Origin: Bacteroidota bacterium
GTDB taxonomy: Bacteria > Bacteroidota > Bacteroidia > Bacteroidales > Paludibacteraceae
Direction: 5' to 3'
NCBI GenBank assembly: GCA_030706455.1
Contig: JAUZOL010000001.1
Coordinates: forward strand, 1-64,000
Length of the DNA stretch: 64,000 bases
Both the position numbers and the translations under genes were made by a program. This document shows positions 1 through 64,000 of the stretch, piece after piece. Position 1 is the first letter of the stretch, and each line of letters starts with the position of its first letter. The notes beneath the pieces are model-generated. The model ran no database searches, was not told where the DNA came from, and was given only the letters and a program-made list of their open reading frames with translations.

Positions 1-64
1 ACCTGTAGGCACTCTCGTTTCCCTCTTTCAGCTGGGTTATTATGAACTCTTCGTGTTCAATCAT
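1..64 (-). CDS. ECF-type RNA polymerase sigma factor, N-terminal fragment (cut by window edge)
   Basis: An ATG at 64-62 on the minus strand opens a frame that runs off the left edge and reads MIEHEEFIITQLKEGNESAYR. This matches the start of Bacteroidota ECF sigma factors, where region 2 begins with a short acidic stretch followed by a 'lxxGdexAf/yrxly' helix. Such proteins redirect RNA polymerase, often under control of an anti-sigma factor and a SusC-like transducer. Only 21 residues are visible, so the family call rests on this N-terminal pattern alone. A good promoter lies just upstream (-7 element at 106-113). Confidence 0.55.
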   Translation of the reverse strand, partial: MIEHEEFIITQLKEGNESAYR

Positions 65-105
65 GGGATCTTAAAAATACAAAAACACTCTTATTGGAAA
101 GCGCA

Positions 106-137
106 CAAAGATAATCTTTATAAACTCTAAAGACAAC
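106..137 (-). promoter_or_regulatory. Bacteroidota promoter for the ECF sigma factor
   Basis: Read on the minus strand, 113-106 is TATCTTTG, a full match to the TAnnTTTG -7 element. A GTTG at 137-134 sits about 20 bp upstream, where the -33 element is expected. The predicted transcript start is near 99-101, giving a leader of about 36 nt before the ATG at 64. Confidence 0.5.
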
Positions 138-197
138 CCCTGAAATTACATTTTCATTAAAAAAGAGCACCACAAAGTCCATTTTAGTCAAAATTAC

Positions 198-228
198 AAA
201 AAAAAGGAAGACCATTGAGCCTCCCTTT
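198..228 (-). terminator. Intrinsic terminator after the thiamine-binding-like gene
   Basis: On the minus strand AAAGGGAGG (228-220) pairs, with G-U pairs allowed, with the CTTCCTTTT stretch at about 209-201, and the hairpin runs into eight T residues. It lies 29 bp below the stop of the 257-550 gene and probably ends the 2735-257 gene group. Confidence 0.45.
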
Positions 229-256
229 CAGTTAAATTTTGACTATAAAAATACCG

Positions 257-550
257 CTATTTTGCCCTCACGGCTTCTATCTTGTGATTCATCTGCCCCG
301 TTTTTCCAGGCTTATTGTCAAACTTGGCTGTACAATAAATCCGGTCTGTAACAGTTTCAAGCAACGAATTGGCTTTGGCAAGCACGTCCAGACATTCTTC
401 CATGGTATCGCATTCCACAATAGTACCCATGGCTGTTAACTGACTTTGAAAAGGCAGTGCATCTACCATCTCCACCACCCGTTTCACATACTGACTTACA
501 TGCGCCCCTTTATCCATGGGGAACATGGCAAATTCCATTATTACTGACAT
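257..550 (-). CDS. MTH1187/YqgV-family thiamine-binding-like protein (UPF0045)
   Basis: A 97-residue protein matching the MTH1187/UPF0045 family, small ferredoxin-like alpha/beta proteins that bind thiamine or related pyrimidines and often form tetramers. Visible family marks are the N-terminal strand with 'FPMDKG..VS.YV..VV', the middle 'MGTIVECDTMEECLDVL', and the C-terminal 'YCTAKFDNKPGKTGQM..KI'. The length is normal for the family. There is no signal peptide, so it is cytosolic. It lies 12 bp below the SGNH hydrolase gene and is followed by a terminator. Its role in the cell is not established; thiamine binding or transport support is the family-based guess. Confidence 0.8.
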   Translation of the reverse strand: MSVIMEFAMFPMDKGAHVSQYVKRVVEMVDALPFQSQLTAMGTIVECDTMEECLDVLAKANSLLETVTDRIYCTAKFDNKPGKTGQMNHKIEAVRAK

Positions 551-562
551 AATCGTTCTTTT

Positions 563-1420
563 TTATTTTTCCACAAAGGTAGAGGGTAATGACAGCAATT
601 GATACTGAATGGTCTTTGCCAAACGATAATCGCCTGCCGCATTGGGATGCAAACGGTCGGTATCTGCATTATGGAAATATTGCGCTTGTGCATCTGCCAA
701 AGGATAAAGCCCACTCAGCGAATAGAGGTCTATCAACGGTACAGCCCAATAGGAAGCTGCCTGTTTCAGCACATCTATATAAGTATCGATATACAATCCG
801 AGTCCGTTGCAGTAATTTTCGTCGGGTTGCACGTTCTTCTCACCGAATTTGGCATATCCTCTGTGAATGGGGGTCATGATAACAATTTGCTGCTGTGGGT
901 AATTTGCCCTGAGATACGACATTACTTTGTTGATACGACCGCAAAAGGTGGTATCGTTAAAGACCGGTGTACGGTATTTCCGTGTCACCACATTACCATT
1001 ATGGTTGGTCTGCTTCGTGGTTTCGGTAAAAAACTGGCCGATCGGGGTGTTGTGATTATAATCATTAGTTCCCGCGAAAATAAGAATGGCATCCACGCCG
1101 TTACCTTTCTCTTCGTGCAGTTTCAGAGCCTGCCGGTAAATGCCGTCCCACATATTGCCGCTAATGCCGTAAACCGACGGTTCCACGCCCAACAATTCGC
1201 TGAGGTATTCCCAGTAAACGCAGGTAGTACCCACCCGGCGTTTATCGGTCATCGAGTCGCCCAGATAAGCCACCCGTTTACCCTGCCACTGAGAATGAAG
1301 CGTTTTTTCACTATCGGCCACCACCACTTTTGGGGCATCCTTCGGCGCCGTTTGCTGTGCCGACACGTTCACGCCTGCCATCAACACAACAACACAGGCA
1401 CTTACAATTGTTTTTTTCAT
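563..1420 (-). CDS. Secreted SGNH/GDSL-type hydrolase (esterase/lipase fold)
   Basis: A 285-residue exported SGNH hydrolase. The start is set at the ATG at 1420, which gives MKKTIVSACVVVLMAGVNVS followed by AQQ, a clean signal peptide. An in-frame ATG at 1468 would add 16 residues ahead of it. Block I is 'VAYLGDSMTD' with the nucleophile near Ser56, block III is 'FAGTNDY' near 116-121, and block V is 'DRLHP' with Asp255 and His258. These proteins are carbohydrate or lipid esterases in the periplasm or at the surface; the substrate cannot be told. It lies between the HAD phosphatase gene and the thiamine-binding-like gene, probably co-transcribed with both. Confidence 0.8.
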   Translation of the reverse strand: MKKTIVSACVVVLMAGVNVSAQQTAPKDAPKVVVADSEKTLHSQWQGKRVAYLGDSMTDKRRVGTTCVYWEYLSELLGVEPSVYGISGNMWDGIYRQALKLHEEKGNGVDAILIFAGTNDYNHNTPIGQFFTETTKQTNHNGNVVTRKYRTPVFNDTTFCGRINKVMSYLRANYPQQQIVIMTPIHRGYAKFGEKNVQPDENYCNGLGLYIDTYIDVLKQAASYWAVPLIDLYSLSGLYPLADAQAQYFHNADTDRLHPNAAGDYRLAKTIQYQLLSLPSTFVEK

Positions 1421-1527
1421 ATCAATCAAATATCCAATTATATATACCACCAGACTCAACTGATCCAAAATCAGTTTTTAATCAATCTTTTCGCCTCTAA
1501 CTATAAACATCTTACGTCGATAGCACC

Positions 1528-2178
1528 CTACCCGATCACCTCATCCAACCCTATCGCCAGCGAATCGACAATCTGATCGGCTTCCACCAACTTTTCTGCG
1601 GGAAAACTGGTTGTCAGCGCCAGACATCTGGCTCCTGCGGCTTTGGCGGCGGTCACCCCACTCACAGCATCTTCCACCACCAGGCATTCGTCGGGCGATA
1701 CCCCAACCTTCTCCGCTGCCAGTAGGTAAATATCCGGAAACGGCTTTTTACGTTCCACCTCTTCGCCGCTCACTATCGCATCGAACGTACCGGCAGGCAC
1801 GCCGATCTCCCGCAGGTTGATCTCAATCTTCACCCGATCGGCGCTACTGGCCACCGCCAGTTTCAGCCCGCGTTGACGGCATTGTTGTATAAAGGTTACG
1901 GTACCGGGCAGCGATTTCAGTTTGCCTTGTGTTATCTCACCGTAAATCTGGTAGGTGCGCGCCTTGTCGCGTTCTATCTCCACCTCGAAGCCATTGGTTC
2001 TGCCGATGCCTGCAATATAGCTGTTTTCGCCCATACCCACGAAAGGCAGGGCATCTTCGGGTTTCACCTGCACACCATGTTCGGCGAACATCATGCGGGC
2101 AGCTTCGAAAATATACTCTTCCGAATCCACCAACACTCCGTCCATATCGAACAGTATTGCTTTTATCTGTTTATTCAT
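1528..2178 (-). CDS. HAD-superfamily phosphatase, beta-phosphoglucomutase-like subfamily
   Basis: A 216-residue cytosolic HAD hydrolase. Motif I is 'ILFDMDGVLVDSE' with catalytic Asp11 and Asp13, followed by the small helical cap. Motif II is 'LAVASSAD', the motif III lysine is in 'VERKKPFPDIY', and motif IV is 'VVEDAVSGVTAAKAAG'. The 'DMDGVLVDSE' form and the cap type place it with beta-phosphoglucomutase and sugar-phosphate phosphatases. Whether it is a mutase or a phosphatase cannot be settled from sequence. It begins 41 bp below the acidic helical protein gene. Confidence 0.85.
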   Translation of the reverse strand: MNKQIKAILFDMDGVLVDSEEYIFEAARMMFAEHGVQVKPEDALPFVGMGENSYIAGIGRTNGFEVEIERDKARTYQIYGEITQGKLKSLPGTVTFIQQCRQRGLKLAVASSADRVKIEINLREIGVPAGTFDAIVSGEEVERKKPFPDIYLLAAEKVGVSPDECLVVEDAVSGVTAAKAAGARCLALTTSFPAEKLVEADQIVDSLAIGLDEVIG

Positions 2179-2219
2179 GTATCGTTTTCTGGTTTACACG
2201 TTGATGCAGGAAATTTGTT

Positions 2220-2735
2220 CTACTCGTCATCATCATCAGGAAAATCATACGTATCCCAGTCTGTATCATTGTTTTCGTCATCATCGTCATCGGGCACATC
2301 CACCCCGGGAGGATTAAACAATCCCCAGCGGTCAGCAATATAGTTGGTTTTATCAAAACCGGCTACCCATTCTACAAACAGCTTACGGAATTCCCGGATC
2401 TTTTCTCGCACCATCAGGTAGTATTCCGTATGCTCAAACCCATACATGCGCAACGAGTGAATGCTCACATACAAGCTCATAGCCGATTTTCGTATCAGGG
2501 TGGCACACTCCATGCGAATATCGTAAAAATCGCCTGCTTCAGCTCCGGCTATCTTTACACTTAGCATACAGGCATCGTCCAGCAATTGCCACTTCAGGCT
2601 ATTCAGCAATTCATTACCTTCATCTATCAACTCACAAATATCTCTCACCAAGTCGTGAATTTCCACTGCCTTTTGATACACCGGCATTCTCTCTAACCGT
2701 GCGTGCCTTCCTTCAAAATCATCATCGTCAAACAT
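2220..2735 (-). CDS. Helical protein of unknown function with a poly-acidic C-terminal tail
   Basis: A 171-residue protein with no signal peptide. Residues 15-125 look all-helical and begin 'MPVYQKAVEIHDLVRDICELID', recalling the small four-helix-bundle proteins related to the 23S rRNA intervening-sequence family; that relation is only suggestive. Residues 140-171 are almost pure Asp/Glu with a few Asn, Tyr, Trp and Pro, ending FPDDDDE, and the N-terminus also carries a DDDD run. Such tails suit binding to basic partners or metal ions. I cannot assign a function. It begins 9 bp below a possible broken mini-gene (2745-2879). Confidence 0.6.
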   Translation of the reverse strand: MFDDDDFEGRHARLERMPVYQKAVEIHDLVRDICELIDEGNELLNSLKWQLLDDACMLSVKIAGAEAGDFYDIRMECATLIRKSAMSLYVSIHSLRMYGFEHTEYYLMVREKIREFRKLFVEWVAGFDKTNYIADRWGLFNPPGVDVPDDDDDENNDTDWDTYDFPDDDDE

Positions 2736-2744
2736 AAAATTCGC

Positions 2745-2879
2745 TTATAATCTGTTCTTTTTGAAAGTTTCAGCCTGTTCAAAAATCTCCACATAGACTT
2801 CATCACGTTCTACAGGAGGATCCCATATTCAACCAACAACAAGATCAAACCAACTTTCAGAAATACTTTTTAATGCCAT
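2745..2879 (-). pseudogene. Possible 44-codon mini-gene broken by one TGA
   Basis: From an ATG at 2879 the minus strand reads MALKSISESWFDLVVG, then TGA, then in the same frame IWDPPVERDEVYVEIFEQ and nine more residues to a TAA at 2747-2745. The composition on both sides of the TGA looks like ordinary protein, and a TGG-to-TGA change would explain the break. It ends 9 bp before the start codon of the acidic helical protein gene. I recognise no family. It could equally be chance open sequence in a leader. A second tiny frame, MAKKSEQKEEILYGIKKYF, starts at 2916 and overlaps it. Confidence 0.25.
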
Positions 2880-2945
2880 AGAGGATTTCTTCTTTTTGTT
2901 CGCTCTTTTTGGCCATGTATACAATTTCTACTATTTTTCAACCTT

Positions 2946-2953
2946 CAAATCTA
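2946..2953 (-). promoter_or_regulatory. Candidate -7 promoter element for the 2735-257 gene group
   Basis: Minus-strand TAGATTTG matches TAnnTTTG. No convincing -33 element lies upstream, and a six-base match of this kind can arise by chance in AT-rich DNA. If real, the transcript starts near 2940 and carries the broken mini-gene and the helical-protein gene. Confidence 0.3.
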
Positions 2954-3446
2954 CAAATTCCCTTTGAAAACAGCCTCCTTTTTGTTAATTTTTTCAGGTC
3001 GCATTTTTGATAAATGAACCGCTTTGGCCTAAAGAAATACTCCTATCAGCACAATACTAAGAACAATCAGTGAAATTTGATTACACTTTTTCCACCGCAA
3101 GTCATACAATTGACACACCAATTTATCACATTAATTATCTACAAGCTTTTAACTGTTGCGTTAAGCACTACAAAGCAATAATTTACATTGTCAAAGTGTA
3201 GCTTTTCGAAACATCAACGAATGCATATTGTCGAATATAGAAACACACCATCAGCAAATACACGAATTTTGAACCAATCAATTCAATACAAAAAGGTATG
3301 TTTGTATAAGGTTACTCAATTTTTGTAACAACACCTTTTACATTGAAACGCCAATAATCAGAATATTGTCAGCAGGCTCGACAAAAGCGGACGCTCAACA
3401 AAGATGGATCGTAGAAAAAAACAGCGTACACTCCAAAATTAAATTG
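2954..3446. other. Non-coding stretch upstream of the HTH regulator
   Basis: AT-rich sequence with no frame that resembles a protein on either strand. A single TTGACAC half-site near 3110-3116 resembles those of the locus operators, but it has no partner 21 bp away. I see nothing else definable here. Confidence 0.4.
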
Positions 3447-3514
3447 TGATCAATTCAATTGGTCATAATTACGATTATTTATACGCATTATGATGAATAA
3501 GTTTATTAGTTTTG
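3447..3514 (+). promoter_or_regulatory. Candidate promoter and operator of the HTH regulator
   Basis: TAGTTTTG at 3507-3514 fits the TAnnTTTG -7 element and would give a leader of about 90 nt before the ATG at 3610. No -33 element is evident. About 42 bp upstream lies a near-perfect inverted repeat, TGATCAATT c AATTGGTCA (3447-3465, one mismatch), of the size bound by a dimeric HTH protein. It is a plausible autoregulatory site, by inference only. Confidence 0.35.
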
Positions 3515-3609
3515 CATAATGGTTTACCAAATGTGAAGTTTCCACACCAAAAGCTTCGACGATCATTCGCATACAAAAAGCTACAAATAAAGAGAAAAGA
3601 ATCGGACAC

Positions 3610-4584
3610 ATGAAAAATTCACTCAACAAACGACTTATATCTGCTATCGAAGAGTGTGTTCCCGAGGGACAAAGTACGGCATCTTTCCTTGCCGACATAT
3701 TGTCAACCGGCAAAGAAGCGGTTTACCGCCGATTAAGGGGTGATGTTTTGTTTTCGTTTGATGAAGTAGCCAAAATATCGCGCACCCTCAACCTATCGCT
3801 CGACAACATCGTGGGCGCCACTAACACTGACAAAGTACTGGTGGAATTAAGCATAAAAAAAAGTCCCGACCCGATCGAAAGCTTTAGACAAATGCTGCTC
3901 AACACAATTCACCGTCTTGAACGGATAAACTCACACTCCAATTCGGAATCAAGAATTGCTTTTAACATTCTGCCCTGGAGTTTTTATCTGAATTATGAGA
4001 ATCTGGCACGTTTCAGCCTTTACAAATGGATGTATCAGCGCAATATAAATTCCGACACGCTTCATTTTTCTGACTTTACTCTCCCTTCCGGTATCAAAGA
4101 ATGCAACCAAAAATACGTTTTTGCATTCCGGGAGATAAAACATTCCTGCGTTATTCTCGACTGGAGCGTTTTCCTTGCCTTTGTTAAAGAGATTGATTAT
4201 TTTGTACAACTGGGTCTCATTTCACGCCCTGATCTTTTGCTTATTCAGGGAGAACTTTTGGCATTACTAAGTGAAATTGAAGGCTTTGCAATTGCTGGCC
4301 GGTATAGCAACGGCAATGCCATATCCATCTACCTCTCCAATATTGAATTCGAGACTCCCTATGCACACCTAAAATCAGACAGTTACGAATTTTGCCACAT
4401 CCGCATATTTTCTATTAATGGTATTAATTCTGAAAACAGAGAAATATGTCAGGAGCAAAAACGCTGGATAGAAACTCTCAAACGCTATTCGACACTAATT
4501 ACACAAAGCGGAGAAATACAACGAGCTGAGTATTTCAAGACGCAGAGAGAACATATCAAAAGAATGAATAGCATTCCATCGTAA
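3610..4584 (+). CDS. Cro/C1-like HTH transcriptional regulator of a Bacteroidota-specific type
   Basis: A 324-residue cytosolic protein and the only plus-strand gene in the window. Residues about 20-68 form a helix-turn-helix with the pattern 'FLADILSTGKEAVYRRLRGDVLFSFDEVAKISRTLNLSLDNIVG', typical of lambda-repressor-like domains. The rest is a long, mainly helical region with no recognisable ligand-binding fold, a layout seen in many uncharacterised Bacteroidales regulators. It lies divergent to the four genes on its left and faces the carbohydrate locus across a stem-loop array. It is not of the AraC or hybrid two-component type that would fit the locus operators, so a link to the locus is unproven. 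Confidence 0.7.
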   Translation: MKNSLNKRLISAIEECVPEGQSTASFLADILSTGKEAVYRRLRGDVLFSFDEVAKISRTLNLSLDNIVGATNTDKVLVELSIKKSPDPIESFRQMLLNTIHRLERINSHSNSESRIAFNILPWSFYLNYENLARFSLYKWMYQRNINSDTLHFSDFTLPSGIKECNQKYVFAFREIKHSCVILDWSVFLAFVKEIDYFVQLGLISRPDLLLIQGELLALLSEIEGFAIAGRYSNGNAISIYLSNIEFETPYAHLKSDSYEFCHIRIFSINGINSENREICQEQKRWIETLKRYSTLITQSGEIQRAEYFKTQREHIKRMNSIPS

Positions 4585-4799
4585 TGATTATTCAACAGCA
4601 AATACATTTTGCGCTTTCAACACCCAATACTTCACAATCATTAGTGTAATTTTCTTCAAATGACAAATATTTATTTCAAGTTAGCGAAATAGAAAAAAAC
4701 GACAGCGTAATTTGTCGCAATTGACACCATCGGTTTGAAGCCTTCCAATTACCTTTGTGCCGTTGTGTTGGTTAGCAAGATAAAAGGCAAATAAACATT
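4585..4799. other. Spacer after the HTH regulator with possible promoter
   Basis: No protein frame. TACCTTTG at 4750-4757 on the plus strand fits the TAnnTTTG -7 element and would start a transcript near 4764 that runs into the stem-loop array. No -33 element sits at the right distance. Around 4700-4726 two GACA-containing half-sites lie 22 bp apart and loosely resemble the locus operator. Confidence 0.3.
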
Positions 4800-5055
4800 A
4801 CAAGAGAGATCAAGGCAAAGTCTCGCTTGTATGCAGAAAAACAAATAACACTTCAGTTGTAATGTTCGCCATGTAAATTAAGGCGGACGAATTTTGGAAA
4901 GAAAGGGGCGACGCGATGTCGCTCCTTCAGAATATAGCACAATGACAATCAACAACCAAAACGTTCCTGAATCAGAAACTTATTCAGAACAGTAATCTAA
5001 AGAGAAAATGAAGAGCCGTGGCCCGAAGTAATTTCTGGTCACGGTTTGTTTTTTG
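4800..5055 (+). ncRNA. Candidate structured small RNA ending in an intrinsic terminator
   Basis: Four strong stem-loops and a terminator follow one another without a protein gene: 4800-4809/4821-4830 (10 positions, one mismatch), 4863-4870/4882-4889 (8 bp with G-U pairs), 4903-4912/4918-4927 (10 bp, loop of 5), 4963-4972/4982-4990 (9 bp, one bulge), and 5013-5023/5037-5047 followed by a T-run. A TACCTTTG element at 4750-4757 could drive it. A 17-codon frame, MTINNQNVPESETYSEQ, at 4942-4995 falls inside and could be a leader peptide or chance. No known RNA family is recognised. Transcription is inferred, not shown. Confidence 0.35.
5013..5054 (+). terminator. Intrinsic terminator, plus strand
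   Basis: GAGCCGTGGCC (5013-5023) pairs over 11 bp with GGTCACGGTTT (5037-5047), G-U pairs included, around a 13-nt loop. It is followed by GTTTTTT. It would stop plus-strand transcription coming from the HTH regulator or from the candidate small RNA. Confidence 0.55.
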
Positions 5056-5063
5056 GAGGAATA

Positions 5064-5192
5064 ACACGATGACTTCGTGTCGGAGGCTGATATTTATCGC
5101 CAGCCCCAAATCCTCTCCGAAGAAGTGGCTATACTGACTACAACAAAGTAGCATGCGAGACTTACACCGGGAAACTCAACAATACCGTGTAA
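5064..5192. other. Continuation of the stem-loop array
   Basis: Three further inverted repeats without a coding frame: ACACGA/TCGTGT at 5064-5080; a nested pair with outer TCGGAG (5080-5085) and CTCCGA (5115-5120) and inner GGCTG/CAGCC; and TTACAC-GG/CCGTGTAA at 5162-5192 with one bulged base. They lie between the plus-strand terminator and the minus-strand terminator, so which strand is transcribed, if any, is unclear. Confidence 0.35.
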
Positions 5193-5200
5193 ACACAACA

Positions 5201-5228
5201 AAGGCCCCTGCATCGTCGCAGAGGCCTT
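5201..5228 (-). terminator. Terminator of TU1 (end of the carbohydrate locus)
   Basis: AAGGCC-CTGC and GCAG-GGCCTT form a 10-bp interrupted stem with a 6-nt loop. On the minus strand it is followed by the T-rich TGTTGTGTTT. It lies about 100 bp below the stop of the sugar kinase gene and closes the one-directional locus. Confidence 0.6.
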
Positions 5229-5326
5229 GTCTCATTAACCTATTAAAAACATGTACTCCTTCTTTAAAATAAAGAACAATTATATCTGTCTCAAACCGAC
5301 AGATTCTCAATATATAACATCAATTA

Positions 5327-6412
5327 TCAACGCTCTAAGTCATTAACAAAAAGCTGCATCTCTCTATAATTATCTTCTATTGACAACAATAGCTTGAATT
5401 GCGCCTTCGACCGTTGCAGATTATGCTCCGGATAATGAATCTTGTAATATACATCACCATTTAAATAGTCAGTCAGAAATCGCACCAACTGCATATAGGT
5501 CATCAACTTGGCTCCGAAGGGTAATAATCCGATCTCCACCGGAGTAAGAAACTTTGTAGCAACCTCAAGATAACCGGCTGTGTATGCACGGTAAATCTCC
5601 ATATTGAAACTAACCCGATCCAGCTCTTCGTCATCTTCTTTTCCCGTATTACCGGCTGTCCGCATAAAGTCACCAATATCGGAAACCACAAATCCCGGCA
5701 TCACAGTATCAAGATCAATCACGCAAAGGACATTGCCTTCTTTGTCAAAAAGCATATTGTTCACTTTAGTATCGCAGTGATTGATGCGCTTTGGCAATTT
5801 ACCTTCGCTAAATAAAACTTGGCAAATACACATTTCAGAAGCTCTTCGCTCTATCTCGTCGACTAAGTCTGCTACCTGTCCCAAACGATGAACCGGATCA
5901 GCAGCCACCGCTTCACGAAACTGCTTCAGCCGGAATTCCATATTGTGAAAATCAGGAATTGTCTCACCCAAAGGTTCGCCTGGTAAGTCGGACAGCAAGC
6001 GCTGAAACTCACCAAATGCCTGTCCCGCACAGTATGCACTTTCGGGAGAAACCACATCCAATGTATAGGAATCGGTTATCAACAGCATCATTCTCCAATA
6101 GTTTTCTCCATCGAAATGATAAAGCTTCCCATCTCTTGCCGGAACTATCGTCAACGTTTTTCTGTCAATGTCAGCTTCTTTGTTTTCAATCAATTTGGCG
6201 CGAATATGATCCGTAATCCGTTTTATATTATCCTGCAGCAGATCAACATCCTGAAAAATAGCGTGATTGATTTTCTGCAGCACGTATGCCGACATACCAT
6301 TTTCTATGTCAACCTTGAAGGTAGAATTAATATGCCCTTCACCCAAAGGCACTATTTGTCTGACTCCGCCTTCAACTTCGAAACTATCTACTATTTGATC
6401 TAATTCTGACAT
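5327..6412 (-). CDS. Aminoglycoside-phosphotransferase-fold sugar kinase (NahK-like)
   Basis: A 361-residue cytosolic kinase of the APH fold. The catalytic loop 'NHCDTKVNNMLFD' holds His212, Asp214 and Asn219, and the metal-binding motif is 'VIDLDTVMPG' (Asp233/Asp235). This arrangement is shared with bacterial N-acetylhexosamine 1-kinases (NahK) and related anomeric kinases. Bacteroides relatives are often labelled as mucin-desulfatase-like, a name not supported by the motifs. It has no signal peptide, unlike nearly all other locus products. It is the last gene of TU1, 43 bp below a GH3 gene, so it likely phosphorylates a sugar freed by the upstream enzymes. HexNAc, galactose or another hexose are all possible. 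Confidence 0.7.
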   Translation of the reverse strand: MSELDQIVDSFEVEGGVRQIVPLGEGHINSTFKVDIENGMSAYVLQKINHAIFQDVDLLQDNIKRITDHIRAKLIENKEADIDRKTLTIVPARDGKLYHFDGENYWRMMLLITDSYTLDVVSPESAYCAGQAFGEFQRLLSDLPGEPLGETIPDFHNMEFRLKQFREAVAADPVHRLGQVADLVDEIERRASEMCICQVLFSEGKLPKRINHCDTKVNNMLFDKEGNVLCVIDLDTVMPGFVVSDIGDFMRTAGNTGKEDDEELDRVSFNMEIYRAYTAGYLEVATKFLTPVEIGLLPFGAKLMTYMQLVRFLTDYLNGDVYYKIHYPEHNLQRSKAQFKLLLSIEDNYREMQLFVNDLER

Positions 6413-6455
6413 CTATTTTCTTTGATTTATTTTACTCAATCATTTGAATTACAAT

Positions 6456-8759
6456 CTATTTCAACACAAATTCTTCATTCAGTGTATTTTGTGAATTTCC
6501 GCCAACAAATACGCCAAACTTACCCGGTTCAACAGTCCATTCCATTTTACTGTTATGGTATTTCAAGTCTTCCGGTGTCAGGGTCAATGTTACGGTTTTC
6601 GTTTGTCCCGGTTCAATAGCCAGTTTCTTGAAGCCTTTCAATAAACGTGTCGGCTGACAAACCGAGGCATAGTAGTCACGAATGTAGAGCTGCACCAACT
6701 CTTCCCCGCTTCTGTATCCTGTATTTTTCACATCCACACTCACCTGTAACTTCCCATCTTTTGTCAAAACGTTCTGACTCAACCGCAGGTTCGAATATTC
6801 AAATGTGGTATAGCTCAGTCCAAAACCGAATGGGAACAGAGCATCATTAGAGACATCGTTATAACGGGAGCGAAAAAAATCACCCGGATGTTCCGCCAAA
6901 GGGCGGCCGGTATTCAATTCATTGTAACACAGCGGCACCTGTCCGAGCACACGCGGAAAAGAAACCGGAAGTTTACCCGAGGGATTGTAATCACCAAAAA
7001 GCACGTCAGCAATTGCATTTCCAGCCTGGCTTCCCAAAAACCAGGTTTCAACAATTGAAGGAACATTATCAGCAACCCATGAAATGGTCAACGGGCGACC
7101 ATTCGTCAACAAAACTATCACTGGTTTACCCAGTTTAATTACCTCCTTCAACAGTGCTTCCTGATTTCCGGGAATATTAATATTGGCCCGCGAATGCGCC
7201 TCTCCGGTCATTCCTCCCGATTCTCCAAGAGTCATAACAACCACATCCGCCTGCCGGGCTATATCCAGGGCTGGTGTAAAATCTTCCGGGGCATTTGCCT
7301 CAATCTCACACCCTTTTGCATACAATACTTTAGTTTGGGACGATACCGCCGATCTGATTCCTTGCAGAATACTCACGGCATCTTTTGCATCACCACCGCC
7401 ACCCCAGCATCCGATCATATCGCCCTGGCTATCGGCCATTGCCCCGATTACAGCAAGGGTTCCGATACTCTTTTTCAGTGGCAACAAATGATAATCATTT
7501 TTCAACAAAACAATAGATTTACGTGCCATATCACGTGCAGCGGCTACGTGTTCAGGCGTGAGGAGTTCTGTTTTTTCTCGTTGCTCATCGCAATAACGAT
7601 ACGGATCCTGAAACAGGCCAAGTTCGTATTTGATTCTCAATATTCGACGAACAGCGTCATCAATTACTTTTTCCGGAACCAAACCTTTACGGACTAAATC
7701 AGGCAAGTTCTGCAAGAACTGATTACTTCCCATATCCATATCAAGCCCTGCATTTGCGGCAGCCCTGGCAGCTTCTATTCCATCGGCGGCCAGGCCATGC
7801 GGGATAAGCTCACCAACAGCTCCGGCATCAGAAACTACAAAACCGTTAAAGTTCCATTCGCCTTTCAACACCTTACGAAGTAAAAATTCGTTGGCCGTAG
7901 CCGGAACGCCATTCAACGTATTAAACGAAGACATAAATGTGGCTGCTCCGGCATCCACAGCCGCTTTGAAAGGTGGCAGGTAAGTATCTCTCAAGGTAAT
8001 TTCCGACATATCCACGGCATTATAATCGCGACCGGCAATAGCAGCGCCGTAAGCTGCATAATGCTTGGCACAGGCAGCAATAGTATTGTTCTTGCTCAAA
8101 TCATCGCCCTGAAAGCCTTTTACACGTGCTTTAGCAATCTGAACACCCAGATAGGTATCTTCTCCTGCCCCTTCGGCAATTCGTCCCCAGCGGGCATCGC
8201 GGGCAATATCCAACATAGGAGCAAAAGTCCAGTTTACGCCCATGGCAGAGGCTTCGATGGCTGCAATGCGGGCTGAGCGTTCCATCGCTGATAAATCCCA
8301 ACTGGCAGCCTCTCCCAATGGAATTGGGAAGATCGTTTTCATCCCGTGAATAACATCCAGCCCGAATATCAATGGGATATGCAACCGCGTCTCTTCAACG
8401 GCAACCTTTTGAATCTTTCTTATTCCATCCACGCCGGCAAGATTCAACACGGAACCGATTTTTCCTTCACGCATTTCCTTTCCCTGATCGCTCAGGGGAT
8501 TGATAGGACCGGTATTGGCAAATGTGCCACCAACCTGATTCATCTGTCCTATTTTCTCTTCCAGAGTCATGCGTTTAAGAAGATCATTGATAAAGCGTTC
8601 CATCTTCTGTTTGCGCGCTGCTTCTGTAGACTGAGAACCAGAAGTATGATTGCCCGCATTGGAAACCGGCGACAACAACAAAGCTCCCACAATCAACGCC
8701 AACTGAACATGAAAAAATCTTGCCTGCATTCTTTTAATACCAATTTCAATAAACTTCAT
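6456..8759 (-). CDS. bglX: GH3 beta-glycosidase, BglX-like
   Basis: A 767-residue exported GH3 enzyme, nearly the length of E. coli BglX (765). The N-terminal barrel holds 'KHYAAYG' near 232-238 and the nucleophile Asp311 in 'FVVSDAGAV'. The second alpha/beta domain and a C-terminal Fn3-like domain with 'PFGFGLSYTTFEY' follow. 'FPRVLGQVPLCYNELNTGRP' is typical of the BglX branch. It should remove terminal beta-linked glucose, galactose or xylose in the periplasm; the exact sugar is unknown. An alternative ATG at 8729 gives a shorter signal peptide. It starts 26 bp below the GH31 gene in TU1. Confidence 0.88.
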   Translation of the reverse strand: MKFIEIGIKRMQARFFHVQLALIVGALLLSPVSNAGNHTSGSQSTEAARKQKMERFINDLLKRMTLEEKIGQMNQVGGTFANTGPINPLSDQGKEMREGKIGSVLNLAGVDGIRKIQKVAVEETRLHIPLIFGLDVIHGMKTIFPIPLGEAASWDLSAMERSARIAAIEASAMGVNWTFAPMLDIARDARWGRIAEGAGEDTYLGVQIAKARVKGFQGDDLSKNNTIAACAKHYAAYGAAIAGRDYNAVDMSEITLRDTYLPPFKAAVDAGAATFMSSFNTLNGVPATANEFLLRKVLKGEWNFNGFVVSDAGAVGELIPHGLAADGIEAARAAANAGLDMDMGSNQFLQNLPDLVRKGLVPEKVIDDAVRRILRIKYELGLFQDPYRYCDEQREKTELLTPEHVAAARDMARKSIVLLKNDYHLLPLKKSIGTLAVIGAMADSQGDMIGCWGGGGDAKDAVSILQGIRSAVSSQTKVLYAKGCEIEANAPEDFTPALDIARQADVVVMTLGESGGMTGEAHSRANINIPGNQEALLKEVIKLGKPVIVLLTNGRPLTISWVADNVPSIVETWFLGSQAGNAIADVLFGDYNPSGKLPVSFPRVLGQVPLCYNELNTGRPLAEHPGDFFRSRYNDVSNDALFPFGFGLSYTTFEYSNLRLSQNVLTKDGKLQVSVDVKNTGYRSGEELVQLYIRDYYASVCQPTRLLKGFKKLAIEPGQTKTVTLTLTPEDLKYHNSKMEWTVEPGKFGVFVGGNSQNTLNEEFVLK

Positions 8760-8785
8760 AACAATATTATTAGCCTTTCAAACAC

Positions 8786-11437
8786 TTATTTTTCAACAAT
8801 ATAATCAAGGCTTTTTTCAATTGTCTCTTTCGAAACCGGTACATTCGGAATAGTACGGATAGCATCCGGCAATAAGGAATAGTTTTTATTGAACGTTTGA
8901 ATCAACTTTGCAAAATCTTCCGGGTGATACGCAATCTGTACATCTGTCTGATTGGTTAATGCTATAATTTCAGGCAAAGCATCACCTCTGTTCCAGTTGT
9001 TCTTGATACAGTCAGTTGCCAATTTAAGTCTGCTTATTTTGCCAACCACGCCATCCACACTTACAGCATTGGCCGGAAAACTCACGATACATTCAAAAGG
9101 TTGGTCACATGCAACCTGTGGCATGGTAACATGGGCTGTCAAATCCCGTGCGGTATAACTCCATGTATTTTCTTTATTGCAATCAGAATAAGCCACCTGC
9201 TGACCGTTCACCGCAATATTTTCAGGCATTGATATACCATAGAAGCGAATTTCCAGATCTCGTTTTGCTGACATTCCGGGATATGCACCCTTACGTGGCA
9301 GAATGGTTATCTTCACCTTTCCGTCAGGCAAAACTTCTTTTTTCATCACTGTTATTCCGAATTCACCCTTTTGGTATCCCTGATCATTACCGGCATCCTC
9401 GTAAAGTTTACCTTCAGAAGCGTTATCTCCCGGAAATACACTTACTACCAATCCATTCACCGGACGTTCCAGATTATCTACTTTGTCATACATCGGAATA
9501 ACGGATCCTGCTTTTACATAAATGGGATATTCGTCCAACAGAAATTTACGATCAACCGTTTGGCCGCCTTTCAACATTGTTCCGGTCTTCCATTCGTACC
9601 AATCAGTCCCTGCAGGAAGCCATACTTTCACTGTCGAGAATTCATTTTTAGCTGGCGAACCAACAGGAGCTATCAATAAATTGTCGCCAAACATATATTC
9701 GGTCTTAAAGCTATAGGCTTCCGCAGCATTGGGATAATCATAATACATTGGACGGCAAAGAGAAATACCGGTATCGTAATCTTCCTTCGCCATTGTATAG
9801 ATGTAGGGAACCAAAGAATAACGCAGATTAACCGCATCCAGCAATGCCTTCCTGTAGTTATACGGGAAAAGCCAGAGATCCTTTTTAATACGAATATCTC
9901 TTGTTGAGTGAGTTCTGAAAATCGGGCTCAAAGCGCCGTACTGCATCCAACGAACATACAATTCAGGATCAACGCGAAAATTAGGATCGGGGTTTTTAGA
10001 GAAGTGACCGCCAAGGTCGTGACTCCAATAGCCATACAACACATTCGAAGCGGTAGATGTAAAATAGGGCTGGAATTCGAGTGATGACCAATCAATGATT
10101 ACGTCGCCCGAAAAACCGATCTGATAACGGTGGTTTCCAAGACCTCCCCAACGGTGATACAACATCGGACGTTGCTCTCCCTGTCGCTCCATATCGCTAA
10201 AGAAACAGTAATTAAGCCACCAGGTATTACTCAGTCCGTCAACTTTTTTCGAATCCGGCCACTGCTGCCAGTCGAGCCACCAGAAGCTTACCCCTGCCTT
10301 TTGCATGGGGTGCAACACAATGTCAAACAAATTGCTCATGTATTTTTTGTCCGCCGCCTCGAAAGGAATCGGAGCATGGGCAGTTGTATCGAAATTCATT
10401 GCTTTGGCAAAAGCAGAATATGGATGTTCGTCAGCCGGGATTCCTGAAGCCGGATGTAAATTCAACGTCACTTTCAGGTTCTGATTTTTCACCCATTTCA
10501 AAAAATTATTCGGTTCCGGGAACAAGCTCTTTTCCCAGGTATAACCAGTCCAACCGGCCAACTGCCCGAATGAGTCCCAGGTGTTCAGTCCCTTGGTCTT
10601 ATGCCAGTCCATATCCACCACCAGCACGTCGAGAGGAATCTTATTTTCGTGAAAATCGCCTACCAACGTTCGTAACTCGTCATCCGAATAATTCCAGTAG
10701 CGCGACCACCAGTAACCAAAAGCGAATTTAGGAGGAATGGGCACTTTGCCTGCAATTTGAGTAAATTCGTAGAGCGCTTTTTTATAATCTTTTCCGTAAC
10801 ATATAAAATAAAGGTCCTGTACATTTTTATTTGAACGGGCTTCGACCCAACTCCAATCACTTCCGTCAAACAAGAAATTCTTCGAATCGTCAATCATTGT
10901 CCATCCTTCTGTCGACAACAAGCCCTCTTCCAGATTAATCGGCGTTTTTTCATCGTATAACTGGCCTTTACAATTATCAAGTGTACGATAGGTGCCCTTC
11001 AGATTTCCGGCATTTTTCGTTCCGGGGATCCATTTCACGACCTTCTTACCGTCTTTAAACGTAATTTCCAGGTTTTTATCTGTAAAATTGCCGGTATTCT
11101 TCTTGTACTTCAAAACCAGCACATCAGTGCTGATAATCACTTGTTGTGCATTCTCCTTTTTTTTAAAAGCCGGAACCGGTAAATTTCGGTTAACAACAAA
11201 GAAAGAAGCTTTATCTGCAAACTGATGGGTACTATCCCACTCCATCCGAATCAAATTGGGAGCCAACACGGTAAAACGGGCATTACCAACTTCAACTATT
11301 GCTTTCGGATCTGCTTTTGAATTTGATGCTGCCTGAGCAACACCTGAAACAACCGTCATTACCAAGAGCACAACAACGCTCAGAGAACGAAATAAAAAAG
11401 AATTATTATTCTCCTTTTTTATATTTAATTGATTCAT
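8786..11437 (-). CDS. GH31 alpha-glycosidase
   Basis: An 883-residue exported GH31 protein. After a signal peptide (hydrophobic 18-36) come the N-terminal beta-sandwich, then the barrel starting 'FGYWWSRYWNYSDDELR' near 240. The expected nucleophile is Asp389 in 'WWLDWQQW' and the acid/base is Asp445 in 'GFSGDV'; 'YWSHDLGGH' follows. The C-terminal part carries the usual beta domains plus about 150 residues ending in helix. Family members act on alpha-glucosides, alpha-xylosides or alpha-galactosides. The 'WLDWQQW' form differs from the common xylosidase and glucosidase signatures, so specificity is left open. First gene of TU1; a leader of about 250 nt separates it from the shared promoter/operator. 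Confidence 0.85.
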   Translation of the reverse strand: MNQLNIKKENNNSFLFRSLSVVVLLVMTVVSGVAQAASNSKADPKAIVEVGNARFTVLAPNLIRMEWDSTHQFADKASFFVVNRNLPVPAFKKKENAQQVIISTDVLVLKYKKNTGNFTDKNLEITFKDGKKVVKWIPGTKNAGNLKGTYRTLDNCKGQLYDEKTPINLEEGLLSTEGWTMIDDSKNFLFDGSDWSWVEARSNKNVQDLYFICYGKDYKKALYEFTQIAGKVPIPPKFAFGYWWSRYWNYSDDELRTLVGDFHENKIPLDVLVVDMDWHKTKGLNTWDSFGQLAGWTGYTWEKSLFPEPNNFLKWVKNQNLKVTLNLHPASGIPADEHPYSAFAKAMNFDTTAHAPIPFEAADKKYMSNLFDIVLHPMQKAGVSFWWLDWQQWPDSKKVDGLSNTWWLNYCFFSDMERQGEQRPMLYHRWGGLGNHRYQIGFSGDVIIDWSSLEFQPYFTSTASNVLYGYWSHDLGGHFSKNPDPNFRVDPELYVRWMQYGALSPIFRTHSTRDIRIKKDLWLFPYNYRKALLDAVNLRYSLVPYIYTMAKEDYDTGISLCRPMYYDYPNAAEAYSFKTEYMFGDNLLIAPVGSPAKNEFSTVKVWLPAGTDWYEWKTGTMLKGGQTVDRKFLLDEYPIYVKAGSVIPMYDKVDNLERPVNGLVVSVFPGDNASEGKLYEDAGNDQGYQKGEFGITVMKKEVLPDGKVKITILPRKGAYPGMSAKRDLEIRFYGISMPENIAVNGQQVAYSDCNKENTWSYTARDLTAHVTMPQVACDQPFECIVSFPANAVSVDGVVGKISRLKLATDCIKNNWNRGDALPEIIALTNQTDVQIAYHPEDFAKLIQTFNKNYSLLPDAIRTIPNVPVSKETIEKSLDYIVEK

Positions 11438-11691
11438 GATATAAGGTATTTATTTTTAATGCTATTACAGAATAGTCCGGTGCTATTTTGTAAAATCCGC
11501 CATCGATTTTCCTGTCCAGATTCTTCGAAAGGCCTTAATGCCTATTTTTCAGATAATCACTTCAACACAAATTTCAAAAAGCTGAGTGGATAAAAAAAAA
11601 ATTTTATGTAAATACAACTTCAACAAACCACACATAAACATCTGTTAATAAGAATCGACTTAAGAATTTACAAACCCTAAATTTTTAAGTG
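11438..11691. other. Long 5' leader of TU1
   Basis: About 250 nt between the predicted start near 11686 and the GH31 ATG at 11437. It contains no protein frame and AT-rich runs. I see no clear riboswitch or terminator in it. Confidence 0.4.
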
Positions 11692-11760
11692 CAAATATAG
11701 AAGAGACATCTGAATAAAAAACCGAAGAAAATGACACTTTACATTCGGATTTTGACACAA
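11692..11760 (-). promoter_or_regulatory. Locus promoter and operator, copy A (TU1)
   Basis: Minus-strand TATATTTG at 11699-11692 fits TAnnTTTG. The upstream box is written here on the plus strand: CCGAAGAAAATGACAC (11722-11737) and ATTTTGACAC (to 11758), with the two TGACAC half-sites at 11732 and 11753, spaced 21 bp. The arms CCGAA (11722-11726) and TTCGG (11744-11748) also form an inverted repeat. No -33 element is present, as expected for an activator-dependent promoter. The box overlaps the stop codon region of the upstream GH127-like gene. Confidence 0.65.
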
Positions 11761-11764
11761 ACAC

Positions 11765-13819
11765 CTACCTGAATTTAAAGGAAATCCATGATTTTTCTGT
11801 CACAGGAAACATTGTTACTCTAAATTTCGCACATCCATAAGGCACTAAATCGACAGTTGCTTCTTTGCCATCCTTAATAGGAATTGCCGGAAGTGGCTGT
11901 GCATCTGTGGGATTCCAGTCAAACTCCTTTACCCTAACTTTTAACTGTATCGGGGCATCCAATTGCCAGAACCATTTTCCTGTCAATGTTTTTTTTATGA
12001 TTGCAATTTGGTTGGATAAATGGTCATGATCGATATCCAATGCATAATTGAATTTTGAATGTTCAACCTCTTGGTTAGGATTCACATCCGGTATTGGTAA
12101 TGCAAACAAAAGTGGTCCGTATGTCACACATTCGTATGGATTATGAATGGTTGTATCCGACGCATTTTTATAGCCTCCTTTTACAAAATAGTCAGTTTGC
12201 GGATAAATGGTTTCATATCCCTGCTGCACCTGCGCTTCCATAGGAAAACAAAGCTGAATTTTATCATTGGGATGCCAGGTTCGTGCAATTTTCACAAATC
12301 CTCTTTCTGCTTTTACTTCCACTTTCTTATTGTTTATCTTTATGGACGGATGAGCACACCATTCCGGAATTCGGAGATAAATTGGCATAGTGATTGCCTT
12401 CGACATTGTAAGCGTCATGTCAATATTATCATCGAAAGGATAAGTCGTATTACAATTGATAATGAGTTTTTCTTTTTTAATCTGTTTCTCTACGACACAT
12501 GGCCCATACAAAGTAGCTGCCAAGCCATTATCCATTGTTGCCATCCACATGCCACCGATATAGTCAGGAATAATATTGTTACAGTTTCCCACGCAGCATA
12601 AAACCTCATGACCATGATCGGTAAATTTCATATCATCCTTGCCCGGAATAACAGCTTCTTCGGGAAGCGTACTACTAAATCTGTTGAGTGACTGATAATA
12701 GCACATAGTTTTGAAATCACGCGCCATGGGAGCAGGGCCTGCATTGAAAAATATTTTTTCAATCTTATCACCCCAGTTTCTTTGGCCGGTCAAACGCATC
12801 ATCCATAAAAGCGACCACATAGAAGTCGGCACATCACAGGTTTCAATATTTCTAAAAGATCCTATTCCCGACAGGTATTCCTGGGAAGAACAGACTCCCA
12901 CAGGAAGCAAATTTTTACTTTCGCCCCATTCCAGAATTCTTTCTGAGGCATGAAGCTCCTTTATATTTCCAGTCCAGGAATACATCATGGCCGGCACTCT
13001 CAATGTTTCATAAAAAGTAACTCCATGATGGAAATCCGAAGAAACAACTCTTTTATGAAGCCATCTTTCTTCCTCATCAATAACACTTCGATTTTTGCCA
13101 TAGGCAATAATTTTATCAAGAATGGTTTTGTCCGCAGTTATAAGGTAAGTTTCCACCATCGCATCGATATTAGTTGCTCCCCGTTGCATACACTCGGTAG
13201 AGTCGCGGGAAACTCTTATCGGGAATGTTCTATACACCTTCTCAAGTGCTTGTCTTATTTCGGGTTTATGTGTAGCCTGATAATAGGAAACCAAAGCACG
13301 TCCCATAAGTCCATGTCCCCAATTATTAAACCAATCATTGACAATCGATTGAGGTTTCCAATAGATAAACGATTCACCTCCGTTCAATACACCATTGACA
13401 ACTATATCCAGACGTGAAGATGTTTTTCTGATCAGTGCTGTATCTTGTAGCATGTATCCTAATTTAACGGCCCCATCCAACCAGTAACTGCATTGTTCAA
13501 GCGGCCAACCCGTACCATCTTCATTCACGCCTCTTGCCTGAAACCCATAGCCCTTCCACCCATGTTTAAAAACATCTATGTATTCATCCAAATGTCCGGT
13601 GATCCCATTTGCAGCATCAGTAGCCCAATCTTTGAGCCAACCGGTTGGTTTTATATCACCCAACTCTAACGGAATAAAAGAAGGTAGAGCTTTTGCTGTT
13701 TTTGAATATACCTTCATCTTGTTTGCGGTATAATCAATACCCGGAGCATTTTGAGCATTTGCCTCCGACATTAAAATTGTCAGGGGCAAGAAAAAAACTA
13801 TCATTTTTAATGGTTTCAT
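11765..13819 (-). CDS. GH127-like (DUF1680) beta-L-arabinofuranosidase-type enzyme
   Basis: A 684-residue exported protein with signal peptide 1-22, an (alpha/alpha)6 catalytic domain to about 430, then beta-sandwich domains. The cysteine/metal centre of GH127 and its relatives is visible: Glu326-Thr-Cys328 in 'IETCDVPTSMW' and Cys408-Cys409 in 'VLCCVGNC'. In the characterised family member HypBA1 the equivalent Cys is the nucleophile and the others bind zinc. It most likely removes beta-L-arabinofuranose or a related pentose or deoxysugar. It is alone in TU2, with its own copy of the locus operator about 190 bp upstream. Confidence 0.78.
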   Translation of the reverse strand: MKPLKMIVFFLPLTILMSEANAQNAPGIDYTANKMKVYSKTAKALPSFIPLELGDIKPTGWLKDWATDAANGITGHLDEYIDVFKHGWKGYGFQARGVNEDGTGWPLEQCSYWLDGAVKLGYMLQDTALIRKTSSRLDIVVNGVLNGGESFIYWKPQSIVNDWFNNWGHGLMGRALVSYYQATHKPEIRQALEKVYRTFPIRVSRDSTECMQRGATNIDAMVETYLITADKTILDKIIAYGKNRSVIDEEERWLHKRVVSSDFHHGVTFYETLRVPAMMYSWTGNIKELHASERILEWGESKNLLPVGVCSSQEYLSGIGSFRNIETCDVPTSMWSLLWMMRLTGQRNWGDKIEKIFFNAGPAPMARDFKTMCYYQSLNRFSSTLPEEAVIPGKDDMKFTDHGHEVLCCVGNCNNIIPDYIGGMWMATMDNGLAATLYGPCVVEKQIKKEKLIINCNTTYPFDDNIDMTLTMSKAITMPIYLRIPEWCAHPSIKINNKKVEVKAERGFVKIARTWHPNDKIQLCFPMEAQVQQGYETIYPQTDYFVKGGYKNASDTTIHNPYECVTYGPLLFALPIPDVNPNQEVEHSKFNYALDIDHDHLSNQIAIIKKTLTGKWFWQLDAPIQLKVRVKEFDWNPTDAQPLPAIPIKDGKEATVDLVPYGCAKFRVTMFPVTEKSWISFKFR

Positions 13820-13972
13820 TCTCTATCAATTAAAATTATTGATGTCTGCTATAGCGAATTCTATCCTATTAACCATCATTTGCTTTCGGCTAAAAACCAC
13901 AGAAATATATTCTTTATTAGCCACTAAAAAGGAGGACCATATAATTATTTTCAAAAAACTGATTTTATGATG
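13820..13972. other. 5' leader of TU2
   Basis: About 150 nt between the predicted start near 13967 and the ATG at 13819. No coding frame or strong structure is seen. Confidence 0.35.
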
Positions 13973-14038
13973 TAAAAATAGAGAAATCCGAGCATAATGA
14001 CCCGAAGAAAATGACATTTTTTCTTTCCATTTTGACAG
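13973..14038 (-). promoter_or_regulatory. Locus promoter and operator, copy B (TU2)
   Basis: The half-sites TGACAT (14012) and TGACAG (14033) on the plus strand lie 21 bp apart, preceded by CCGAAGAAAA (14002-14011). The -7 element TATTTTTA (13980-13973, minus) differs from TAnnTTTG at the last base. This is the weakest copy; the right inverted-repeat arm is lost. Confidence 0.5.
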
Positions 14039-14100
14039 AATAGATGACTCTTATAAAGTGACAATTCTCCATTTTTCAAATCCAAAAATGATCAAAAAAA

Positions 14101-14142
14101 AGAGGTGCAACAGGTTGTATTAAACAAGCCCGAAGCACCTCT
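14101..14142 (-). terminator. Intrinsic terminator of TU3
   Basis: AGAGGTGC (14101-14108) pairs perfectly with GCACCTCT (14135-14142), and further pairing is possible in the loop. On the minus strand the stem is followed by a T-run (plus-strand A-run just before 14101). It lies 19 bp below the GH3 stop. Confidence 0.65.
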
Positions 14143-14160
14143 TTATTGAATAGCTATGCG

Positions 14161-16653
14161 TTAATAAACAACCTTGGCTGTTGCTAAAATATCACGGGAA
14201 TTGGTACCCGCCTGAATTTCATATTGACCATGATCTACCACCCAACTGTTTTTCTGAACATCGAAATAAGAGAATGAACTGTCATCCAATGTAAAATCGA
14301 CCTTCACAGTCTGACCGGCCTTTACAAATACTTTCTTGAACGCTTTCAGTTCGTGAACCGGGCGGGTAACAGACGGAGCCAATGGTTTTACATAAACCTG
14401 AACCACTTCATAGCCATCACGTTTACCGATATTTTTTACCAGGACACTTCCTGTTGCTGCGTGACTACCATTCTTACTAACAACCATGTTTGCATATGCA
14501 AATGTAGTATAAGACAATCCGTAACCAAACGGAAATTGTGGTTTCACCTTCTTTGTATCATAATAACGGTAGCCAACCAGTAAACCTTCCTTATACGTAA
14601 CATTCAGCTGCTTTTCAGTATCGTAATAACTGTCGTGTGTGGGATTATCACTCCATTCTTTTTCGAACGTATCGGGCAATTTACCACTCGGATTGACTTT
14701 ACCAAACAAAATTTCGGCAAGAGCGGTTCCTCCTTCCTGACCTGTGTACCAGCCATGCAACAATCCTTTCACATTTGCCAACCAGGGTTGCATATAGATA
14801 TTGCCTCCGCCATTCAAAATAACGATGGTATTCGGATTGGCTTTAGCTACGGCATTAATCAATTCACTCTGACCGCCGGGAAGTTCAAATTTACGATCCT
14901 GACCTTCCTGTTCAAACTCACCATTAAATCCAACGCAAACAACTGCCACATCAGCAGACGAAGCTGTTTGCACTGCTTTTGCTATCGACTTTCCATTGTC
15001 GGCCCATCCCAAATGGATTTCGGCACCACCGGCACGATCATAGTATTCTAGTTTAACTTCATAAGTTTTTCCTGCTTCCATGGCAACAGCCCCTATTTGC
15101 TGTGTGGCCGGCTGATCTCTCCAGCCATCGATCACAAGTTTGCCATTTACCCAAAGACGGTAACCATCATCACCTTTTGCAACAAAAGTATAAACACTAC
15201 TAACCGACGAGCGGACAAATCCTGTCCAGCGGACAGAAAACCCATCTGACGGGAAGTCCTTTACATCGCTATTCGGAGTTCCGGTTCCCCAGTTGAAATC
15301 TATTTTTTCATCGGTACGCTTAAATGCGGGATCACCCGACAAAGTCATATTATTAAAATACTCGCCTTTGAGGCCCTTAGCACTACAATCCGCATCTGCA
15401 TAGAAAACCGCATTTTGAATCATCTCTCCCACATTCTGACTTTCGCTTACACAGTCGACACTCACTTTATTGCCAACCAGATTCTTTATTCCTTCGTATG
15501 TAGTTACACAATGAAAGGGCATAGTTTGTGAGCTTCCACCTCCAAATACATATTGATTGGCATTCGGTCCGACAACGGCAATCTTTTTAATTTTCGTATC
15601 GTTCAAAGGAAGAATATTCCCTTCATTTTTCAATAAGACAACGCCTTCCCTGGCCACTTTTAGAGCGACATTGGCACTGGCGGGATTATCCAAAGGAATA
15701 CGTTTATCCTGCTGTGAACGATCATAAAATCCGTAACGGAAGATAATTCTGAGGATACGGCTCACTTTTTCATCAATCAACGATTCAGAAATGACTCCGT
15801 TTTTAATAGCCGGAATCAAAGTGGCCCGGTTCATGTGGTCGCCCGATCCCATTTCAAGATCCAGCCCCCCTTTAGCGGCTGCAATTCCGTCATAAGTTGC
15901 CCCCCAGTCTGACATCAGGATTCCGTCGAAACCCCACATTTTTTTCAGAATATCATTATTTAAGTGACTGTTTTGGGTGGCATGTTCTCCATTGAGCAAG
16001 TTATAAGAATCCATTGCCGTAGCAACTTTTCCTTCCTTAACAGCAGCTTTGAAAGCAGGAAGATAAATCTCTTGAAAGGTTCGTTCATCAATATTAGAGC
16101 TGACCTTGTTACGATCCCATTCCTGTTCGTTTCCGGCATAATGCTTGATACAACCCGCTACTCCTTTACCTTGTAATCCTTTGATGTAAGCCACTGCCAT
16201 TCTTCCGGCCAGATAAGGATCTTCGCCCATATATTCAAAATTGCGACCACCCATAGGAGCACGACAAATATTCACCCCCGGAGCCAACAAAATATGCACG
16301 CCACGCGCGTGACAATCGGAAGCCAACGCTTCGCCCAGTTCTTTCAGCAGGCTCACATTCCAGGTCGATGCCGCTAAAACCGTCGCCGGATAAGCGGTCG
16401 ATTTACCGTCATTGCGTGACCCTACCGGTCCATCGCTCGTTTTAATGGCAGGTATACCCAAACGAGGTATAGCACGTATATAATAGTCATTTGCACCACC
16501 CAGATAGTCAATTTTCTCTTCCAATGTCATTTGAGAGAGTATCGACTTAATTCTCTTTTCAACAGGCTGTTTCGAATCCTTGTAGGCTTGTGAAAAAGCT
16601 ACCCCGGATACTAATAGCATAAAAAAACAAATACGCACGCATCTTTTCATCAT
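14161..16653 (-). CDS. GH3 beta-glycosidase with inserted PA14 domain
   Basis: An exported GH3 enzyme of 830 residues. The ATG at 16653 is chosen because it gives MMKRCVRICFFMLLVSGVAFS; an ATG at 16722 would add 23 residues with no purpose. 'CIKHYAGNEQE' and the nucleophile Asp249 in 'LMSDWGAT' mark the barrel. A PA14 carbohydrate-binding domain (about 445-580, 'LKGEYFNN', 'DDGYRLWVNGKLVIDGWRD') is inserted in the second domain, as in Kluyveromyces-type beta-glucosidases. The C-terminal Fn3-like domain is almost the same as that of the 17201-19750 GH3. It stands alone in TU3 with its own operator copy and a leader of about 340 nt. Confidence 0.87.
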   Translation of the reverse strand: MMKRCVRICFFMLLVSGVAFSQAYKDSKQPVEKRIKSILSQMTLEEKIDYLGGANDYYIRAIPRLGIPAIKTSDGPVGSRNDGKSTAYPATVLAASTWNVSLLKELGEALASDCHARGVHILLAPGVNICRAPMGGRNFEYMGEDPYLAGRMAVAYIKGLQGKGVAGCIKHYAGNEQEWDRNKVSSNIDERTFQEIYLPAFKAAVKEGKVATAMDSYNLLNGEHATQNSHLNNDILKKMWGFDGILMSDWGATYDGIAAAKGGLDLEMGSGDHMNRATLIPAIKNGVISESLIDEKVSRILRIIFRYGFYDRSQQDKRIPLDNPASANVALKVAREGVVLLKNEGNILPLNDTKIKKIAVVGPNANQYVFGGGSSQTMPFHCVTTYEGIKNLVGNKVSVDCVSESQNVGEMIQNAVFYADADCSAKGLKGEYFNNMTLSGDPAFKRTDEKIDFNWGTGTPNSDVKDFPSDGFSVRWTGFVRSSVSSVYTFVAKGDDGYRLWVNGKLVIDGWRDQPATQQIGAVAMEAGKTYEVKLEYYDRAGGAEIHLGWADNGKSIAKAVQTASSADVAVVCVGFNGEFEQEGQDRKFELPGGQSELINAVAKANPNTIVILNGGGNIYMQPWLANVKGLLHGWYTGQEGGTALAEILFGKVNPSGKLPDTFEKEWSDNPTHDSYYDTEKQLNVTYKEGLLVGYRYYDTKKVKPQFPFGYGLSYTTFAYANMVVSKNGSHAATGSVLVKNIGKRDGYEVVQVYVKPLAPSVTRPVHELKAFKKVFVKAGQTVKVDFTLDDSSFSYFDVQKNSWVVDHGQYEIQAGTNSRDILATAKVVY

Positions 16654-16997
16654 AAATAAAATTTTTATTCTCTCTGTTAATAATTTTCGTGTAAGACTCA
16701 GATAAAGTTCGCTCGATTGCAAATTTGCTTCAGTATAGTCATTATGAGCTGTATCATATCTTTCTTGTATAGCAAGAGACTCGAAATCTTTAGAAAATAT
16801 GACGATGCTTTAATAGCAAAGCAACAATTCTATCAATTACACATGCCAACAGAAATAGAGATCTCAAAACAGCTCATTATCAATACAATACAACGAACAA
16901 CAAACTATTATTGCCTTCAAATAAATATAGCCCACACACAAATAACTTCGATTGTATATTTTAGAGTTATTTTTTAATTTAGGTTAATTTCAGCATT
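16654..16997. other. Long 5' leader of TU3
   Basis: About 340 nt of AT-rich sequence between the predicted start near 16992 and the GH3 ATG. A small TCTTG/CAAGA hairpin lies near 16763-16777. No convincing coding frame is present on either strand. Confidence 0.35.
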
Positions 16998-17063
16998 CAA
17001 AGATACGGATATGTACAAAACACGACCTAAAGAAAATGACACTTCGCCTTTATATTTTGATAT
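16998..17063 (-). promoter_or_regulatory. Locus promoter and operator, copy C (TU3)
   Basis: Minus-strand TATCTTTG at 17005-16998 is a full -7 match. The box CCTAAAGAAAATGACAC (17026-17042) and TTTTGATAT (to 17063) carries half-sites TGACAC (17037) and TGATAT (17058), 21 bp apart. The distance from the -7 element to GAAAATGAC is 27 bp, as in copies B and D. Confidence 0.62.
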
Positions 17064-17115
17064 AAGCAAATTTTCAACAAGATCCGTAAGAAACGGACCT
17101 CATTATAGCAAACAA

Positions 17116-17151
17116 TGCCAGATGAGTGTGCTTTAAGACACCCATCCGGCA
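17116..17151 (-). terminator. Hairpin terminator of TU4
   Basis: TGCCaGATGaGTGT pairs with ACACcCATCcGGCA (12 pairs, two mismatches, loop of about 8). On the minus strand it runs into TTGTTTGC. It lies about 50 bp below the stop of the last TU4 gene. Confidence 0.5.
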
Positions 17152-17200
17152 TATGACCTGTATTATTTACTCAAGAAATAAATACAGCTACTTCTCAAAA

Positions 17201-19750
17201 TTAATAAACAGTCTTTACAGTAGCCAAAATATTCCGAGAGCTGGCACCCGCCTGAATTTCGTATCTCCCGTGATCTACCACCCAATCATTTTTTCCCGGA
17301 TCGAAATAAGAGAATGAACTATCATCCAACGTAAAATCGACTTTTACAGTTTGACCGGCTTTCACAAATACTTTTTTGAATGCTTTCAGTTCGTGTACCG
17401 GGCGTTCGACCGAAGGCGTTAGCGGTTTTACGTAAATTTGTACGACTTCATAGCCATCCCGTTTACTGGTATTTTTAACCATAAGGCTTCCCTTTACAGC
17501 ATGATTTCCTGCCTTAACCGCATTCATCTTTGTGTAAGCAAATGTTGCATAACTTAATCCGTAACCAAAAGGAAACTGAGGTTCAACTTGCTTGGTATCA
17601 AAATAGCGGTAACCGATCATCAGTTTTTCCGCAAAGTTAACCGCATCATGGTTCTGGCTTGCCAACTTCACGCAAGGGGAATCTTCCAGCTTTTTAGTCC
17701 AGGAAAAAGAGAGGCGCCCCGAAGGATCAATATCGCCAAACAACATTTTTGCAACTGCATTGCCACCTTCCATTCCCGGATACCAGGCTTCGGTCAGCGA
17801 AGCCACATTCGGAAGAAAACCTCCGACTTCAAGCGGCGATCCGTTGATTAAAACAACATTCACTTTCTTATTCAGGCCTGCAAGATGGTTGATTAGCTTT
17901 TCCTGAACCAGCGGAAATGCCAGGCTCACCCTGTCACGACCTTCGGTGTCAATGCTATGATCCAATCCACCGACATAAACAACGGCATCAGCTTCACGGG
18001 CAGCTTCGTCGATTTTGGTCAGTTGCATCTGCTGAAGAGACGATTCGGGCATTTCCCACTCGATACGCATGGCTGCGTCACCACTGCCTTTGGAGTAAAT
18101 TACGCACAAATGAAAAGGAACACCTTTTTTCAAATCGACAGCTGCCGTAACAGTTCCAGTGCCACGCCCCGGATCGGCAACTGCCATCGGAGCTCCAGCC
18201 CATTCGTTATTATAGACCAACGCCGAACCACCGCCGGTGATAAACCGGAAGGTATACTTTCCGTCGACCGGAGGCATAATTTGTGCATCAAAACGGGCTT
18301 CGCGAAATTGATCGACCGGAATCGACGGATCGGGAGACTTCATTTCCCACATAAAATTCACATTCGATTCGGTTCGTTCCAATACCGGTTCGTTCTTTCC
18401 CTTAACGTAATAGCAGGTATGGAATCCGTTCTTTCCGCCAACAGAGCTTAACACATTTTCCGGAATCAACTGATAGCCTCCCAAATCGTCGGACGATATA
18501 TAGTTAACGCGATCTGCTCCGAGTTCGTTTTGAATTCCTTTCAGAACTGTGATTTCGTAAGGCGATTCAACCCAGGAACTTCCGCCCATGGCCAGCAAAC
18601 AAAAACGTTTGTCGGCATTAGGACCCGTTACCAAAACCTTCTTTACTGTCTGTTTGTTAAGAGGTAACGCATTATTCTTGTTTTGTAATAAAATAATTCC
18701 TTCTTCGGCTGTGTGTAAGGCGGTTTGTTGATGTTCCTTTGTATTAATAGAAGCTCCTGCACTCAAATCACGGCCATCGAGCAAGCCAATCCGGCCATAT
18801 ACGCGCAAAATGCGTCGTACTTTCTCATCTACAACACTGACGGGCACTTTCCCTGCTTTTACCGCTTCGAGCAAAGGAGTACCGAACCCACAATTGTCGC
18901 CACCCGGCATCGAAACATCCAGTCCGGCAAAAGCAGCTTTTTCAACCGAACGGGTTTGCAGCCAGTCGGTCATCACAAAGCCGTCGAACCCAAAACGGTT
19001 TTTCAGAATATCCGTCAGCATTTTTTTACTATCGCTCACAAATTCGCCATTCACACCATTGGCTGAGGTCATTACTGTCCATACATTTGCGTCCCTGACA
19101 GCAGCTTTAAATCCCGGAAGGTAAATTTCGTTCAGGGTACGGTCGTCAATCATCGACATGTAAAAATTGCGGTTGTCTTCCCGATTGTTGCAGGCATAGT
19201 GTTTGATACAGGCAGCCACGCCTTCGCTTTGGATACCCCGAATTTGAGCTGCAGCAATTGCTCCGTTCAGCAGGGGATCTTCGGTATAATATTCAAAAAA
19301 ACGTCCGTTAAGCGGATCACGCAAAATATTACACCCCGGACCCAAAAGAACCCCACGTCCCATCGCACGGGTTTCTTCTCCTATTACCTTACCTGCTTTT
19401 TCTACAATAGAAGGATTCCAGGTGGATCCGAATAAGATGCCGGCCGGAAACGCAGTTGTCCCCACCTGGCAATTGGGTCCACGAGGACCATCAGTACAAG
19501 CTGTACCCGGAATTTTGAGTCGTTCCACTCCTTTAAATCCTCCATTTCCCGAGCACATAGCTACCTTTTCCTCGATGGTCATTTGCTTCAGGATAGCCTC
19601 CACCTTTTGTTCAAGTGCTTGTGCTGAGTTTTTTCCAGGCTGCGCAAACATCTGAAAGCATGAGCAAACGCTAATAGCCAATACTACCGGCAATACAATA
19701 TTTCTCCGCTTCATTTTTCCTGCATTCATATTTAGAATTCTCATTTTCAA
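17201..19750 (-). CDS. GH3 beta-glycosidase with PA14-like domain
   Basis: An 849-residue exported GH3 enzyme, last gene of TU4. 'CIKHYACNN' (181-189) and nucleophile Asp262 in 'FVMTDWLQT' mark the barrel. A PA14-like insert (about 440-570, 'VDGKYTFRFITGGGSALVYNNEWAG') lies within the second domain, and the C-terminal Fn3-like domain (from about 745) is nearly identical to that of the 14161 GH3. The catalytic barrels of the two differ much more. The start at 19750 lies 8 bp below the upstream stop; an ATG at 19714, preceded by AGGAAAA, gives a shorter signal peptide. The sequence VCSC at 28-31 could be a lipobox, but weakly. Confidence 0.86.
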   Translation of the reverse strand: MKMRILNMNAGKMKRRNIVLPVVLAISVCSCFQMFAQPGKNSAQALEQKVEAILKQMTIEEKVAMCSGNGGFKGVERLKIPGTACTDGPRGPNCQVGTTAFPAGILFGSTWNPSIVEKAGKVIGEETRAMGRGVLLGPGCNILRDPLNGRFFEYYTEDPLLNGAIAAAQIRGIQSEGVAACIKHYACNNREDNRNFYMSMIDDRTLNEIYLPGFKAAVRDANVWTVMTSANGVNGEFVSDSKKMLTDILKNRFGFDGFVMTDWLQTRSVEKAAFAGLDVSMPGGDNCGFGTPLLEAVKAGKVPVSVVDEKVRRILRVYGRIGLLDGRDLSAGASINTKEHQQTALHTAEEGIILLQNKNNALPLNKQTVKKVLVTGPNADKRFCLLAMGGSSWVESPYEITVLKGIQNELGADRVNYISSDDLGGYQLIPENVLSSVGGKNGFHTCYYVKGKNEPVLERTESNVNFMWEMKSPDPSIPVDQFREARFDAQIMPPVDGKYTFRFITGGGSALVYNNEWAGAPMAVADPGRGTGTVTAAVDLKKGVPFHLCVIYSKGSGDAAMRIEWEMPESSLQQMQLTKIDEAAREADAVVYVGGLDHSIDTEGRDRVSLAFPLVQEKLINHLAGLNKKVNVVLINGSPLEVGGFLPNVASLTEAWYPGMEGGNAVAKMLFGDIDPSGRLSFSWTKKLEDSPCVKLASQNHDAVNFAEKLMIGYRYFDTKQVEPQFPFGYGLSYATFAYTKMNAVKAGNHAVKGSLMVKNTSKRDGYEVVQIYVKPLTPSVERPVHELKAFKKVFVKAGQTVKVDFTLDDSSFSYFDPGKNDWVVDHGRYEIQAGASSRNILATVKTVY

Positions 19751-19758
19751 TACAATAA

Positions 19759-21537
19759 TTAAAGAATAACGTTCACACCTTTCGGGGCTTTGAAGGTTGT
19801 CTTCACTTTGCCATCGGCTTGTTTTTGATGTTCAATTTCAAGCACGCCAAACGGAGTCGGGAAAGTTCCCTTTACCCATTTAAGATCACCCAAATGTGGT
19901 TCTATCTTAATTTTTTTACAGCCTGGTTCCAGTACATTCACACCCAGAACGTATTGGCTAAGCCAGCTTGTCGGCCCTGACGCCCAGCCATGGCAAAAGC
20001 TGTGGCGAAATTTTTTATAGCAATAGCCGCCATATGTTTTGTGCACATCAACCTTACCATCGGGTACTACCTCATCAATGCGGGATGCATTTTTCATCCA
20101 GTCAATATCAAAATCTTCCCAAAAGGTTGTGGCTCCCAAATCGAGCATGCTTCCCCAATATTCGCGGATATTATCGATAGCTCCCTGATAATCGCCGGCC
20201 ATTGCACGGGCTTTCAACATATAGTAGCCGTAAAAAGTCGACATTTTATGCACCCCGTCTTGTGCCAGCATTCCCGAATTGGCCTGAGCCGGATTCATCA
20301 ACCCAGAGATGGCCAACAATGCAGCTGCCTGTTTAGAACCGGCCATTCCGGGAATATGTTTCTTCAGCTTTTCGATAGAAGAGGTACACAACTGAGCTGT
20401 TTCATTATCTCCCAAAATGCGGGACAATTCAGCACCGGCCTTAAAGGTCATCACCATCATAGACTGGAGACCGGCATGCACGGCCTCTTTATTTTCACTG
20501 GAAGGCCAATCGAGGAAACGAGACTCTTCCAGAATTTCCTTGCCGGAAGGATCAATTTTTGTAGCTAACTGGTGTAGCAAAGCCGTCAGATAACTTTTTT
20601 GCTGTTTGAGATATTCCAGATTTCCCTGATAATAGTACCAATCGCGTTGAATCAAAATCCACCACATCGAATAGGAGCTGATGCCGTTCATCCAGTTAGG
20701 CAGCGGAGTCAAATCGCGTGCCAAATCGAGACTTTTGGGTACAACGCCATTATTGCCGAACACCGAATTGATGGTCATCACTTCGGGATGCATATCGCCC
20801 ACCCACACGAGGCGGTCTCGTTTCACTCCATCCCACAGGTAATCCTGCATATTGAGGTGTACTGTATAAGCGCCTGTCATCCAGATTTTATTCAACCGTT
20901 CATCGTTACAGCTAAACGATCCGAGGTAAGGTATATCGCGGTAAGTGAAAGTGGCACTCACCTCTTTGATCTCGATTTTCGTATTGGGATCAACCAAATC
21001 GATGCGTACAAAACGGAAACCGGAATTGCCCATTTCGAATCGACCTAACCAGGGCAACTGAACCACCATATCGCGCATGGCATGATCGTTGGAGGCACCA
21101 TCGCTACCTGCATCGCTCATCGTTTCACTGACCGATTCCCCAAAACGAATACGGACATGCCCTACCGGATTCTGATTGTTGATCGTAGTTATAATTTCTA
21201 TTCCTCCCTGAATTTCGCGCCCAAAATCGAGAATCACTCCGGCCTTAGAATCTTGATCATTTACCAGAGTCAAATATTTACCCTGATTCAGGTCTGCCTG
21301 TCCGATTCCTGGTTTCAGGATATTTTCCGCATTTTGAACCTTTTGTCCGGAAGGGTCTGATGTCCAGACTATGCGTTCGGCCGTAAGATATTTACGCGTC
21401 AAGCTGGTAGAACGCACTCTGGAAGCGTCTGTAAAATTAGCCCCCAATGGAAGTTGCGCCTGAGCCAACGAAGAGGCTCCACACAAGCCCCAAAAGAGTA
21501 AAAATCGGGATAAAGTTTTCATTCTGTTCATTTTCAA
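19759..21537 (-). CDS. GH78-like alpha-L-rhamnosidase-type six-hairpin enzyme with altered acid residue
   Basis: A 592-residue exported protein. A short beta region (about 50-200) precedes an (alpha/alpha)6 barrel. The GH78 motif reads 'DGVKRDRLVWVGD' (Asp236, Asp241, Asp248). In the other three GH78 proteins of this locus the middle residue is Glu, the position used as general acid in studied GH78 enzymes; here it is Asp. 'GATTFWEDF' supplies the second catalytic Glu. It ends with 'HGWASGPTSWLSQYVLGV' and a small beta domain. It should act on alpha-L-rhamnose or a similar deoxysugar or uronic unit, but the change makes the specificity uncertain. Seventh of eight genes in TU4. Confidence 0.72.
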   Translation of the reverse strand: MKMNRMKTLSRFLLFWGLCGASSLAQAQLPLGANFTDASRVRSTSLTRKYLTAERIVWTSDPSGQKVQNAENILKPGIGQADLNQGKYLTLVNDQDSKAGVILDFGREIQGGIEIITTINNQNPVGHVRIRFGESVSETMSDAGSDGASNDHAMRDMVVQLPWLGRFEMGNSGFRFVRIDLVDPNTKIEIKEVSATFTYRDIPYLGSFSCNDERLNKIWMTGAYTVHLNMQDYLWDGVKRDRLVWVGDMHPEVMTINSVFGNNGVVPKSLDLARDLTPLPNWMNGISSYSMWWILIQRDWYYYQGNLEYLKQQKSYLTALLHQLATKIDPSGKEILEESRFLDWPSSENKEAVHAGLQSMMVMTFKAGAELSRILGDNETAQLCTSSIEKLKKHIPGMAGSKQAAALLAISGLMNPAQANSGMLAQDGVHKMSTFYGYYMLKARAMAGDYQGAIDNIREYWGSMLDLGATTFWEDFDIDWMKNASRIDEVVPDGKVDVHKTYGGYCYKKFRHSFCHGWASGPTSWLSQYVLGVNVLEPGCKKIKIEPHLGDLKWVKGTFPTPFGVLEIEHQKQADGKVKTTFKAPKGVNVIL

Positions 21538-21574
21538 TTCATTCTATTTGATGGTTTATCTCATTTATATTAAG

Positions 21575-21607
21575 GCCCTACCAGAATCAACATTCTCTTC
21601 AAAGGGC
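21575..21607 (-). other. Two-tier hairpin in the TU4 intergenic gap
   Basis: GCCCT (21575-21579) pairs with AGGGC (21603-21607), and inside it AGAAT pairs with ATTCT around a CAAC loop. No T-run follows on the minus strand, so it looks more like an mRNA-stability or processing element than a terminator. Confidence 0.35.
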
Positions 21608-21615
21608 TGTCTTCT

Positions 21616-23682
21616 TTATTTCGACCAGATACAACGATAGTTAAATCTCCTGTTGGGGGCTGTATCCCCATGTGTACAAAGCGAAATCGGATCGTTCAAA
21701 TCCGAAGCGTTGTCGCTCCACTTAAAATCGAAAGTAAATGCATTGTTGGTAAAACCCAGCAATGATCGGGGAACTTCCACCACCAGTTTATTGTCTACAC
21801 AACGATATTTCAATTCTGCAACTTCCGCCCATGGATTTTCGGGATGAGACGGATCATACTTCATCAACGTTGTTGTCTGACTGTCTTTCACCTTTTTATT
21901 GATCACATAATCATAACCAAACCAGCCGGTAGAGGGATTTTTATCGGCATCGATCAACAAAAGCATCCAGTTGTTATCCGACGAACTGGTTATCTTTTCA
22001 TTTGTTTCGGCATAAAAGAACAAGTTTTGCTTATCTACAGCCACTTTCAGGGTAACAAAATCGTTGCGTCCTGAATTATCGGTGTAATGCAATCCGCCAT
22101 AACCGTTATGATCGCGGTGTGCAACATCGCCCTTGGTATCACGATATTCGGTCGAAACCGAATTCCAGTCATTAAATTTGCCATCGAGCTTGATTTTGGA
22201 ATAACCTTTCAACTCCGGCACCGGGCGAATTCCTTTGTAACGACGAATATTTTGAGCCATCTGCATATAATAATTGTCGGTATAACCTCCTTTCATGGGA
22301 CTCACGGTTCGGTTGAATTCAGAGTTATACTGATCGACAAAATAGAACGAATTGTTGCGTCCCAACCATGGAGTATTTCCTCCGCCTTCTGGCTGATACT
22401 TACCAGCCGTCCATTCGTTCCAGTCGTTGATGTACAGGAATTGAGGATTGGCTTTCAAGGCATCGTCCCAGCGTTCCTGGAAATAGATACCGTAACCTTC
22501 GGGATCCTTCACCGTTTTTCCCAACCAGGGAACGTAGGCCGAATCGGGAGTATCGTACTGATTCAACTTCGGTTCTCCATATTGCCGCGACCACGATTTT
22601 CCAACGCCCATATTTTCACTGGTCATGGTAACCGGGTGTTGAGCCGGAGTAACGGCCGCTTCTTCCAATTGTCCTTTATGGGTAGATACCAATTCCTCCG
22701 GTTTCAGGCTTTTAACTTTGGAGTCGGCCATACTGTAACCGAAACTCCAGTTGTCTTCGGTGCCAATATAACGTTTTCCACCCCATTCGTAATAGCCCCA
22801 CCACATGGTACGGAGCGTAAAGAAATTCTTGACTTCTTTGGTATAATTTTTATAAAATTCTTCCGTATAATCGGGATCGCCGTAATGAGGATTCTTCGTA
22901 TCGATTTTAGCCGTTGCATCGTAGTGCGGATTCGGGTGTTTGTTGCCTCCGCTATTGGCATCAAAATCGGGTGTTCCATTGTACAACAACAAAGGTTTTC
23001 CATCCCAATAGTACCAAAGATCTTTGTATTTCCCTTCTTTGTAGATACGGTCGTACAAATCCTGAACAACAGTGATTACCGGACCGTTGAATGCCCAAAA
23101 AATAAACTTAGGTACTTTATTTCCTTCGGCTTTCATCTTTTCCATCGTACGGAATGTCACTTCCCATTCGTCCCAATAACGAACGGCATTGGTAACATCC
23201 ATCACCAAAACATCGACTCCGGCATCGGCCAGCATCGACATATCTTTGCGAATAACGTACTCGTCCTGACTCAGAAAATAACCGTTTTCAGGTTCGCCCC
23301 AATGGTAGGACCCTTCGGTCCAAAGTGGATTCTTGGCATCCAAACGGGCATTGGGATCACCTTTCAACACCTTGGCAACATCGGCAGAATAAGGGCTCTT
23401 AAAATTTTTATAGTGATCCTGAGTATGCCAGGTAATGTAAAAAATTCCCACCACCCGACGCTGATCGGTCTTCACCTTCCCCACATCCTGAAAATCAGGC
23501 ATCGACCGGCCCAATGCATCATTGGCCACCCAGGTATCGGGATAAATATCGCGGTAATAGTTATCACCGGAGGCATTCTCTGCTTTAGTTTTTTTGTTTG
23601 TTTTCGAGCTCTTTTGAGCCTGGATTGAAATAAGCGAAAGCGACACTAACAATCCAACAGCCAACAATTTATATTTTCTCAT
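21616..23682 (-). CDS. GH71/GH99-like TIM-barrel protein with CBM9-like C-terminal domain (paralog 1)
   Basis: A 688-residue exported protein, signal peptide 1-22. The barrel begins 'WVANDALGRSMPDFQDVG' and 'VVGIFYITWH' (near 78-86). It holds 'HWGEPENGYF' (Glu130), 'MLADAGVDVLVMDVTN', 'YKDLWYYWDGKPLLLYNG' and 'INDWNEWTAGKY' (Glu423). The two Glu are kept in all three paralogs of this locus and are the best catalytic candidates. From about 505 a CBM9/DOMON-like sandwich follows ('FNDWNSVSTEYRDTKGDVAHRD', 'LLIDADKNPSTGWFGYDYVIN'). The barrel resembles the GH71/GH99 endo-alpha-glycosidase group, but the activity is unknown. It begins 5 bp after the GH36 gene above it in TU4. Confidence 0.6.
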   Translation of the reverse strand: MRKYKLLAVGLLVSLSLISIQAQKSSKTNKKTKAENASGDNYYRDIYPDTWVANDALGRSMPDFQDVGKVKTDQRRVVGIFYITWHTQDHYKNFKSPYSADVAKVLKGDPNARLDAKNPLWTEGSYHWGEPENGYFLSQDEYVIRKDMSMLADAGVDVLVMDVTNAVRYWDEWEVTFRTMEKMKAEGNKVPKFIFWAFNGPVITVVQDLYDRIYKEGKYKDLWYYWDGKPLLLYNGTPDFDANSGGNKHPNPHYDATAKIDTKNPHYGDPDYTEEFYKNYTKEVKNFFTLRTMWWGYYEWGGKRYIGTEDNWSFGYSMADSKVKSLKPEELVSTHKGQLEEAAVTPAQHPVTMTSENMGVGKSWSRQYGEPKLNQYDTPDSAYVPWLGKTVKDPEGYGIYFQERWDDALKANPQFLYINDWNEWTAGKYQPEGGGNTPWLGRNNSFYFVDQYNSEFNRTVSPMKGGYTDNYYMQMAQNIRRYKGIRPVPELKGYSKIKLDGKFNDWNSVSTEYRDTKGDVAHRDHNGYGGLHYTDNSGRNDFVTLKVAVDKQNLFFYAETNEKITSSSDNNWMLLLIDADKNPSTGWFGYDYVINKKVKDSQTTTLMKYDPSHPENPWAEVAELKYRCVDNKLVVEVPRSLLGFTNNAFTFDFKWSDNASDLNDPISLCTHGDTAPNRRFNYRCIWSK

Positions 23683-23687
23683 CTCAT

Positions 23688-25592
23688 TTATTTTTTATTA
23701 TCAACAACCAAACATTTCGATTCGTAAGCATTAAGTTTCACCTCCAGATCGCCACCCGGATGCCGGATCTGTTCGTGCGAGAAGATATCGGATAAAAGAA
23801 TGGAGCCATGCAGTTCTTTCATCTCTTTCTCCGTTATCCGAACAGTAACAGGCTGGTCACTCACATTGATCAGCGCCAGATATTTCTGTCCGTTATTTGC
23901 CCTCACCCACTTTGTTGGATACTCGGTATCCATCAGATCGAGAGGAACGCCCGGAGTCCCGGGTCCATATTGCGCCAGGGTTGCCGCCAAATTCCAAATC
24001 TCTTTTTTCACTCCCGATGGTTGATCCGACCAGTTGAAATGGCCACCTAAAGCAAAGCACATTGTCGCCCAGGTTTTCGCCTTGGTATAATCAAATCCTT
24101 CATACTGACGATCGCCGGTTTCCAGACCAATACCTGGCGAGGCATCCTGTTTGAGGGTTTCATATCCTCTTCCCACGAAGAAATCGGGATCGGTAATAAA
24201 GAGATTACCATTCATCCAATAGCGGTAGGCTATATGCCGATAAATCTCTTTGGTAACGTTCCAGTTTTCGGTAATGTCCGACATAATCCGCGCGCCATCG
24301 CAAATCATAGCGCAAGGTGCAATCACCGTACTGCAACCCAACAAGAACGCATCCTTACCAATAGCCTTCCTGATTTCCTGAATAAACTCACGAAGTACGC
24401 GTTCGGGAGGAAATTTGGAATATTTGAAAGGCCGGTCGGTATAGGCCAAAGCAAGAAAATCGATCTTGAAGTATTTGTAACCTGCCTGACTGAGTTTCCG
24501 AAAACATTCGATAACATATCTTCTCACATTCGGATCGCTCGGATCGACACGATAGCGGATCACATGGTCAGGAACCTCTTCCAGCACGTTCATTCCGAAC
24601 TCGTCCACCCGTTCCTTGTTCGACCAAAACGGAGCAATCCATACGCCGGGGATCATTCCGGCATCACGCACCGTCTTGTTCCATCCACGTTCTCCACCCG
24701 GGAATTTCGTTTCGTCAAACTCCCAACTACCCCGCTGAGGAAACCAGCCATCATCGAGGGTAAAATAGCGGAGCGGAGTCTTATTTTCCGCATTAAAAGA
24801 TTTCAGATCAGCCAATACAGGCTGAAGATCTTTTGCCGAAATCTGGCCTCTAAAGAAATCCCAGGTATTAAAACCCGAATGCTGTACCGCTTTAGTCACC
24901 GACATCGCAGGTTGATAAAGCTTTCCGATAGCCTGCCAGCCCTCCATCACATTGAATTGAGCGCTCAGCATGAATGGATCGAAAGTGATGGTTTCTCCCG
25001 GGTCAACCGGAAATTTGCGCCCATGAAAGTTGACGAATGCGGTCAGCTTGTCACCCTCTTTTTTAATCATGGAGGTCCATAGTTGGGGCGGACGATAAGT
25101 CAACATCCATGCCGGACCGGTTTTGTCTTTGTCGGAATAGAGGGCGCAATAATAGGCGCTCTCGTGATCCTTGGCCCGCCCCATATCGTAAGTGGCACTC
25201 TCCCACATAATATTCAGATCCTGAGAACGGGCATCCTGCAGAGCCTGTCCACATCCGGCAACCAAAGGTTCGAAAGCTGTAATATACAATGTATCTGTCG
25301 TTGGATTATGTACCGACACCGATAATTCAGCCCACTGACCGTTGACCACCCTGAAACCGGAAGTTACCTCAAGGCCATCCACCGTCAGACGGTAACCCGA
25401 CCCGGCGGCTTTTGCATGCAACAGTACATTCTTTCCATTTAATGAAGTTGTGATCTGAGTCAGTGATTGACTACCGGAGGAGACTTTCCAGTATCCGTTA
25501 GCCGGATCGACCGAAAATGTTGTGCCGGCAAACAGCATTACCGGTAAAAAAGCTGTCAATAACAACCAAAAACGAATACAATTTTTTTTCAT
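23688..25592 (-). CDS. GH36-type (clan GH-D) alpha-galactosidase-like enzyme
   Basis: A 634-residue exported protein with signal peptide 1-22. The N-terminal beta-supersandwich covers about 25-230 and the barrel starts near 240 ('NTWDFFRGQIS', 'RYFTLDDGWFPQRGSW'). The expected nucleophile is Asp378 in 'YFKIDFLAL' and the acid/base is Asp439 in 'RIMSDITENW'. Family members release terminal alpha-galactose or, in some branches, alpha-GalNAc; the N-terminal and acid/base sequences are not the standard RafA type. It lies 59 bp below the next GH36 gene in TU4. Confidence 0.75.
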   Translation of the reverse strand: MKKNCIRFWLLLTAFLPVMLFAGTTFSVDPANGYWKVSSGSQSLTQITTSLNGKNVLLHAKAAGSGYRLTVDGLEVTSGFRVVNGQWAELSVSVHNPTTDTLYITAFEPLVAGCGQALQDARSQDLNIMWESATYDMGRAKDHESAYYCALYSDKDKTGPAWMLTYRPPQLWTSMIKKEGDKLTAFVNFHGRKFPVDPGETITFDPFMLSAQFNVMEGWQAIGKLYQPAMSVTKAVQHSGFNTWDFFRGQISAKDLQPVLADLKSFNAENKTPLRYFTLDDGWFPQRGSWEFDETKFPGGERGWNKTVRDAGMIPGVWIAPFWSNKERVDEFGMNVLEEVPDHVIRYRVDPSDPNVRRYVIECFRKLSQAGYKYFKIDFLALAYTDRPFKYSKFPPERVLREFIQEIRKAIGKDAFLLGCSTVIAPCAMICDGARIMSDITENWNVTKEIYRHIAYRYWMNGNLFITDPDFFVGRGYETLKQDASPGIGLETGDRQYEGFDYTKAKTWATMCFALGGHFNWSDQPSGVKKEIWNLAATLAQYGPGTPGVPLDLMDTEYPTKWVRANNGQKYLALINVSDQPVTVRITEKEMKELHGSILLSDIFSHEQIRHPGGDLEVKLNAYESKCLVVDNKK

Positions 25593-25651
25593 ACAATTCT
25601 ACATTAGTTTTTCAGCGGTTGCCCCTATTTCAACGGGCAAATGTGCTTCCT

Positions 25652-27679
25652 TCACTTTACTTCAACAACGCGAAGCAATTTCGCTTCCGGCGCTTTTTTA
25701 AAGGTAAATCTCAATCCCTCATCCAACAACCGGGCACCATCATACCGGCGACTCTCATTCGTTTCTAAATCGATGATACGGTATTGTTTTTCTCTGTTCA
25801 ACCCTTTTAACCGGCATAGATCTGAATCACATATCGATTCTGGTCGGTTAAATATTTGGATAAATCCGGTTCCCTTTTCAGGGCAAAAGAATTCCCAACC
25901 AATCCAAACATTCTTTTCAAGGCTGTAAGGTGTTAAAGGATAATAGTCGCCCCGGTAATCATCCCGTACCTCTTTCCATTGTGCCAACAACCGGCGAAGC
26001 AAGGGATAATCGGCAGTTTTGTTTCTTACATCCAGATTGAGCACCGTGGACGGACTCATATTGCTTAGAAAATCGTAGGTATTGATGCTGTTTACACCTG
26101 CACCTGAGAAAGGAATCCAAGACGATAATCCGTAGGTCTGGCCCTGCACGCCGATAGGTTCGAAGGCATAATCGCTTCTCCAAAGCGGAACGGCTCGTCT
26201 CAGGTTTTCCATTTCCAACCGTTTTCCTCCGGCAGCACAGATATCGATAAGCATGTCGGGATGGCGTTTCCGCAATTCGTCGAGGTACTTTAGGTATCCG
26301 ACAACATGTTTGATCTCGGCAATTCCCTGCCGATCGGGATATTTTTGATCCTCTTCGTTCCAATAGGAAGAGGAAAAAACCGCAAAATCCTGACGATACA
26401 AATCAATCGTCTCACTCGTCAGCACACTATCCACATGGTTTGTCATCCAGGCAAGGGCTTCAGGATTTCCATAATTGAAAAAACGAGTCGATCCCGACCC
26501 CAGGGTCCATTCCGGATGATTGTTATAAATCCAGCTTCCTTCGGTTACCCTTTCCGGTTCAAACCACAGGATTGTTTTTTCGCCTTTGGAGTGGGCATGA
26601 TCACTGATGGCTCGCAGTCCATTCGGATATCGTTTTTTGTCGGGCACCCAGGTTCCCAGAAAATCCTGCCAACTGCCGCCTTTATTAGGATACCAGCCGG
26701 CATCCATCCACCAATAATCGAGCTTGATTCCCTCTTCGAGAAAACGGTCGATGAATTCTATCTCGTCTTTGTCGGTCGCATGAAACATTTCGGCAAAATA
26801 TGCCGAGCTGGCAGCTTCCAGGATCGGCTCGGGCAATTTACCTCCCGGCCGGGGAAGGTTGTAATCGAACATCCAGCGACGCCACATATTTTGAGCCTCA
26901 TCATGAGACCCTTGCCAAAACATAAGCACCACCAGCGGAGTACGTATCTCTTCACCCGGATTCAGATACAACCTGGTTTTAATTTGTCCAACTTTAACGG
27001 TCATAGCAGTATTAACCGAACGATCGAAAGTGGACTGCCACTGCGCCGGCCAGCCTACCGCGCTGATTACTCCCTGCTTCCCGGAATTCCATTCGGCGTT
27101 GAAAAACGGCAGAGTTTCGGCAGTTGGGAAACCACCCCAGAATGCTCCGAATTTTTGAGGCGTCTGCGGATCTATTTTCACCCGGTTGGGCTTAAAATCT
27201 TTCGGTCCCGAATTTCCGCCTTCGTTATAATTTAGATAAAGATCATCGTGCCCGCCCAAATCGAACGGAACATTCAGGGCCTGCAAGTTTTCGATAATTC
27301 CGGTTCTTGATTTTCCCGTATTTTTAAGGTAAACGACCCATTCCACTGCCGGATAGTCGGCATACCGGACCATTTCACAACGCACTTCCAACCCGCTTAC
27401 CGGATCAGTATAGATACGAACCTCCTGCTTACGGTCATTGCTCAATCCTTTAGATTGGAACTGCATTTTGCATTTTGCCAGAAATTTATCCGACGATATG
27501 CCTTCGTAAGTAAAACTAAACGGCAAGGCATCGCTTTGAGCAAATTCCTTATCAGTCCATTGCTGACAGGCGGCCATTTCTTCAGGAGACACATTGGAAT
27601 GGGTCTCTGTATTTTTAGCCAATACACCTGAAGAAAAGTAAATCCAGATTGTCAGGAGAAAAAAAAGATCCTTTTTCAT
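25652..27679 (-). CDS. GH36 alpha-galactosidase
   Basis: A 675-residue exported GH36 enzyme. 'YWWMDAGWYPNKGGSW' (322-337) and 'ILWFEPERV' (370-378) are classic barrel signatures. The nucleophile is Asp431 in 'LYRQDFAVF' and the acid/base is Asp503 in 'LWRSDYAF'. 'DICAAGGKRLEMENLRRA' precedes the latter. It should cleave terminal alpha-galactosides in the periplasm. It begins 10 bp after the GH106 stop and precedes another GH36, so TU4 encodes two different clan GH-D enzymes side by side. Confidence 0.85.
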   Translation of the reverse strand: MKKDLFFLLTIWIYFSSGVLAKNTETHSNVSPEEMAACQQWTDKEFAQSDALPFSFTYEGISSDKFLAKCKMQFQSKGLSNDRKQEVRIYTDPVSGLEVRCEMVRYADYPAVEWVVYLKNTGKSRTGIIENLQALNVPFDLGGHDDLYLNYNEGGNSGPKDFKPNRVKIDPQTPQKFGAFWGGFPTAETLPFFNAEWNSGKQGVISAVGWPAQWQSTFDRSVNTAMTVKVGQIKTRLYLNPGEEIRTPLVVLMFWQGSHDEAQNMWRRWMFDYNLPRPGGKLPEPILEAASSAYFAEMFHATDKDEIEFIDRFLEEGIKLDYWWMDAGWYPNKGGSWQDFLGTWVPDKKRYPNGLRAISDHAHSKGEKTILWFEPERVTEGSWIYNNHPEWTLGSGSTRFFNYGNPEALAWMTNHVDSVLTSETIDLYRQDFAVFSSSYWNEEDQKYPDRQGIAEIKHVVGYLKYLDELRKRHPDMLIDICAAGGKRLEMENLRRAVPLWRSDYAFEPIGVQGQTYGLSSWIPFSGAGVNSINTYDFLSNMSPSTVLNLDVRNKTADYPLLRRLLAQWKEVRDDYRGDYYPLTPYSLEKNVWIGWEFFCPEKGTGFIQIFNRPESICDSDLCRLKGLNREKQYRIIDLETNESRRYDGARLLDEGLRFTFKKAPEAKLLRVVEVK

Positions 27680-27689
27680 TTTTACATGA

Positions 27690-30600
27690 TCAATACTTCA
27701 CACTCGACACTGTAACTGGGCCGAACAATCCAGAAGGTTGCAATTTGCTGTCTGCACTATAAGGATTCACCGAGCACCAGGTTGGACGTTGGTTTTCAGG
27801 CAATTTAAAATCACCGATCAGACGGTTCATCCATGTATTAACCACCTCTATCTTTATTTCATTGTTGCCCTTTTTGATTGCTTTTGAAATATTGACCTGA
27901 TACGGAGGAGTCCATACTCCACCAACGTAAACCCCGTTAATCCAAACTTTAGCCATTGCAGTCAGATTTCCCAGGTCAACAATTACCTGATCCTTACCCG
28001 GCAATTTGCTCAGGTTAAATTGCCCGTTATAGATTGCCGTACCCGAATAATATTTTATTCTGTCATCCGAAGAGGTAGTCCAGTCCTGCAAAGAGTTGAA
28101 AATTAAAGGTTTTTCAGGTCCTCTCTGAGTTGCGTCAAACTGAACTCTCCACGGGCCTTTCACATCCGTCAACACAACCGGAGTCGGATAATTGCCTTCG
28201 ATACCATAGAGTTTGGATGCAACTGCTTTTTTGCGAAATACCACGAAAGTACTTTCATATGGAGCCAGTTTTAATGGAACAGCTGTCGCATTTTCCGTTT
28301 GTTCAAAAGCCGGAAGGATACGCACAGCGCCTGTGGTTGCAGTCCAAAGCTCCGGTTGCAAACCCTTTACTCTAAATTCAGGAGTAATCAATTTTGTTTC
28401 TTCTGACTGGTTGCTAACAAAATAAACTTCACCATCGTTCATTGTCCGGTGTCCAAAATGAATGCTGCGGTCTTCGGGCAGTTTGCAATCGGGTGCGCAG
28501 TGAATCAAATCGAAAGCTTCTTTCATGCTCACACCGTTCATAATCATCCCCTTGCCATAATTACGCGATTTTACCTTTACGCCATCAACGTCACCCCATA
28601 GTTCAGACGCCAGCGCCTGTACCTGTTGGTCGGCTGCTGGTTGGTTTTGCAGACTGGGCGAACGGCGTGGTGCCGGACCAAGGACTACCGCTCCATCGTT
28701 GACCAGTTGTTTGATTTTTTCCAGCAATTCGGGACGCATGGTTTCCAGTTTCGGCAAAACCAAAATCCTGTATTGTGTACCATGAGGCAAGGTTATCAAG
28801 CCTTTTTTAACCGTCATCTGTTTTTCAATGACTTCTGCATTCATATAATCGAACTGATAACCAACAGGAAGAGCCGGATCAGTGATTCCTGTCATTTTTG
28901 GGGTATCCTCGCCAATAAAATAAGCTGCATCGGCCACATTCAAGCCCTGTTGCAACATATAATTTGTTCGTTTCAGATAGTCGATAAAAACATCCAGTTG
29001 AGAAAACCATGTATTTTTTCTGTTGAACTCATTCCCGAAAGACGCATTTACGCCCGGCGTTTTTTCTTCATAAGGCTGACTGATATAAACATGCAAAAGA
29101 GTATTATTGATACCTTCGGCAAAGAAACGGTCACTGCGCTGTTTGAACATGGCAGGATAACGGCTGAAAGCGGGACCTCCGCAGGTATTCGATTCTGCCG
29201 AAATTTTTGTTTTCCCGTAAATATGACCACACGAAGTAGCTGCTCGGTTCTCAATATTACCCAGCTCGCCTTCGCTCCAGAATTCGCCGCCAATCTCATC
29301 CGACTGACCTCCGTACATCAAAAATTCGCTCGGGAACCCCCAATGTCCGTAACATTCGAGCCAGGTATGCAGGCCGTGCTTATGGCTGATGTCTCTCAAT
29401 CCACCTACGTAATCGTAAGCAACCTTGTCGGCAACCATTCTACGCACGTCCCACAAAAAGCGGTCGGAGGCTTGTTCACTTTCCACCACAAAACCCCTGT
29501 AAACCGGTAGGAAAGGAACAGGATCGTATCCATAGCGATGTTTGAATTCAGCCAGAAAACCATCGGTGAAATTTTGTCCACCTGTCTCATAGCTATCTTC
29601 AACCACCACTTTGAAAGTTTTCCGGTCAGCCTCCGGAATTCGTTTTAGTATTTCGCCCAAATATCCGTAGAAATGTTTTTCCACGTGTTGCTTACTCATC
29701 TTGTCCACTTCATATCCGGTAGCCTCGGGCGATGCGGGTGCATTTTTGGTGCCGGTAGGTGTCATGCCGGTACGCATTATTACCCAATTGCCTGCGGGCA
29801 CATTCCATGTCAATGTTCCGTCCGAAGCAAGGTTTGCTGTCAGGTCTACCACCTTTGAGGGATCAATCACTGTTGATTTATCATTGGGTTCCGGTTGTTT
29901 TGTCCACTGGTATTCGTTCCAGTAAGGCAACGGCACCTGATGCATTTTTGCCAATGTTTTTTCGGGGTAACGTTCCACCTTAGGAGCAGATGAAAGTTCT
30001 ACTTCGGCTAATCCGTTACTACTATTTATTCCCTTCACAATTACACGGAAAGAAGTTGCTGTTACGGCTGGAAAAGAGACAACAATCGGAGCATACGGAT
30101 CAAAACCCACGTTCAGTGCGTCGTTGTAACGGTTTATCTGAAATTCGGCAATCGTACGGTAGCTTCCATTGGCCTCTTTCACCTGCAAAACGGCAGGATT
30201 GTTAATCGGACTTGCAATTGGCGCAATAGAAAGACTACGGGCTGTAAATGGAGCTTTTGCCGTAATATCTAACGTAAAATCGCCTTCGGCCGGAAAATGG
30301 GAACCAGTCTTACGATCACGGTCAACAATGGTGGAAAGATCTGATACTTCCGGTAACGAATGTAATGTCGCAATACGGTTATCCAGCATCAGCTGTGCAT
30401 CCTTAGGTTCGGGGTACGCAATCACTTTGACATCCTGAAAGAGAGCAATCGGTTTTTCGAGCTTTTGGCTGAATTTCTGAGGACCTTTCAAATGGAGTTC
30501 CGAAGCTGTCAGGTAACGCATGGCATTCTCGGGTTTTACCCACGGTCCACCGGATTGACTCCATCCCGGAGAATTGAAAATTCCGATCTCGATATTCAGA

Positions 30601-30932
30601 TCGGTCGCCGTCTTCAGCGCTGCATGGAGGATATCCCACCATTCATCGCTAAAAATTTTCACCTTCCCATAAGGCACATCATCTTGCCCGATATAACCGA
30701 TAAAGGCCCGGTTGATCCCCGCTTTTTTCATTGCCTGAAGATCTTTGACTACCCCTTCTCTGGAAATATTATCTGAAATCCAATACCAGTAAACGCTGGT
30801 TTTCATCGAATCGGCAGGCACCTTAAAACCTTGTTCAAATCCTCCGGCAGCAACAGTCGAACTACTCATCGGCCATCCCATCAATAGTAGCAAAAGTGTC
30901 AATCCGGCTGTCAGCAATGCATTTTTCTTCAT
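27690..30932 (-). CDS. GH106 alpha-L-rhamnosidase
   Basis: A 1080-residue exported protein matching GH106 over its length. It has a signal peptide to about 29, then the barrel with 'VYWYWISDNISREGVVKDLQAMKKAGINRAFIG' style opening and 'SPGWSQSGGPWVKPENAMRYL'. The central 'VVEDSYETGGQNFTDGFLAEF' carries a conserved Glu near 440, followed by a long barrel half. The last 140 residues form a galactose-binding-like sandwich ('AKVWINGVYVGGVWTPPYQVNI'). GH106 enzymes use calcium and remove alpha-L-rhamnose from rhamnogalacturonan II, arabinogalactan or flavonoid glycosides. Third gene of TU4; it follows the second GH71/GH99-like gene after a gap of 137 bp. Confidence 0.85.
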   Translation of the reverse strand: MKKNALLTAGLTLLLLLMGWPMSSSTVAAGGFEQGFKVPADSMKTSVYWYWISDNISREGVVKDLQAMKKAGINRAFIGYIGQDDVPYGKVKIFSDEWWDILHAALKTATDLNIEIGIFNSPGWSQSGGPWVKPENAMRYLTASELHLKGPQKFSQKLEKPIALFQDVKVIAYPEPKDAQLMLDNRIATLHSLPEVSDLSTIVDRDRKTGSHFPAEGDFTLDITAKAPFTARSLSIAPIASPINNPAVLQVKEANGSYRTIAEFQINRYNDALNVGFDPYAPIVVSFPAVTATSFRVIVKGINSSNGLAEVELSSAPKVERYPEKTLAKMHQVPLPYWNEYQWTKQPEPNDKSTVIDPSKVVDLTANLASDGTLTWNVPAGNWVIMRTGMTPTGTKNAPASPEATGYEVDKMSKQHVEKHFYGYLGEILKRIPEADRKTFKVVVEDSYETGGQNFTDGFLAEFKHRYGYDPVPFLPVYRGFVVESEQASDRFLWDVRRMVADKVAYDYVGGLRDISHKHGLHTWLECYGHWGFPSEFLMYGGQSDEIGGEFWSEGELGNIENRAATSCGHIYGKTKISAESNTCGGPAFSRYPAMFKQRSDRFFAEGINNTLLHVYISQPYEEKTPGVNASFGNEFNRKNTWFSQLDVFIDYLKRTNYMLQQGLNVADAAYFIGEDTPKMTGITDPALPVGYQFDYMNAEVIEKQMTVKKGLITLPHGTQYRILVLPKLETMRPELLEKIKQLVNDGAVVLGPAPRRSPSLQNQPAADQQVQALASELWGDVDGVKVKSRNYGKGMIMNGVSMKEAFDLIHCAPDCKLPEDRSIHFGHRTMNDGEVYFVSNQSEETKLITPEFRVKGLQPELWTATTGAVRILPAFEQTENATAVPLKLAPYESTFVVFRKKAVASKLYGIEGNYPTPVVLTDVKGPWRVQFDATQRGPEKPLIFNSLQDWTTSSDDRIKYYSGTAIYNGQFNLSKLPGKDQVIVDLGNLTAMAKVWINGVYVGGVWTPPYQVNISKAIKKGNNEIKIEVVNTWMNRLIGDFKLPENQRPTWCSVNPYSADSKLQPSGLFGPVTVSSVKY

Positions 30933-31069
30933 TTTGTATCGATTTAATAAATTGTATATTATCAGAATTGAAACTGCTCTTACGTTCGAATGCTGAAGCT
31001 AAAGTCTAAGTAAAATTTGAACTTAACAAAAGAGCGAAAAGTCCATTTATTCGTACATTAAATAACAGC

Positions 31070-32881
31070 TTATTTTTCAGAATAAATAAAATTGAAACGA
31101 CCGCCCGGAGCAGTATCTCCATTAACGTAAAAGTCCATGATATTGCCGTTTTCCTGCATGTTATCATTCCATTTGAACTCAAAGTTGAGTGATTTGCCTA
31201 CAACATTCAGCACGCTTCTCGGAATGGCAATTTCAAGTTTGTTGCCGTTGACAGCAAATTTTGCTTCTGCTGTAGTTGCCCATTCCCAACGATTGCCTAC
31301 ATTCTTTTCAATAAACACTTTATTCCCTTTTGGGCTAACACGATTGATAATAAAATCATAGCCATTCCAACCAGTCGATTTATCACGGTCTGCATCGATA
31401 AACAACATCATCCAGTTTCGGTCGGTTTTCGGAGTCAAGGCATCGGCGGTTTCTACGTAGAAGTAAACATTCTCGTCATCACGGGCAACCTTAGCTCCTT
31501 CTATATCATTACGTCCTGTATTGTTGCGATAATACTGGTCGTAGCGTCCGCGATGATCCCTATGCATCGTATTACCTTTATAATGGGCAAAATAGGGTAA
31601 AACATCGTTCCAGTCATTGGTTTTCCCGATTTTGATGGTTTTGGGAGACGATATTTTTTGAGGAGGTGTCATCCCCTTGAATTTCCGCACCTGATCGACC
31701 AATTGCATGTAATATACGTCGCCCTTATCGCCCCAGCCTTTGTTAGGTTCTATATCGCGACTATGCTCCCAGTCAAACTGATCGACAAATGAGAAAGGCT
31801 TTCCTGTCCATCCATGTATAGGCAACCATTGTCCTGCAGTATATTCATTCCAGCCTGTTACGAAAACCAATTCCGGGTCAAGCTCAAAAGCGCGATCCCA
31901 TTGTTCCATAAAATTCCAGCCATAGAGATAACCCTCAACTCTCGGGTCAAAGCCATTGCGTTGGCTGAAGCTACGACCATACGATCCCGGCAGATTAAAC
32001 GCGCTGCAATGTCCTTTGGTCTCCGGACTGGCATTCTGCGCAATGCCTACCGTTACCTGCTCGTACTTGCCGTTCGGTTGTTTCACATAGCCATGTTGAG
32101 GATAATTTTCAAGCCAACCCCACTGATCGTTACGCGAAGGACCGTCCACGTAATCAGGTTGTCCCGGACGGAATGTAAAAAAAGCAGCGATTTCTTTGTC
32201 TTCGGGAGAATCCGTCAGGTTATCGGGATAGCCCATGATGCAGGGTTTTCCTTTCCAGTAAAACCAGAGATTTTTGTAGCGCCCCGGTTTGTAAACATCG
32301 CGGTACAACTGACGCAGGGAGGTAAGGCCGTGAGGAACCGGTCCGAAAGGAAGCATATAGGCAATATGAGGAACATTCACGCCATCCTTCTGTGCCTGAT
32401 CCCAGGTTTTCAGCAAAGCTTCATACGACTCTTTCCAGGTGAGATCGCCATTGGTGCAGTCGAAGAAAACGGCATCGACACCGGCGTCGGCAAGCATTTC
32501 AGCATGTTTGCGCAATACCCAGGGATCGGTTGTCTTATAGTAGCCCAGCAAAGGTTGTTCCCAAAAGAAAAAACCGGGTTGTTTGTTTCCCCATGCCGGG
32601 TGATGGTAATCCTTCATGGCTTCGGGATATTTGCGTACAATTTCGGTGATATTCTTCACCTGATAGGTCGTATCATCGTCTCCCTGATGCCATGTCCAAT
32701 AGAAAATTGCCACGAATTTATCTTTCTTCTTATCTCCGGCATCACGGTACTCTCTCACTTTCCGACCCAGTGCGTCGGTTGCAGCCCATTGGTCACTGAC
32801 TGTCTGTTGAGCCAATAGTTGTCCCGCAAATAAAAAAAGAAACAATATTGCTGCATTTAAGGCTAACTTTTTCGTATTCAT
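31070..32881 (-). CDS. GH71/GH99-like TIM-barrel protein with CBM9-like C-terminal domain (paralog 2)
   Basis: A 603-residue exported protein. The ATG at 32881 gives MNTKKLALNAAILFLFLFAG, a good signal peptide; an ATG at 32968 would add 29 residues overlapping the upstream gene. It keeps 'ATDALGR', 'VAIFYWTWH', 'FWEQPLLGYY' (Glu108), 'MLADAGVDAVFFDCTNG', 'AFFTFRPGQPDYVDG', 'GWLENYPQHGY' and 'TGWNEYTAGQW' (Glu346). A CBM9-like domain (about 390-600) ends 'MDFYVNGDTAPGGRFNFIY'. It is much closer to the 56562 paralog than to the 21616 one. Activity unknown, probably an alpha-glycan hydrolase. Second gene of TU4, 25 bp below the GH127-like gene. Confidence 0.62.
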   Translation of the reverse strand: MNTKKLALNAAILFLFLFAGQLLAQQTVSDQWAATDALGRKVREYRDAGDKKKDKFVAIFYWTWHQGDDDTTYQVKNITEIVRKYPEAMKDYHHPAWGNKQPGFFFWEQPLLGYYKTTDPWVLRKHAEMLADAGVDAVFFDCTNGDLTWKESYEALLKTWDQAQKDGVNVPHIAYMLPFGPVPHGLTSLRQLYRDVYKPGRYKNLWFYWKGKPCIMGYPDNLTDSPEDKEIAAFFTFRPGQPDYVDGPSRNDQWGWLENYPQHGYVKQPNGKYEQVTVGIAQNASPETKGHCSAFNLPGSYGRSFSQRNGFDPRVEGYLYGWNFMEQWDRAFELDPELVFVTGWNEYTAGQWLPIHGWTGKPFSFVDQFDWEHSRDIEPNKGWGDKGDVYYMQLVDQVRKFKGMTPPQKISSPKTIKIGKTNDWNDVLPYFAHYKGNTMHRDHRGRYDQYYRNNTGRNDIEGAKVARDDENVYFYVETADALTPKTDRNWMMLFIDADRDKSTGWNGYDFIINRVSPKGNKVFIEKNVGNRWEWATTAEAKFAVNGNKLEIAIPRSVLNVVGKSLNFEFKWNDNMQENGNIMDFYVNGDTAPGGRFNFIYSEK

Positions 32882-32906
32882 GTTTTTCGTATCTGTTATG
32901 GTATAA

Positions 32907-34664
32907 TTAATGGTGATCCTGACTGAAGAGAAGTTGCTTCTTATATGCCCCGCTACAAACCTTTGCATCCATCAGATGATAAACCGGGGTAAGCTGGATA
33001 CCGGTTCCTTCAATTTGAAAGCCACCATTGTCCATTCTGACTACTTTAGCTGACCGTGGAACTTCAATTTCTGCATCTCCTTCATAACCCAGCAACAACG
33101 GGCCATAGAAAAGGCGACTCTTACCAGTTGGTGTGTGCGTCACATTCGCTACAGTTTCAACGCCCGACTTCATTGTAAATGAATATTCAATTTTATCGCC
33201 GGCTTTACATTTCGCAGATACGATGACAAACTGATTTTTCACCTCAAACTTCACAGGTTGCCCGTTAACAGTGACCACGGGTTGTTTTATCCAAGAGGGG
33301 GCAAACAACTTTAGTGTCATCGTTCCCGGTTTCTGCATTTTATCAATTGTCAGAACAACTTTATTTCCGAATGGATATTCCGTTTTCTGACTAATGGTTA
33401 CCGAAGAATCTTTCTGGTTTACATCCACACTTCCAGTGTAAAATGAAGGAACAACCAGCGTATCTTTATTCTGAAACCAGCTATACTCCACTGCACGAGC
33501 CAGACCTTCACCTCCACGCATGGTGCAACACCAGAAGGCCTCATCCGCTTTCACCGAAACAGCATTATCTACCGGACCGGGACAATTGTCGCATCCGAAG
33601 CCGCCATTTGCACGTTGTGTATGCCCTATTGCGTTGTAATAGATCAGGTGGGCATCTTCCATGTATTTGGGCGATTGCGTATGTTGCCATAGCTGTACGG
33701 CCAACAGGTAAGAATCGACAATAGCGCAAGGTTCGGTCCACTCGGGACGTTCAAACCAGTTGAAATTTTCATAATTTTCAGTCATTGCCAACTCTCTGTA
33801 TAATTTGTAGCGTTTCTCAACTTCGGGCAGCAAATCCTTTCTTCCGGTAATCTCCGCATACCTCAAAACAGCACGCAAACCGGTCAGTGTGGCATGAGTC
33901 TGGGCCTTCATGCCAACCAGATCCATTTCGAGAAAACGGGCGATCATTTCATCAACCAACGATTTCAATCGTGCTGAAGGAAAAAGTCCATAGGCCTGCA
34001 CCACCCCATCCATAAAAATAAAATCGCACCCCACATCAGTAGAGAGTTTCCATCCTTTTACCACATTGGCCGCTGAACCCGACATACCTCCTGTTCCGGC
34101 AACCCTCTCCGCAGGGTTAATCGGATATTCTTTATGATGTCCGGCTGTTGTCAATACCAGATTGTTGATAATTTCTATGATATATGTCTTTACTTTCGGG
34201 TCTTTCTTCCAGAGGTAATACTCGCACAGTCCGCGCAACAACCAGCCATGCCCCGAAAGCTGTTGCTCATCGATTGTTTCTCCCTGAACAGCGCCCAGAT
34301 AACCTTTTTTATTCAACTTTTCGGGGAATATCCGAATCATCTCATCCAGATATTTGGGTGTGCGGTGAGTTGCTCTGGCCTCCATCACCAGCCCCAGAAT
34401 GGTGCGGCCTTCCTTATCGCCCGGCCAGTCGGCAGAAGAAGGATGATGTTTTGCCGGAAATACATTTTCGGGGTAATAGATGTCAGTTTCCAAACGATCA
34501 AAATTCTTCGTTGCCCGTTGATACAACTCTCCGCTAACTTTTACCCGTTCAAATCCCACCGGTTTAAGTTGTTCCGGATTTTTCCCGGAAACAAACATAG
34601 TCAGCACCGAGCACAGAAATGCACACAAAAATTTATAATTCAGCATCTTATTCAACAATCTCAT
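32907..34664 (-). CDS. Divergent GH127-superfamily beta-L-arabinofuranosidase-like enzyme
   Basis: A 585-residue exported protein, first gene of TU4. Its (alpha/alpha)6 domain keeps the cysteine centre of the GH127 superfamily: Glu311-Pro-Cys313 in 'WTEPCAIVDSYL' and Cys379-Cys380 in 'FWCCTMRGGEG'. An extra 'CDNCPG' pair (358-361) precedes it. The C-terminal half is beta-sandwich ('LFAPSWIKQPVVTVNGQPVKF'). It is shorter and quite different from the 11765 gene product, so it likely belongs to another branch (GH137-, GH142- or GH146-like group not decided). Substrates in the superfamily are beta-L-arabinofuranosides. The leader is about 350 nt and the locus operator lies beyond it. Confidence 0.68.
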   Translation of the reverse strand: MRLLNKMLNYKFLCAFLCSVLTMFVSGKNPEQLKPVGFERVKVSGELYQRATKNFDRLETDIYYPENVFPAKHHPSSADWPGDKEGRTILGLVMEARATHRTPKYLDEMIRIFPEKLNKKGYLGAVQGETIDEQQLSGHGWLLRGLCEYYLWKKDPKVKTYIIEIINNLVLTTAGHHKEYPINPAERVAGTGGMSGSAANVVKGWKLSTDVGCDFIFMDGVVQAYGLFPSARLKSLVDEMIARFLEMDLVGMKAQTHATLTGLRAVLRYAEITGRKDLLPEVEKRYKLYRELAMTENYENFNWFERPEWTEPCAIVDSYLLAVQLWQHTQSPKYMEDAHLIYYNAIGHTQRANGGFGCDNCPGPVDNAVSVKADEAFWCCTMRGGEGLARAVEYSWFQNKDTLVVPSFYTGSVDVNQKDSSVTISQKTEYPFGNKVVLTIDKMQKPGTMTLKLFAPSWIKQPVVTVNGQPVKFEVKNQFVIVSAKCKAGDKIEYSFTMKSGVETVANVTHTPTGKSRLFYGPLLLGYEGDAEIEVPRSAKVVRMDNGGFQIEGTGIQLTPVYHLMDAKVCSGAYKKQLLFSQDHH

Positions 34665-35021
34665 CTTTTATTTCTTATCGTTTTAGGTAATTGCTTATTA
34701 CTATCAATTATTCTGAAATCAAATACGTCTTTCAGTCTGTTCGAATTATCTGACCGCCATGTTCATTTTCACCATACGTTTTCATGCTTAGCTCAAATCG
34801 CTTTCCCAATCCTGCTATACTACTATAAACAAAGAAATTACATCTTTTAAAAACGCTATATTCACAAGGATTACAAACTGGTTTTATTCTGAAAAATTTG
34901 AAATGAAATTTCAGAATCACCATGTTTATTTTTTAATTTACAGCGAATTATCTTAATACAAACGAGAGGGAAATATCATTAATGAACAAAAACAATTATC
35001 TTGATTATAAAAAAAATCATA
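34665..35021. other. Long 5' leader of TU4
   Basis: About 350 nt without a protein frame. ATTCTGAAA (34886-34894) and TTTCAGAAT (34909-34917) form a perfect 9-bp inverted repeat, with more weak pairing in the loop. No riboswitch is recognised. Confidence 0.35.
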
Positions 35022-35088
35022 CAAAATTAAAAATATGACAGTGAAAGCACCTAAAGAAAATGACACTTTACATTTAGATTTTGACACA
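35022..35088 (-). promoter_or_regulatory. Locus promoter and operator, copy D (TU4)
   Basis: Minus-strand TAATTTTG at 35029-35022 is a full -7 match. The box CTAAAGAAAATGACAC (35051-35066) and ATTTTGACAC (to 35087) has both half-sites perfect (TGACAC at 35061 and 35082, 21 bp apart). CTAAA and TTTAG (35073-35077) form an inverted repeat at the same positions where copy A has CCGAA/TTCGG. This is the best-kept copy. Confidence 0.68.
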
Positions 35089-35242
35089 AGCAAAACTTAC
35101 AAGATAAAAACATTAAATACATAATTACCAGCCAATTAAAACCAAAAACACATAATAAACCGAACAACATCAACATTCCGCATGATAAATTCACTAAAGA
35201 TTGTATGAACTGCACCCTGAAAACAGAGGAGCTGAACTAAAA

Positions 35243-35281
35243 AAGGGAGAGATAATACCAATAATGCATTATCTCTCCCTT
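35243..35281 (-). terminator. Intrinsic terminator of TU5
   Basis: AAGGGAGAGATAAT (35243-35256) and ATTATCTCTCCCTT (35268-35281) form a perfect 14-bp stem with an 11-nt loop. On the minus strand it is followed by TTTT and more. It lies about 60 bp below the stop of the last TU5 gene and separates TU5 from the TU4 promoter. Confidence 0.85.
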
Positions 35282-35341
35282 CCGGTATATCAGGAATCTC
35301 TGTCCTCAGTAAAGAGCACTGTGGATATCAAAATTCTGAAT

Positions 35342-37768
35342 CTATTTTATCACGATTTCATAGTCTCCGGCATTCAATTTCGTTTGATAATGACCGGCAC
35401 AGCTTTCTACGTTTTGTTGCCCAACAATTTTTGAAGCTAAACGCACAGTAACCTCTGCATTTTTACTTGCTTCTGCCTGAAAAGATGCGATTGTACCTTT
35501 GGGAACAGAAACGTTGTAAACAATCTCTCCGGTAGTTTTTCTTTCCCAATCGGATCTGATAACTCCAAATGGAGTTTTATAGGAAGTCTTTACAAAATTC
35601 AACCCTACGGGAGCATGAGGCTTCAGATAAAATTGCTGAAAACCGGGATGTTTTTCGTCGGGAGATATACCTCCCAACCAACGGTAGAACCATTCGGAGA
35701 CACTCCCGAACATCGGGTGACAATTGGAATAAGTATTGTCGCTTTCTCGCCAGGCCTCCCAAAGAGTGGTAGCTCCACGATTCACCATATAACCCCAACC
35801 CGGAAATGCAGGACTGTTGACAATATCGAAAACCTGTTGAGTCATTCCCGCCTGCGACAACACATTCAAAATGTATTTCGTACCGAATATACCGGTAGTA
35901 AAATGGCCGTTTTCGCTTCTCTTTACCACTGCAATAAGAGAATCAGCCACTGCCTTCTTGACGTTTTCTGCTATCGCGCCGGAGTACAACAATGCGGAAT
36001 ACAAGGTTTGTTTATTTACCTTTTCAACATCCGCACCCGGTTTTTTCCAGTATGTCTCCTGGAGTTTCGCCCTGAGTTTGGCTTCCAGTTTTGAGAAACG
36101 TTTTTCATTGGCTTTATCATGCATCAACGCCGCAAAGCGTTTCATCACTCCGGCCGCCTGCAAATAGTGGCAGGTTCCGGTAATCTGGACCGGCACCGGA
36201 ATCATCGACTCGTGATCGCCGAGCCCGTTATCAACAATTAATCCGGGGTGCAAGCGGGCCACCTTATCCATCCATTTCAGATCGCGCGCATACATTTCGC
36301 AAACAATCTCGGTGTCGTTGTAATATTCGTACAGTTTATCCTGCATGAAAAGGAATGCCGATTCCCAGCTTATTCCGCAATATGCCAATCCGATAAAAGG
36401 AGCAGTATCTACGAAAATCGAATCGTTCATAGCATCAACCCAATCGTGAACTGCTTTTTTATAGAAATCATGCATTCCAAAATTGTAGATGTACGAGTCG
36501 GCAACAGCATTGATGTCGCCTCCGTAGCCGAAGCGTTCGCGTGCCGGACAATCGGATTCCACGCTTACCAGATTCGATTTGAAAGTGCGGGTACTGATTT
36601 TTTGGATGGCATTCAATATGGGAGAAGAACATTCGAAATGATTGCTCTCTTCCACAGCCGAATTCAGAGCCAGACCTTCAATATCGGATAATTGGGGTTG
36701 ATACCCCAACCCTTTGATTTCCATGTAACGGAAGGTATGAAAGGTAAATCGGGGCGAATACCAAACCACGGTATCCTTGCCAAACACATACGAATCTGTT
36801 TGCAAAGCAAAGTCAGGCGCTCCGGGGCCTCCAATGCCGGCACCTTTTATCTGTCCGCAGGCAGTGGTCATCGGGTTCAGACTTCCATTCTCGTAAATCC
36901 GTTCACCAAAACAAAAAGTAACCGTATCTCCGGGATGTCCTTTCAGTCTGATTTTGTACGTTCCGGCAAAATTGGTACCCATGTCGGCCAAATAAATCCC
37001 CTTGGCCGTACTCTCAATTTTTGCGGGAGTAAACCGGTCGGTCACCTTTACCGGAGCAAAGAAGCGGGACTGTAGTTTTCCACCGGGGCCATCCACCACA
37101 CAAGCTTTAGCCCAGCTTGCATCGTTAAGACCGGGAGCATTCCAACCTGCAATTTCCTGACGGGCATCGTACCATTCGCCTAAATAGACACTGTTTTTGA
37201 GAAGGGGTCCTTCTGTAAACCGCCATGAATTATCGGTAACAATTTCTGCGGTCTTCCCGTTTTTATATTCAACCACCAAACGGGCGATAAATGCCGGAAT
37301 GCCCGTCGGTAAAGACTTGCGGATATTGAGGTTTCCCCACATCCGCAAAGGCAATGGATTGTAAAACCCGTTTCCAAGTGAAACACCCAGACAATTATTC
37401 CCCGATTTGAGCTTTTCCGTCAGGTCGTATTGCGAATAATAGACCCGCTTGCTGTAATTTGTCCATGCCGGATCGAGATAAATATCCCCGATACGCTCTC
37501 CGTTCAGAGTAGCGGCATAGTAGCCGGCGGCTGTGATATACAGTGTCGCTTTACGGATGGTTGAATGATCGAGTGCAAACACCTTGCGAAACAAAGGAGA
37601 CGGATGATTGGCATACATAGCCGCCTCATCGGTAAGCACCGGAGAGCAATTACTGATCCATTTTGCCTGAGCCGGAAGAGCAGATGCCGGGTTCTTTTCT
37701 TTGCCAGAGACGCCGAAACATCCGGCAATCATCAGCAACAGCAACAGAATTCTATTTCCTCTATTCAT
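35342..37768 (-). CDS. GH78 alpha-L-rhamnosidase (probable lipoprotein)
   Basis: An 808-residue exported GH78 enzyme. The ATG at 37768 is preferred: it gives MNRGNRILLLLLMIAGC, a lipoprotein signal with the lipobox MIAGC. An ATG at 37813, overlapping the upstream stop as ATGA, would add 15 residues. Two N-terminal beta domains ('YYAATLNGERIGDIYLDPAWTNY') precede the (alpha/alpha)6 barrel. The motif 'DCPARERFGYGGD' has Asp, Glu and Asp at the expected places, and 'RGATTLWEAW' holds the second catalytic Glu. It removes terminal alpha-L-rhamnose. It is the last gene of TU5, just before the terminator. Confidence 0.85.
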   Translation of the reverse strand: MNRGNRILLLLLMIAGCFGVSGKEKNPASALPAQAKWISNCSPVLTDEAAMYANHPSPLFRKVFALDHSTIRKATLYITAAGYYAATLNGERIGDIYLDPAWTNYSKRVYYSQYDLTEKLKSGNNCLGVSLGNGFYNPLPLRMWGNLNIRKSLPTGIPAFIARLVVEYKNGKTAEIVTDNSWRFTEGPLLKNSVYLGEWYDARQEIAGWNAPGLNDASWAKACVVDGPGGKLQSRFFAPVKVTDRFTPAKIESTAKGIYLADMGTNFAGTYKIRLKGHPGDTVTFCFGERIYENGSLNPMTTACGQIKGAGIGGPGAPDFALQTDSYVFGKDTVVWYSPRFTFHTFRYMEIKGLGYQPQLSDIEGLALNSAVEESNHFECSSPILNAIQKISTRTFKSNLVSVESDCPARERFGYGGDINAVADSYIYNFGMHDFYKKAVHDWVDAMNDSIFVDTAPFIGLAYCGISWESAFLFMQDKLYEYYNDTEIVCEMYARDLKWMDKVARLHPGLIVDNGLGDHESMIPVPVQITGTCHYLQAAGVMKRFAALMHDKANEKRFSKLEAKLRAKLQETYWKKPGADVEKVNKQTLYSALLYSGAIAENVKKAVADSLIAVVKRSENGHFTTGIFGTKYILNVLSQAGMTQQVFDIVNSPAFPGWGYMVNRGATTLWEAWRESDNTYSNCHPMFGSVSEWFYRWLGGISPDEKHPGFQQFYLKPHAPVGLNFVKTSYKTPFGVIRSDWERKTTGEIVYNVSVPKGTIASFQAEASKNAEVTVRLASKIVGQQNVESCAGHYQTKLNAGDYEIVIK

Positions 37769-37809
37769 CTTTCTGTAGGTTAGTATATTATTAAACATGT
37801 CTGGCAGTG

Positions 37810-39066
37810 TCATTCATCAAGCGGTTTTACATTGATTGACCCATCTTTATTCCATATCAAATTTCGAAATTCCATAAAATGCAATCCGTTTTTCTGATGG
37901 GAGATTAAAGATATTTTCCACTGTTTCCCGTCCTTTAGAATCTCGGTTGCTGACACTCCACTCATAATGGTCATTTTATCTTCCGGAGCTTCCTTCCATC
38001 CTTTCACTGGATTTTTACTGGTCAGATAAACAATCCCGTGACGATAGTTTGTATACACCAGATAATAGGTTCCTTTGCGCTTCACCACAAACGGCGACTC
38101 TGGCGGGATATCCAAACTATGTTCCAATCGAATAAAGCCTTCGTCTTTCCAGTTGAGCAAATCAGTAGAACCGGAGATTCCGATGCATTGTTCCTGCTTC
38201 TGTGTTTCCGGGTTCATCCTCATTGATGTATAGTAGCAATAATAATTACGTCCATCTTTCAGGATCATCGGATCCCGGCAATCGGACCATTTATTCTGAT
38301 CATACACTCCCTGAGCCCAAGACCCTGATATAATGACCGGATTTTTTTCATCACGGGTCCAGTTATACAGGTCTTTCGAAGTCGCCAAACATATCGACTG
38401 GCAAACATTGAAATTCACACCTGCATAAAACATATAATAAACGCCTTTGCGCTTAATAATATGCGGAGCCCAGACCTGAAAAACATCCGGGCCTGTTTTC
38501 GGGCATTGCAAAACCGGCTTTTCTATCGTCCAGTTCTTTAAGTCTTTACTAACGGCATGACCAAAATTAAACAACTGATAAGCCGGCCAATCAGTAGCGG
38601 CAATTCCACGAATATAGAAAACATGATATTTTCCATCCTTTTTTATAAACGTATGATCGGTAGTATACCCTCCGGGCTCAGCAAATTTCCCTTCAAACGG
38701 ATCGTTTCCTTCTTTCAGCGTTTTCAAAAACCCTTTTGCCTGAGCAACCATCGCTTCCGCAGACTCATAAGTTCCCCAATCAAATTCACTTTTAATTAGG
38801 GATTTCAGGGTACCACAAGTTTTCTGCTCAGCCCGATTCAGCAGTTCTTCTATAATCCACGCTGCCTTCATCTGATTTTCGATTGTCAGATGCTCCAATC
38901 TGATAGAGCGTGCTTCCGACAAATCGTTTCGCAATGAAGCAATCTCCTTTATCAGGAAAATATCGGATGCAGATAATGTCTTTGCCTCTTGCGCCCCGGC
39001 TGGAGACATAAAGATCACCTGTATCAGCACAGAAATCAATACTCCGACAGCTTTTATTTTCTTCAT
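37810..39066 (-). CDS. GH43/GH32-like five-bladed propeller glycosidase with helical N-terminal extension
   Basis: A 418-residue exported protein, signal peptide 1-25. Residues about 30-118 are predicted helical and not part of the usual family core. The propeller then shows the acidic triad of the GH43/GH32 clans: Asp137 in 'TTDHTFIKKDGKYHVFY', Asp265 in 'SDCRDPMILKDGRNYY' and Glu323 in 'PPESPFVVKRKGTYYLVY'. Such enzymes release arabinofuranose, xylose, galactose or fructose; the first Asp sits in an odd setting, so the subfamily is open. Its stop overlaps a possible ATG of the GH78 gene below it. Confidence 0.7.
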   Translation of the reverse strand: MKKIKAVGVLISVLIQVIFMSPAGAQEAKTLSASDIFLIKEIASLRNDLSEARSIRLEHLTIENQMKAAWIIEELLNRAEQKTCGTLKSLIKSEFDWGTYESAEAMVAQAKGFLKTLKEGNDPFEGKFAEPGGYTTDHTFIKKDGKYHVFYIRGIAATDWPAYQLFNFGHAVSKDLKNWTIEKPVLQCPKTGPDVFQVWAPHIIKRKGVYYMFYAGVNFNVCQSICLATSKDLYNWTRDEKNPVIISGSWAQGVYDQNKWSDCRDPMILKDGRNYYCYYTSMRMNPETQKQEQCIGISGSTDLLNWKDEGFIRLEHSLDIPPESPFVVKRKGTYYLVYTNYRHGIVYLTSKNPVKGWKEAPEDKMTIMSGVSATEILKDGKQWKISLISHQKNGLHFMEFRNLIWNKDGSINVKPLDE

Positions 39067-39126
39067 GATATTTGAACTCGTATTTTGATTTGCATTTCAA
39101 ATTAAACTAACTGCACACGGCTATTG

Positions 39127-41109
39127 TTACAAGTTAATCGTTAGTGTTTTCCCGTCCGAAACGGGTTTCACTATCGTTTTTGTTTTTGATATTACTTTGA
39201 CCTGCAAACCCGAATGTTTACGAACTACTTCAATATCAAATTCGTTTCCAAAGGCATTGATTTTCCGCAACGCCATTTTGTTCCAGCTTTTCGGCAAACG
39301 GGGCGACAGTTCAAACGACTTCAGACCTGTGGGACGAATGCCAAATAATCCTTCGGTGAAGATTCTGCAATACAATCCGCTTTCGGCAGAAAGATGGCGC
39401 TGTCCTCCTTCAGGATAGGCCTCCACCGGATAGGGCACATGCTCCCCCAACAACCGACGTTGCGAATAATATTGAAGATATTTAACGGCTTTGTCGGTCT
39501 CACCGGCCTGAAGCACTCCTCTGAGTGCATACAGAGTTGATCGATCCCAAAACGTTTTATCGCCAGCCAGAGTTGCCAACCCGTCTTCGGTCCACAAACG
39601 CGGAGAAAACAGGGCGTTGATGGTTCCTTGTGCACGGTCGTAAATGCCTACCGTCAGCGGCATGCAAATCCAGGAACGCAACACCTCATTACCGTCGTAG
39701 TAGCGATAAGTGGGGAAACCATCCACGGTACGACCAAAAAAGGATTCTATATTACGGCGCAACGTTTGTGCTTCTTCGCGATACAACTGCATTTGCGCAT
39801 CACTCTTACCCAGATCTTTTCCCAATTTTGCAGTCGATATTAGCGCATCGTAATACAAACTGGAGGTACACAAATTGGCTTTCCCTGCCGGGAAACGACC
39901 TTCAAGTTCGTCAGCATCAGAAGTAACAACCCCTTCGTTATTCAGCTTTCGTTTATTGTATTCAAGGCACCATTCTATCAGCGGCCACAGTTTTTGAGCA
40001 CTCTCTTTATTTCCCAATGCCAATGCAAAGCGTGATGCTCCGTAAGCAATCATAGCCGCATCACCCCGATCGCCGGCACCATTCCAGATGTCGGTTCCTT
40101 CGGCAATAATCGAACTTGGAATCGGTTTGTATTCGTCGTTCATAAAACGGGCAAAATGGAGATAAGCGTTAAGAGTAGCCTCATTTCCTTTCGCATATCC
40201 CAGGTAAGGAAAGAACGGACCGACATATTCGGCCTGATCGTTTGCCCAGATAGCGGCATAATAAGCCACTCCGCCCGGACTGTGCATATATCCACCTTTG
40301 GTTTTAAAGATGCTTTCCGAAGCCCGGATCTTGGCAAACTGGAAAGCCCGGTTCAGCACATTATCCGGAGTTTCAAGCACCAAGTTATTGCTCCACATTT
40401 CCACAAGAATCTTCCGCCTGTTTTTTTCTACTGCAACAGCCATTTTGGAATAGCTGCCACCAAGAGGTTGAGCTGCAATACGCAAATTCCATGTCAGGGT
40501 TTGACCCGGATTCAACCAGTAAAAGCCTCCACCTTCAAGCTCGGCAATGATTTGATAACTACCTCTCACTCCCCGTTCGGGATCTGTGGTTGCAATCACT
40601 CTGGAATGAGGAATCTCAACCGATATTCGTTCCGACGATTTATTGGTCAGCGAATACTCTTCGTAACAAGCCGGATGTTCAGGCGAGGGAAAGATAGTAC
40701 GCAGCAATTCCGCCTGAGACGATTTGCTCCTTACCTGCATCAAACCGTGAAGCGAGATTTCCGTTGTCTCCAGTTTCTCCAACGATTGCCCGTTAACCTT
40801 GATGGTTGACAGACAATCGTCATTTACCGAATGAATCAGACTTCCATAAGTATTGTTGGGAATAGTGCGAAGCATCGGCCACACCAGCTGTCGTTCCAAA
40901 TGAAAAGAACGATCGGCTCCGACCGAATATCTCAAAATCACCGAAATGCTGTCGCCACTCATTTCAATATGGTCGGAATGTGGCAAACCTTCACCGATTT
41001 GCCAGGAGATTTGACCTCCTGGCATCAGCTTCCAACGGTTTTCAGCTAACAAAGAACCTAAAACAAACAGACTAATAAACAACAAAACAGAGAACCGTGG
41101 ATTTTTCAT
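39127..41109 (-). CDS. Exported six-hairpin glycosidase-like protein, family unassigned
   Basis: A 660-residue exported protein (signal peptide 1-22). An N-terminal beta-sandwich (about 25-230) precedes a long (alpha/alpha)6-type region with repeats such as 'GVAYYAAIWANDQAEYVGPFFPYLGY', 'EGTDIWNGAGDRGDAAMIAYGASRFA' and 'EAYPEGGQRHLSAESGLYCRIFTEGLFGI'. The architecture recalls GH37/GH63/GH65-like enzymes, but I cannot match it to one family. 'IWANDQAEY' and 'HLSAESGLY' hold the most likely catalytic acids. It sits between the GH43-like gene and a GH20 gene in TU5, so an exo-glycosidase role is likely. Confidence 0.55.
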   Translation of the reverse strand: MKNPRFSVLLFISLFVLGSLLAENRWKLMPGGQISWQIGEGLPHSDHIEMSGDSISVILRYSVGADRSFHLERQLVWPMLRTIPNNTYGSLIHSVNDDCLSTIKVNGQSLEKLETTEISLHGLMQVRSKSSQAELLRTIFPSPEHPACYEEYSLTNKSSERISVEIPHSRVIATTDPERGVRGSYQIIAELEGGGFYWLNPGQTLTWNLRIAAQPLGGSYSKMAVAVEKNRRKILVEMWSNNLVLETPDNVLNRAFQFAKIRASESIFKTKGGYMHSPGGVAYYAAIWANDQAEYVGPFFPYLGYAKGNEATLNAYLHFARFMNDEYKPIPSSIIAEGTDIWNGAGDRGDAAMIAYGASRFALALGNKESAQKLWPLIEWCLEYNKRKLNNEGVVTSDADELEGRFPAGKANLCTSSLYYDALISTAKLGKDLGKSDAQMQLYREEAQTLRRNIESFFGRTVDGFPTYRYYDGNEVLRSWICMPLTVGIYDRAQGTINALFSPRLWTEDGLATLAGDKTFWDRSTLYALRGVLQAGETDKAVKYLQYYSQRRLLGEHVPYPVEAYPEGGQRHLSAESGLYCRIFTEGLFGIRPTGLKSFELSPRLPKSWNKMALRKINAFGNEFDIEVVRKHSGLQVKVISKTKTIVKPVSDGKTLTINL

Positions 41110-41141
41110 TTCGGCAACAATAAAACAAGTCTTCCAATCAT

Positions 41142-43001
41142 TTATCGTCTTTTTAATTCATCGAATGTAATAACCAATAAACGTCCGACAGGTTTGCCAT
41201 CACGATAGGTAATTGCCCAAATTTCAGACGATCCCTTAGGAGTCTTAATCGGTTGTCCATCATATTTTGCGGAAAATTTATCAGGAAAAGTACAATCGAA
41301 CGTGTAGTAAATATCCAGTCCTTTAATTTCAGGAGTGAACACAATCCGGGAATCGCCATCAGCCGATTTTACCATTGCAATTTCAGGATCGTAGATACTG
41401 GTTGCATAGTTTACCTCTGCCTGATCAAAACGCGGGAACTGTGCTTCCATACGAGGAACGAACTCGTCCCAGCTGCGATTCTTTTTAGGCGACCACAAGA
41501 TTTCTGACAAAACCAGCGCACGGGGCCAGGTCATATACTCCACTCTTCTGAAGTTAGGGATAAATTCACACCACACATTGCCCTGTCCTCCCAAAATATA
41601 ACTTGAATCTACGCCCTGAGGAACCGGTTCAAACTCGTAAATCCGTTTTGCACGTAAAAAACCGAAAGAGTTCCGTTCTATATTTTTTTCGCCTTGCAGA
41701 TAATCAAGATAGCAAAACGAAGTAGGCGACATTACAGCATGGTGACCGGCTTTGGCAGCAGCAATAGCGCCATCAAGTCCGCGCCACGACATCACGGTAG
41801 CATCGGGAGCAATTCCACCTTCCAAAATTTCGTCCCAACCGATGAGTTTTTTACCTTTGGATGCCAAAATCTTACCTATTCTTTGGGTGAAATAACTTTG
41901 CAATTGAGCTAAATCCTTGAGATTTTCGTCTTTCATCCGTTGCTGACATTTCGGACAATTTTTCCAAAATTCACGATTGGCTTCATCACCTCCGATATGA
42001 ATATATTCCCCGGGAAACAAAGAGGCCAACTCTCCAAAAATAACATCCAACATTTTGAAGTTATTCTCGTTACCCACACATAATACGTTCTCTCCGATTC
42101 CATTATTGGTACCTGCCGATACTTTCACTTGTTTACCGGCACACGACATTTCGGGATAAGCGGCAATTGCAGCACAACTATGAGCAGGAACATCTACTTC
42201 CGGAACAATGGTTACAAAGCGATCTGCGGCATATTTCACAATTTCGCGAATGTCATCCTGGGTATAGAATCCTCCGTAAGTTGCAGCTTCACCAGACTGT
42301 TCGGGCTCGAACGAACCGTAACGACCGGTACGGGAGACACTCCAAGCGCCGACACTGGTCAACTTCGGGAAAGACTTGATTTCGACACGCCATCCGTTAT
42401 CGTCTGTCAGGTGCCAGTGAAATACATTGTACTTGTATTTGACCATTTGGTCGATAAAGCGTTTCACTTCATCTTTGCTAAAGAAATGACGGCTGACATC
42501 CAGCATCAGCCCGCGCCATTTGAAACGCGGATAATCGGAAACATTGGCACAAGCGATAGCCACCGATCCCTTTGCCTTAGCCGGAGGAATGAGTTGTAAC
42601 AATGTTTGTGCTCCGTAAAACAGTCCGGCAGGTTTGTTGGCCGAAATAGTAATGCCTTGTGTAGTCACCGTCAAAGAATAACCCTCGTTTGCCAGACGGC
42701 TACTTGCCTGATTGTTCAATTTGAATGCAATGGCCTGTGTTGTCTTGCCAGCAACCACCTCCAATTTTTGACCGGTTAACGAGGCCAGTTGTGCCGCAAA
42801 CAAATCAGCCACTTCCCGGATATCCTTATTGCCTGCAGGTACGACAATCTTTGTTTTTGCCGTCAACTGAAATGCTCCTGCAAGACTTTTGGCTTCCACC
42901 GGTTGTGGAACTAAATTTTTCACGTTTTGCCCTGCTACGGGCACTTCCACGCCTGCTAAAATCAGGCACAAACACGCCACCAATCTAACGAATCGATTCA
43001 T
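41142..43001 (-). CDS. GH20 beta-N-acetylhexosaminidase (paralog 1)
   Basis: A 619-residue exported GH20 enzyme with signal peptide 1-24. The GH20b domain (about 28-155) is followed by the barrel from 'YPRFKWRGLMLDVSRHFFSKDEVKRF'. 'FHWHLTDDNGWRVEI' and the catalytic pair Asp339-Glu340 in 'YIHIGGDEANREFW' are intact. Just after it comes 'NCPKCQQRM', a CxxC pair found in both GH20 copies here. The C-terminal tail has a small beta domain ('GLDIYYTFDCTFPDKFSAKYDG'). It removes terminal beta-GlcNAc or beta-GalNAc by substrate-assisted catalysis. It is a clear duplicate of the 48926 gene in the same TU5. Confidence 0.92.
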   Translation of the reverse strand: MNRFVRLVACLCLILAGVEVPVAGQNVKNLVPQPVEAKSLAGAFQLTAKTKIVVPAGNKDIREVADLFAAQLASLTGQKLEVVAGKTTQAIAFKLNNQASSRLANEGYSLTVTTQGITISANKPAGLFYGAQTLLQLIPPAKAKGSVAIACANVSDYPRFKWRGLMLDVSRHFFSKDEVKRFIDQMVKYKYNVFHWHLTDDNGWRVEIKSFPKLTSVGAWSVSRTGRYGSFEPEQSGEAATYGGFYTQDDIREIVKYAADRFVTIVPEVDVPAHSCAAIAAYPEMSCAGKQVKVSAGTNNGIGENVLCVGNENNFKMLDVIFGELASLFPGEYIHIGGDEANREFWKNCPKCQQRMKDENLKDLAQLQSYFTQRIGKILASKGKKLIGWDEILEGGIAPDATVMSWRGLDGAIAAAKAGHHAVMSPTSFCYLDYLQGEKNIERNSFGFLRAKRIYEFEPVPQGVDSSYILGGQGNVWCEFIPNFRRVEYMTWPRALVLSEILWSPKKNRSWDEFVPRMEAQFPRFDQAEVNYATSIYDPEIAMVKSADGDSRIVFTPEIKGLDIYYTFDCTFPDKFSAKYDGQPIKTPKGSSEIWAITYRDGKPVGRLLVITFDELKRR

Positions 43002-43063
43002 AATTAAGGTTTTAATTTTTATTTCTACTTGAATTGTAATTTTATAATTGAAGCTCTCATCAT

Positions 43064-45271
43064 TTAATGCGCATTAATCAGGCGAAGCAACATAACACCA
43101 TGGCTCGGGACATTTACACTTAGCTGATCGTGATGCAAACCCAAATCTTTCTGACGCCAAACGTCGCGAACCCGATAATTTCCCTCAATATTCAAAGTGG
43201 TCCATGATAGCACAGCACTTTTCTTAGGTTGATCCGAGAGATTAAAAAGCCCCACGGCTAAGCTACCGTCTGCTAAAGTTTTAGCAAATATTTGCACCTG
43301 ATCTTTATCACTAATCCGTTGAGCTTGTTTTCCCGATTCATCCTGATTGATGGCAATCACTTCCGAATTACAAAGCAGGTTTTTCGTAAAATCGTCCATC
43401 TGCTGTAAATCACATCCGATGAGCAAAGGAGCGGACAATAAGCTCCACAAGCTAATATGGGTATATTGTTCATCTGGAGTCAACCGGTTGGGACGCACTT
43501 CTCCCCAACCCAATTTACCGACCACCAGCATGTCCGGATCATTCCAGTTGCCAGGTTTTGCATACGGATATTTATCTGCCTGAGAAAATCCTATTCCCGA
43601 CATACTTTCCCAGGTATCGGTAATATCGCCGGTAGTGCGCCAAAGATTGCCATTGGTTTCGCCGCCCCATTTCCATACATCGCCCATTCCGTACTGACAC
43701 AGGCTATAGACAATGTCGCGAGGCTGACGTTTCAGAATATCGCCCATCAAATTGTACGGTTCCTTCAACTCTGCAAGGGTGGCGTTCGGTTTTATGTAAG
43801 TATAGCCGCACCAGTCATATTTTATGTAATCAAAGCCCCATTTCGACCATGTTGCAGCATCTTGTTCTTCATGCTGATAACTTCCCAAGAAACCACCGCA
43901 GGTAGTCGGACCGGGACTGGAATACAGCCCCATTTTCAATCCTTTGCTGTGTACATATTCCGTCAACGCTTTCATATCAGGGAATTTTTCATTGGCCTCA
44001 ATTTCACCCTTGGCATTCCGTTTTGGAGCCTCCCAGCCGTCGTCGATGTTGATATAACTCCAGCCATAATCAGCCAGGCCATCATTGATAAAGGCATCTG
44101 CGGATGCACGTACTTTGCGGTCATCAACGGTGAGACCCCAGCAATTCCAGCTATTCCAACCCATCGGAGGTGTAAGTGCAAGTTGTTGGCCGACTACAAT
44201 TTTCAACTTCTTAACAGCCGATCCGGCGCTATTCTGAGCATTTAACGTTACCACATATTCTCCTGCTTTGGCTATCGAACCTGAAATAACACCCTGAACA
44301 GCATCAAAAGTCAATCCATCAGGCAACCCGGCAACCGAGAAAGTCATCGGACGAACACCTGTAACCGGCATGCGGTAGATCACCGGCGAACCGGGACGCA
44401 CGGCATATACGCCAGCTCCATTAATCGAAGGTTTTTTCGGTGCTTTCGGTGTCAGAATATAAGGGACTCCGTCATAAGCTTCCATGGTTTTTCCGGACTC
44501 TTGTTCCGTGAACTTATACATAATGCCATAAGAAACGCCTTCGGGTATTGTTGCCTGAAAACGATAGTTACACGGTTGTTTCTTTGTTATTCGCACAACC
44601 TTTGTTTGCATTTTCGACAGTTCGCCGGTTTCGTTATTTTTCAACGTCACTTCCAGTTTACCTGTTGCAACCATATCAGCGGATGTTTTGATAACAATCA
44701 GTTTATTCACTTTGGTGCGGTTAGAAACCGTAACCGGATGATTGAGATTATCGAACGAAATAAATTCCATTGTAGATGCCTGTCGTATCAGAGGCTGACC
44801 CTCAAACATTCCGCCGGGGCCGGAATTATCGAGTACCTTGACCGCAATTATATTTTCTTTATCCCAACGAATAGCCGGATTAGAACAAGATATATAATAC
44901 ACCCTATCTTCATCCCAACGCGAGGTACTTCCGATCAACTGTCCATTCACAAAAGTTGAATCAAGGTCGTCGATTTTGCCCATACAAAATGCAAGTCCAA
45001 CTTTGTTCTTCAAAGCCGATGGAATAACCACCTTTGCCCGATACCAGGCATAACCGTCATAATCGGCATAGCCTACTTTTTCCCAATTGGCAGGCACTGT
45101 AATGTTTGCCCATCCAGAATCATCAAATGCAGGAGCTGCCCATCTATCGTTAGAGCCCTTTTGGAATTTCCAATTCTTAATCTCCACCGTCTTATTTCCG
45201 GCTACCTGCAAAGAACCCGCAAAAAGGATCTGACAAGTAAACAGTAACATTAAAAACGAGAACTGTCTCAT
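43064..45271 (-). CDS. GH27 alpha-galactosidase with N-terminal carbohydrate-binding-like and Ig-like domains
   Basis: A 735-residue exported protein. A GH2-like jelly-roll covers about 28-165, a second beta domain runs to about 280, and a short Ig-like repeat (about 281-362, 'FSVAGLPDGLTFDAVQGVISG') comes before the GH27 barrel at 'TPPMGWNSWNCWGLTVDD'. The nucleophile is Asp486 in 'YIKYDWCGY' and the acid/base is Asp549 in 'WRTTGDITDTW'. GH27 enzymes release alpha-galactose, alpha-GalNAc or beta-L-arabinopyranose. The long N-terminal part is more than the usual GH27 core and suggests binding to a polymeric substrate. Confidence 0.88.
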   Translation of the reverse strand: MRQFSFLMLLFTCQILFAGSLQVAGNKTVEIKNWKFQKGSNDRWAAPAFDDSGWANITVPANWEKVGYADYDGYAWYRAKVVIPSALKNKVGLAFCMGKIDDLDSTFVNGQLIGSTSRWDEDRVYYISCSNPAIRWDKENIIAVKVLDNSGPGGMFEGQPLIRQASTMEFISFDNLNHPVTVSNRTKVNKLIVIKTSADMVATGKLEVTLKNNETGELSKMQTKVVRITKKQPCNYRFQATIPEGVSYGIMYKFTEQESGKTMEAYDGVPYILTPKAPKKPSINGAGVYAVRPGSPVIYRMPVTGVRPMTFSVAGLPDGLTFDAVQGVISGSIAKAGEYVVTLNAQNSAGSAVKKLKIVVGQQLALTPPMGWNSWNCWGLTVDDRKVRASADAFINDGLADYGWSYINIDDGWEAPKRNAKGEIEANEKFPDMKALTEYVHSKGLKMGLYSSPGPTTCGGFLGSYQHEEQDAATWSKWGFDYIKYDWCGYTYIKPNATLAELKEPYNLMGDILKRQPRDIVYSLCQYGMGDVWKWGGETNGNLWRTTGDITDTWESMSGIGFSQADKYPYAKPGNWNDPDMLVVGKLGWGEVRPNRLTPDEQYTHISLWSLLSAPLLIGCDLQQMDDFTKNLLCNSEVIAINQDESGKQAQRISDKDQVQIFAKTLADGSLAVGLFNLSDQPKKSAVLSWTTLNIEGNYRVRDVWRQKDLGLHHDQLSVNVPSHGVMLLRLINAH

Positions 45272-45300
45272 ATATTAAATTTTAGGTTAGTTTATTTTTA

Positions 45301-45318
45301 AGGCTATTAAAAAAGCCT
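45301..45318 (-). other. Short hairpin between two TU5 genes
   Basis: AGGCT (45301-45305) and AGCCT (45314-45318) can pair just below the stop of the GH78 gene. The tail on the minus strand is A-rich and not T-rich, so it is not a standard terminator. Confidence 0.25.
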
Positions 45319-45321
45319 GTT

Positions 45322-47646
45322 CTATTTTTGCGCATTAAATTTCCATTTTCCGGGAGCAACCTCTACCTGACTTTTGTCGGCAGAGAAAGAGATTAATTTT
45401 GTAGCGGTACCACTAACCGCGGAGCCGGTTTTCCAAATCGTTTTCCCATTATGATTGATTGTTACAATTTTTCCGACCGGAACTTTTACAACAGCCTTAG
45501 TATGCCCGGGTACGGTAAGAGTTAATTCAAAATTGGCATCCTGACTTTTAAACGCTGTTTCAATAGTTCCTTTTACGCTGGTTATCCGTGCCGAAGCAGA
45601 TGTCAGTCCACCCGGTTGCGGAGCAACTCTAAATTTGGTGTAACCCGGTTCAACAGGTGAAACACCACACACATATTGTGACAGTAAGGTCAAACCTCCG
45701 CCACTCCACGCATGGTTCGTGGTTCCACCCAGAAATCCATCGGTACCTTCCCCCCATACTTCCCAGAGAGTAGAATGTTCCGGGTCATTTACCATCGGGG
45801 CAAAACGTTTCTTTAAGCGTTCCAGTGCATACTGGTCTTTATTCATCATAAATAAAGCCTCAATCACATATTTTTCCATATAAGGACTTGCATGCACTTC
45901 AGCCACTAACTGCTTGTACAATGCCGGATATTTCGATTCGTCAGCCAAGCCCGAAACTACTGCCAATGCCTGAACGCGATCGTCGGTTTTTCCTGTGTAA
46001 GATGGAAAACGGTAGGCTTCGCCTGTCCAGAATAATTTATTAAAAGCCGCTTTGAACTTGTCCATTTGCTGTTGCAAATTTGCGGCATCCGCATCTTTAT
46101 GAAGTACCTGAGCCATATTACGGGCACCTTTAAGTGCAATGTAATACCAGGCATTATGAATCAAATCCATATCTTTTTGCTCGCCCCAATCGCCCCAGTA
46201 CCAACCTCCCTGACGGGTTACAATAGAACCGTCGGCATTGAGTTTCCAAACGCCGAGATAACGCATTACACCGTCATACACCTTGGATATAGTCTGCAAA
46301 TCGCCGGTTTGCACATAGTAATTCCAGAAACCAAAATAACCGACCGAAGCCAACATCTGGTCTGGAAGCTCTTTGTCCCAGTTACCGGCCGGAACCGGAG
46401 CAAACAGGGTACTATCCGGTTTCTGCCAGTTGATCAGTTCCAGTATACCTTTTCTTTGCAACGCATGACTCTTGCAGTCAAACGCATAAAAGGCCTCGCC
46501 ACTTTCGTTCACTTCATCTCCCCACCACTGAGCACGTTCACGGTCCGGGCAGTCCATGTAATTGTCGCGCATGGTAACATACAGCGTACGACGGGATTTG
46601 TCCCACAATTTGTTATAAAAATCGTCAGAACAATTGAAGCTACCTGAGAATTCCGTATCAAAACCGGTTTCCCGGTATTTCAGCGCGATTATTTTCACCC
46701 CTTTAGGGATGGTATAAATCACTTTCTCACCATTCATCCAACCGTAATTTTCATACGACTGAACGCCCTTTTTAGTGATGTAACGTGCTTGCACATTAGG
46801 TTCGCCACCGCCTTCAAAATGATCGGTACGAATATCGATGGTTTGTCCGTCAGCAGCCTCAACCTGCAACCAGGGGGTAACCTGAAGATTGGAAGGAAGC
46901 TTACAGACGATCGGTTCTCCGTTGCTGACAGCAGGAATCTGGTTTTTATTGACGTAATCCTTCAATCCATAATTTTCCCATTGAGGAATTGAACGCAACA
47001 CTAAATGATTCCATGGTTTACAAGGCGGAGTCCCCATTTCTTCGGCTGACTTCCACGACGAATCATTATATTTTTCGAGCATCCATCCCTCTATATTTTT
47101 TCGGGCATCGAAACAAAGACTTGGTTCGGGAACACGCATATTAGGCTGTACACCTTCAAATGGCAAATAGGCCGGATGAATAGCAGCTTTCCAGCTTTTA
47201 CCAGAATTCAGAGAAATGCCGGAAGCTTTACAATCGAAAACCAAGCCTGCTTTTCCACTGCTTTTGTGAGAAAAACCCTCTCTGCCGAAATACCATACCA
47301 GCACCGCGATGGTATTATGCCCTTTTTTCAAATACGGAGCCAGGTTGACTTCGTCATAATAAGTATCTTCAGGTGAAGGTCCCCGTTTCAGCGCGCCTTC
47401 AAAAATTACCATTTTACCATTGATCCAGAGCCAATATTTACTATCGACAGCGATTGAGGCTATCAATTTGTTCGGCACATTTTGAAAATTCACTTGTTTT
47501 CTGAAACACATCCATGTATTCGTCTCATTTTTTACTCCTTGTGCTGTAATCCATTGAGCAGTCCAGTTTTTCTCTGCATGCAACAAAGTAGTGCAGAACA
47601 AACAAATGAATGCCAGCAAACTTATTTTTAACAATCTCATCATCAT
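45322..47646 (-). CDS. GH78 alpha-L-rhamnosidase
   Basis: A 774-residue exported GH78-type enzyme with signal peptide to about 24. The N-terminal sugar-binding sandwich ('YWLWINGKMVIFEGALKRGP') and a second beta domain precede the (alpha/alpha)6 barrel. The motif 'DCPDRERAQWWGDE' has the Asp, Glu and Asp set; 'STLWEVWGEGTDG' holds the second catalytic Glu; 'NHAWSGGGLTLLSQYVCGV' is typical of the family end. The gene lies between a GH27 and an unassigned barrel protein in TU5. It removes alpha-L-rhamnose or a close relative. Confidence 0.8.
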   Translation of the reverse strand: MMMRLLKISLLAFICLFCTTLLHAEKNWTAQWITAQGVKNETNTWMCFRKQVNFQNVPNKLIASIAVDSKYWLWINGKMVIFEGALKRGPSPEDTYYDEVNLAPYLKKGHNTIAVLVWYFGREGFSHKSSGKAGLVFDCKASGISLNSGKSWKAAIHPAYLPFEGVQPNMRVPEPSLCFDARKNIEGWMLEKYNDSSWKSAEEMGTPPCKPWNHLVLRSIPQWENYGLKDYVNKNQIPAVSNGEPIVCKLPSNLQVTPWLQVEAADGQTIDIRTDHFEGGGEPNVQARYITKKGVQSYENYGWMNGEKVIYTIPKGVKIIALKYRETGFDTEFSGSFNCSDDFYNKLWDKSRRTLYVTMRDNYMDCPDRERAQWWGDEVNESGEAFYAFDCKSHALQRKGILELINWQKPDSTLFAPVPAGNWDKELPDQMLASVGYFGFWNYYVQTGDLQTISKVYDGVMRYLGVWKLNADGSIVTRQGGWYWGDWGEQKDMDLIHNAWYYIALKGARNMAQVLHKDADAANLQQQMDKFKAAFNKLFWTGEAYRFPSYTGKTDDRVQALAVVSGLADESKYPALYKQLVAEVHASPYMEKYVIEALFMMNKDQYALERLKKRFAPMVNDPEHSTLWEVWGEGTDGFLGGTTNHAWSGGGLTLLSQYVCGVSPVEPGYTKFRVAPQPGGLTSASARITSVKGTIETAFKSQDANFELTLTVPGHTKAVVKVPVGKIVTINHNGKTIWKTGSAVSGTATKLISFSADKSQVEVAPGKWKFNAQK

Positions 47647-47666
47647 ATTGATTTATAGGTAAATGA

Positions 47667-48908
47667 TTAATAAATTTCAAACAATTTTCCTTCCCCGGGA
47701 AGCAGATCGACATACAGTGTTTGCGATCGTTTATCATAACGGCTCTTTTTTGAATCTCCGGAAGCGTGGGCGACTTCTCTGATCTGCGTTCCTGTTTTCA
47801 GGTGAAATGGAAGGGAAACGGGGAACTGAACCGATTTATTGACAATCATCACAAATTGCTTGTGCACCGTTTTTTCCTTAAAATCAGCAAGAAGCAATTC
47901 TGCATTATGAGACTCCGGTTGCAACACATAATCCGAAGGCAGCGCGTCCATTCCTGCAGCAACCTCTTTTCCAACATGATAAACCGATAGAGCATCAAGA
48001 TTTATCAACGTTTTACCCAGCTGTGAAATGCGTAGATTCAACTGCTGAAATGGAACGTACAAATCGGTCTTTTTGCCGCAGGAGTCGATAATAGCATTCG
48101 TAAATTTTTCTCCTCTGCCGGTAGGTGTCCAGTAGGTAAACCACACCAGATTTTTAATTCCGTAGGCCAAACACGAATAAACATTCAATCGCATATCAGC
48201 TTCGCTGGGTCGACGATAAGATCCCGGTATACCCACCGATTGAAGATAGCAAGAGGTAGGTACTCCGATTTTCAATCCGGCCTTACGGATAACATTCAGA
48301 TTCTGATAATAGGTATTTCGCAAGGTTCCGTCAAGCAAAAACGGATAGCAGTCGAACGAGAGATATTTCAGATTTTCTTTCCCGCATTTTTCAATCCATT
48401 GGGTCACATAATTGTCGTAATCGGGTACCGCCCACGAAGGCAACAGATTGACATAGGGCACAGCTTGTCGGTCGAACGAGAGGATGGTCTGATATTTTTT
48501 TGCCGCTCCGTCCATTCCTTTCACATCCGGTTCATCAACCACATAATAACCCGACGTTGCCGGATACTTTCGGTAGCATTCCACCATCGCTTTGATATCA
48601 TCAGCAGAGCCATTTACCCTCGGATCGGCCACAAACAGTTTCAAACCGTTTTTTCCGGCCAGTTCCAGCATTTTCCGGTTACGTTCTTCTGTATCGAGCT
48701 GCGAACCAAGCACATTTTGTATGTAGTTGATATGAGCATCTTTAATAATTTTATACTGAGCCTGATTGGTATGTTCCCATACCGGCGGCCAGAATATTCC
48801 TATGCGGAATTCATTCTCAAAGGCTTGCTTCTTTGTTGGGGCTTTTCCTTGACCAAGCGCTGTATGTCCGAAAAAGGCCAACACTGCAATAAAAAATAGT
48901 ATTCTCAT
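47667..48908 (-). CDS. Exported TIM-barrel glycosidase-like protein, family unassigned
   Basis: A 413-residue protein; the ATG at 48908 gives MRILFFIAVLAFFGHTALG, a clean signal peptide. An ATG at 48929, overlapping the upstream stop as ATGA, adds seven residues. The barrel shows 'FRIGIFWPPVWEHTN', 'TSGYYVVDEPDVKGMD' with Glu126 in a DEP motif typical of an acid/base residue, 'YLSFDCYPF', and 'NLVWFTYWTPTGRG'. A small beta domain follows. The layout recalls GH5/GH42-clan enzymes, but I cannot place it in a family, and the nucleophile is not obvious. It lies between a GH20 and a GH78 gene. Confidence 0.5.
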   Translation of the reverse strand: MRILFFIAVLAFFGHTALGQGKAPTKKQAFENEFRIGIFWPPVWEHTNQAQYKIIKDAHINYIQNVLGSQLDTEERNRKMLELAGKNGLKLFVADPRVNGSADDIKAMVECYRKYPATSGYYVVDEPDVKGMDGAAKKYQTILSFDRQAVPYVNLLPSWAVPDYDNYVTQWIEKCGKENLKYLSFDCYPFLLDGTLRNTYYQNLNVIRKAGLKIGVPTSCYLQSVGIPGSYRRPSEADMRLNVYSCLAYGIKNLVWFTYWTPTGRGEKFTNAIIDSCGKKTDLYVPFQQLNLRISQLGKTLINLDALSVYHVGKEVAAGMDALPSDYVLQPESHNAELLLADFKEKTVHKQFVMIVNKSVQFPVSLPFHLKTGTQIREVAHASGDSKKSRYDKRSQTLYVDLLPGEGKLFEIY

Positions 48909-48925
48909 CGATGTTGCACTTATAA

Positions 48926-50800
48926 TCATTTACCCATTCTGGATTTCAATTCATCAAACTTTATGGTCAACAAACGTCCGATGGGTTTTCCATTTCGGTA
49001 GGTTATCGCCCAGATATCAGTAGCTCCTTTCGGAGTCTTTATCGGTTGCCCGTCATATTTTGCCGAATGATGATCGGGGAAAGTAAAATCGAAAGTGTAA
49101 TAGACATCCAGTCCTTTAATTTCAGGCGTAAAAACAATCCGGTAATCATCTTCGCCGGCTTTTATCATTGAAATATCCGGATCGTACATACTCGGAGCAT
49201 AATTGACATCGGCCTTGTCAAATCTTTGAAATTGAGCTTCTACCCGTGGTACAAATTCGTCCCAGTCGCGGTTTGCTTTCGGCGACCAGAGCACTTCGGA
49301 CAGAGCCAACGCACGCGGCCATACCATGTACTCAGCTCTGCGGTAATTGGGCACCATTTCGGTCCACAAGTTGGCTTGTCCGCCCAGCACGTATGCAGAA
49401 TCGGACACTCCGGTCATCGGATCAAATTTGTAAGCCTCTTTCATTCGCATAAAACAACAGAACAGGATTCCGTATCGTTCAATGACATTCTCACCCTGAG
49501 TATGATCCAGATAGCAATATTGATTGGGAGTCATCACAACCGGGTGTCCGGCTTTGGCGGCTGCCGCACCTCCCTCGGTACCACGCCACGACATAACAGC
49601 CGCATTGGAGGCAAGTCCACCTTCAAGGATTTCATCCCATCCGATCAAACTCTTACCGTTGGATTCCAGTATTTTGCTCACCCTTTTAATAAAATAGCTT
49701 TGCAGCTCTTCTTCGTTTTTCAGGTTTTCTTGCTTCATCCTCTCCTGACATTTGGGGCATTTTTTCCAGAATGCCTTATCGGCCTCATCGCCCCCGATAT
49801 GAATATATTTGCCCGGGAACAGAGATGCTACTTCCGAGAATATAGTTTCCAGTTTTTTAAATACATCGTCATTTCCGGCACAAAGCACCACATCGGCACC
49901 GGTCGGAAACCCTGCATTCACAGGATATTGAATCTGAGTACAAGACGATTCGGGATAGGAGGCAATAAACGCCAGACTATGTCCCGGCACATCAATTTCC
50001 GGCACTATGGTCACATACCGTTCCTGTGCATATTTCACAATGTCACGCACTTCGTCCTGAGTATAAAATCCGCCGTCGGTGCTTTGTTCTCCGTCAGCCG
50101 GAGGAGCAAAATAGCCGAAATTGCCGGTGCGGGCGACACGCCATGCTCCAACATTGGTCAGCAGAGGCAATCCTTTAATTTCGATACGCCACCCCTGATT
50201 GTCGGTCAGGTGCCAGTGAAACACGTTAAACTTGTATTTCGCCATCTGATCGATAAACCGCTTTACCTCTTCCTTTGTGAAAAAATGACGGCTAACATCG
50301 AGCATCAGCCCACGCCATCCAAATCGGGGATAATCGGTTATTTCAGTGCAAGCAAGCTGTATCGGAGCATTGGTTTTATCCGGAGAAATCATCTGCAACA
50401 GAGTTTGGGCTCCGTAAAAAAGTCCGGCAGGTTTGTTTGCCGAAATTGTAATCATCTTTGGCGTTACGGAAAGGAAATACCCCTCATTACCCAGACGGGA
50501 ATTGAACTCGCCGTTTATTTTAAACTCAATGGATTGCTTCTGGTTTCTGCTGACAATTTCCGGTTTTTGTCCGATAACCGAGGCCAACTGCCCGGCAAAC
50601 GATTGTGCAATCTCCTCTATCTCTATATTACCGGCAGGGACAATGACTTTTGACTTGGCTGTCAACTGGAAAGTTCCGGTAAGATTCTTCACTTCTACCG
50701 GCTTGGGAATCATGGGCGCCGCAGCTTGCCCGAAAGCTTGCTCGCAATTTCCAAGCATTACAAGCAAGCAAAACATCACTAAAAAGGTTGATTTAATCAT
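48926..50800 (-). CDS. GH20 beta-N-acetylhexosaminidase (paralog 2)
   Basis: A 624-residue exported GH20 enzyme, signal peptide 1-24. 'YPRFGWRGLMLDVSRHFFTKEEVKRF' opens the barrel, 'FHWHLTDNQGWRIEI' follows, and the catalytic Asp338-Glu339 lie in 'YIHIGGDEADKAFW'. The CxxC pair 'KCPKCQERM' is present as in the 41142 copy. The two proteins align along their whole length and differ mostly in loops, which points to tandem duplication within the locus. It should cleave terminal beta-HexNAc; different linkages or aglycones for the two copies are likely. Confidence 0.92.
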   Translation of the reverse strand: MIKSTFLVMFCLLVMLGNCEQAFGQAAAPMIPKPVEVKNLTGTFQLTAKSKVIVPAGNIEIEEIAQSFAGQLASVIGQKPEIVSRNQKQSIEFKINGEFNSRLGNEGYFLSVTPKMITISANKPAGLFYGAQTLLQMISPDKTNAPIQLACTEITDYPRFGWRGLMLDVSRHFFTKEEVKRFIDQMAKYKFNVFHWHLTDNQGWRIEIKGLPLLTNVGAWRVARTGNFGYFAPPADGEQSTDGGFYTQDEVRDIVKYAQERYVTIVPEIDVPGHSLAFIASYPESSCTQIQYPVNAGFPTGADVVLCAGNDDVFKKLETIFSEVASLFPGKYIHIGGDEADKAFWKKCPKCQERMKQENLKNEEELQSYFIKRVSKILESNGKSLIGWDEILEGGLASNAAVMSWRGTEGGAAAAKAGHPVVMTPNQYCYLDHTQGENVIERYGILFCCFMRMKEAYKFDPMTGVSDSAYVLGGQANLWTEMVPNYRRAEYMVWPRALALSEVLWSPKANRDWDEFVPRVEAQFQRFDKADVNYAPSMYDPDISMIKAGEDDYRIVFTPEIKGLDVYYTFDFTFPDHHSAKYDGQPIKTPKGATDIWAITYRNGKPIGRLLTIKFDELKSRMGK

Positions 50801-50836
50801 AGTATAATAGGCTCAATTCTTAAAAATTTTCAGATT

Positions 50837-53014
50837 TTATTTCGCTTCTTCAATCAGCAAGATTACGCTTTGTCTCGATCCATCAACACGTGGATTGTAC
50901 CCTACTCTCATCAGGAAATCGCCCGAAAGAACTTTCTGGGAATCAAGTGCCGACTGCGTTCCGGGGTAAAGATTCACCTCTTGCACACTGTATTTTTGAT
51001 CAGGATTCAATCCCTTCATTTTTACAGGATAAACACTTCTTACATCATAACGGTTATTTACCAGATAATTAAAGACAACGGCCTTTTGTTTCGACGAATC
51101 GACATACATCAGTGAAGCAAAGTCGTTGCTTTTAGGATCTACCAAACGGTATTGGTCGCCATGCCAGATAATATCCTTCAATTGATTGTAATTACCAACA
51201 GCCTGTTGACAGAATTTTAAGTCGTTCTCGGACAAACGGTCTACAACAATATCAAATCCCATTTTGCCCATCATTGCCACATCCACCTTGTATTTAAGCG
51301 GTTGTCGTCCCCAGTCGGTAACGTGGCACGACATACTCATCGACGGAAAGAAATATGAATATTCCCATTGCATGAAGACTCTCTCCAGCGGATCGGTGTT
51401 ATCGCTCGGCCAAAATTCAGTAAAATACTGTAATGCTGCGTAATCCACACGGCCTCCGCCACCGGAACAAAGCATCATAGGCACCGTCGGATATTTGTCG
51501 CGAATTCGTTTCAAAACGTTATACAACCCGTTTACATAATCGACATACAGATGCGATTGATTTTGCAAATGAGCCGAATAGGCATTGTATATAACCGCGT
51601 TACAATCCCATTTAATATATGCCAAATCAGGATTCTCCCTGAAAAGACCATCAATCACGCCAAACACGAAATCCTGCACTTTGGGATTGCTCAAATCGAG
51701 CACCAACTGATTGCGGAAATAATACTCTCCACGATTGGGTTGCTTGATTACCCAGTCGGGATGCTGATGATACAAATCGCTTGCCGGATTCACCATTTCG
51801 GGTTCAACCCAGATTCCGAATTTCACGCCGGTAGCTCCGGCTTCTTTCACCAGAGATGCCACTCCATTGGGCAGTTTAGCACGGTTGGCCTGCCAATCAC
51901 CCAATCCGGCATTATCGCTATTGCGGGGATATTTATTACCGAACCAGCCATCGTCGAGCAAAAACAGATCCACACCCAGTTTTTTGGTGTCTTTCAGAAT
52001 CGAAAAGAGCTTTTGTTCGTCGAAGCCAAAACCGGTAGCTTCCCAGTTATTGAGTAAGGTCAACCGATTGCCTTTACCATCCAGCAATTTATGGTTGCGC
52101 GCCCAGGCCTGAATCTTGCGACTGGCTTCCCCTTTTCCGTTCTGCGACAGAACATACAAAAAGGCCGGAGTTTTAAACGTCTGATTGGTTACAATAGAAT
52201 AGTCCGATGCGTAATTATTGATTCCGGCAATAAGACGTAAGTTGTCCTGAGGATCAAGCTCCATGTCGATCTTGAAATTTCCGCTCCATTCCATCATACC
52301 ATAAAGCACTTCTCCCTCATCTTCGCTTGCCGGTTTTCCCATCGATAGCATAAAAAATGAGGGTTGAAACAGGTTGGCACGTGTTCCCAGCTTGGAATCC
52401 AGCGTTTTAATACCATGTGTCAGTTTGGATTCTTCCGGATGCATCTCCTTTGCCCAATCACCATGATATTGAGTCAAATAGAAAGCCGACGATTTCAGAC
52501 TCAGGTTAGCCGACGCGTATTTGTGCAGCGTAACACTCTTCTTTTCCTGATGTGTTATTTCAGTCCATTGTTCAATCACATCTTCGGCAAAATATGATTT
52601 CACATACATCGTCACCTGAAATGGATAAACGCGATCTTTCAGCACAATTTTCAGGAGCGAGATATCGTCACTGATTTTTTCGACCTGATGACTGACATAC
52701 TGCAAGTCGAGCGAATTGTTACCGTCCCAATGTGTCACGGAAATAGCCGGCTCAAGCAAATTGCGGGTACCGGACGACGTGTATGCCGAATTATATAAGC
52801 CCGTATAATCCCCCGACTGATTGAAAAGACCCGGAATCTGGCCATATTCATCCTGATTAGCCAGTTTTTCACCGAGATAAACCATTTGCAGATCTTTATT
52901 CGGATTGACCTGAAAAACCAATGCATTTTGCCGGGTAACAACCGGTATAATTTGGGCAAATGAGCCCAACGAAATGGAAACAAACAGTGACAGTAAAAAT
53001 GCGCTACGTTTCAT
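50837..53014 (-). CDS. GH36 alpha-galactosidase (classical type)
   Basis: A 725-residue exported GH36 enzyme with signal peptide 1-20. The N-terminal supersandwich covers about 25-310. 'LFLLDDGWFGNKYPRNSD', 'FGIWVEPEMVNPASDLYHQHPDW' and 'CSGGGGRVDYAAL' are hallmark GH36 sequences. The nucleophile is Asp470 in 'YIKWDCNAVI' and the acid/base is Asp538 in 'FWPSDNTDP'. It is about the length of the well-known homotetrameric AgaA/RafA-like enzymes and is the most certain alpha-galactosidase of the window. It lies next to a GH27 gene in TU5. Confidence 0.92.
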   Translation of the reverse strand: MKRSAFLLSLFVSISLGSFAQIIPVVTRQNALVFQVNPNKDLQMVYLGEKLANQDEYGQIPGLFNQSGDYTGLYNSAYTSSGTRNLLEPAISVTHWDGNNSLDLQYVSHQVEKISDDISLLKIVLKDRVYPFQVTMYVKSYFAEDVIEQWTEITHQEKKSVTLHKYASANLSLKSSAFYLTQYHGDWAKEMHPEESKLTHGIKTLDSKLGTRANLFQPSFFMLSMGKPASEDEGEVLYGMMEWSGNFKIDMELDPQDNLRLIAGINNYASDYSIVTNQTFKTPAFLYVLSQNGKGEASRKIQAWARNHKLLDGKGNRLTLLNNWEATGFGFDEQKLFSILKDTKKLGVDLFLLDDGWFGNKYPRNSDNAGLGDWQANRAKLPNGVASLVKEAGATGVKFGIWVEPEMVNPASDLYHQHPDWVIKQPNRGEYYFRNQLVLDLSNPKVQDFVFGVIDGLFRENPDLAYIKWDCNAVIYNAYSAHLQNQSHLYVDYVNGLYNVLKRIRDKYPTVPMMLCSGGGGRVDYAALQYFTEFWPSDNTDPLERVFMQWEYSYFFPSMSMSCHVTDWGRQPLKYKVDVAMMGKMGFDIVVDRLSENDLKFCQQAVGNYNQLKDIIWHGDQYRLVDPKSNDFASLMYVDSSKQKAVVFNYLVNNRYDVRSVYPVKMKGLNPDQKYSVQEVNLYPGTQSALDSQKVLSGDFLMRVGYNPRVDGSRQSVILLIEEAK

Positions 53015-53050
53015 TAAGCAGTTAATTAATTGATATTTAATTTGAAAAAT

Positions 53051-54649
53051 TTATTTCTTATGATGAATTGATTTCTTGCCGGCTAAGTGATTCTTTGTGA
53101 TTTTCACGAACACGACACCGTGAGATGGAACTTCGTAGTTGAACTGTGTATCAAAAACTCCCAGATCGGCATGCTGCCATAAATCTCTGACCTTTTGTTT
53201 TCCACTGATTTTCAAATCCTGAAAAGCCACTATTCCTTTGCGACTTGCTTCTCCAATATTAAAAATGCCTAGCGCTTTCGAACCATCGTGCAGATCACGT
53301 GCCCAAATCTGAATATCTCCATCTTTTATTACCGGAACCGCAGCTTTTCCCAACGCATCCTGATCAACGGCAATTGCCTCCTTGTTTCCCAGAATATTCA
53401 GGGTTTCGGTTGACATGGCATTCAGATCGTTGCCGGCGAGCAAAGGAGCTGCCAACAGGCACCAGAGGCTGAAATGCGTACGATATTCGGTATCAGTCAT
53501 GCCGCCGTTGCCAACTTCCAACATATCCGGATCATTCCAATGACCGGGTCCGGCATAAACAGAAAAATTCCCCTGATTAAATCCGATTTCGACCATCCGG
53601 TTCCAGCTGTCATTAATGTCGTATCCGGTTCGCCAAAGATTTCCACCTACTGTTTGACCCCATTTCCATACGTCTTCTATGCCATACTCGCACAGACTGT
53701 AAACAATGGGACGCCCGGCTTTAGAGATAGCTTCTCCCATTTTTTGATAAACAGCCCGAACCTGAGCGTTAGAGTACATGCGCTGTGCACTGCACCAATC
53801 GTACTTCAGGTAATCGATACCCCAGGCGGCATACGTCCTGGCATCCTGCTCCTCATGGCCGAAACTGCCTTCATAACCGCCACAGGTTCGTGGTCCGGGA
53901 GATGAATAAAGACCCAGTTTCAGACCTTTACTGTGAACATAATCGGCAAGAACTTTCATATCAGGGAATTTCTTGTTGGGAACGATGTTTCCATGAGCAT
54001 CCCGTCCACCTTGCCAGCAATCGTCAATATTGATATACACATATCCCAATTTTGCAAGGCCGCTGTTGACCAACGCATCCGCCGCTTTGCGCACAATCGC
54101 ATCATCGACACGGTTACCGAAATGATTCCAGCTATTCCATCCCATGGGAGGAGTTGCAGCGGCTCCGTTCGACGGCACATCGGTCAACTCCGGCAAAGGA
54201 AGTGCTTTCGGAGTCATGGCTTCAGTTTCCGGTATGCGAATCGCAGAGCCTTTTTCAAAACCATTACCGTAATTGATCGTCACGAAAAAACTTTCACCTT
54301 CAGGATGCAAACGGTATCCGATATTCCAGTCCGTACCAAACACAAAATCGCCCTCTTCCCAATGCGGATTACGTATAGGTAAATCCACCGTGGCTTTAAT
54401 CGAAACGGTTCCCTCGTAATTGTCCCCGTTTGGATGAAGAACAAAATAGGTAGGGATCACGACCCCATCGCCCTGTGGAATATCGACGCGCCATGCTCCC
54501 GCGAGTCGTGCAACGTTCGCATTGGCTTCTTTTTTCTCATTTTGCGCTGCACTTTTGCCTGTGTCTACCGGTTGAAAAGCTGACACTACACACAAAACAG
54601 CAACTAAGCCAATAATATTAAGTAAGTTATACACTATTCTCATAAGCAA
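53051..54649 (-). CDS. GH27 alpha-galactosidase with N-terminal beta domain
   Basis: A 532-residue exported protein. After the signal peptide (to about 25) a small lipocalin-like or beta-barrel segment covers about 45-140 ('LAGAWRVDIPQGDGVVIPTYF', 'YEGTVSIKATVDLPI'). The GH27 barrel starts 'TPPMGWNSWNHFGNRVDD'. The nucleophile is Asp284 in 'YLKYDWCSAQ' and the acid/base is Asp344 in 'WRTGYDINDSW'. The C-terminal sandwich ends with 'YEVPSHGVVFVKI'. It should release alpha-galactose or beta-L-arabinopyranose. Its barrel is similar to the 43064 protein, but the N-terminal part is unrelated. Confidence 0.9.
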   Translation of the reverse strand: MLMRIVYNLLNIIGLVAVLCVVSAFQPVDTGKSAAQNEKKEANANVARLAGAWRVDIPQGDGVVIPTYFVLHPNGDNYEGTVSIKATVDLPIRNPHWEEGDFVFGTDWNIGYRLHPEGESFFVTINYGNGFEKGSAIRIPETEAMTPKALPLPELTDVPSNGAAATPPMGWNSWNHFGNRVDDAIVRKAADALVNSGLAKLGYVYINIDDCWQGGRDAHGNIVPNKKFPDMKVLADYVHSKGLKLGLYSSPGPRTCGGYEGSFGHEEQDARTYAAWGIDYLKYDWCSAQRMYSNAQVRAVYQKMGEAISKAGRPIVYSLCEYGIEDVWKWGQTVGGNLWRTGYDINDSWNRMVEIGFNQGNFSVYAGPGHWNDPDMLEVGNGGMTDTEYRTHFSLWCLLAAPLLAGNDLNAMSTETLNILGNKEAIAVDQDALGKAAVPVIKDGDIQIWARDLHDGSKALGIFNIGEASRKGIVAFQDLKISGKQKVRDLWQHADLGVFDTQFNYEVPSHGVVFVKITKNHLAGKKSIHHKK

Positions 54650-54685
54650 AAGGTTTTACATTTTGAACATTTTTCCAAAAGTCGC

Positions 54686-56476
54686 TTATTTTTGCCGAGG
54701 AACTTTCGAAAAAATGGAATGGATTTTCTTTATATCGAATTTCGGGGTACGGTCGTAGTAATAAATTCCATTACGTTCCTGTTCCACATCCGTCAACTGT
54801 GTGTAGCAATACCCCCACACGTTGTCTACTTTAAGAATAGCATCTACAAGGCCTTCAAGACGATTATAAAAATCTGTCATCTCTTTCGGTGATTCCCCAT
54901 AACCCCAGGCCGGTTGATTTTTATCGCGGTTCGGATTCCACATCATTCCTCCGAATTCGTCAATCAAATAGGGTTGTCCTGAATAAACCTGGAAAGCATG
55001 TGCAGTATAATTGGTGAACAACTTGCCCTCTTTATCAGGAGAAAGCGCCTGTGCGAGTTTTTCCGGATTTCCTTCATAGTTATGAACGCTCCAAATATCG
55101 GTAACTACGTGAGTATCTCCACTGGCATCATTGATAGGACGAGTCGGATCTATTGCCTTGGTAAGGGTATAAATATCCTGCACGAAACGGGGATATTGCT
55201 CCATCGAAGGCCCCCATGTTTCATTGAAAGGAGTCCAGGTAACGATGGAAGGGTGATTGCGTTCGCGTACCACATTTTCGCACCATTCGGCTATAAAATT
55301 ACGGGCAGCCGCCTCATTATTGGCATCCAGTCCCCAACTTGAAGATTCAGCCCATACGAGATATCCGAGCTTGTCGGCCCAGTAATGAAAACGATCTTCA
55401 AAAACCTTCTGATGCAAGCGCGCACCGTTAAAACCGGCCTCCATAGACATTTCGATATCGTGTTTCAACGCTTCGTCGCTTGGAGCGGTCCAGATACCGT
55501 CGGGATAAAAGCCCTGATCGAGTACCAAACGTTGATAATATGGCTTATTATTCAGATAAATGCGGTTGCCGTCAATGTGAACCTTGCGCATCCCCACATA
55601 CGATTTCACGTGATCAATCGCCTGATTATCCGCACCAATAACTGTTAATTCCACATCATATAAAAACGGACTTTCGGGCGACCATGTTTTCAGGTTAGAA
55701 ACCGGCAAGACACATACAGCGCTGTTGCTGGCTTTCACGGTTTTCTCAGCAACAACCTTACCCTTATCTTTCAGTGTAATTTTCAATAAATTAGCATTGC
55801 TTTCCTTGAAAAAAGCAGGAGTTACAACCAATTGTTTCTGATCGACATCAGGGACCAGATGCACTTGCTTCAACCCGTATTGAGAAACAGCCTCCATCCA
55901 AACTGTTTGCCAGATACCTGTTACACGGGTATACGAACACCCTTCGGAATAATAATTAAAGCACTGTTTTCCACCGCCCTGCATTCCAGAACGAAGATCA
56001 TCGGCAACATACACTACCAGATTGGCCTCTTTTCCGGGAGTCACAAAACGGGTGATATCAAATTCGAATGAAGAAGTGCCCCCAAAGTGACGACCCACAA
56101 ATTGTCCATCAACATAAACTTCGGTTTTATAATATACCGCTCCAAAATGCAAGAGAACATTCTTTCCGGACCAGCCCGCAGGAACCGTAATTCTCCGCTG
56201 ATACCACATATTGTTTATAAAGTCCTTATGTTCAACTCCTGACAATTTACTTTCAGGACAAAAAGGCACAATAATCTTATTTTCAAAGCCATTACTTTCT
56301 TCAAGTTTTCGGGCTTTTCCCGAGTTTCCAAAGTCGAACGAATAGGTCCACTCGCCGTTCAGGTTAAGCCATTCTGTTCTTTCAAATTGCGGACGCGGAT
56401 ATTCTGCCCGTGGTTGTTGTGCAAAAACAGGAGAAATCATCAAGAGCACAAAAATTGATAAAATAATATTCTTCAT
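54686..56476 (-). CDS. GH2 beta-glycosidase
   Basis: A 596-residue exported GH2 enzyme with signal peptide 1-20. A sugar-binding jelly-roll (about 28-195, 'YYKTEVYVDGQFVGRHFGGTSSFEFDITRF'), an Ig-like domain and a TIM barrel follow in order. The acid/base is Glu419 in 'TWTPFNETWG' and the nucleophile is Glu507 in 'YLIDEFGGMMW'. The protein is short and lacks the extra C-terminal domains of large beta-galactosidases, so beta-galactosidase, beta-glucuronidase and other activities are open. It lies between GH27 and GH71/GH99-like genes of TU5. Confidence 0.88.
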   Translation of the reverse strand: MKNIILSIFVLLMISPVFAQQPRAEYPRPQFERTEWLNLNGEWTYSFDFGNSGKARKLEESNGFENKIIVPFCPESKLSGVEHKDFINNMWYQRRITVPAGWSGKNVLLHFGAVYYKTEVYVDGQFVGRHFGGTSSFEFDITRFVTPGKEANLVVYVADDLRSGMQGGGKQCFNYYSEGCSYTRVTGIWQTVWMEAVSQYGLKQVHLVPDVDQKQLVVTPAFFKESNANLLKITLKDKGKVVAEKTVKASNSAVCVLPVSNLKTWSPESPFLYDVELTVIGADNQAIDHVKSYVGMRKVHIDGNRIYLNNKPYYQRLVLDQGFYPDGIWTAPSDEALKHDIEMSMEAGFNGARLHQKVFEDRFHYWADKLGYLVWAESSSWGLDANNEAAARNFIAEWCENVVRERNHPSIVTWTPFNETWGPSMEQYPRFVQDIYTLTKAIDPTRPINDASGDTHVVTDIWSVHNYEGNPEKLAQALSPDKEGKLFTNYTAHAFQVYSGQPYLIDEFGGMMWNPNRDKNQPAWGYGESPKEMTDFYNRLEGLVDAILKVDNVWGYCYTQLTDVEQERNGIYYYDRTPKFDIKKIHSIFSKVPRQK

Positions 56477-56561
56477 TGCGTATCAATTTGGTTATTAAAT
56501 TTCTACAGCACTATATCACAGCACTTCCAAAAGCAAATTCCTACTTTTGGAGAGTCAGTCG

Positions 56562-59069
56562 CTATCTATAAATAAATTTTTCTTTCATCAGCTTTCCACG
56601 GGTCTTTAGTTCAACAATGTACATTCCTTTATTATTCAGAAATGACAGATTAATGCTTTCTGATATCGCAGAATCCGACAATTGTTTAACCCACACCCTC
56701 TTCCCGGAACTGTTATAAATGGATAGTTCCGCATTCTTCTCAATGCCGACTGGAAGAACCACGTTCAGTTTATCCGCGGTCGGATTGGGAAAAATCTGGA
56801 ATTGAACATTTGACGGTTGTGTCGGAGTTGTTGACGTATCCACAAAATAGTGGTAATTAAAACGTCCGGAGGGTGCCACATCCCCATTCACATAAAAATC
56901 CATGATGTTACCGTCTTCCTGCATGTTGTCGCTCCATTTAAATTCAAAATTGGTTCTCTGTTCTTCTGCAACGCCCAATAGTGAGCGTTTTACTTTAAAA
57001 ACAAGTGTCGAACCGTTCACTGCATATCCGGCAGCGCCAACTTTACTCCAATTCCAACCATTTGCACTTTTTTCAATGCTAACAGAATCGCTTGGATTGC
57101 TTCGGTTAAGGACAAAATCATATCCCTCCCATCCGGTATTTTTATTCCGGTCAATATCAATGAAAAGCCGCATCCATTTCGGATCCGATTTATCTGTCAA
57201 TGCATCAGCCGTTTCGACATAGAAATACAAATAATCTTTATCCCTCGCAACTTTTGCTTTGACAATGTCATTTCGTCCGGTGTTATTGGTATAAACAAGT
57301 GAAGTACCTTGTCCGGGATGATTGCGATGCAAAACATTTCCTTTGTAAGACAAGAATTCAGGCTTAACATTATTCCAGAAACTACGGTCGTTCATATCAA
57401 TAGTCGCCAAAAACGAAGCAGCTTCTTCGGCTGGCACTCCTTTATATTTTCTTATGTTGTTGACCAACTGCATATAGTAAACATCACCTTTATTTCCCCA
57501 CGATTTCACGGGCTCAATATCACGGCTTTTTTCAGCAGAATACTCATCCACAAAAGCAAACGGTTTCACGTCCCAGTCGAACCAACGTCCGGCAATCCAC
57601 TCATTCCAACCGGTCACAAAAATCAGGTCAGGATCCAATTGACGAGCCCGGCCCCACTGTTCCTGAAAATTTTTCCCGTAAACATAAGCTCCTGTGGAAA
57701 AATCCTGCCCATTGGCTTTTGTATAGCTTCGGCCGTACGTATAAGCAGAATTAAAGCCGCAAGCATGTCCCCCACTCGCTGACGAGGCATTTTGTGCAAC
57801 ACCAACAGTCACCTCTTCATATCCACCGTTCGATTTCAATCCATAACCATGTTGCGGATAGTTCTCGAGCCATCCCCATTGCTGGTTATCCGACGGTCCG
57901 TTAACATAGTCGGGCTGGCCGGGACGAAACGTAAAAAATGATTTAATGGAATCAATTCTCTGTTGACTAATCATCGACAATACCTGTACCGGCGTCGTAC
58001 CGGCTCCTGTAGTCAGTGGAGTGAAAGTCAGATCGGAGGAATAAGCAATCTCGCTCAGATAATTTCCACTGGTTTGAGTTGAGTTAAAATAGCTGATTGA
58101 AGAACCATTGGTATCGGTATATTTCCATACACCCACCGTCTCAGTTCCGTTGCAAAGTTCCCACAGATAGGTTCCTACATCCTGCTTCTCGAAAGTCAGG
58201 GTGAGTTTCGCATTATCTGCAAAATTGACAAATGTCTTTTCCGCAATAACAGGCCCTGCAACCGTTTCTGCATAACTATTATTCCACTTGTACAAACGGA
58301 AAGTGAGATTTCCTACGTTATTTCCCCAGCTCGGACAGGTGGCATTAACGCCATAAAACGGAGCGGTAGCTGTAAATTTCAGACCTGCACTGCTTCTGTT
58401 CGCCGTCAGGCAATTGGGATAAGCCATAATCAAAGGCTTTCCATTCCACATAAACCACAAATCTTTATATAATTGTGGCTTATAAAGTTCGTCATACAAC
58501 TCACTCAGCGAAGCCATCGATCCGTCGGTGGCACTGAACGGCAGTAGAAATGCTACCTGAGGCGTTTGGACACCATCCTTACGCGCCTGTTCCCATACTT
58601 CGAGCAGTTTAGCATATGACGATTTCCAGGTAAGACTTCCGTTGGTACAATCGAAAAAGACCACATCGATGCCGGCATCTGCCAACATCTCGGCATGTTT
58701 TCGCAACACCCACTCGTCGGTAGTGCGATAATAACCAAACAAAGGTTCATCCCACCAAAAAACGCCACCAGTAATTCCCTGCCATGCAGAATGATTTGCA
58801 TCTGTTGCTGCTGAGGGATATTGTTGTAAAATTTGGGTAATGTTTAAAACGGGAGAAAAAGTTGCATTTCCATCTGTATGCCAGGTCCAGTAAAATATAC
58901 CAACCTGTTTATGCAATCGCACATTGCCCACATCCTGATGCATCGGCAATGCTCTACCCAGCGCATCAGTAGCCGGCAATCCATTTCCGTAATTAACTGC
59001 AGACAGAGCCGTCAATGGAATGATGCTTGAGAAAAACAAAAATTTTACTATCAATATATTGAGTTTCAT
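56562..59069 (-). CDS. GH71/GH99-like barrel protein with inserted sandwich, CBM9-like domain and T9SS sorting signal (paralog 3)
   Basis: An 835-residue exported protein; the ATG at 59069 gives MKLNILIVKFLFFSSIIPLTA, and an ATG at 59144 would only add 25 residues. It shares 'ATDALGRALPMHQDVGNV', 'GIFYWTWHTDG', 'WWDEPLFGYY' (Glu108), 'FFTFRPGQPDYVNG' and 'TGWNEWIAGRW' (Glu490) with paralog 2. Between 'LIMAYPNCLTA' and the 'FFTFRPGQ' segment a unique insert of about 140 residues (227-367) looks like a beta-sandwich. A CBM9-like domain (about 550-741) and a type A T9SS C-terminal domain (757-835, 'FQIFPNPTADKLNVVLP', ending 'LMKEKFIYR') follow. It is the only T9SS cargo in the window, so it is likely surface-attached or released. 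Activity unknown. Confidence 0.65.
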   Translation of the reverse strand: MKLNILIVKFLFFSSIIPLTALSAVNYGNGLPATDALGRALPMHQDVGNVRLHKQVGIFYWTWHTDGNATFSPVLNITQILQQYPSAATDANHSAWQGITGGVFWWDEPLFGYYRTTDEWVLRKHAEMLADAGIDVVFFDCTNGSLTWKSSYAKLLEVWEQARKDGVQTPQVAFLLPFSATDGSMASLSELYDELYKPQLYKDLWFMWNGKPLIMAYPNCLTANRSSAGLKFTATAPFYGVNATCPSWGNNVGNLTFRLYKWNNSYAETVAGPVIAEKTFVNFADNAKLTLTFEKQDVGTYLWELCNGTETVGVWKYTDTNGSSISYFNSTQTSGNYLSEIAYSSDLTFTPLTTGAGTTPVQVLSMISQQRIDSIKSFFTFRPGQPDYVNGPSDNQQWGWLENYPQHGYGLKSNGGYEEVTVGVAQNASSASGGHACGFNSAYTYGRSYTKANGQDFSTGAYVYGKNFQEQWGRARQLDPDLIFVTGWNEWIAGRWFDWDVKPFAFVDEYSAEKSRDIEPVKSWGNKGDVYYMQLVNNIRKYKGVPAEEAASFLATIDMNDRSFWNNVKPEFLSYKGNVLHRNHPGQGTSLVYTNNTGRNDIVKAKVARDKDYLYFYVETADALTDKSDPKWMRLFIDIDRNKNTGWEGYDFVLNRSNPSDSVSIEKSANGWNWSKVGAAGYAVNGSTLVFKVKRSLLGVAEEQRTNFEFKWSDNMQEDGNIMDFYVNGDVAPSGRFNYHYFVDTSTTPTQPSNVQFQIFPNPTADKLNVVLPVGIEKNAELSIYNSSGKRVWVKQLSDSAISESINLSFLNNKGMYIVELKTRGKLMKEKFIYR

Positions 59070-59154
59070 GGATGCAAATTCAGGCTTCTGCTGTTTACCC
59101 ATAATTTCTTTTTGAGCAGACTTGCGAATTAACAGACTTATCAAATCTTCTTAT

Positions 59155-61341
59155 CTACAGGTTTTTTAGAATAGCCGCCAATTTAAGATCAGTATCAATT
59201 TCCCGATCGATATGAAATCCCCAGAATGAGTTGATCCAACTTACATTTTCTTCTCCTCTAAACCAGTTTTTCCACTTATCGTGTTGAGCCTTATCACGTT
59301 CTGTTTTCATCTCCATCAGCCATTTTGTAGCTGTTTCCAAATGCGCAGCAGCAGTTTTATAGTCCTTTTTACCGATGGCATCAAAAGCAGACAAAATATC
59401 AGCACCCCAATGATTTACCAAACGGGATGTTTGTACCTGAAGCGTAAACGAATCAAAATAAAATTGACGACGAGAAGGATGAATCAGATCAGATGCACTC
59501 TTTGCCTGACGGTATAGATCATCCCAGGAGGAAGCGCTTTCTTTCAGGTACGGCAGTCCCATTTTTCCGAAACGATCTCCACTGGGAATTCTCACACGAT
59601 TCGCAATATAATCACCAATAGACTTGGCAACATTTGACTTTTCTTTCAGAGAGTCCAGTATATTCCCCGGCATCACGGTATACCATGAAAGACATTCCAC
59701 CACAATGGTGCTTCGGCATGGCATCTCCATTTTCCAGTATTTTTCATACAGATCGACCACTTTTTTTACATTGGACGGACTGTATTGTTTCTTACACCAA
59801 TTTTCGGTAAAAGTTCTCCAATAATCAGAATTAGCTTTCCACGGACTCACATTATTGGTTAAATCCATTGCCATCGAAATCTTCAGCGGAAGTTCACGTA
59901 TATCTCCCACATTAAACTCGGCCATTGTAGTTGCATTGGCATCCACGGCTTTCATCAACTCATGCTGAACCTGCTTCAAAGGAGTCCACTGTACCCATTG
60001 GTTATCGCAATAGGTCAAATGAAAAAAGATACCGTGCAAAGGGTTCCGCGCAAAATCTTCTTTTGTGGGCACCTCTCCCATCATTCCGAATGAAGGATTA
60101 TCAGGCCAGAGAATGACGGTGTTTGCCGGAAATTTCAGCTTGCCCGTATGATACTGAAGAACCGGATCGCCCCGCATCACATAAGAGCATAAAGGTTGAC
60201 CTTTGGCCGGATCAAGGTATTTATGAAGTAGTTTCATTTGTTCGGAAATGGCATCATTGGTAAAAACGGTTCTGCCTTCCGGTGTTCGTGGTGATCCGGG
60301 ATCAGTTTCGCAAAAATCACGGTCATTCCATGATTTCAGCCCGACAGGCCAAATAGCCGAATAATTCTTATATTTTTTTACCGCGTCTTCCCAAAACGAA
60401 ATCATCTCGTCGCGGTTGGTACTCCAGTCGTAAGGGAGTTCCTTCCCATATTTTTTTTGTGTAAAAGGAAACCATTCGTGCGAAGTATTGGCAATAAGCA
60501 TATGCATATGCGAGCCCATTACAGAAAGTCCGCGATCGTTGGCCAGTTTCAGAGTTGCAGAATCGGGTGACCAGCCATATTCGATGATCGTATAGAAATT
60601 TGCCCGCATCCGGCACATGGTTTCAAAGATCTCAGCCCAAACTTCAGGCTCAATGCGCATATCGTCTTTATCCGGGCCTTTCCAAGACAAGAGATAGTTT
60701 TCATCGTTCACGAACCATCCGCGATATTTGAAAGTAGGTTCTCCTTTGGATATCGTTCCAAATGTCCAGTCGGCACGATTCACTTTCTTGGGTTTTGCAT
60801 CGGTCCACAGTTTTTGAGGATCAGTCCCGAAAACCCGTTCGCTAATATCATACAAGCCATACATGGCTCCTCGTCCATCACTTCCGGCGACCAACAGTAC
60901 ATCATATCCCTTTTTGAAAGGATCTTTCAGCGGTTGGATAATATAGCTTTCCCATTTTCCCCGAAGAGAGGCAAAATCGACTTTCCCTTCTTTTTCCAAA
61001 GTCGCAACTTCTGCCGGCACATTGGAAACTTCAAAGGGAATAATTACGGTATTAGCTTTGACTGGCAGCTGATTTTCAGTCACAAGAGAAGTGCCGGTTG
61101 TTTCTTCACAATCCTTCCGTATATCACCGACTGCGTATTTAATAATCGAAGATGTGTTCACTGGCAACAGTATAGCGGTTTTTATCGCTCTTCCTGCAAT
61201 ATGTATATTTAGATCCTTTGCAAACAGACAATTACAACACATGAAATTCACAATTGCCGCGAGAATGAGTCCCTTTACCAGCTGAGTTTTCGCTGCTTCG
61301 ATAGTTTCTCCAAAAATAATCTTCATTTCCAATTTTCTCAA
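59155..61341 (-). CDS. GH115-family alpha-glucuronidase-type enzyme (short form)
   Basis: A 728-residue protein with an N-terminal hydrophobic stretch (about 20-40, ending near 'NCLFA') that fits an export signal. The sequences 'GRGAMYGLYDISERVFGTDP' and 'YRGWFVNDENYLLSWKGP' near 205-222, then 'ILWPDNPSFGMMGEVP', match the GH115 layout. GH115 enzymes remove alpha-1,2-linked (4-O-methyl)glucuronic acid from xylan and some act on arabinogalactan. The protein stops after a helical region ('HLETATKWLMEMKTERDKAQHDKWKNW') and lacks the usual C-terminal beta domain of about 150 residues. It lies 10 bp above the third GH71/GH99-like gene in TU5. The start may be the ATG at 61326. Confidence 0.7.
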   Translation of the reverse strand: MRKLEMKIIFGETIEAAKTQLVKGLILAAIVNFMCCNCLFAKDLNIHIAGRAIKTAILLPVNTSSIIKYAVGDIRKDCEETTGTSLVTENQLPVKANTVIIPFEVSNVPAEVATLEKEGKVDFASLRGKWESYIIQPLKDPFKKGYDVLLVAGSDGRGAMYGLYDISERVFGTDPQKLWTDAKPKKVNRADWTFGTISKGEPTFKYRGWFVNDENYLLSWKGPDKDDMRIEPEVWAEIFETMCRMRANFYTIIEYGWSPDSATLKLANDRGLSVMGSHMHMLIANTSHEWFPFTQKKYGKELPYDWSTNRDEMISFWEDAVKKYKNYSAIWPVGLKSWNDRDFCETDPGSPRTPEGRTVFTNDAISEQMKLLHKYLDPAKGQPLCSYVMRGDPVLQYHTGKLKFPANTVILWPDNPSFGMMGEVPTKEDFARNPLHGIFFHLTYCDNQWVQWTPLKQVQHELMKAVDANATTMAEFNVGDIRELPLKISMAMDLTNNVSPWKANSDYWRTFTENWCKKQYSPSNVKKVVDLYEKYWKMEMPCRSTIVVECLSWYTVMPGNILDSLKEKSNVAKSIGDYIANRVRIPSGDRFGKMGLPYLKESASSWDDLYRQAKSASDLIHPSRRQFYFDSFTLQVQTSRLVNHWGADILSAFDAIGKKDYKTAAAHLETATKWLMEMKTERDKAQHDKWKNWFRGEENVSWINSFWGFHIDREIDTDLKLAAILKNL

Positions 61342-61386
61342 GTTTATTTTACCAAGACATATTCCAATAGCTCAAATACGTTTTAT

Positions 61387-64000
61387 TTATTTCCACTTAA
61401 AAATGTAAGTTCCCGCCACAATTCGATAAACCAAATAAGTATCGGTCTTCGACAAGTATTGAATACCTTTCGTCGATTTGGCATTCAGAACTTTACTCTC
61501 TTCAACGATTTTTCCTTCAGCGTTTTTGGGGAAATACACCGTGGCAGTTGTATTGGCCGGTATTCTTAAATTCAACGTAATTCCATCTGCGCTACGCGTC
61601 CATTCTGAGCTGATTTCGCCAGGAACACTATTAAGACTTCCTTTAACATGATCCAAACCCGCCACAAACTGAGGTTTTATAATCACATTTCTAAATCCCG
61701 GATTCTCCGGGTCTATATTTATTCCGGCAAGAGTATGAGTCATCCATGCACTTACCTCACCCATCATGATATGATTGAGAGAACTCTCCGATTTCCAGTC
61801 TTCGTGCAATGTTGTGGCACCATTCTTGATCCACCATCCCCACGAAGGTTGAGAATCTCTTGAAGCCAGCGAATATGCAACGTCAGAATGTCCGGTATTA
61901 CTCAATGCATTCAAAAGATATTTACTTCCCAGCAAACCTACATCCATCCCATTCTCTTTTACAGATTGAACAAGTAAGTTTCCCACTTTCCCTATCCATT
62001 CGTCCGGAACAATTCCGAAATAAAGAGCTGCACTTAAAGCCGTTTGGCCCCCATTTGCATAACTTCCTTTGGCTGTATCCAGAAACTTTCGGTTTATCGC
62101 CTCTTTGATGGTTGCCGCCAGAATTTTATAATACGATTCATCATCGACTCTACCAGTTAAGCCTGCAAATTTCGACAACAGCAAAGCATCCATATAGTAA
62201 TAACAGGAAGAGGTCAATTCCACCGGAGTTTCTGTTTTCCAAGGCACCCAGTCGCCCAGACCAATGTCAACCAAATGATCTTTGGATCGGTAAGTCAGGT
62301 AATCGACATACCGTTTGTAATTTTCATAGTGATTGCGAATCAACTCATCATCGCCATAATACTGATACAAATTCCATGGAATCAACAACAAACCACTATC
62401 CCAGGCAGGACCGTTACCCCAAGAGTAACCCCAACCGGAACTTGGAATAATCCCCGGCACTTCTCCACTGTTACGTTGCTCATCGGCAAAATCGTTGATC
62501 CATTTTTCATAGAATAAAATTCCGTCGAAATTCAGAAGTCCGAATTCAGAAGCAATATGCCCGTCTCCGGTCCAGCCGTTTTTTTCGCGATGCGGACAGT
62601 CAGTAGGAATACTGAAAAGATTAGACAAATAGGACCATCTGGTCGCTTTCCAAATGGCATTTTCCAGCGGATTAGAACATTCAAAACTACCGATTGGAAA
62701 CAGGTCGGTATGCATCACCATTCCTTCCAGACTCCCTTTTTCAAGATCAATCTCTTTGTCGGAGGATATTTCCACGTATCTGAAGCCATGATATGTAAAG
62801 CGAGGCATATATTCTTCAATCCCTTCTCCTTTAAGAATATACGTATCGGTTTGTCCCTGCTCTAATGAATCTTCAAAAGTATAATATTGATTATTCAATT
62901 TATTATCCAAACGACCATTTGCATCCAACTTATCACCGTGTTTTATTTGAATCACAGCTCCCTTCTCTCCCCTTATGCGAATTTTACTAAGTCCTGCAAA
63001 ATTCTGCCCTAAGTCGTAGAAATAAGTTTTAAAATCAATTTTTCTACATGCAATCGGTCTGATGGTTTCTTTAATTCGGATGGGTGGCATCAATTGCGAT
63101 TTCACGCGTCCTTCATTCGGCAAGATAACAGCAGCCTGCTTCCAACCCTTATCGTCAAAGCCTGTGGTATTCCATCCGGTTTGTTCTAACCGCGCATCAT
63201 ATTTTTCGCCGGAGTAGATATTATTGAATACGATAGGACCCATTCCAACTTTCCATGAAGTATCGCTGCTTATAATTTCTTTTTCTCCATTAGTATATTC
63301 TATCGATAAATTAAAAAGCAATCTGGGTCTGGCTCTCCATGGAGCTTTATCAAAATACCAGACAGCCTTTGATTGCTCGTTATACCATCCATTTCCAAGA
63401 ATTACACCAATTGCATTATTCCCTTCTTGCACAAAACGAGTAACATCATACGATGCATACAAGGCTGTTTTATCAAACCGCGTATAGCCCGGATCCAGCA
63501 TCCGATCTCCAATTTTTGATCCGTTGAAATACAGTTCATAATAACCAAGGCCACAGATATATGCAAAGGCTCTTTTCACTTTTTGTTTAGCAGCAAAAAT
63601 TTTGCGAAAATAGGGAGCCGGTTTAAAATTCACATTCTGACCATCGTCAATCCACGAACCTTTCCAGTCCTTTAAACCATATAAGCCTGTATTCCAACGA
63701 GCTATTGCAGACGGAACACAAGCTTTCCCATTTTCATCCCAGACGATGACTTTCCAGAAATATTGTTTATCAGATCGTAGAGACGGACCATTATACGGAA
63801 CTGAATTGGTTCGTGAACTACGTATCTTGCCGGAATCCCAAATATCAGTTTTGCCCTCAGATAGAAGAGACGAATCGGACGCTACCAAAATTCTGTAAGC
63901 TGATTGAAAAGCTCCTCTTCGTTCATCATCCAATCGCCATGACAATCGGGGATGAGGCACATCAATTCCACTCGGATTGCACTGATATTCGCATCTCGGA
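61387..64000 (-). CDS. GH78 alpha-L-rhamnosidase, 5' end outside the window
   Basis: The frame is open to the right edge. Beyond the GTG at 63960 it still reads PRCEYQCNPSGIDVPHPRLSW, the standard N-terminal segment of large GH78 enzymes, so the true start lies outside. Visible domains are the N-terminal Fn3-like region, the 'GYYELYFNGSKIGDRMLDPGYTRF' sandwich, a second sandwich, the (alpha/alpha)6 barrel and a C-terminal sandwich. The motif 'DCPHREKNGWTGD' and 'NGATTLHEDW' supply the catalytic acids. It removes terminal alpha-L-rhamnose. First visible gene of TU5, 45 bp above the GH115 gene. Confidence 0.88.
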   Translation of the reverse strand, partial: PRCEYQCNPSGIDVPHPRLSWRLDDERRGAFQSAYRILVASDSSLLSEGKTDIWDSGKIRSSRTNSVPYNGPSLRSDKQYFWKVIVWDENGKACVPSAIARWNTGLYGLKDWKGSWIDDGQNVNFKPAPYFRKIFAAKQKVKRAFAYICGLGYYELYFNGSKIGDRMLDPGYTRFDKTALYASYDVTRFVQEGNNAIGVILGNGWYNEQSKAVWYFDKAPWRARPRLLFNLSIEYTNGEKEIISSDTSWKVGMGPIVFNNIYSGEKYDARLEQTGWNTTGFDDKGWKQAAVILPNEGRVKSQLMPPIRIKETIRPIACRKIDFKTYFYDLGQNFAGLSKIRIRGEKGAVIQIKHGDKLDANGRLDNKLNNQYYTFEDSLEQGQTDTYILKGEGIEEYMPRFTYHGFRYVEISSDKEIDLEKGSLEGMVMHTDLFPIGSFECSNPLENAIWKATRWSYLSNLFSIPTDCPHREKNGWTGDGHIASEFGLLNFDGILFYEKWINDFADEQRNSGEVPGIIPSSGWGYSWGNGPAWDSGLLLIPWNLYQYYGDDELIRNHYENYKRYVDYLTYRSKDHLVDIGLGDWVPWKTETPVELTSSCYYYMDALLLSKFAGLTGRVDDESYYKILAATIKEAINRKFLDTAKGSYANGGQTALSAALYFGIVPDEWIGKVGNLLVQSVKENGMDVGLLGSKYLLNALSNTGHSDVAYSLASRDSQPSWGWWIKNGATTLHEDWKSESSLNHIMMGEVSAWMTHTLAGINIDPENPGFRNVIIKPQFVAGLDHVKGSLNSVPGEISSEWTRSADGITLNLRIPANTTATVYFPKNAEGKIVEESKVLNAKSTKGIQYLSKTDTYLVYRIVAGTYIFKWK

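Follow-up and report, generated by a model that had tools for sequence, protein, structure and literature searches.

Candidate RhaR-type operators at four glycosidase units in a large Bacteroidota polysaccharide-utilisation cluster

We identified one two-part box upstream of four transcription units in a 64-kb stretch of DNA (the window), which forms the first 64 kb of the 272-kb contig C1 in a draft genome of 4.0 Mb and 340 contigs. With a probability that we put at about 0.86, the four boxes are operators of a RhaR-type one-component activator of the AraC family that is encoded outside the window. Judged from its sequence, the locus is best read as an expansion of the RhaR regulon: L-rhamnose inside the cell would activate 13 genes located distally in a very large (~117 kb) polysaccharide-utilisation cluster. 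Because the four boxes share their sequence with the operator of the genome's own rhamnose genes, L-rhamnose, sensed inside the cell, is most likely to turn on part of this cluster. Glycan clusters in Bacteroidota are mostly considered to be controlled by regulators whose genes lie within or next to them. The likely regulator is encoded here on another contig, and is revealed only by the operator sequence common to the rhamnose isomerase promoter.

Four boxes and the units behind them

In promoter orientation, the box reads TRTCAAAAT-n12-TGTCATTTTC, and both direct reading and a scan find it four times in the window, always on the minus strand and with half-sites 21 bp apart in all four copies. 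Three boxes match this consensus exactly; the third in order of position has TATC instead of TGTC, its single mismatch. Dinucleotide shuffling of the window, repeated 100 times, gave a mean box count of 0.06 and a maximum of 1, so that four were never reached. Box 1 (TGTCAAAAT-n12-TGTCATTTTC, a 21-bp direct repeat) occupies positions 11727-11757 and by position drives the genes from 11437 down to 5327. The other predicted RhaR-type operators, likewise located by scan and motif score, are box 2 (14007-14037, driving 13819 to 11765), box 3 (17032-17062, the copy with the mismatch, driving 16722 to 14161) and box 4 (35056-35086, driving eight genes from 34664 to 17201).

At all four promoters, a -7 element of the type TAnnTTT(G) starts 57-58 bases after the box start, also on the minus strand: TATATTTG at 11692-11699 (offset 58), TATTTTTA at 13973-13980, with its last base off consensus, TATCTTTG at 16998-17005 and TAATTTTG at 35022-35029 (offset 57 for the last three). 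We looked for a -33 element using the TTTG-type consensus. None was seen at the usual place at the four box promoters, where the downstream end of the proximal half-site sits instead. An earlier note on this DNA had described the same box at four separate transcription units, the exact 21-bp spacing, the near-fixed distance to a -7 element with one last-base mismatch, the missing -33 element and a set of at least 13 downstream genes, and each of these observations is borne out, the gene count by the open reading frame map (3+1+1+8).

The units, assigned from this map and Pfam, are all on the minus strand. Unit 1 (5327-11437) encodes a GH31 protein (8786-11437), a GH3 protein (6456-8759) and an APH-family kinase-like protein (5327-6412); unit 2 (11765-13819) is a single gene for a GH127-family protein, and unit 3 (14161-16722) a single gene for a GH3 protein with a PA14 domain. 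The eight genes of unit 4 (17201-34664) encode, in transcription order, a GH127-like protein, a protein with no Pfam match, a GH106 alpha-L-rhamnosidase, a melibiase/GH31-like protein, a melibiase-like protein below the cut-off, a second protein with no Pfam match, a rhamnosidase six-hairpin protein and a GH3 protein with a PA14 domain. Judged by eye, 12 of the 13 proteins have export-signal-like N-termini, the exception being the APH-family protein.

All four boxes are intergenic, and boxes 2, 3 and 4 are each preceded by a terminator-like hairpin on the minus strand. Box 4 is separated from the upstream gene (ending at 35342) by a perfect inverted repeat with 14-nt arms and a T-run after it (35243-35281), box 3 from the end of unit 4 by a hairpin of 15 pairs (17115-17152), and box 2 from the end of unit 3 by an inverted repeat with 13-nt arms, 92% complementary and followed by a T-run (14096-14147). 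About 8 bases lie between the unit 2 stop codon and the start of box 1. An Rfam scan of the window gave no match.

Four similar copies within 24 kb might also represent a repeated element without regulatory function, a recent duplication or a mobile sequence, which we regard as extremely improbable. Pairwise comparison of 370-base pieces around the boxes found in-register similarity over 36 bases at 94% between the 35086 and 11757 boxes, over 46 bases at 87% between the 35086 and 17062 boxes, and over only 12-15 bases for the remaining pairs, and all other matches between the pieces were 10-15 bases long and out of register. Since the in-register similarity is confined to the box and a few bases, the boxes did not arise by recent duplication of one segment, and, since it stops at about the box edges, they are conserved against an unconserved background. 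The fixed distance to the -7 element, the intergenic position of all four copies and the location of three of them just after terminator-like hairpins likewise argue against such an element, as does the genome-wide distribution of the box described below.

The box at rhamnose genes in this genome and its relatives

Across the whole genome, the rigid box with up to three mismatches has 16 matches, compared with 2 for the reversed control, and with up to two mismatches only five, namely the four window boxes and one at C299:14719. The latter is located directly upstream of a gene for L-rhamnose isomerase (PF06134), inside which contig C299 ends, and faces away from a divergent gene for an AraC-family protein of 307 aa that carries AraC_binding and HTH_18 domains. 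This RhaR-like one-component regulator gene (G000:C299:13300-14223) thus lies outside the window on another contig. The genome scan for the box together with its -7 element, which the earlier note had suggested as a check, used the pattern TRTCAAAA-n13-TRTCA-n29..33-TAnnTTT and returned six matches in 4.0 Mb and none for the reversed control: the four window boxes, the L-rhamnose isomerase promoter and C299:2555. Hence, there are only two further matches, both at rhamnose genes, contrary to what a repeated element would suggest. The box at C299:2555 precedes the neighbouring operon, which encodes a 710-aa protein without a Pfam match, a GH106 rhamnosidase, a small protein, a DUF4450 protein and a GH88 protein, and the GH88 gene, the last of the operon, ends beside rhaR. 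A direct-repeat operator, a box at the genome's own rhamnose gene and an adjacent AraC-family regulator, three features of a RhaR-type system, are all present.

The four units might be controlled not by RhaR itself but by a paralogue, another one-component regulator of the AraC type with a specificity like that of RhaR; the 29 HTH_18 (AraC-type) matches in the genome and the two or three RhaR-like proteins found in each of four relatives would fit such a regulator. However, a single protein of this genome resembled RhaR at E 1e-60 or better (with 11 of 31 first-look candidates scored), and the two boxes nearest rhaR have the motif common to the window boxes, so that we consider a paralogue highly unlikely. 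In the NCBIfam comparison, the genome's RhaR-like protein had only AraC-family matches, far below their cut-offs.

The association of box and RhaR extends to the family. Among 200 family genomes, the box with its -7 element has 63 matches, in 42 genomes, against 7 for the reversed control, and RhaR-like proteins (E 1e-60 or better) are encoded in 46. Both are present in 32 genomes, including the one studied here, the box only in 10, RhaR only in 14 and neither in 144 (Fisher p about 1.3e-17, a nominal value since the genomes are related). Accordingly, 14 of the 46 RhaR genomes have no strict box match, and 10 of the 42 box genomes have no RhaR match, to be read against the chance level given by the 7 reversed-control matches; in one of these 10 (G207), the site lies before a kinase-like gene. 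The 57 sites outside the genome studied here most often precede a rhamnose isomerase gene (23) or an FGGY-kinase gene (10, rhamnulokinase-like, with products 58-88% identical to the Pfam-checked L231 copy). Five precede relatives of the 710-aa protein (four 62-92% identical over ~700 residues, and one shorter frame 42% identical over 214), one a GH78 rhamnosidase gene, one a hybrid two-component system (HTCS) gene, two susC (one of them 432 bases off) and eight other genes or genes without a Pfam match, and for the remaining seven there is no gene of 100 aa within 400 bases downstream.

The 710-aa protein itself (L081:2656-4788), which has neither a Pfam nor an NCBIfam match, is thus preceded by a box and has boxed relatives in four congeners, one congener genome having a second, shorter related frame. 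We consider it a candidate rhamnose-related enzyme.

In congener G007, one box lies before a GH78 rhamnosidase gene and another before a 712-aa gene, downstream of which two susC/susD pairs begin after a gap of 410 bases; because of the latter arrangement, the genome studied here is not alone in having RhaR-type boxes close to genes for glycan uptake. In another relative (L273, G171:C5:344000-356400), a box is found 274 bases upstream of an HTCS gene, with an integrase gene adjoining, an arrangement that would place an HTCS under RhaR control. In a third (L262, G212:C11), a RhaR-like gene is divergent from susC with a box in between, and possibly represents a RhaR relative dedicated to a glycan cluster.

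The box can also be learned from rhamnose promoters of other genomes. A search of genome contigs with RhaR yielded 77 loci, the four most distant of which (L155-L158) were left out of the motif work; a rhamnose isomerase match was present in 43 loci. We examined 42 of these, and in 41 the upstream sequence was long enough. The repeat TRTCA-n16-TRTCA occurs within 250 bases upstream in 17 of the 42 isomerase regions, in every case with TAnnTTT at offset 57 or 58, and is missing from 25, many of which have a coding frame just upstream. We built a matrix from 16 distinct isomerase-upstream boxes, none from the genome studied here, chosen with the pattern of the earlier note in mind. On both strands of the window, this matrix ranks the four boxes first to fourth (24.6, 24.4, 23.0 and 22.1), followed by a site at 10.3. 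In 60 simulated windows, the best site averaged 10.9 and one single site reached 23.8, whereas the fourth-best never exceeded 10.0.

Because the selection of the matrix had used this pattern, we also ran an unseeded EM search. With 40 upstream regions, it returned a conserved coding segment and not the box. A second run on 16 regions, after dropping the 25 of 41 with an open frame just upstream, produced the motif TGTCAAAAAnCAAAG...TATCATT, with a site in 14 regions, which is the box in 12 and something else in 2 (L130 and L131). This unseeded motif again ranks the window boxes first to fourth, at 27.0, 24.9, 24.1 and 22.0 bits, with the fifth site at 7.7.

The cluster, its hybrid two-component system and the boxed block

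The main open reading frames from ~5.3 kb to ~122 kb on C1 are on the minus strand and form the ~117-kb cluster, with the boxed units (5327-34664) at its distal end. Inside the window, most of the Pfam-scanned frames of the cluster match glycoside-hydrolase families. Past the window, the family search covered susC/susD-like genes, and HTCS genes were taken from whole-genome domain searches. There are three susC/susD pairs on this part of C1, at 66-76 and 117-122 kb. At C1:123083-127102, 59 kb past the window, a single open frame that matches Reg_prop and HTH_18 encodes an HTCS at the head of the cluster, where it adjoins a susC/susD pair. The whole-genome HTH_18 and HTCS-propeller searches gave no match inside the window.

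The earlier note had read the direct half-sites, which precede a Bacteroidota-type -7 element and are spaced by two helical turns, as AraC-type sites defining one regulon, and this is supported; it had included hybrid two-component systems among the activators that bind such sites, and for the boxes here this is not supported. The boxes could be operators of the HTCS at C1:123083-127102, a periplasmic sensor of glycan fragments that would activate the cluster. This HTCS is encoded on the same contig beside a susC/susD pair, and the HTCS motifs described for B. thetaiotaomicron in PMC3878776 are direct repeats at an average distance of 21 bp upstream of glycan-degradation operons, just as the two half-sites are here. 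However, the same box lies in the same register before rhamnose isomerase genes in this and other genomes, as well as at FGGY-kinase genes, and co-occurs with one-component RhaR. Moreover, the two 20-kb stretches that hold the HTCS and its neighbouring susC promoter contain no RhaR-type box by either the matrix (best scores 7.3 and 9.1, compared with 22-25 for the four boxes) or the unseeded motif (7.8 and 9.2). We therefore reject the HTCS as the first-choice binder and consider it improbable as the regulator of the four units, although it might possibly bind the RhaR boxes as well. The regulator is most likely an intracellular one-component sugar sensor, unlike those of HTCS regulons.

An operator of the HTCS itself was sought at two susC promoters; only weak repeats were found, those at the susC promoter beside the HTCS having 10/14 matches at periods 22, 21 and 20, and we claim no HTCS operator. 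A weak RhaR-like site at C1:76611 (minus strand), upstream of the susC gene 73105-76287, scores 14.6 bits with the matrix and 9.8 with the unseeded motif, and is not counted as a further box.

Comparison with congener G005 bears on the history of the boxed block. Two genes flanking it here are kept in G005 (1528-2178 at 95% and 3610-4584 at 86%), spaced ~7.5 kb apart there and 1.4 kb here, and orthologs of three genes from the middle of the cluster (89074-91191, 91953-94403 and 109022-111061; 89-94% identity) adjoin the ortholog of 3610-4584. The proteins of the four boxed units have no match at E 1e-30 in the 39 kb of G005 examined, and the genome has two boxes only, neither at the matching place. 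Hence, a RhaR-boxed block is present here and absent at the matching place in G005, being either gained here or lost there. For the GH127 protein of unit 2 (11765-13819), no ortholog was found in 199 other genomes of the family (E 1e-80) or in 394 other genomes of the class (E 1e-100).

A binning error affecting C1 is unlikely, given that the two flanking genes match one neighbourhood in a congener. The 1528-2178 gene has no match in 5 of 7 congeners. Beyond the HTCS, the plus-strand genes at C1:128761-163115 (L079 and L080) resemble a defence or mobile island on visual inspection and include those for relaxase-like and ParA-like proteins.

The cluster head, where the susC/susD pair next to the HTCS lacks a box, is probably under HTCS control, and one large locus would therefore have two inputs. 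We give an even chance to a fuller version of this split, in which the HTCS would sense glycan fragments at the susC head of the ~117-kb cluster and RhaR free intracellular L-rhamnose at its tail, and a monosaccharide regulon would have captured a lineage-specific enzyme block, as it seems to have done because the boxed block is present here and absent in G005. If so, the order of steps in dismantling the glycan would be encoded in the type of promoter.

Possible mechanism and published regulons

Under the RhaR reading, cytoplasmic L-rhamnose would bind the N-terminal AraC_binding/cupin domain of RhaR, and a RhaR dimer would bind along one face of the DNA with both half-sites occupied. Taking the place of the -33 element, the proximal half-site would recruit RNA polymerase to the -7 element, in a class II-like mode of activation. 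Rhamnose freed by the cluster's own rhamnosidases could then induce more glycosidases, mostly exported judging by their N-termini, along with rhamnose catabolism, which would amount to a feed-forward loop.

The operator type and RhaR are already known. In Bacteroides, motifs of AraC-family RhaR are direct repeats with a 21-bp periodicity according to PMC3870299, and the RhaR regulon (BT3768) is described in PMC3878776 as a single operon for a transporter and cytoplasmic enzymes. The system described here resembles that regulon in having a one-component AraC-family regulator beside rhamnose catabolic genes and a 21-bp direct-repeat operator, a likeness of periodicity and not one of base-by-base comparison. 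It differs in its apparent reach, which extends to a GH106 operon and, in a large polysaccharide cluster, to four glycosidase units. Rhamnosidases co-regulated with rha genes are mentioned for some other phyla in PMC3870299. In B. thetaiotaomicron, according to PMC11669328, RhaR overexpression raises transcription of the rha operon, and an rhaR deletion still grew on rhamnose, so that RhaR is not strictly required there.

Monosaccharide sensors with reach into extracellular glycan degradation have been described in B. thetaiotaomicron, namely AraR of the NrtR family and ManR of the GntR family; according to PMC3878776, each reaches one extracellular/uptake operon, AraR sharing its operon with an HTCS. 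The predicted regulon is like these in the kind of signal, and unlike them in the protein family and in its extent (four units and a GH106 operon). Thus, compared with what PMC3878776, PMC3870299 and PMC11669328 describe, the target set is unusually wide, and a search by title of the open-licence PubMed Central literature found no report of RhaR control of Bacteroidota glycan clusters.

Finding a 21-bp direct repeat in a glycan cluster of Bacteroidota is not, on its own, enough to indicate an HTCS. Learning a box at a monosaccharide operon and then scanning clusters with it yields, here, L-rhamnose as the candidate inducer of the 13 window genes, 3 of which have no Pfam match above the cut-off. 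Large proteins of the cluster that have neither a Pfam nor an NCBIfam match are encoded in the window at 21616-23682, 31070-32968, 39127-41109 and 47667-48929, and the first two, both from unit 4, may be new glycosidases.
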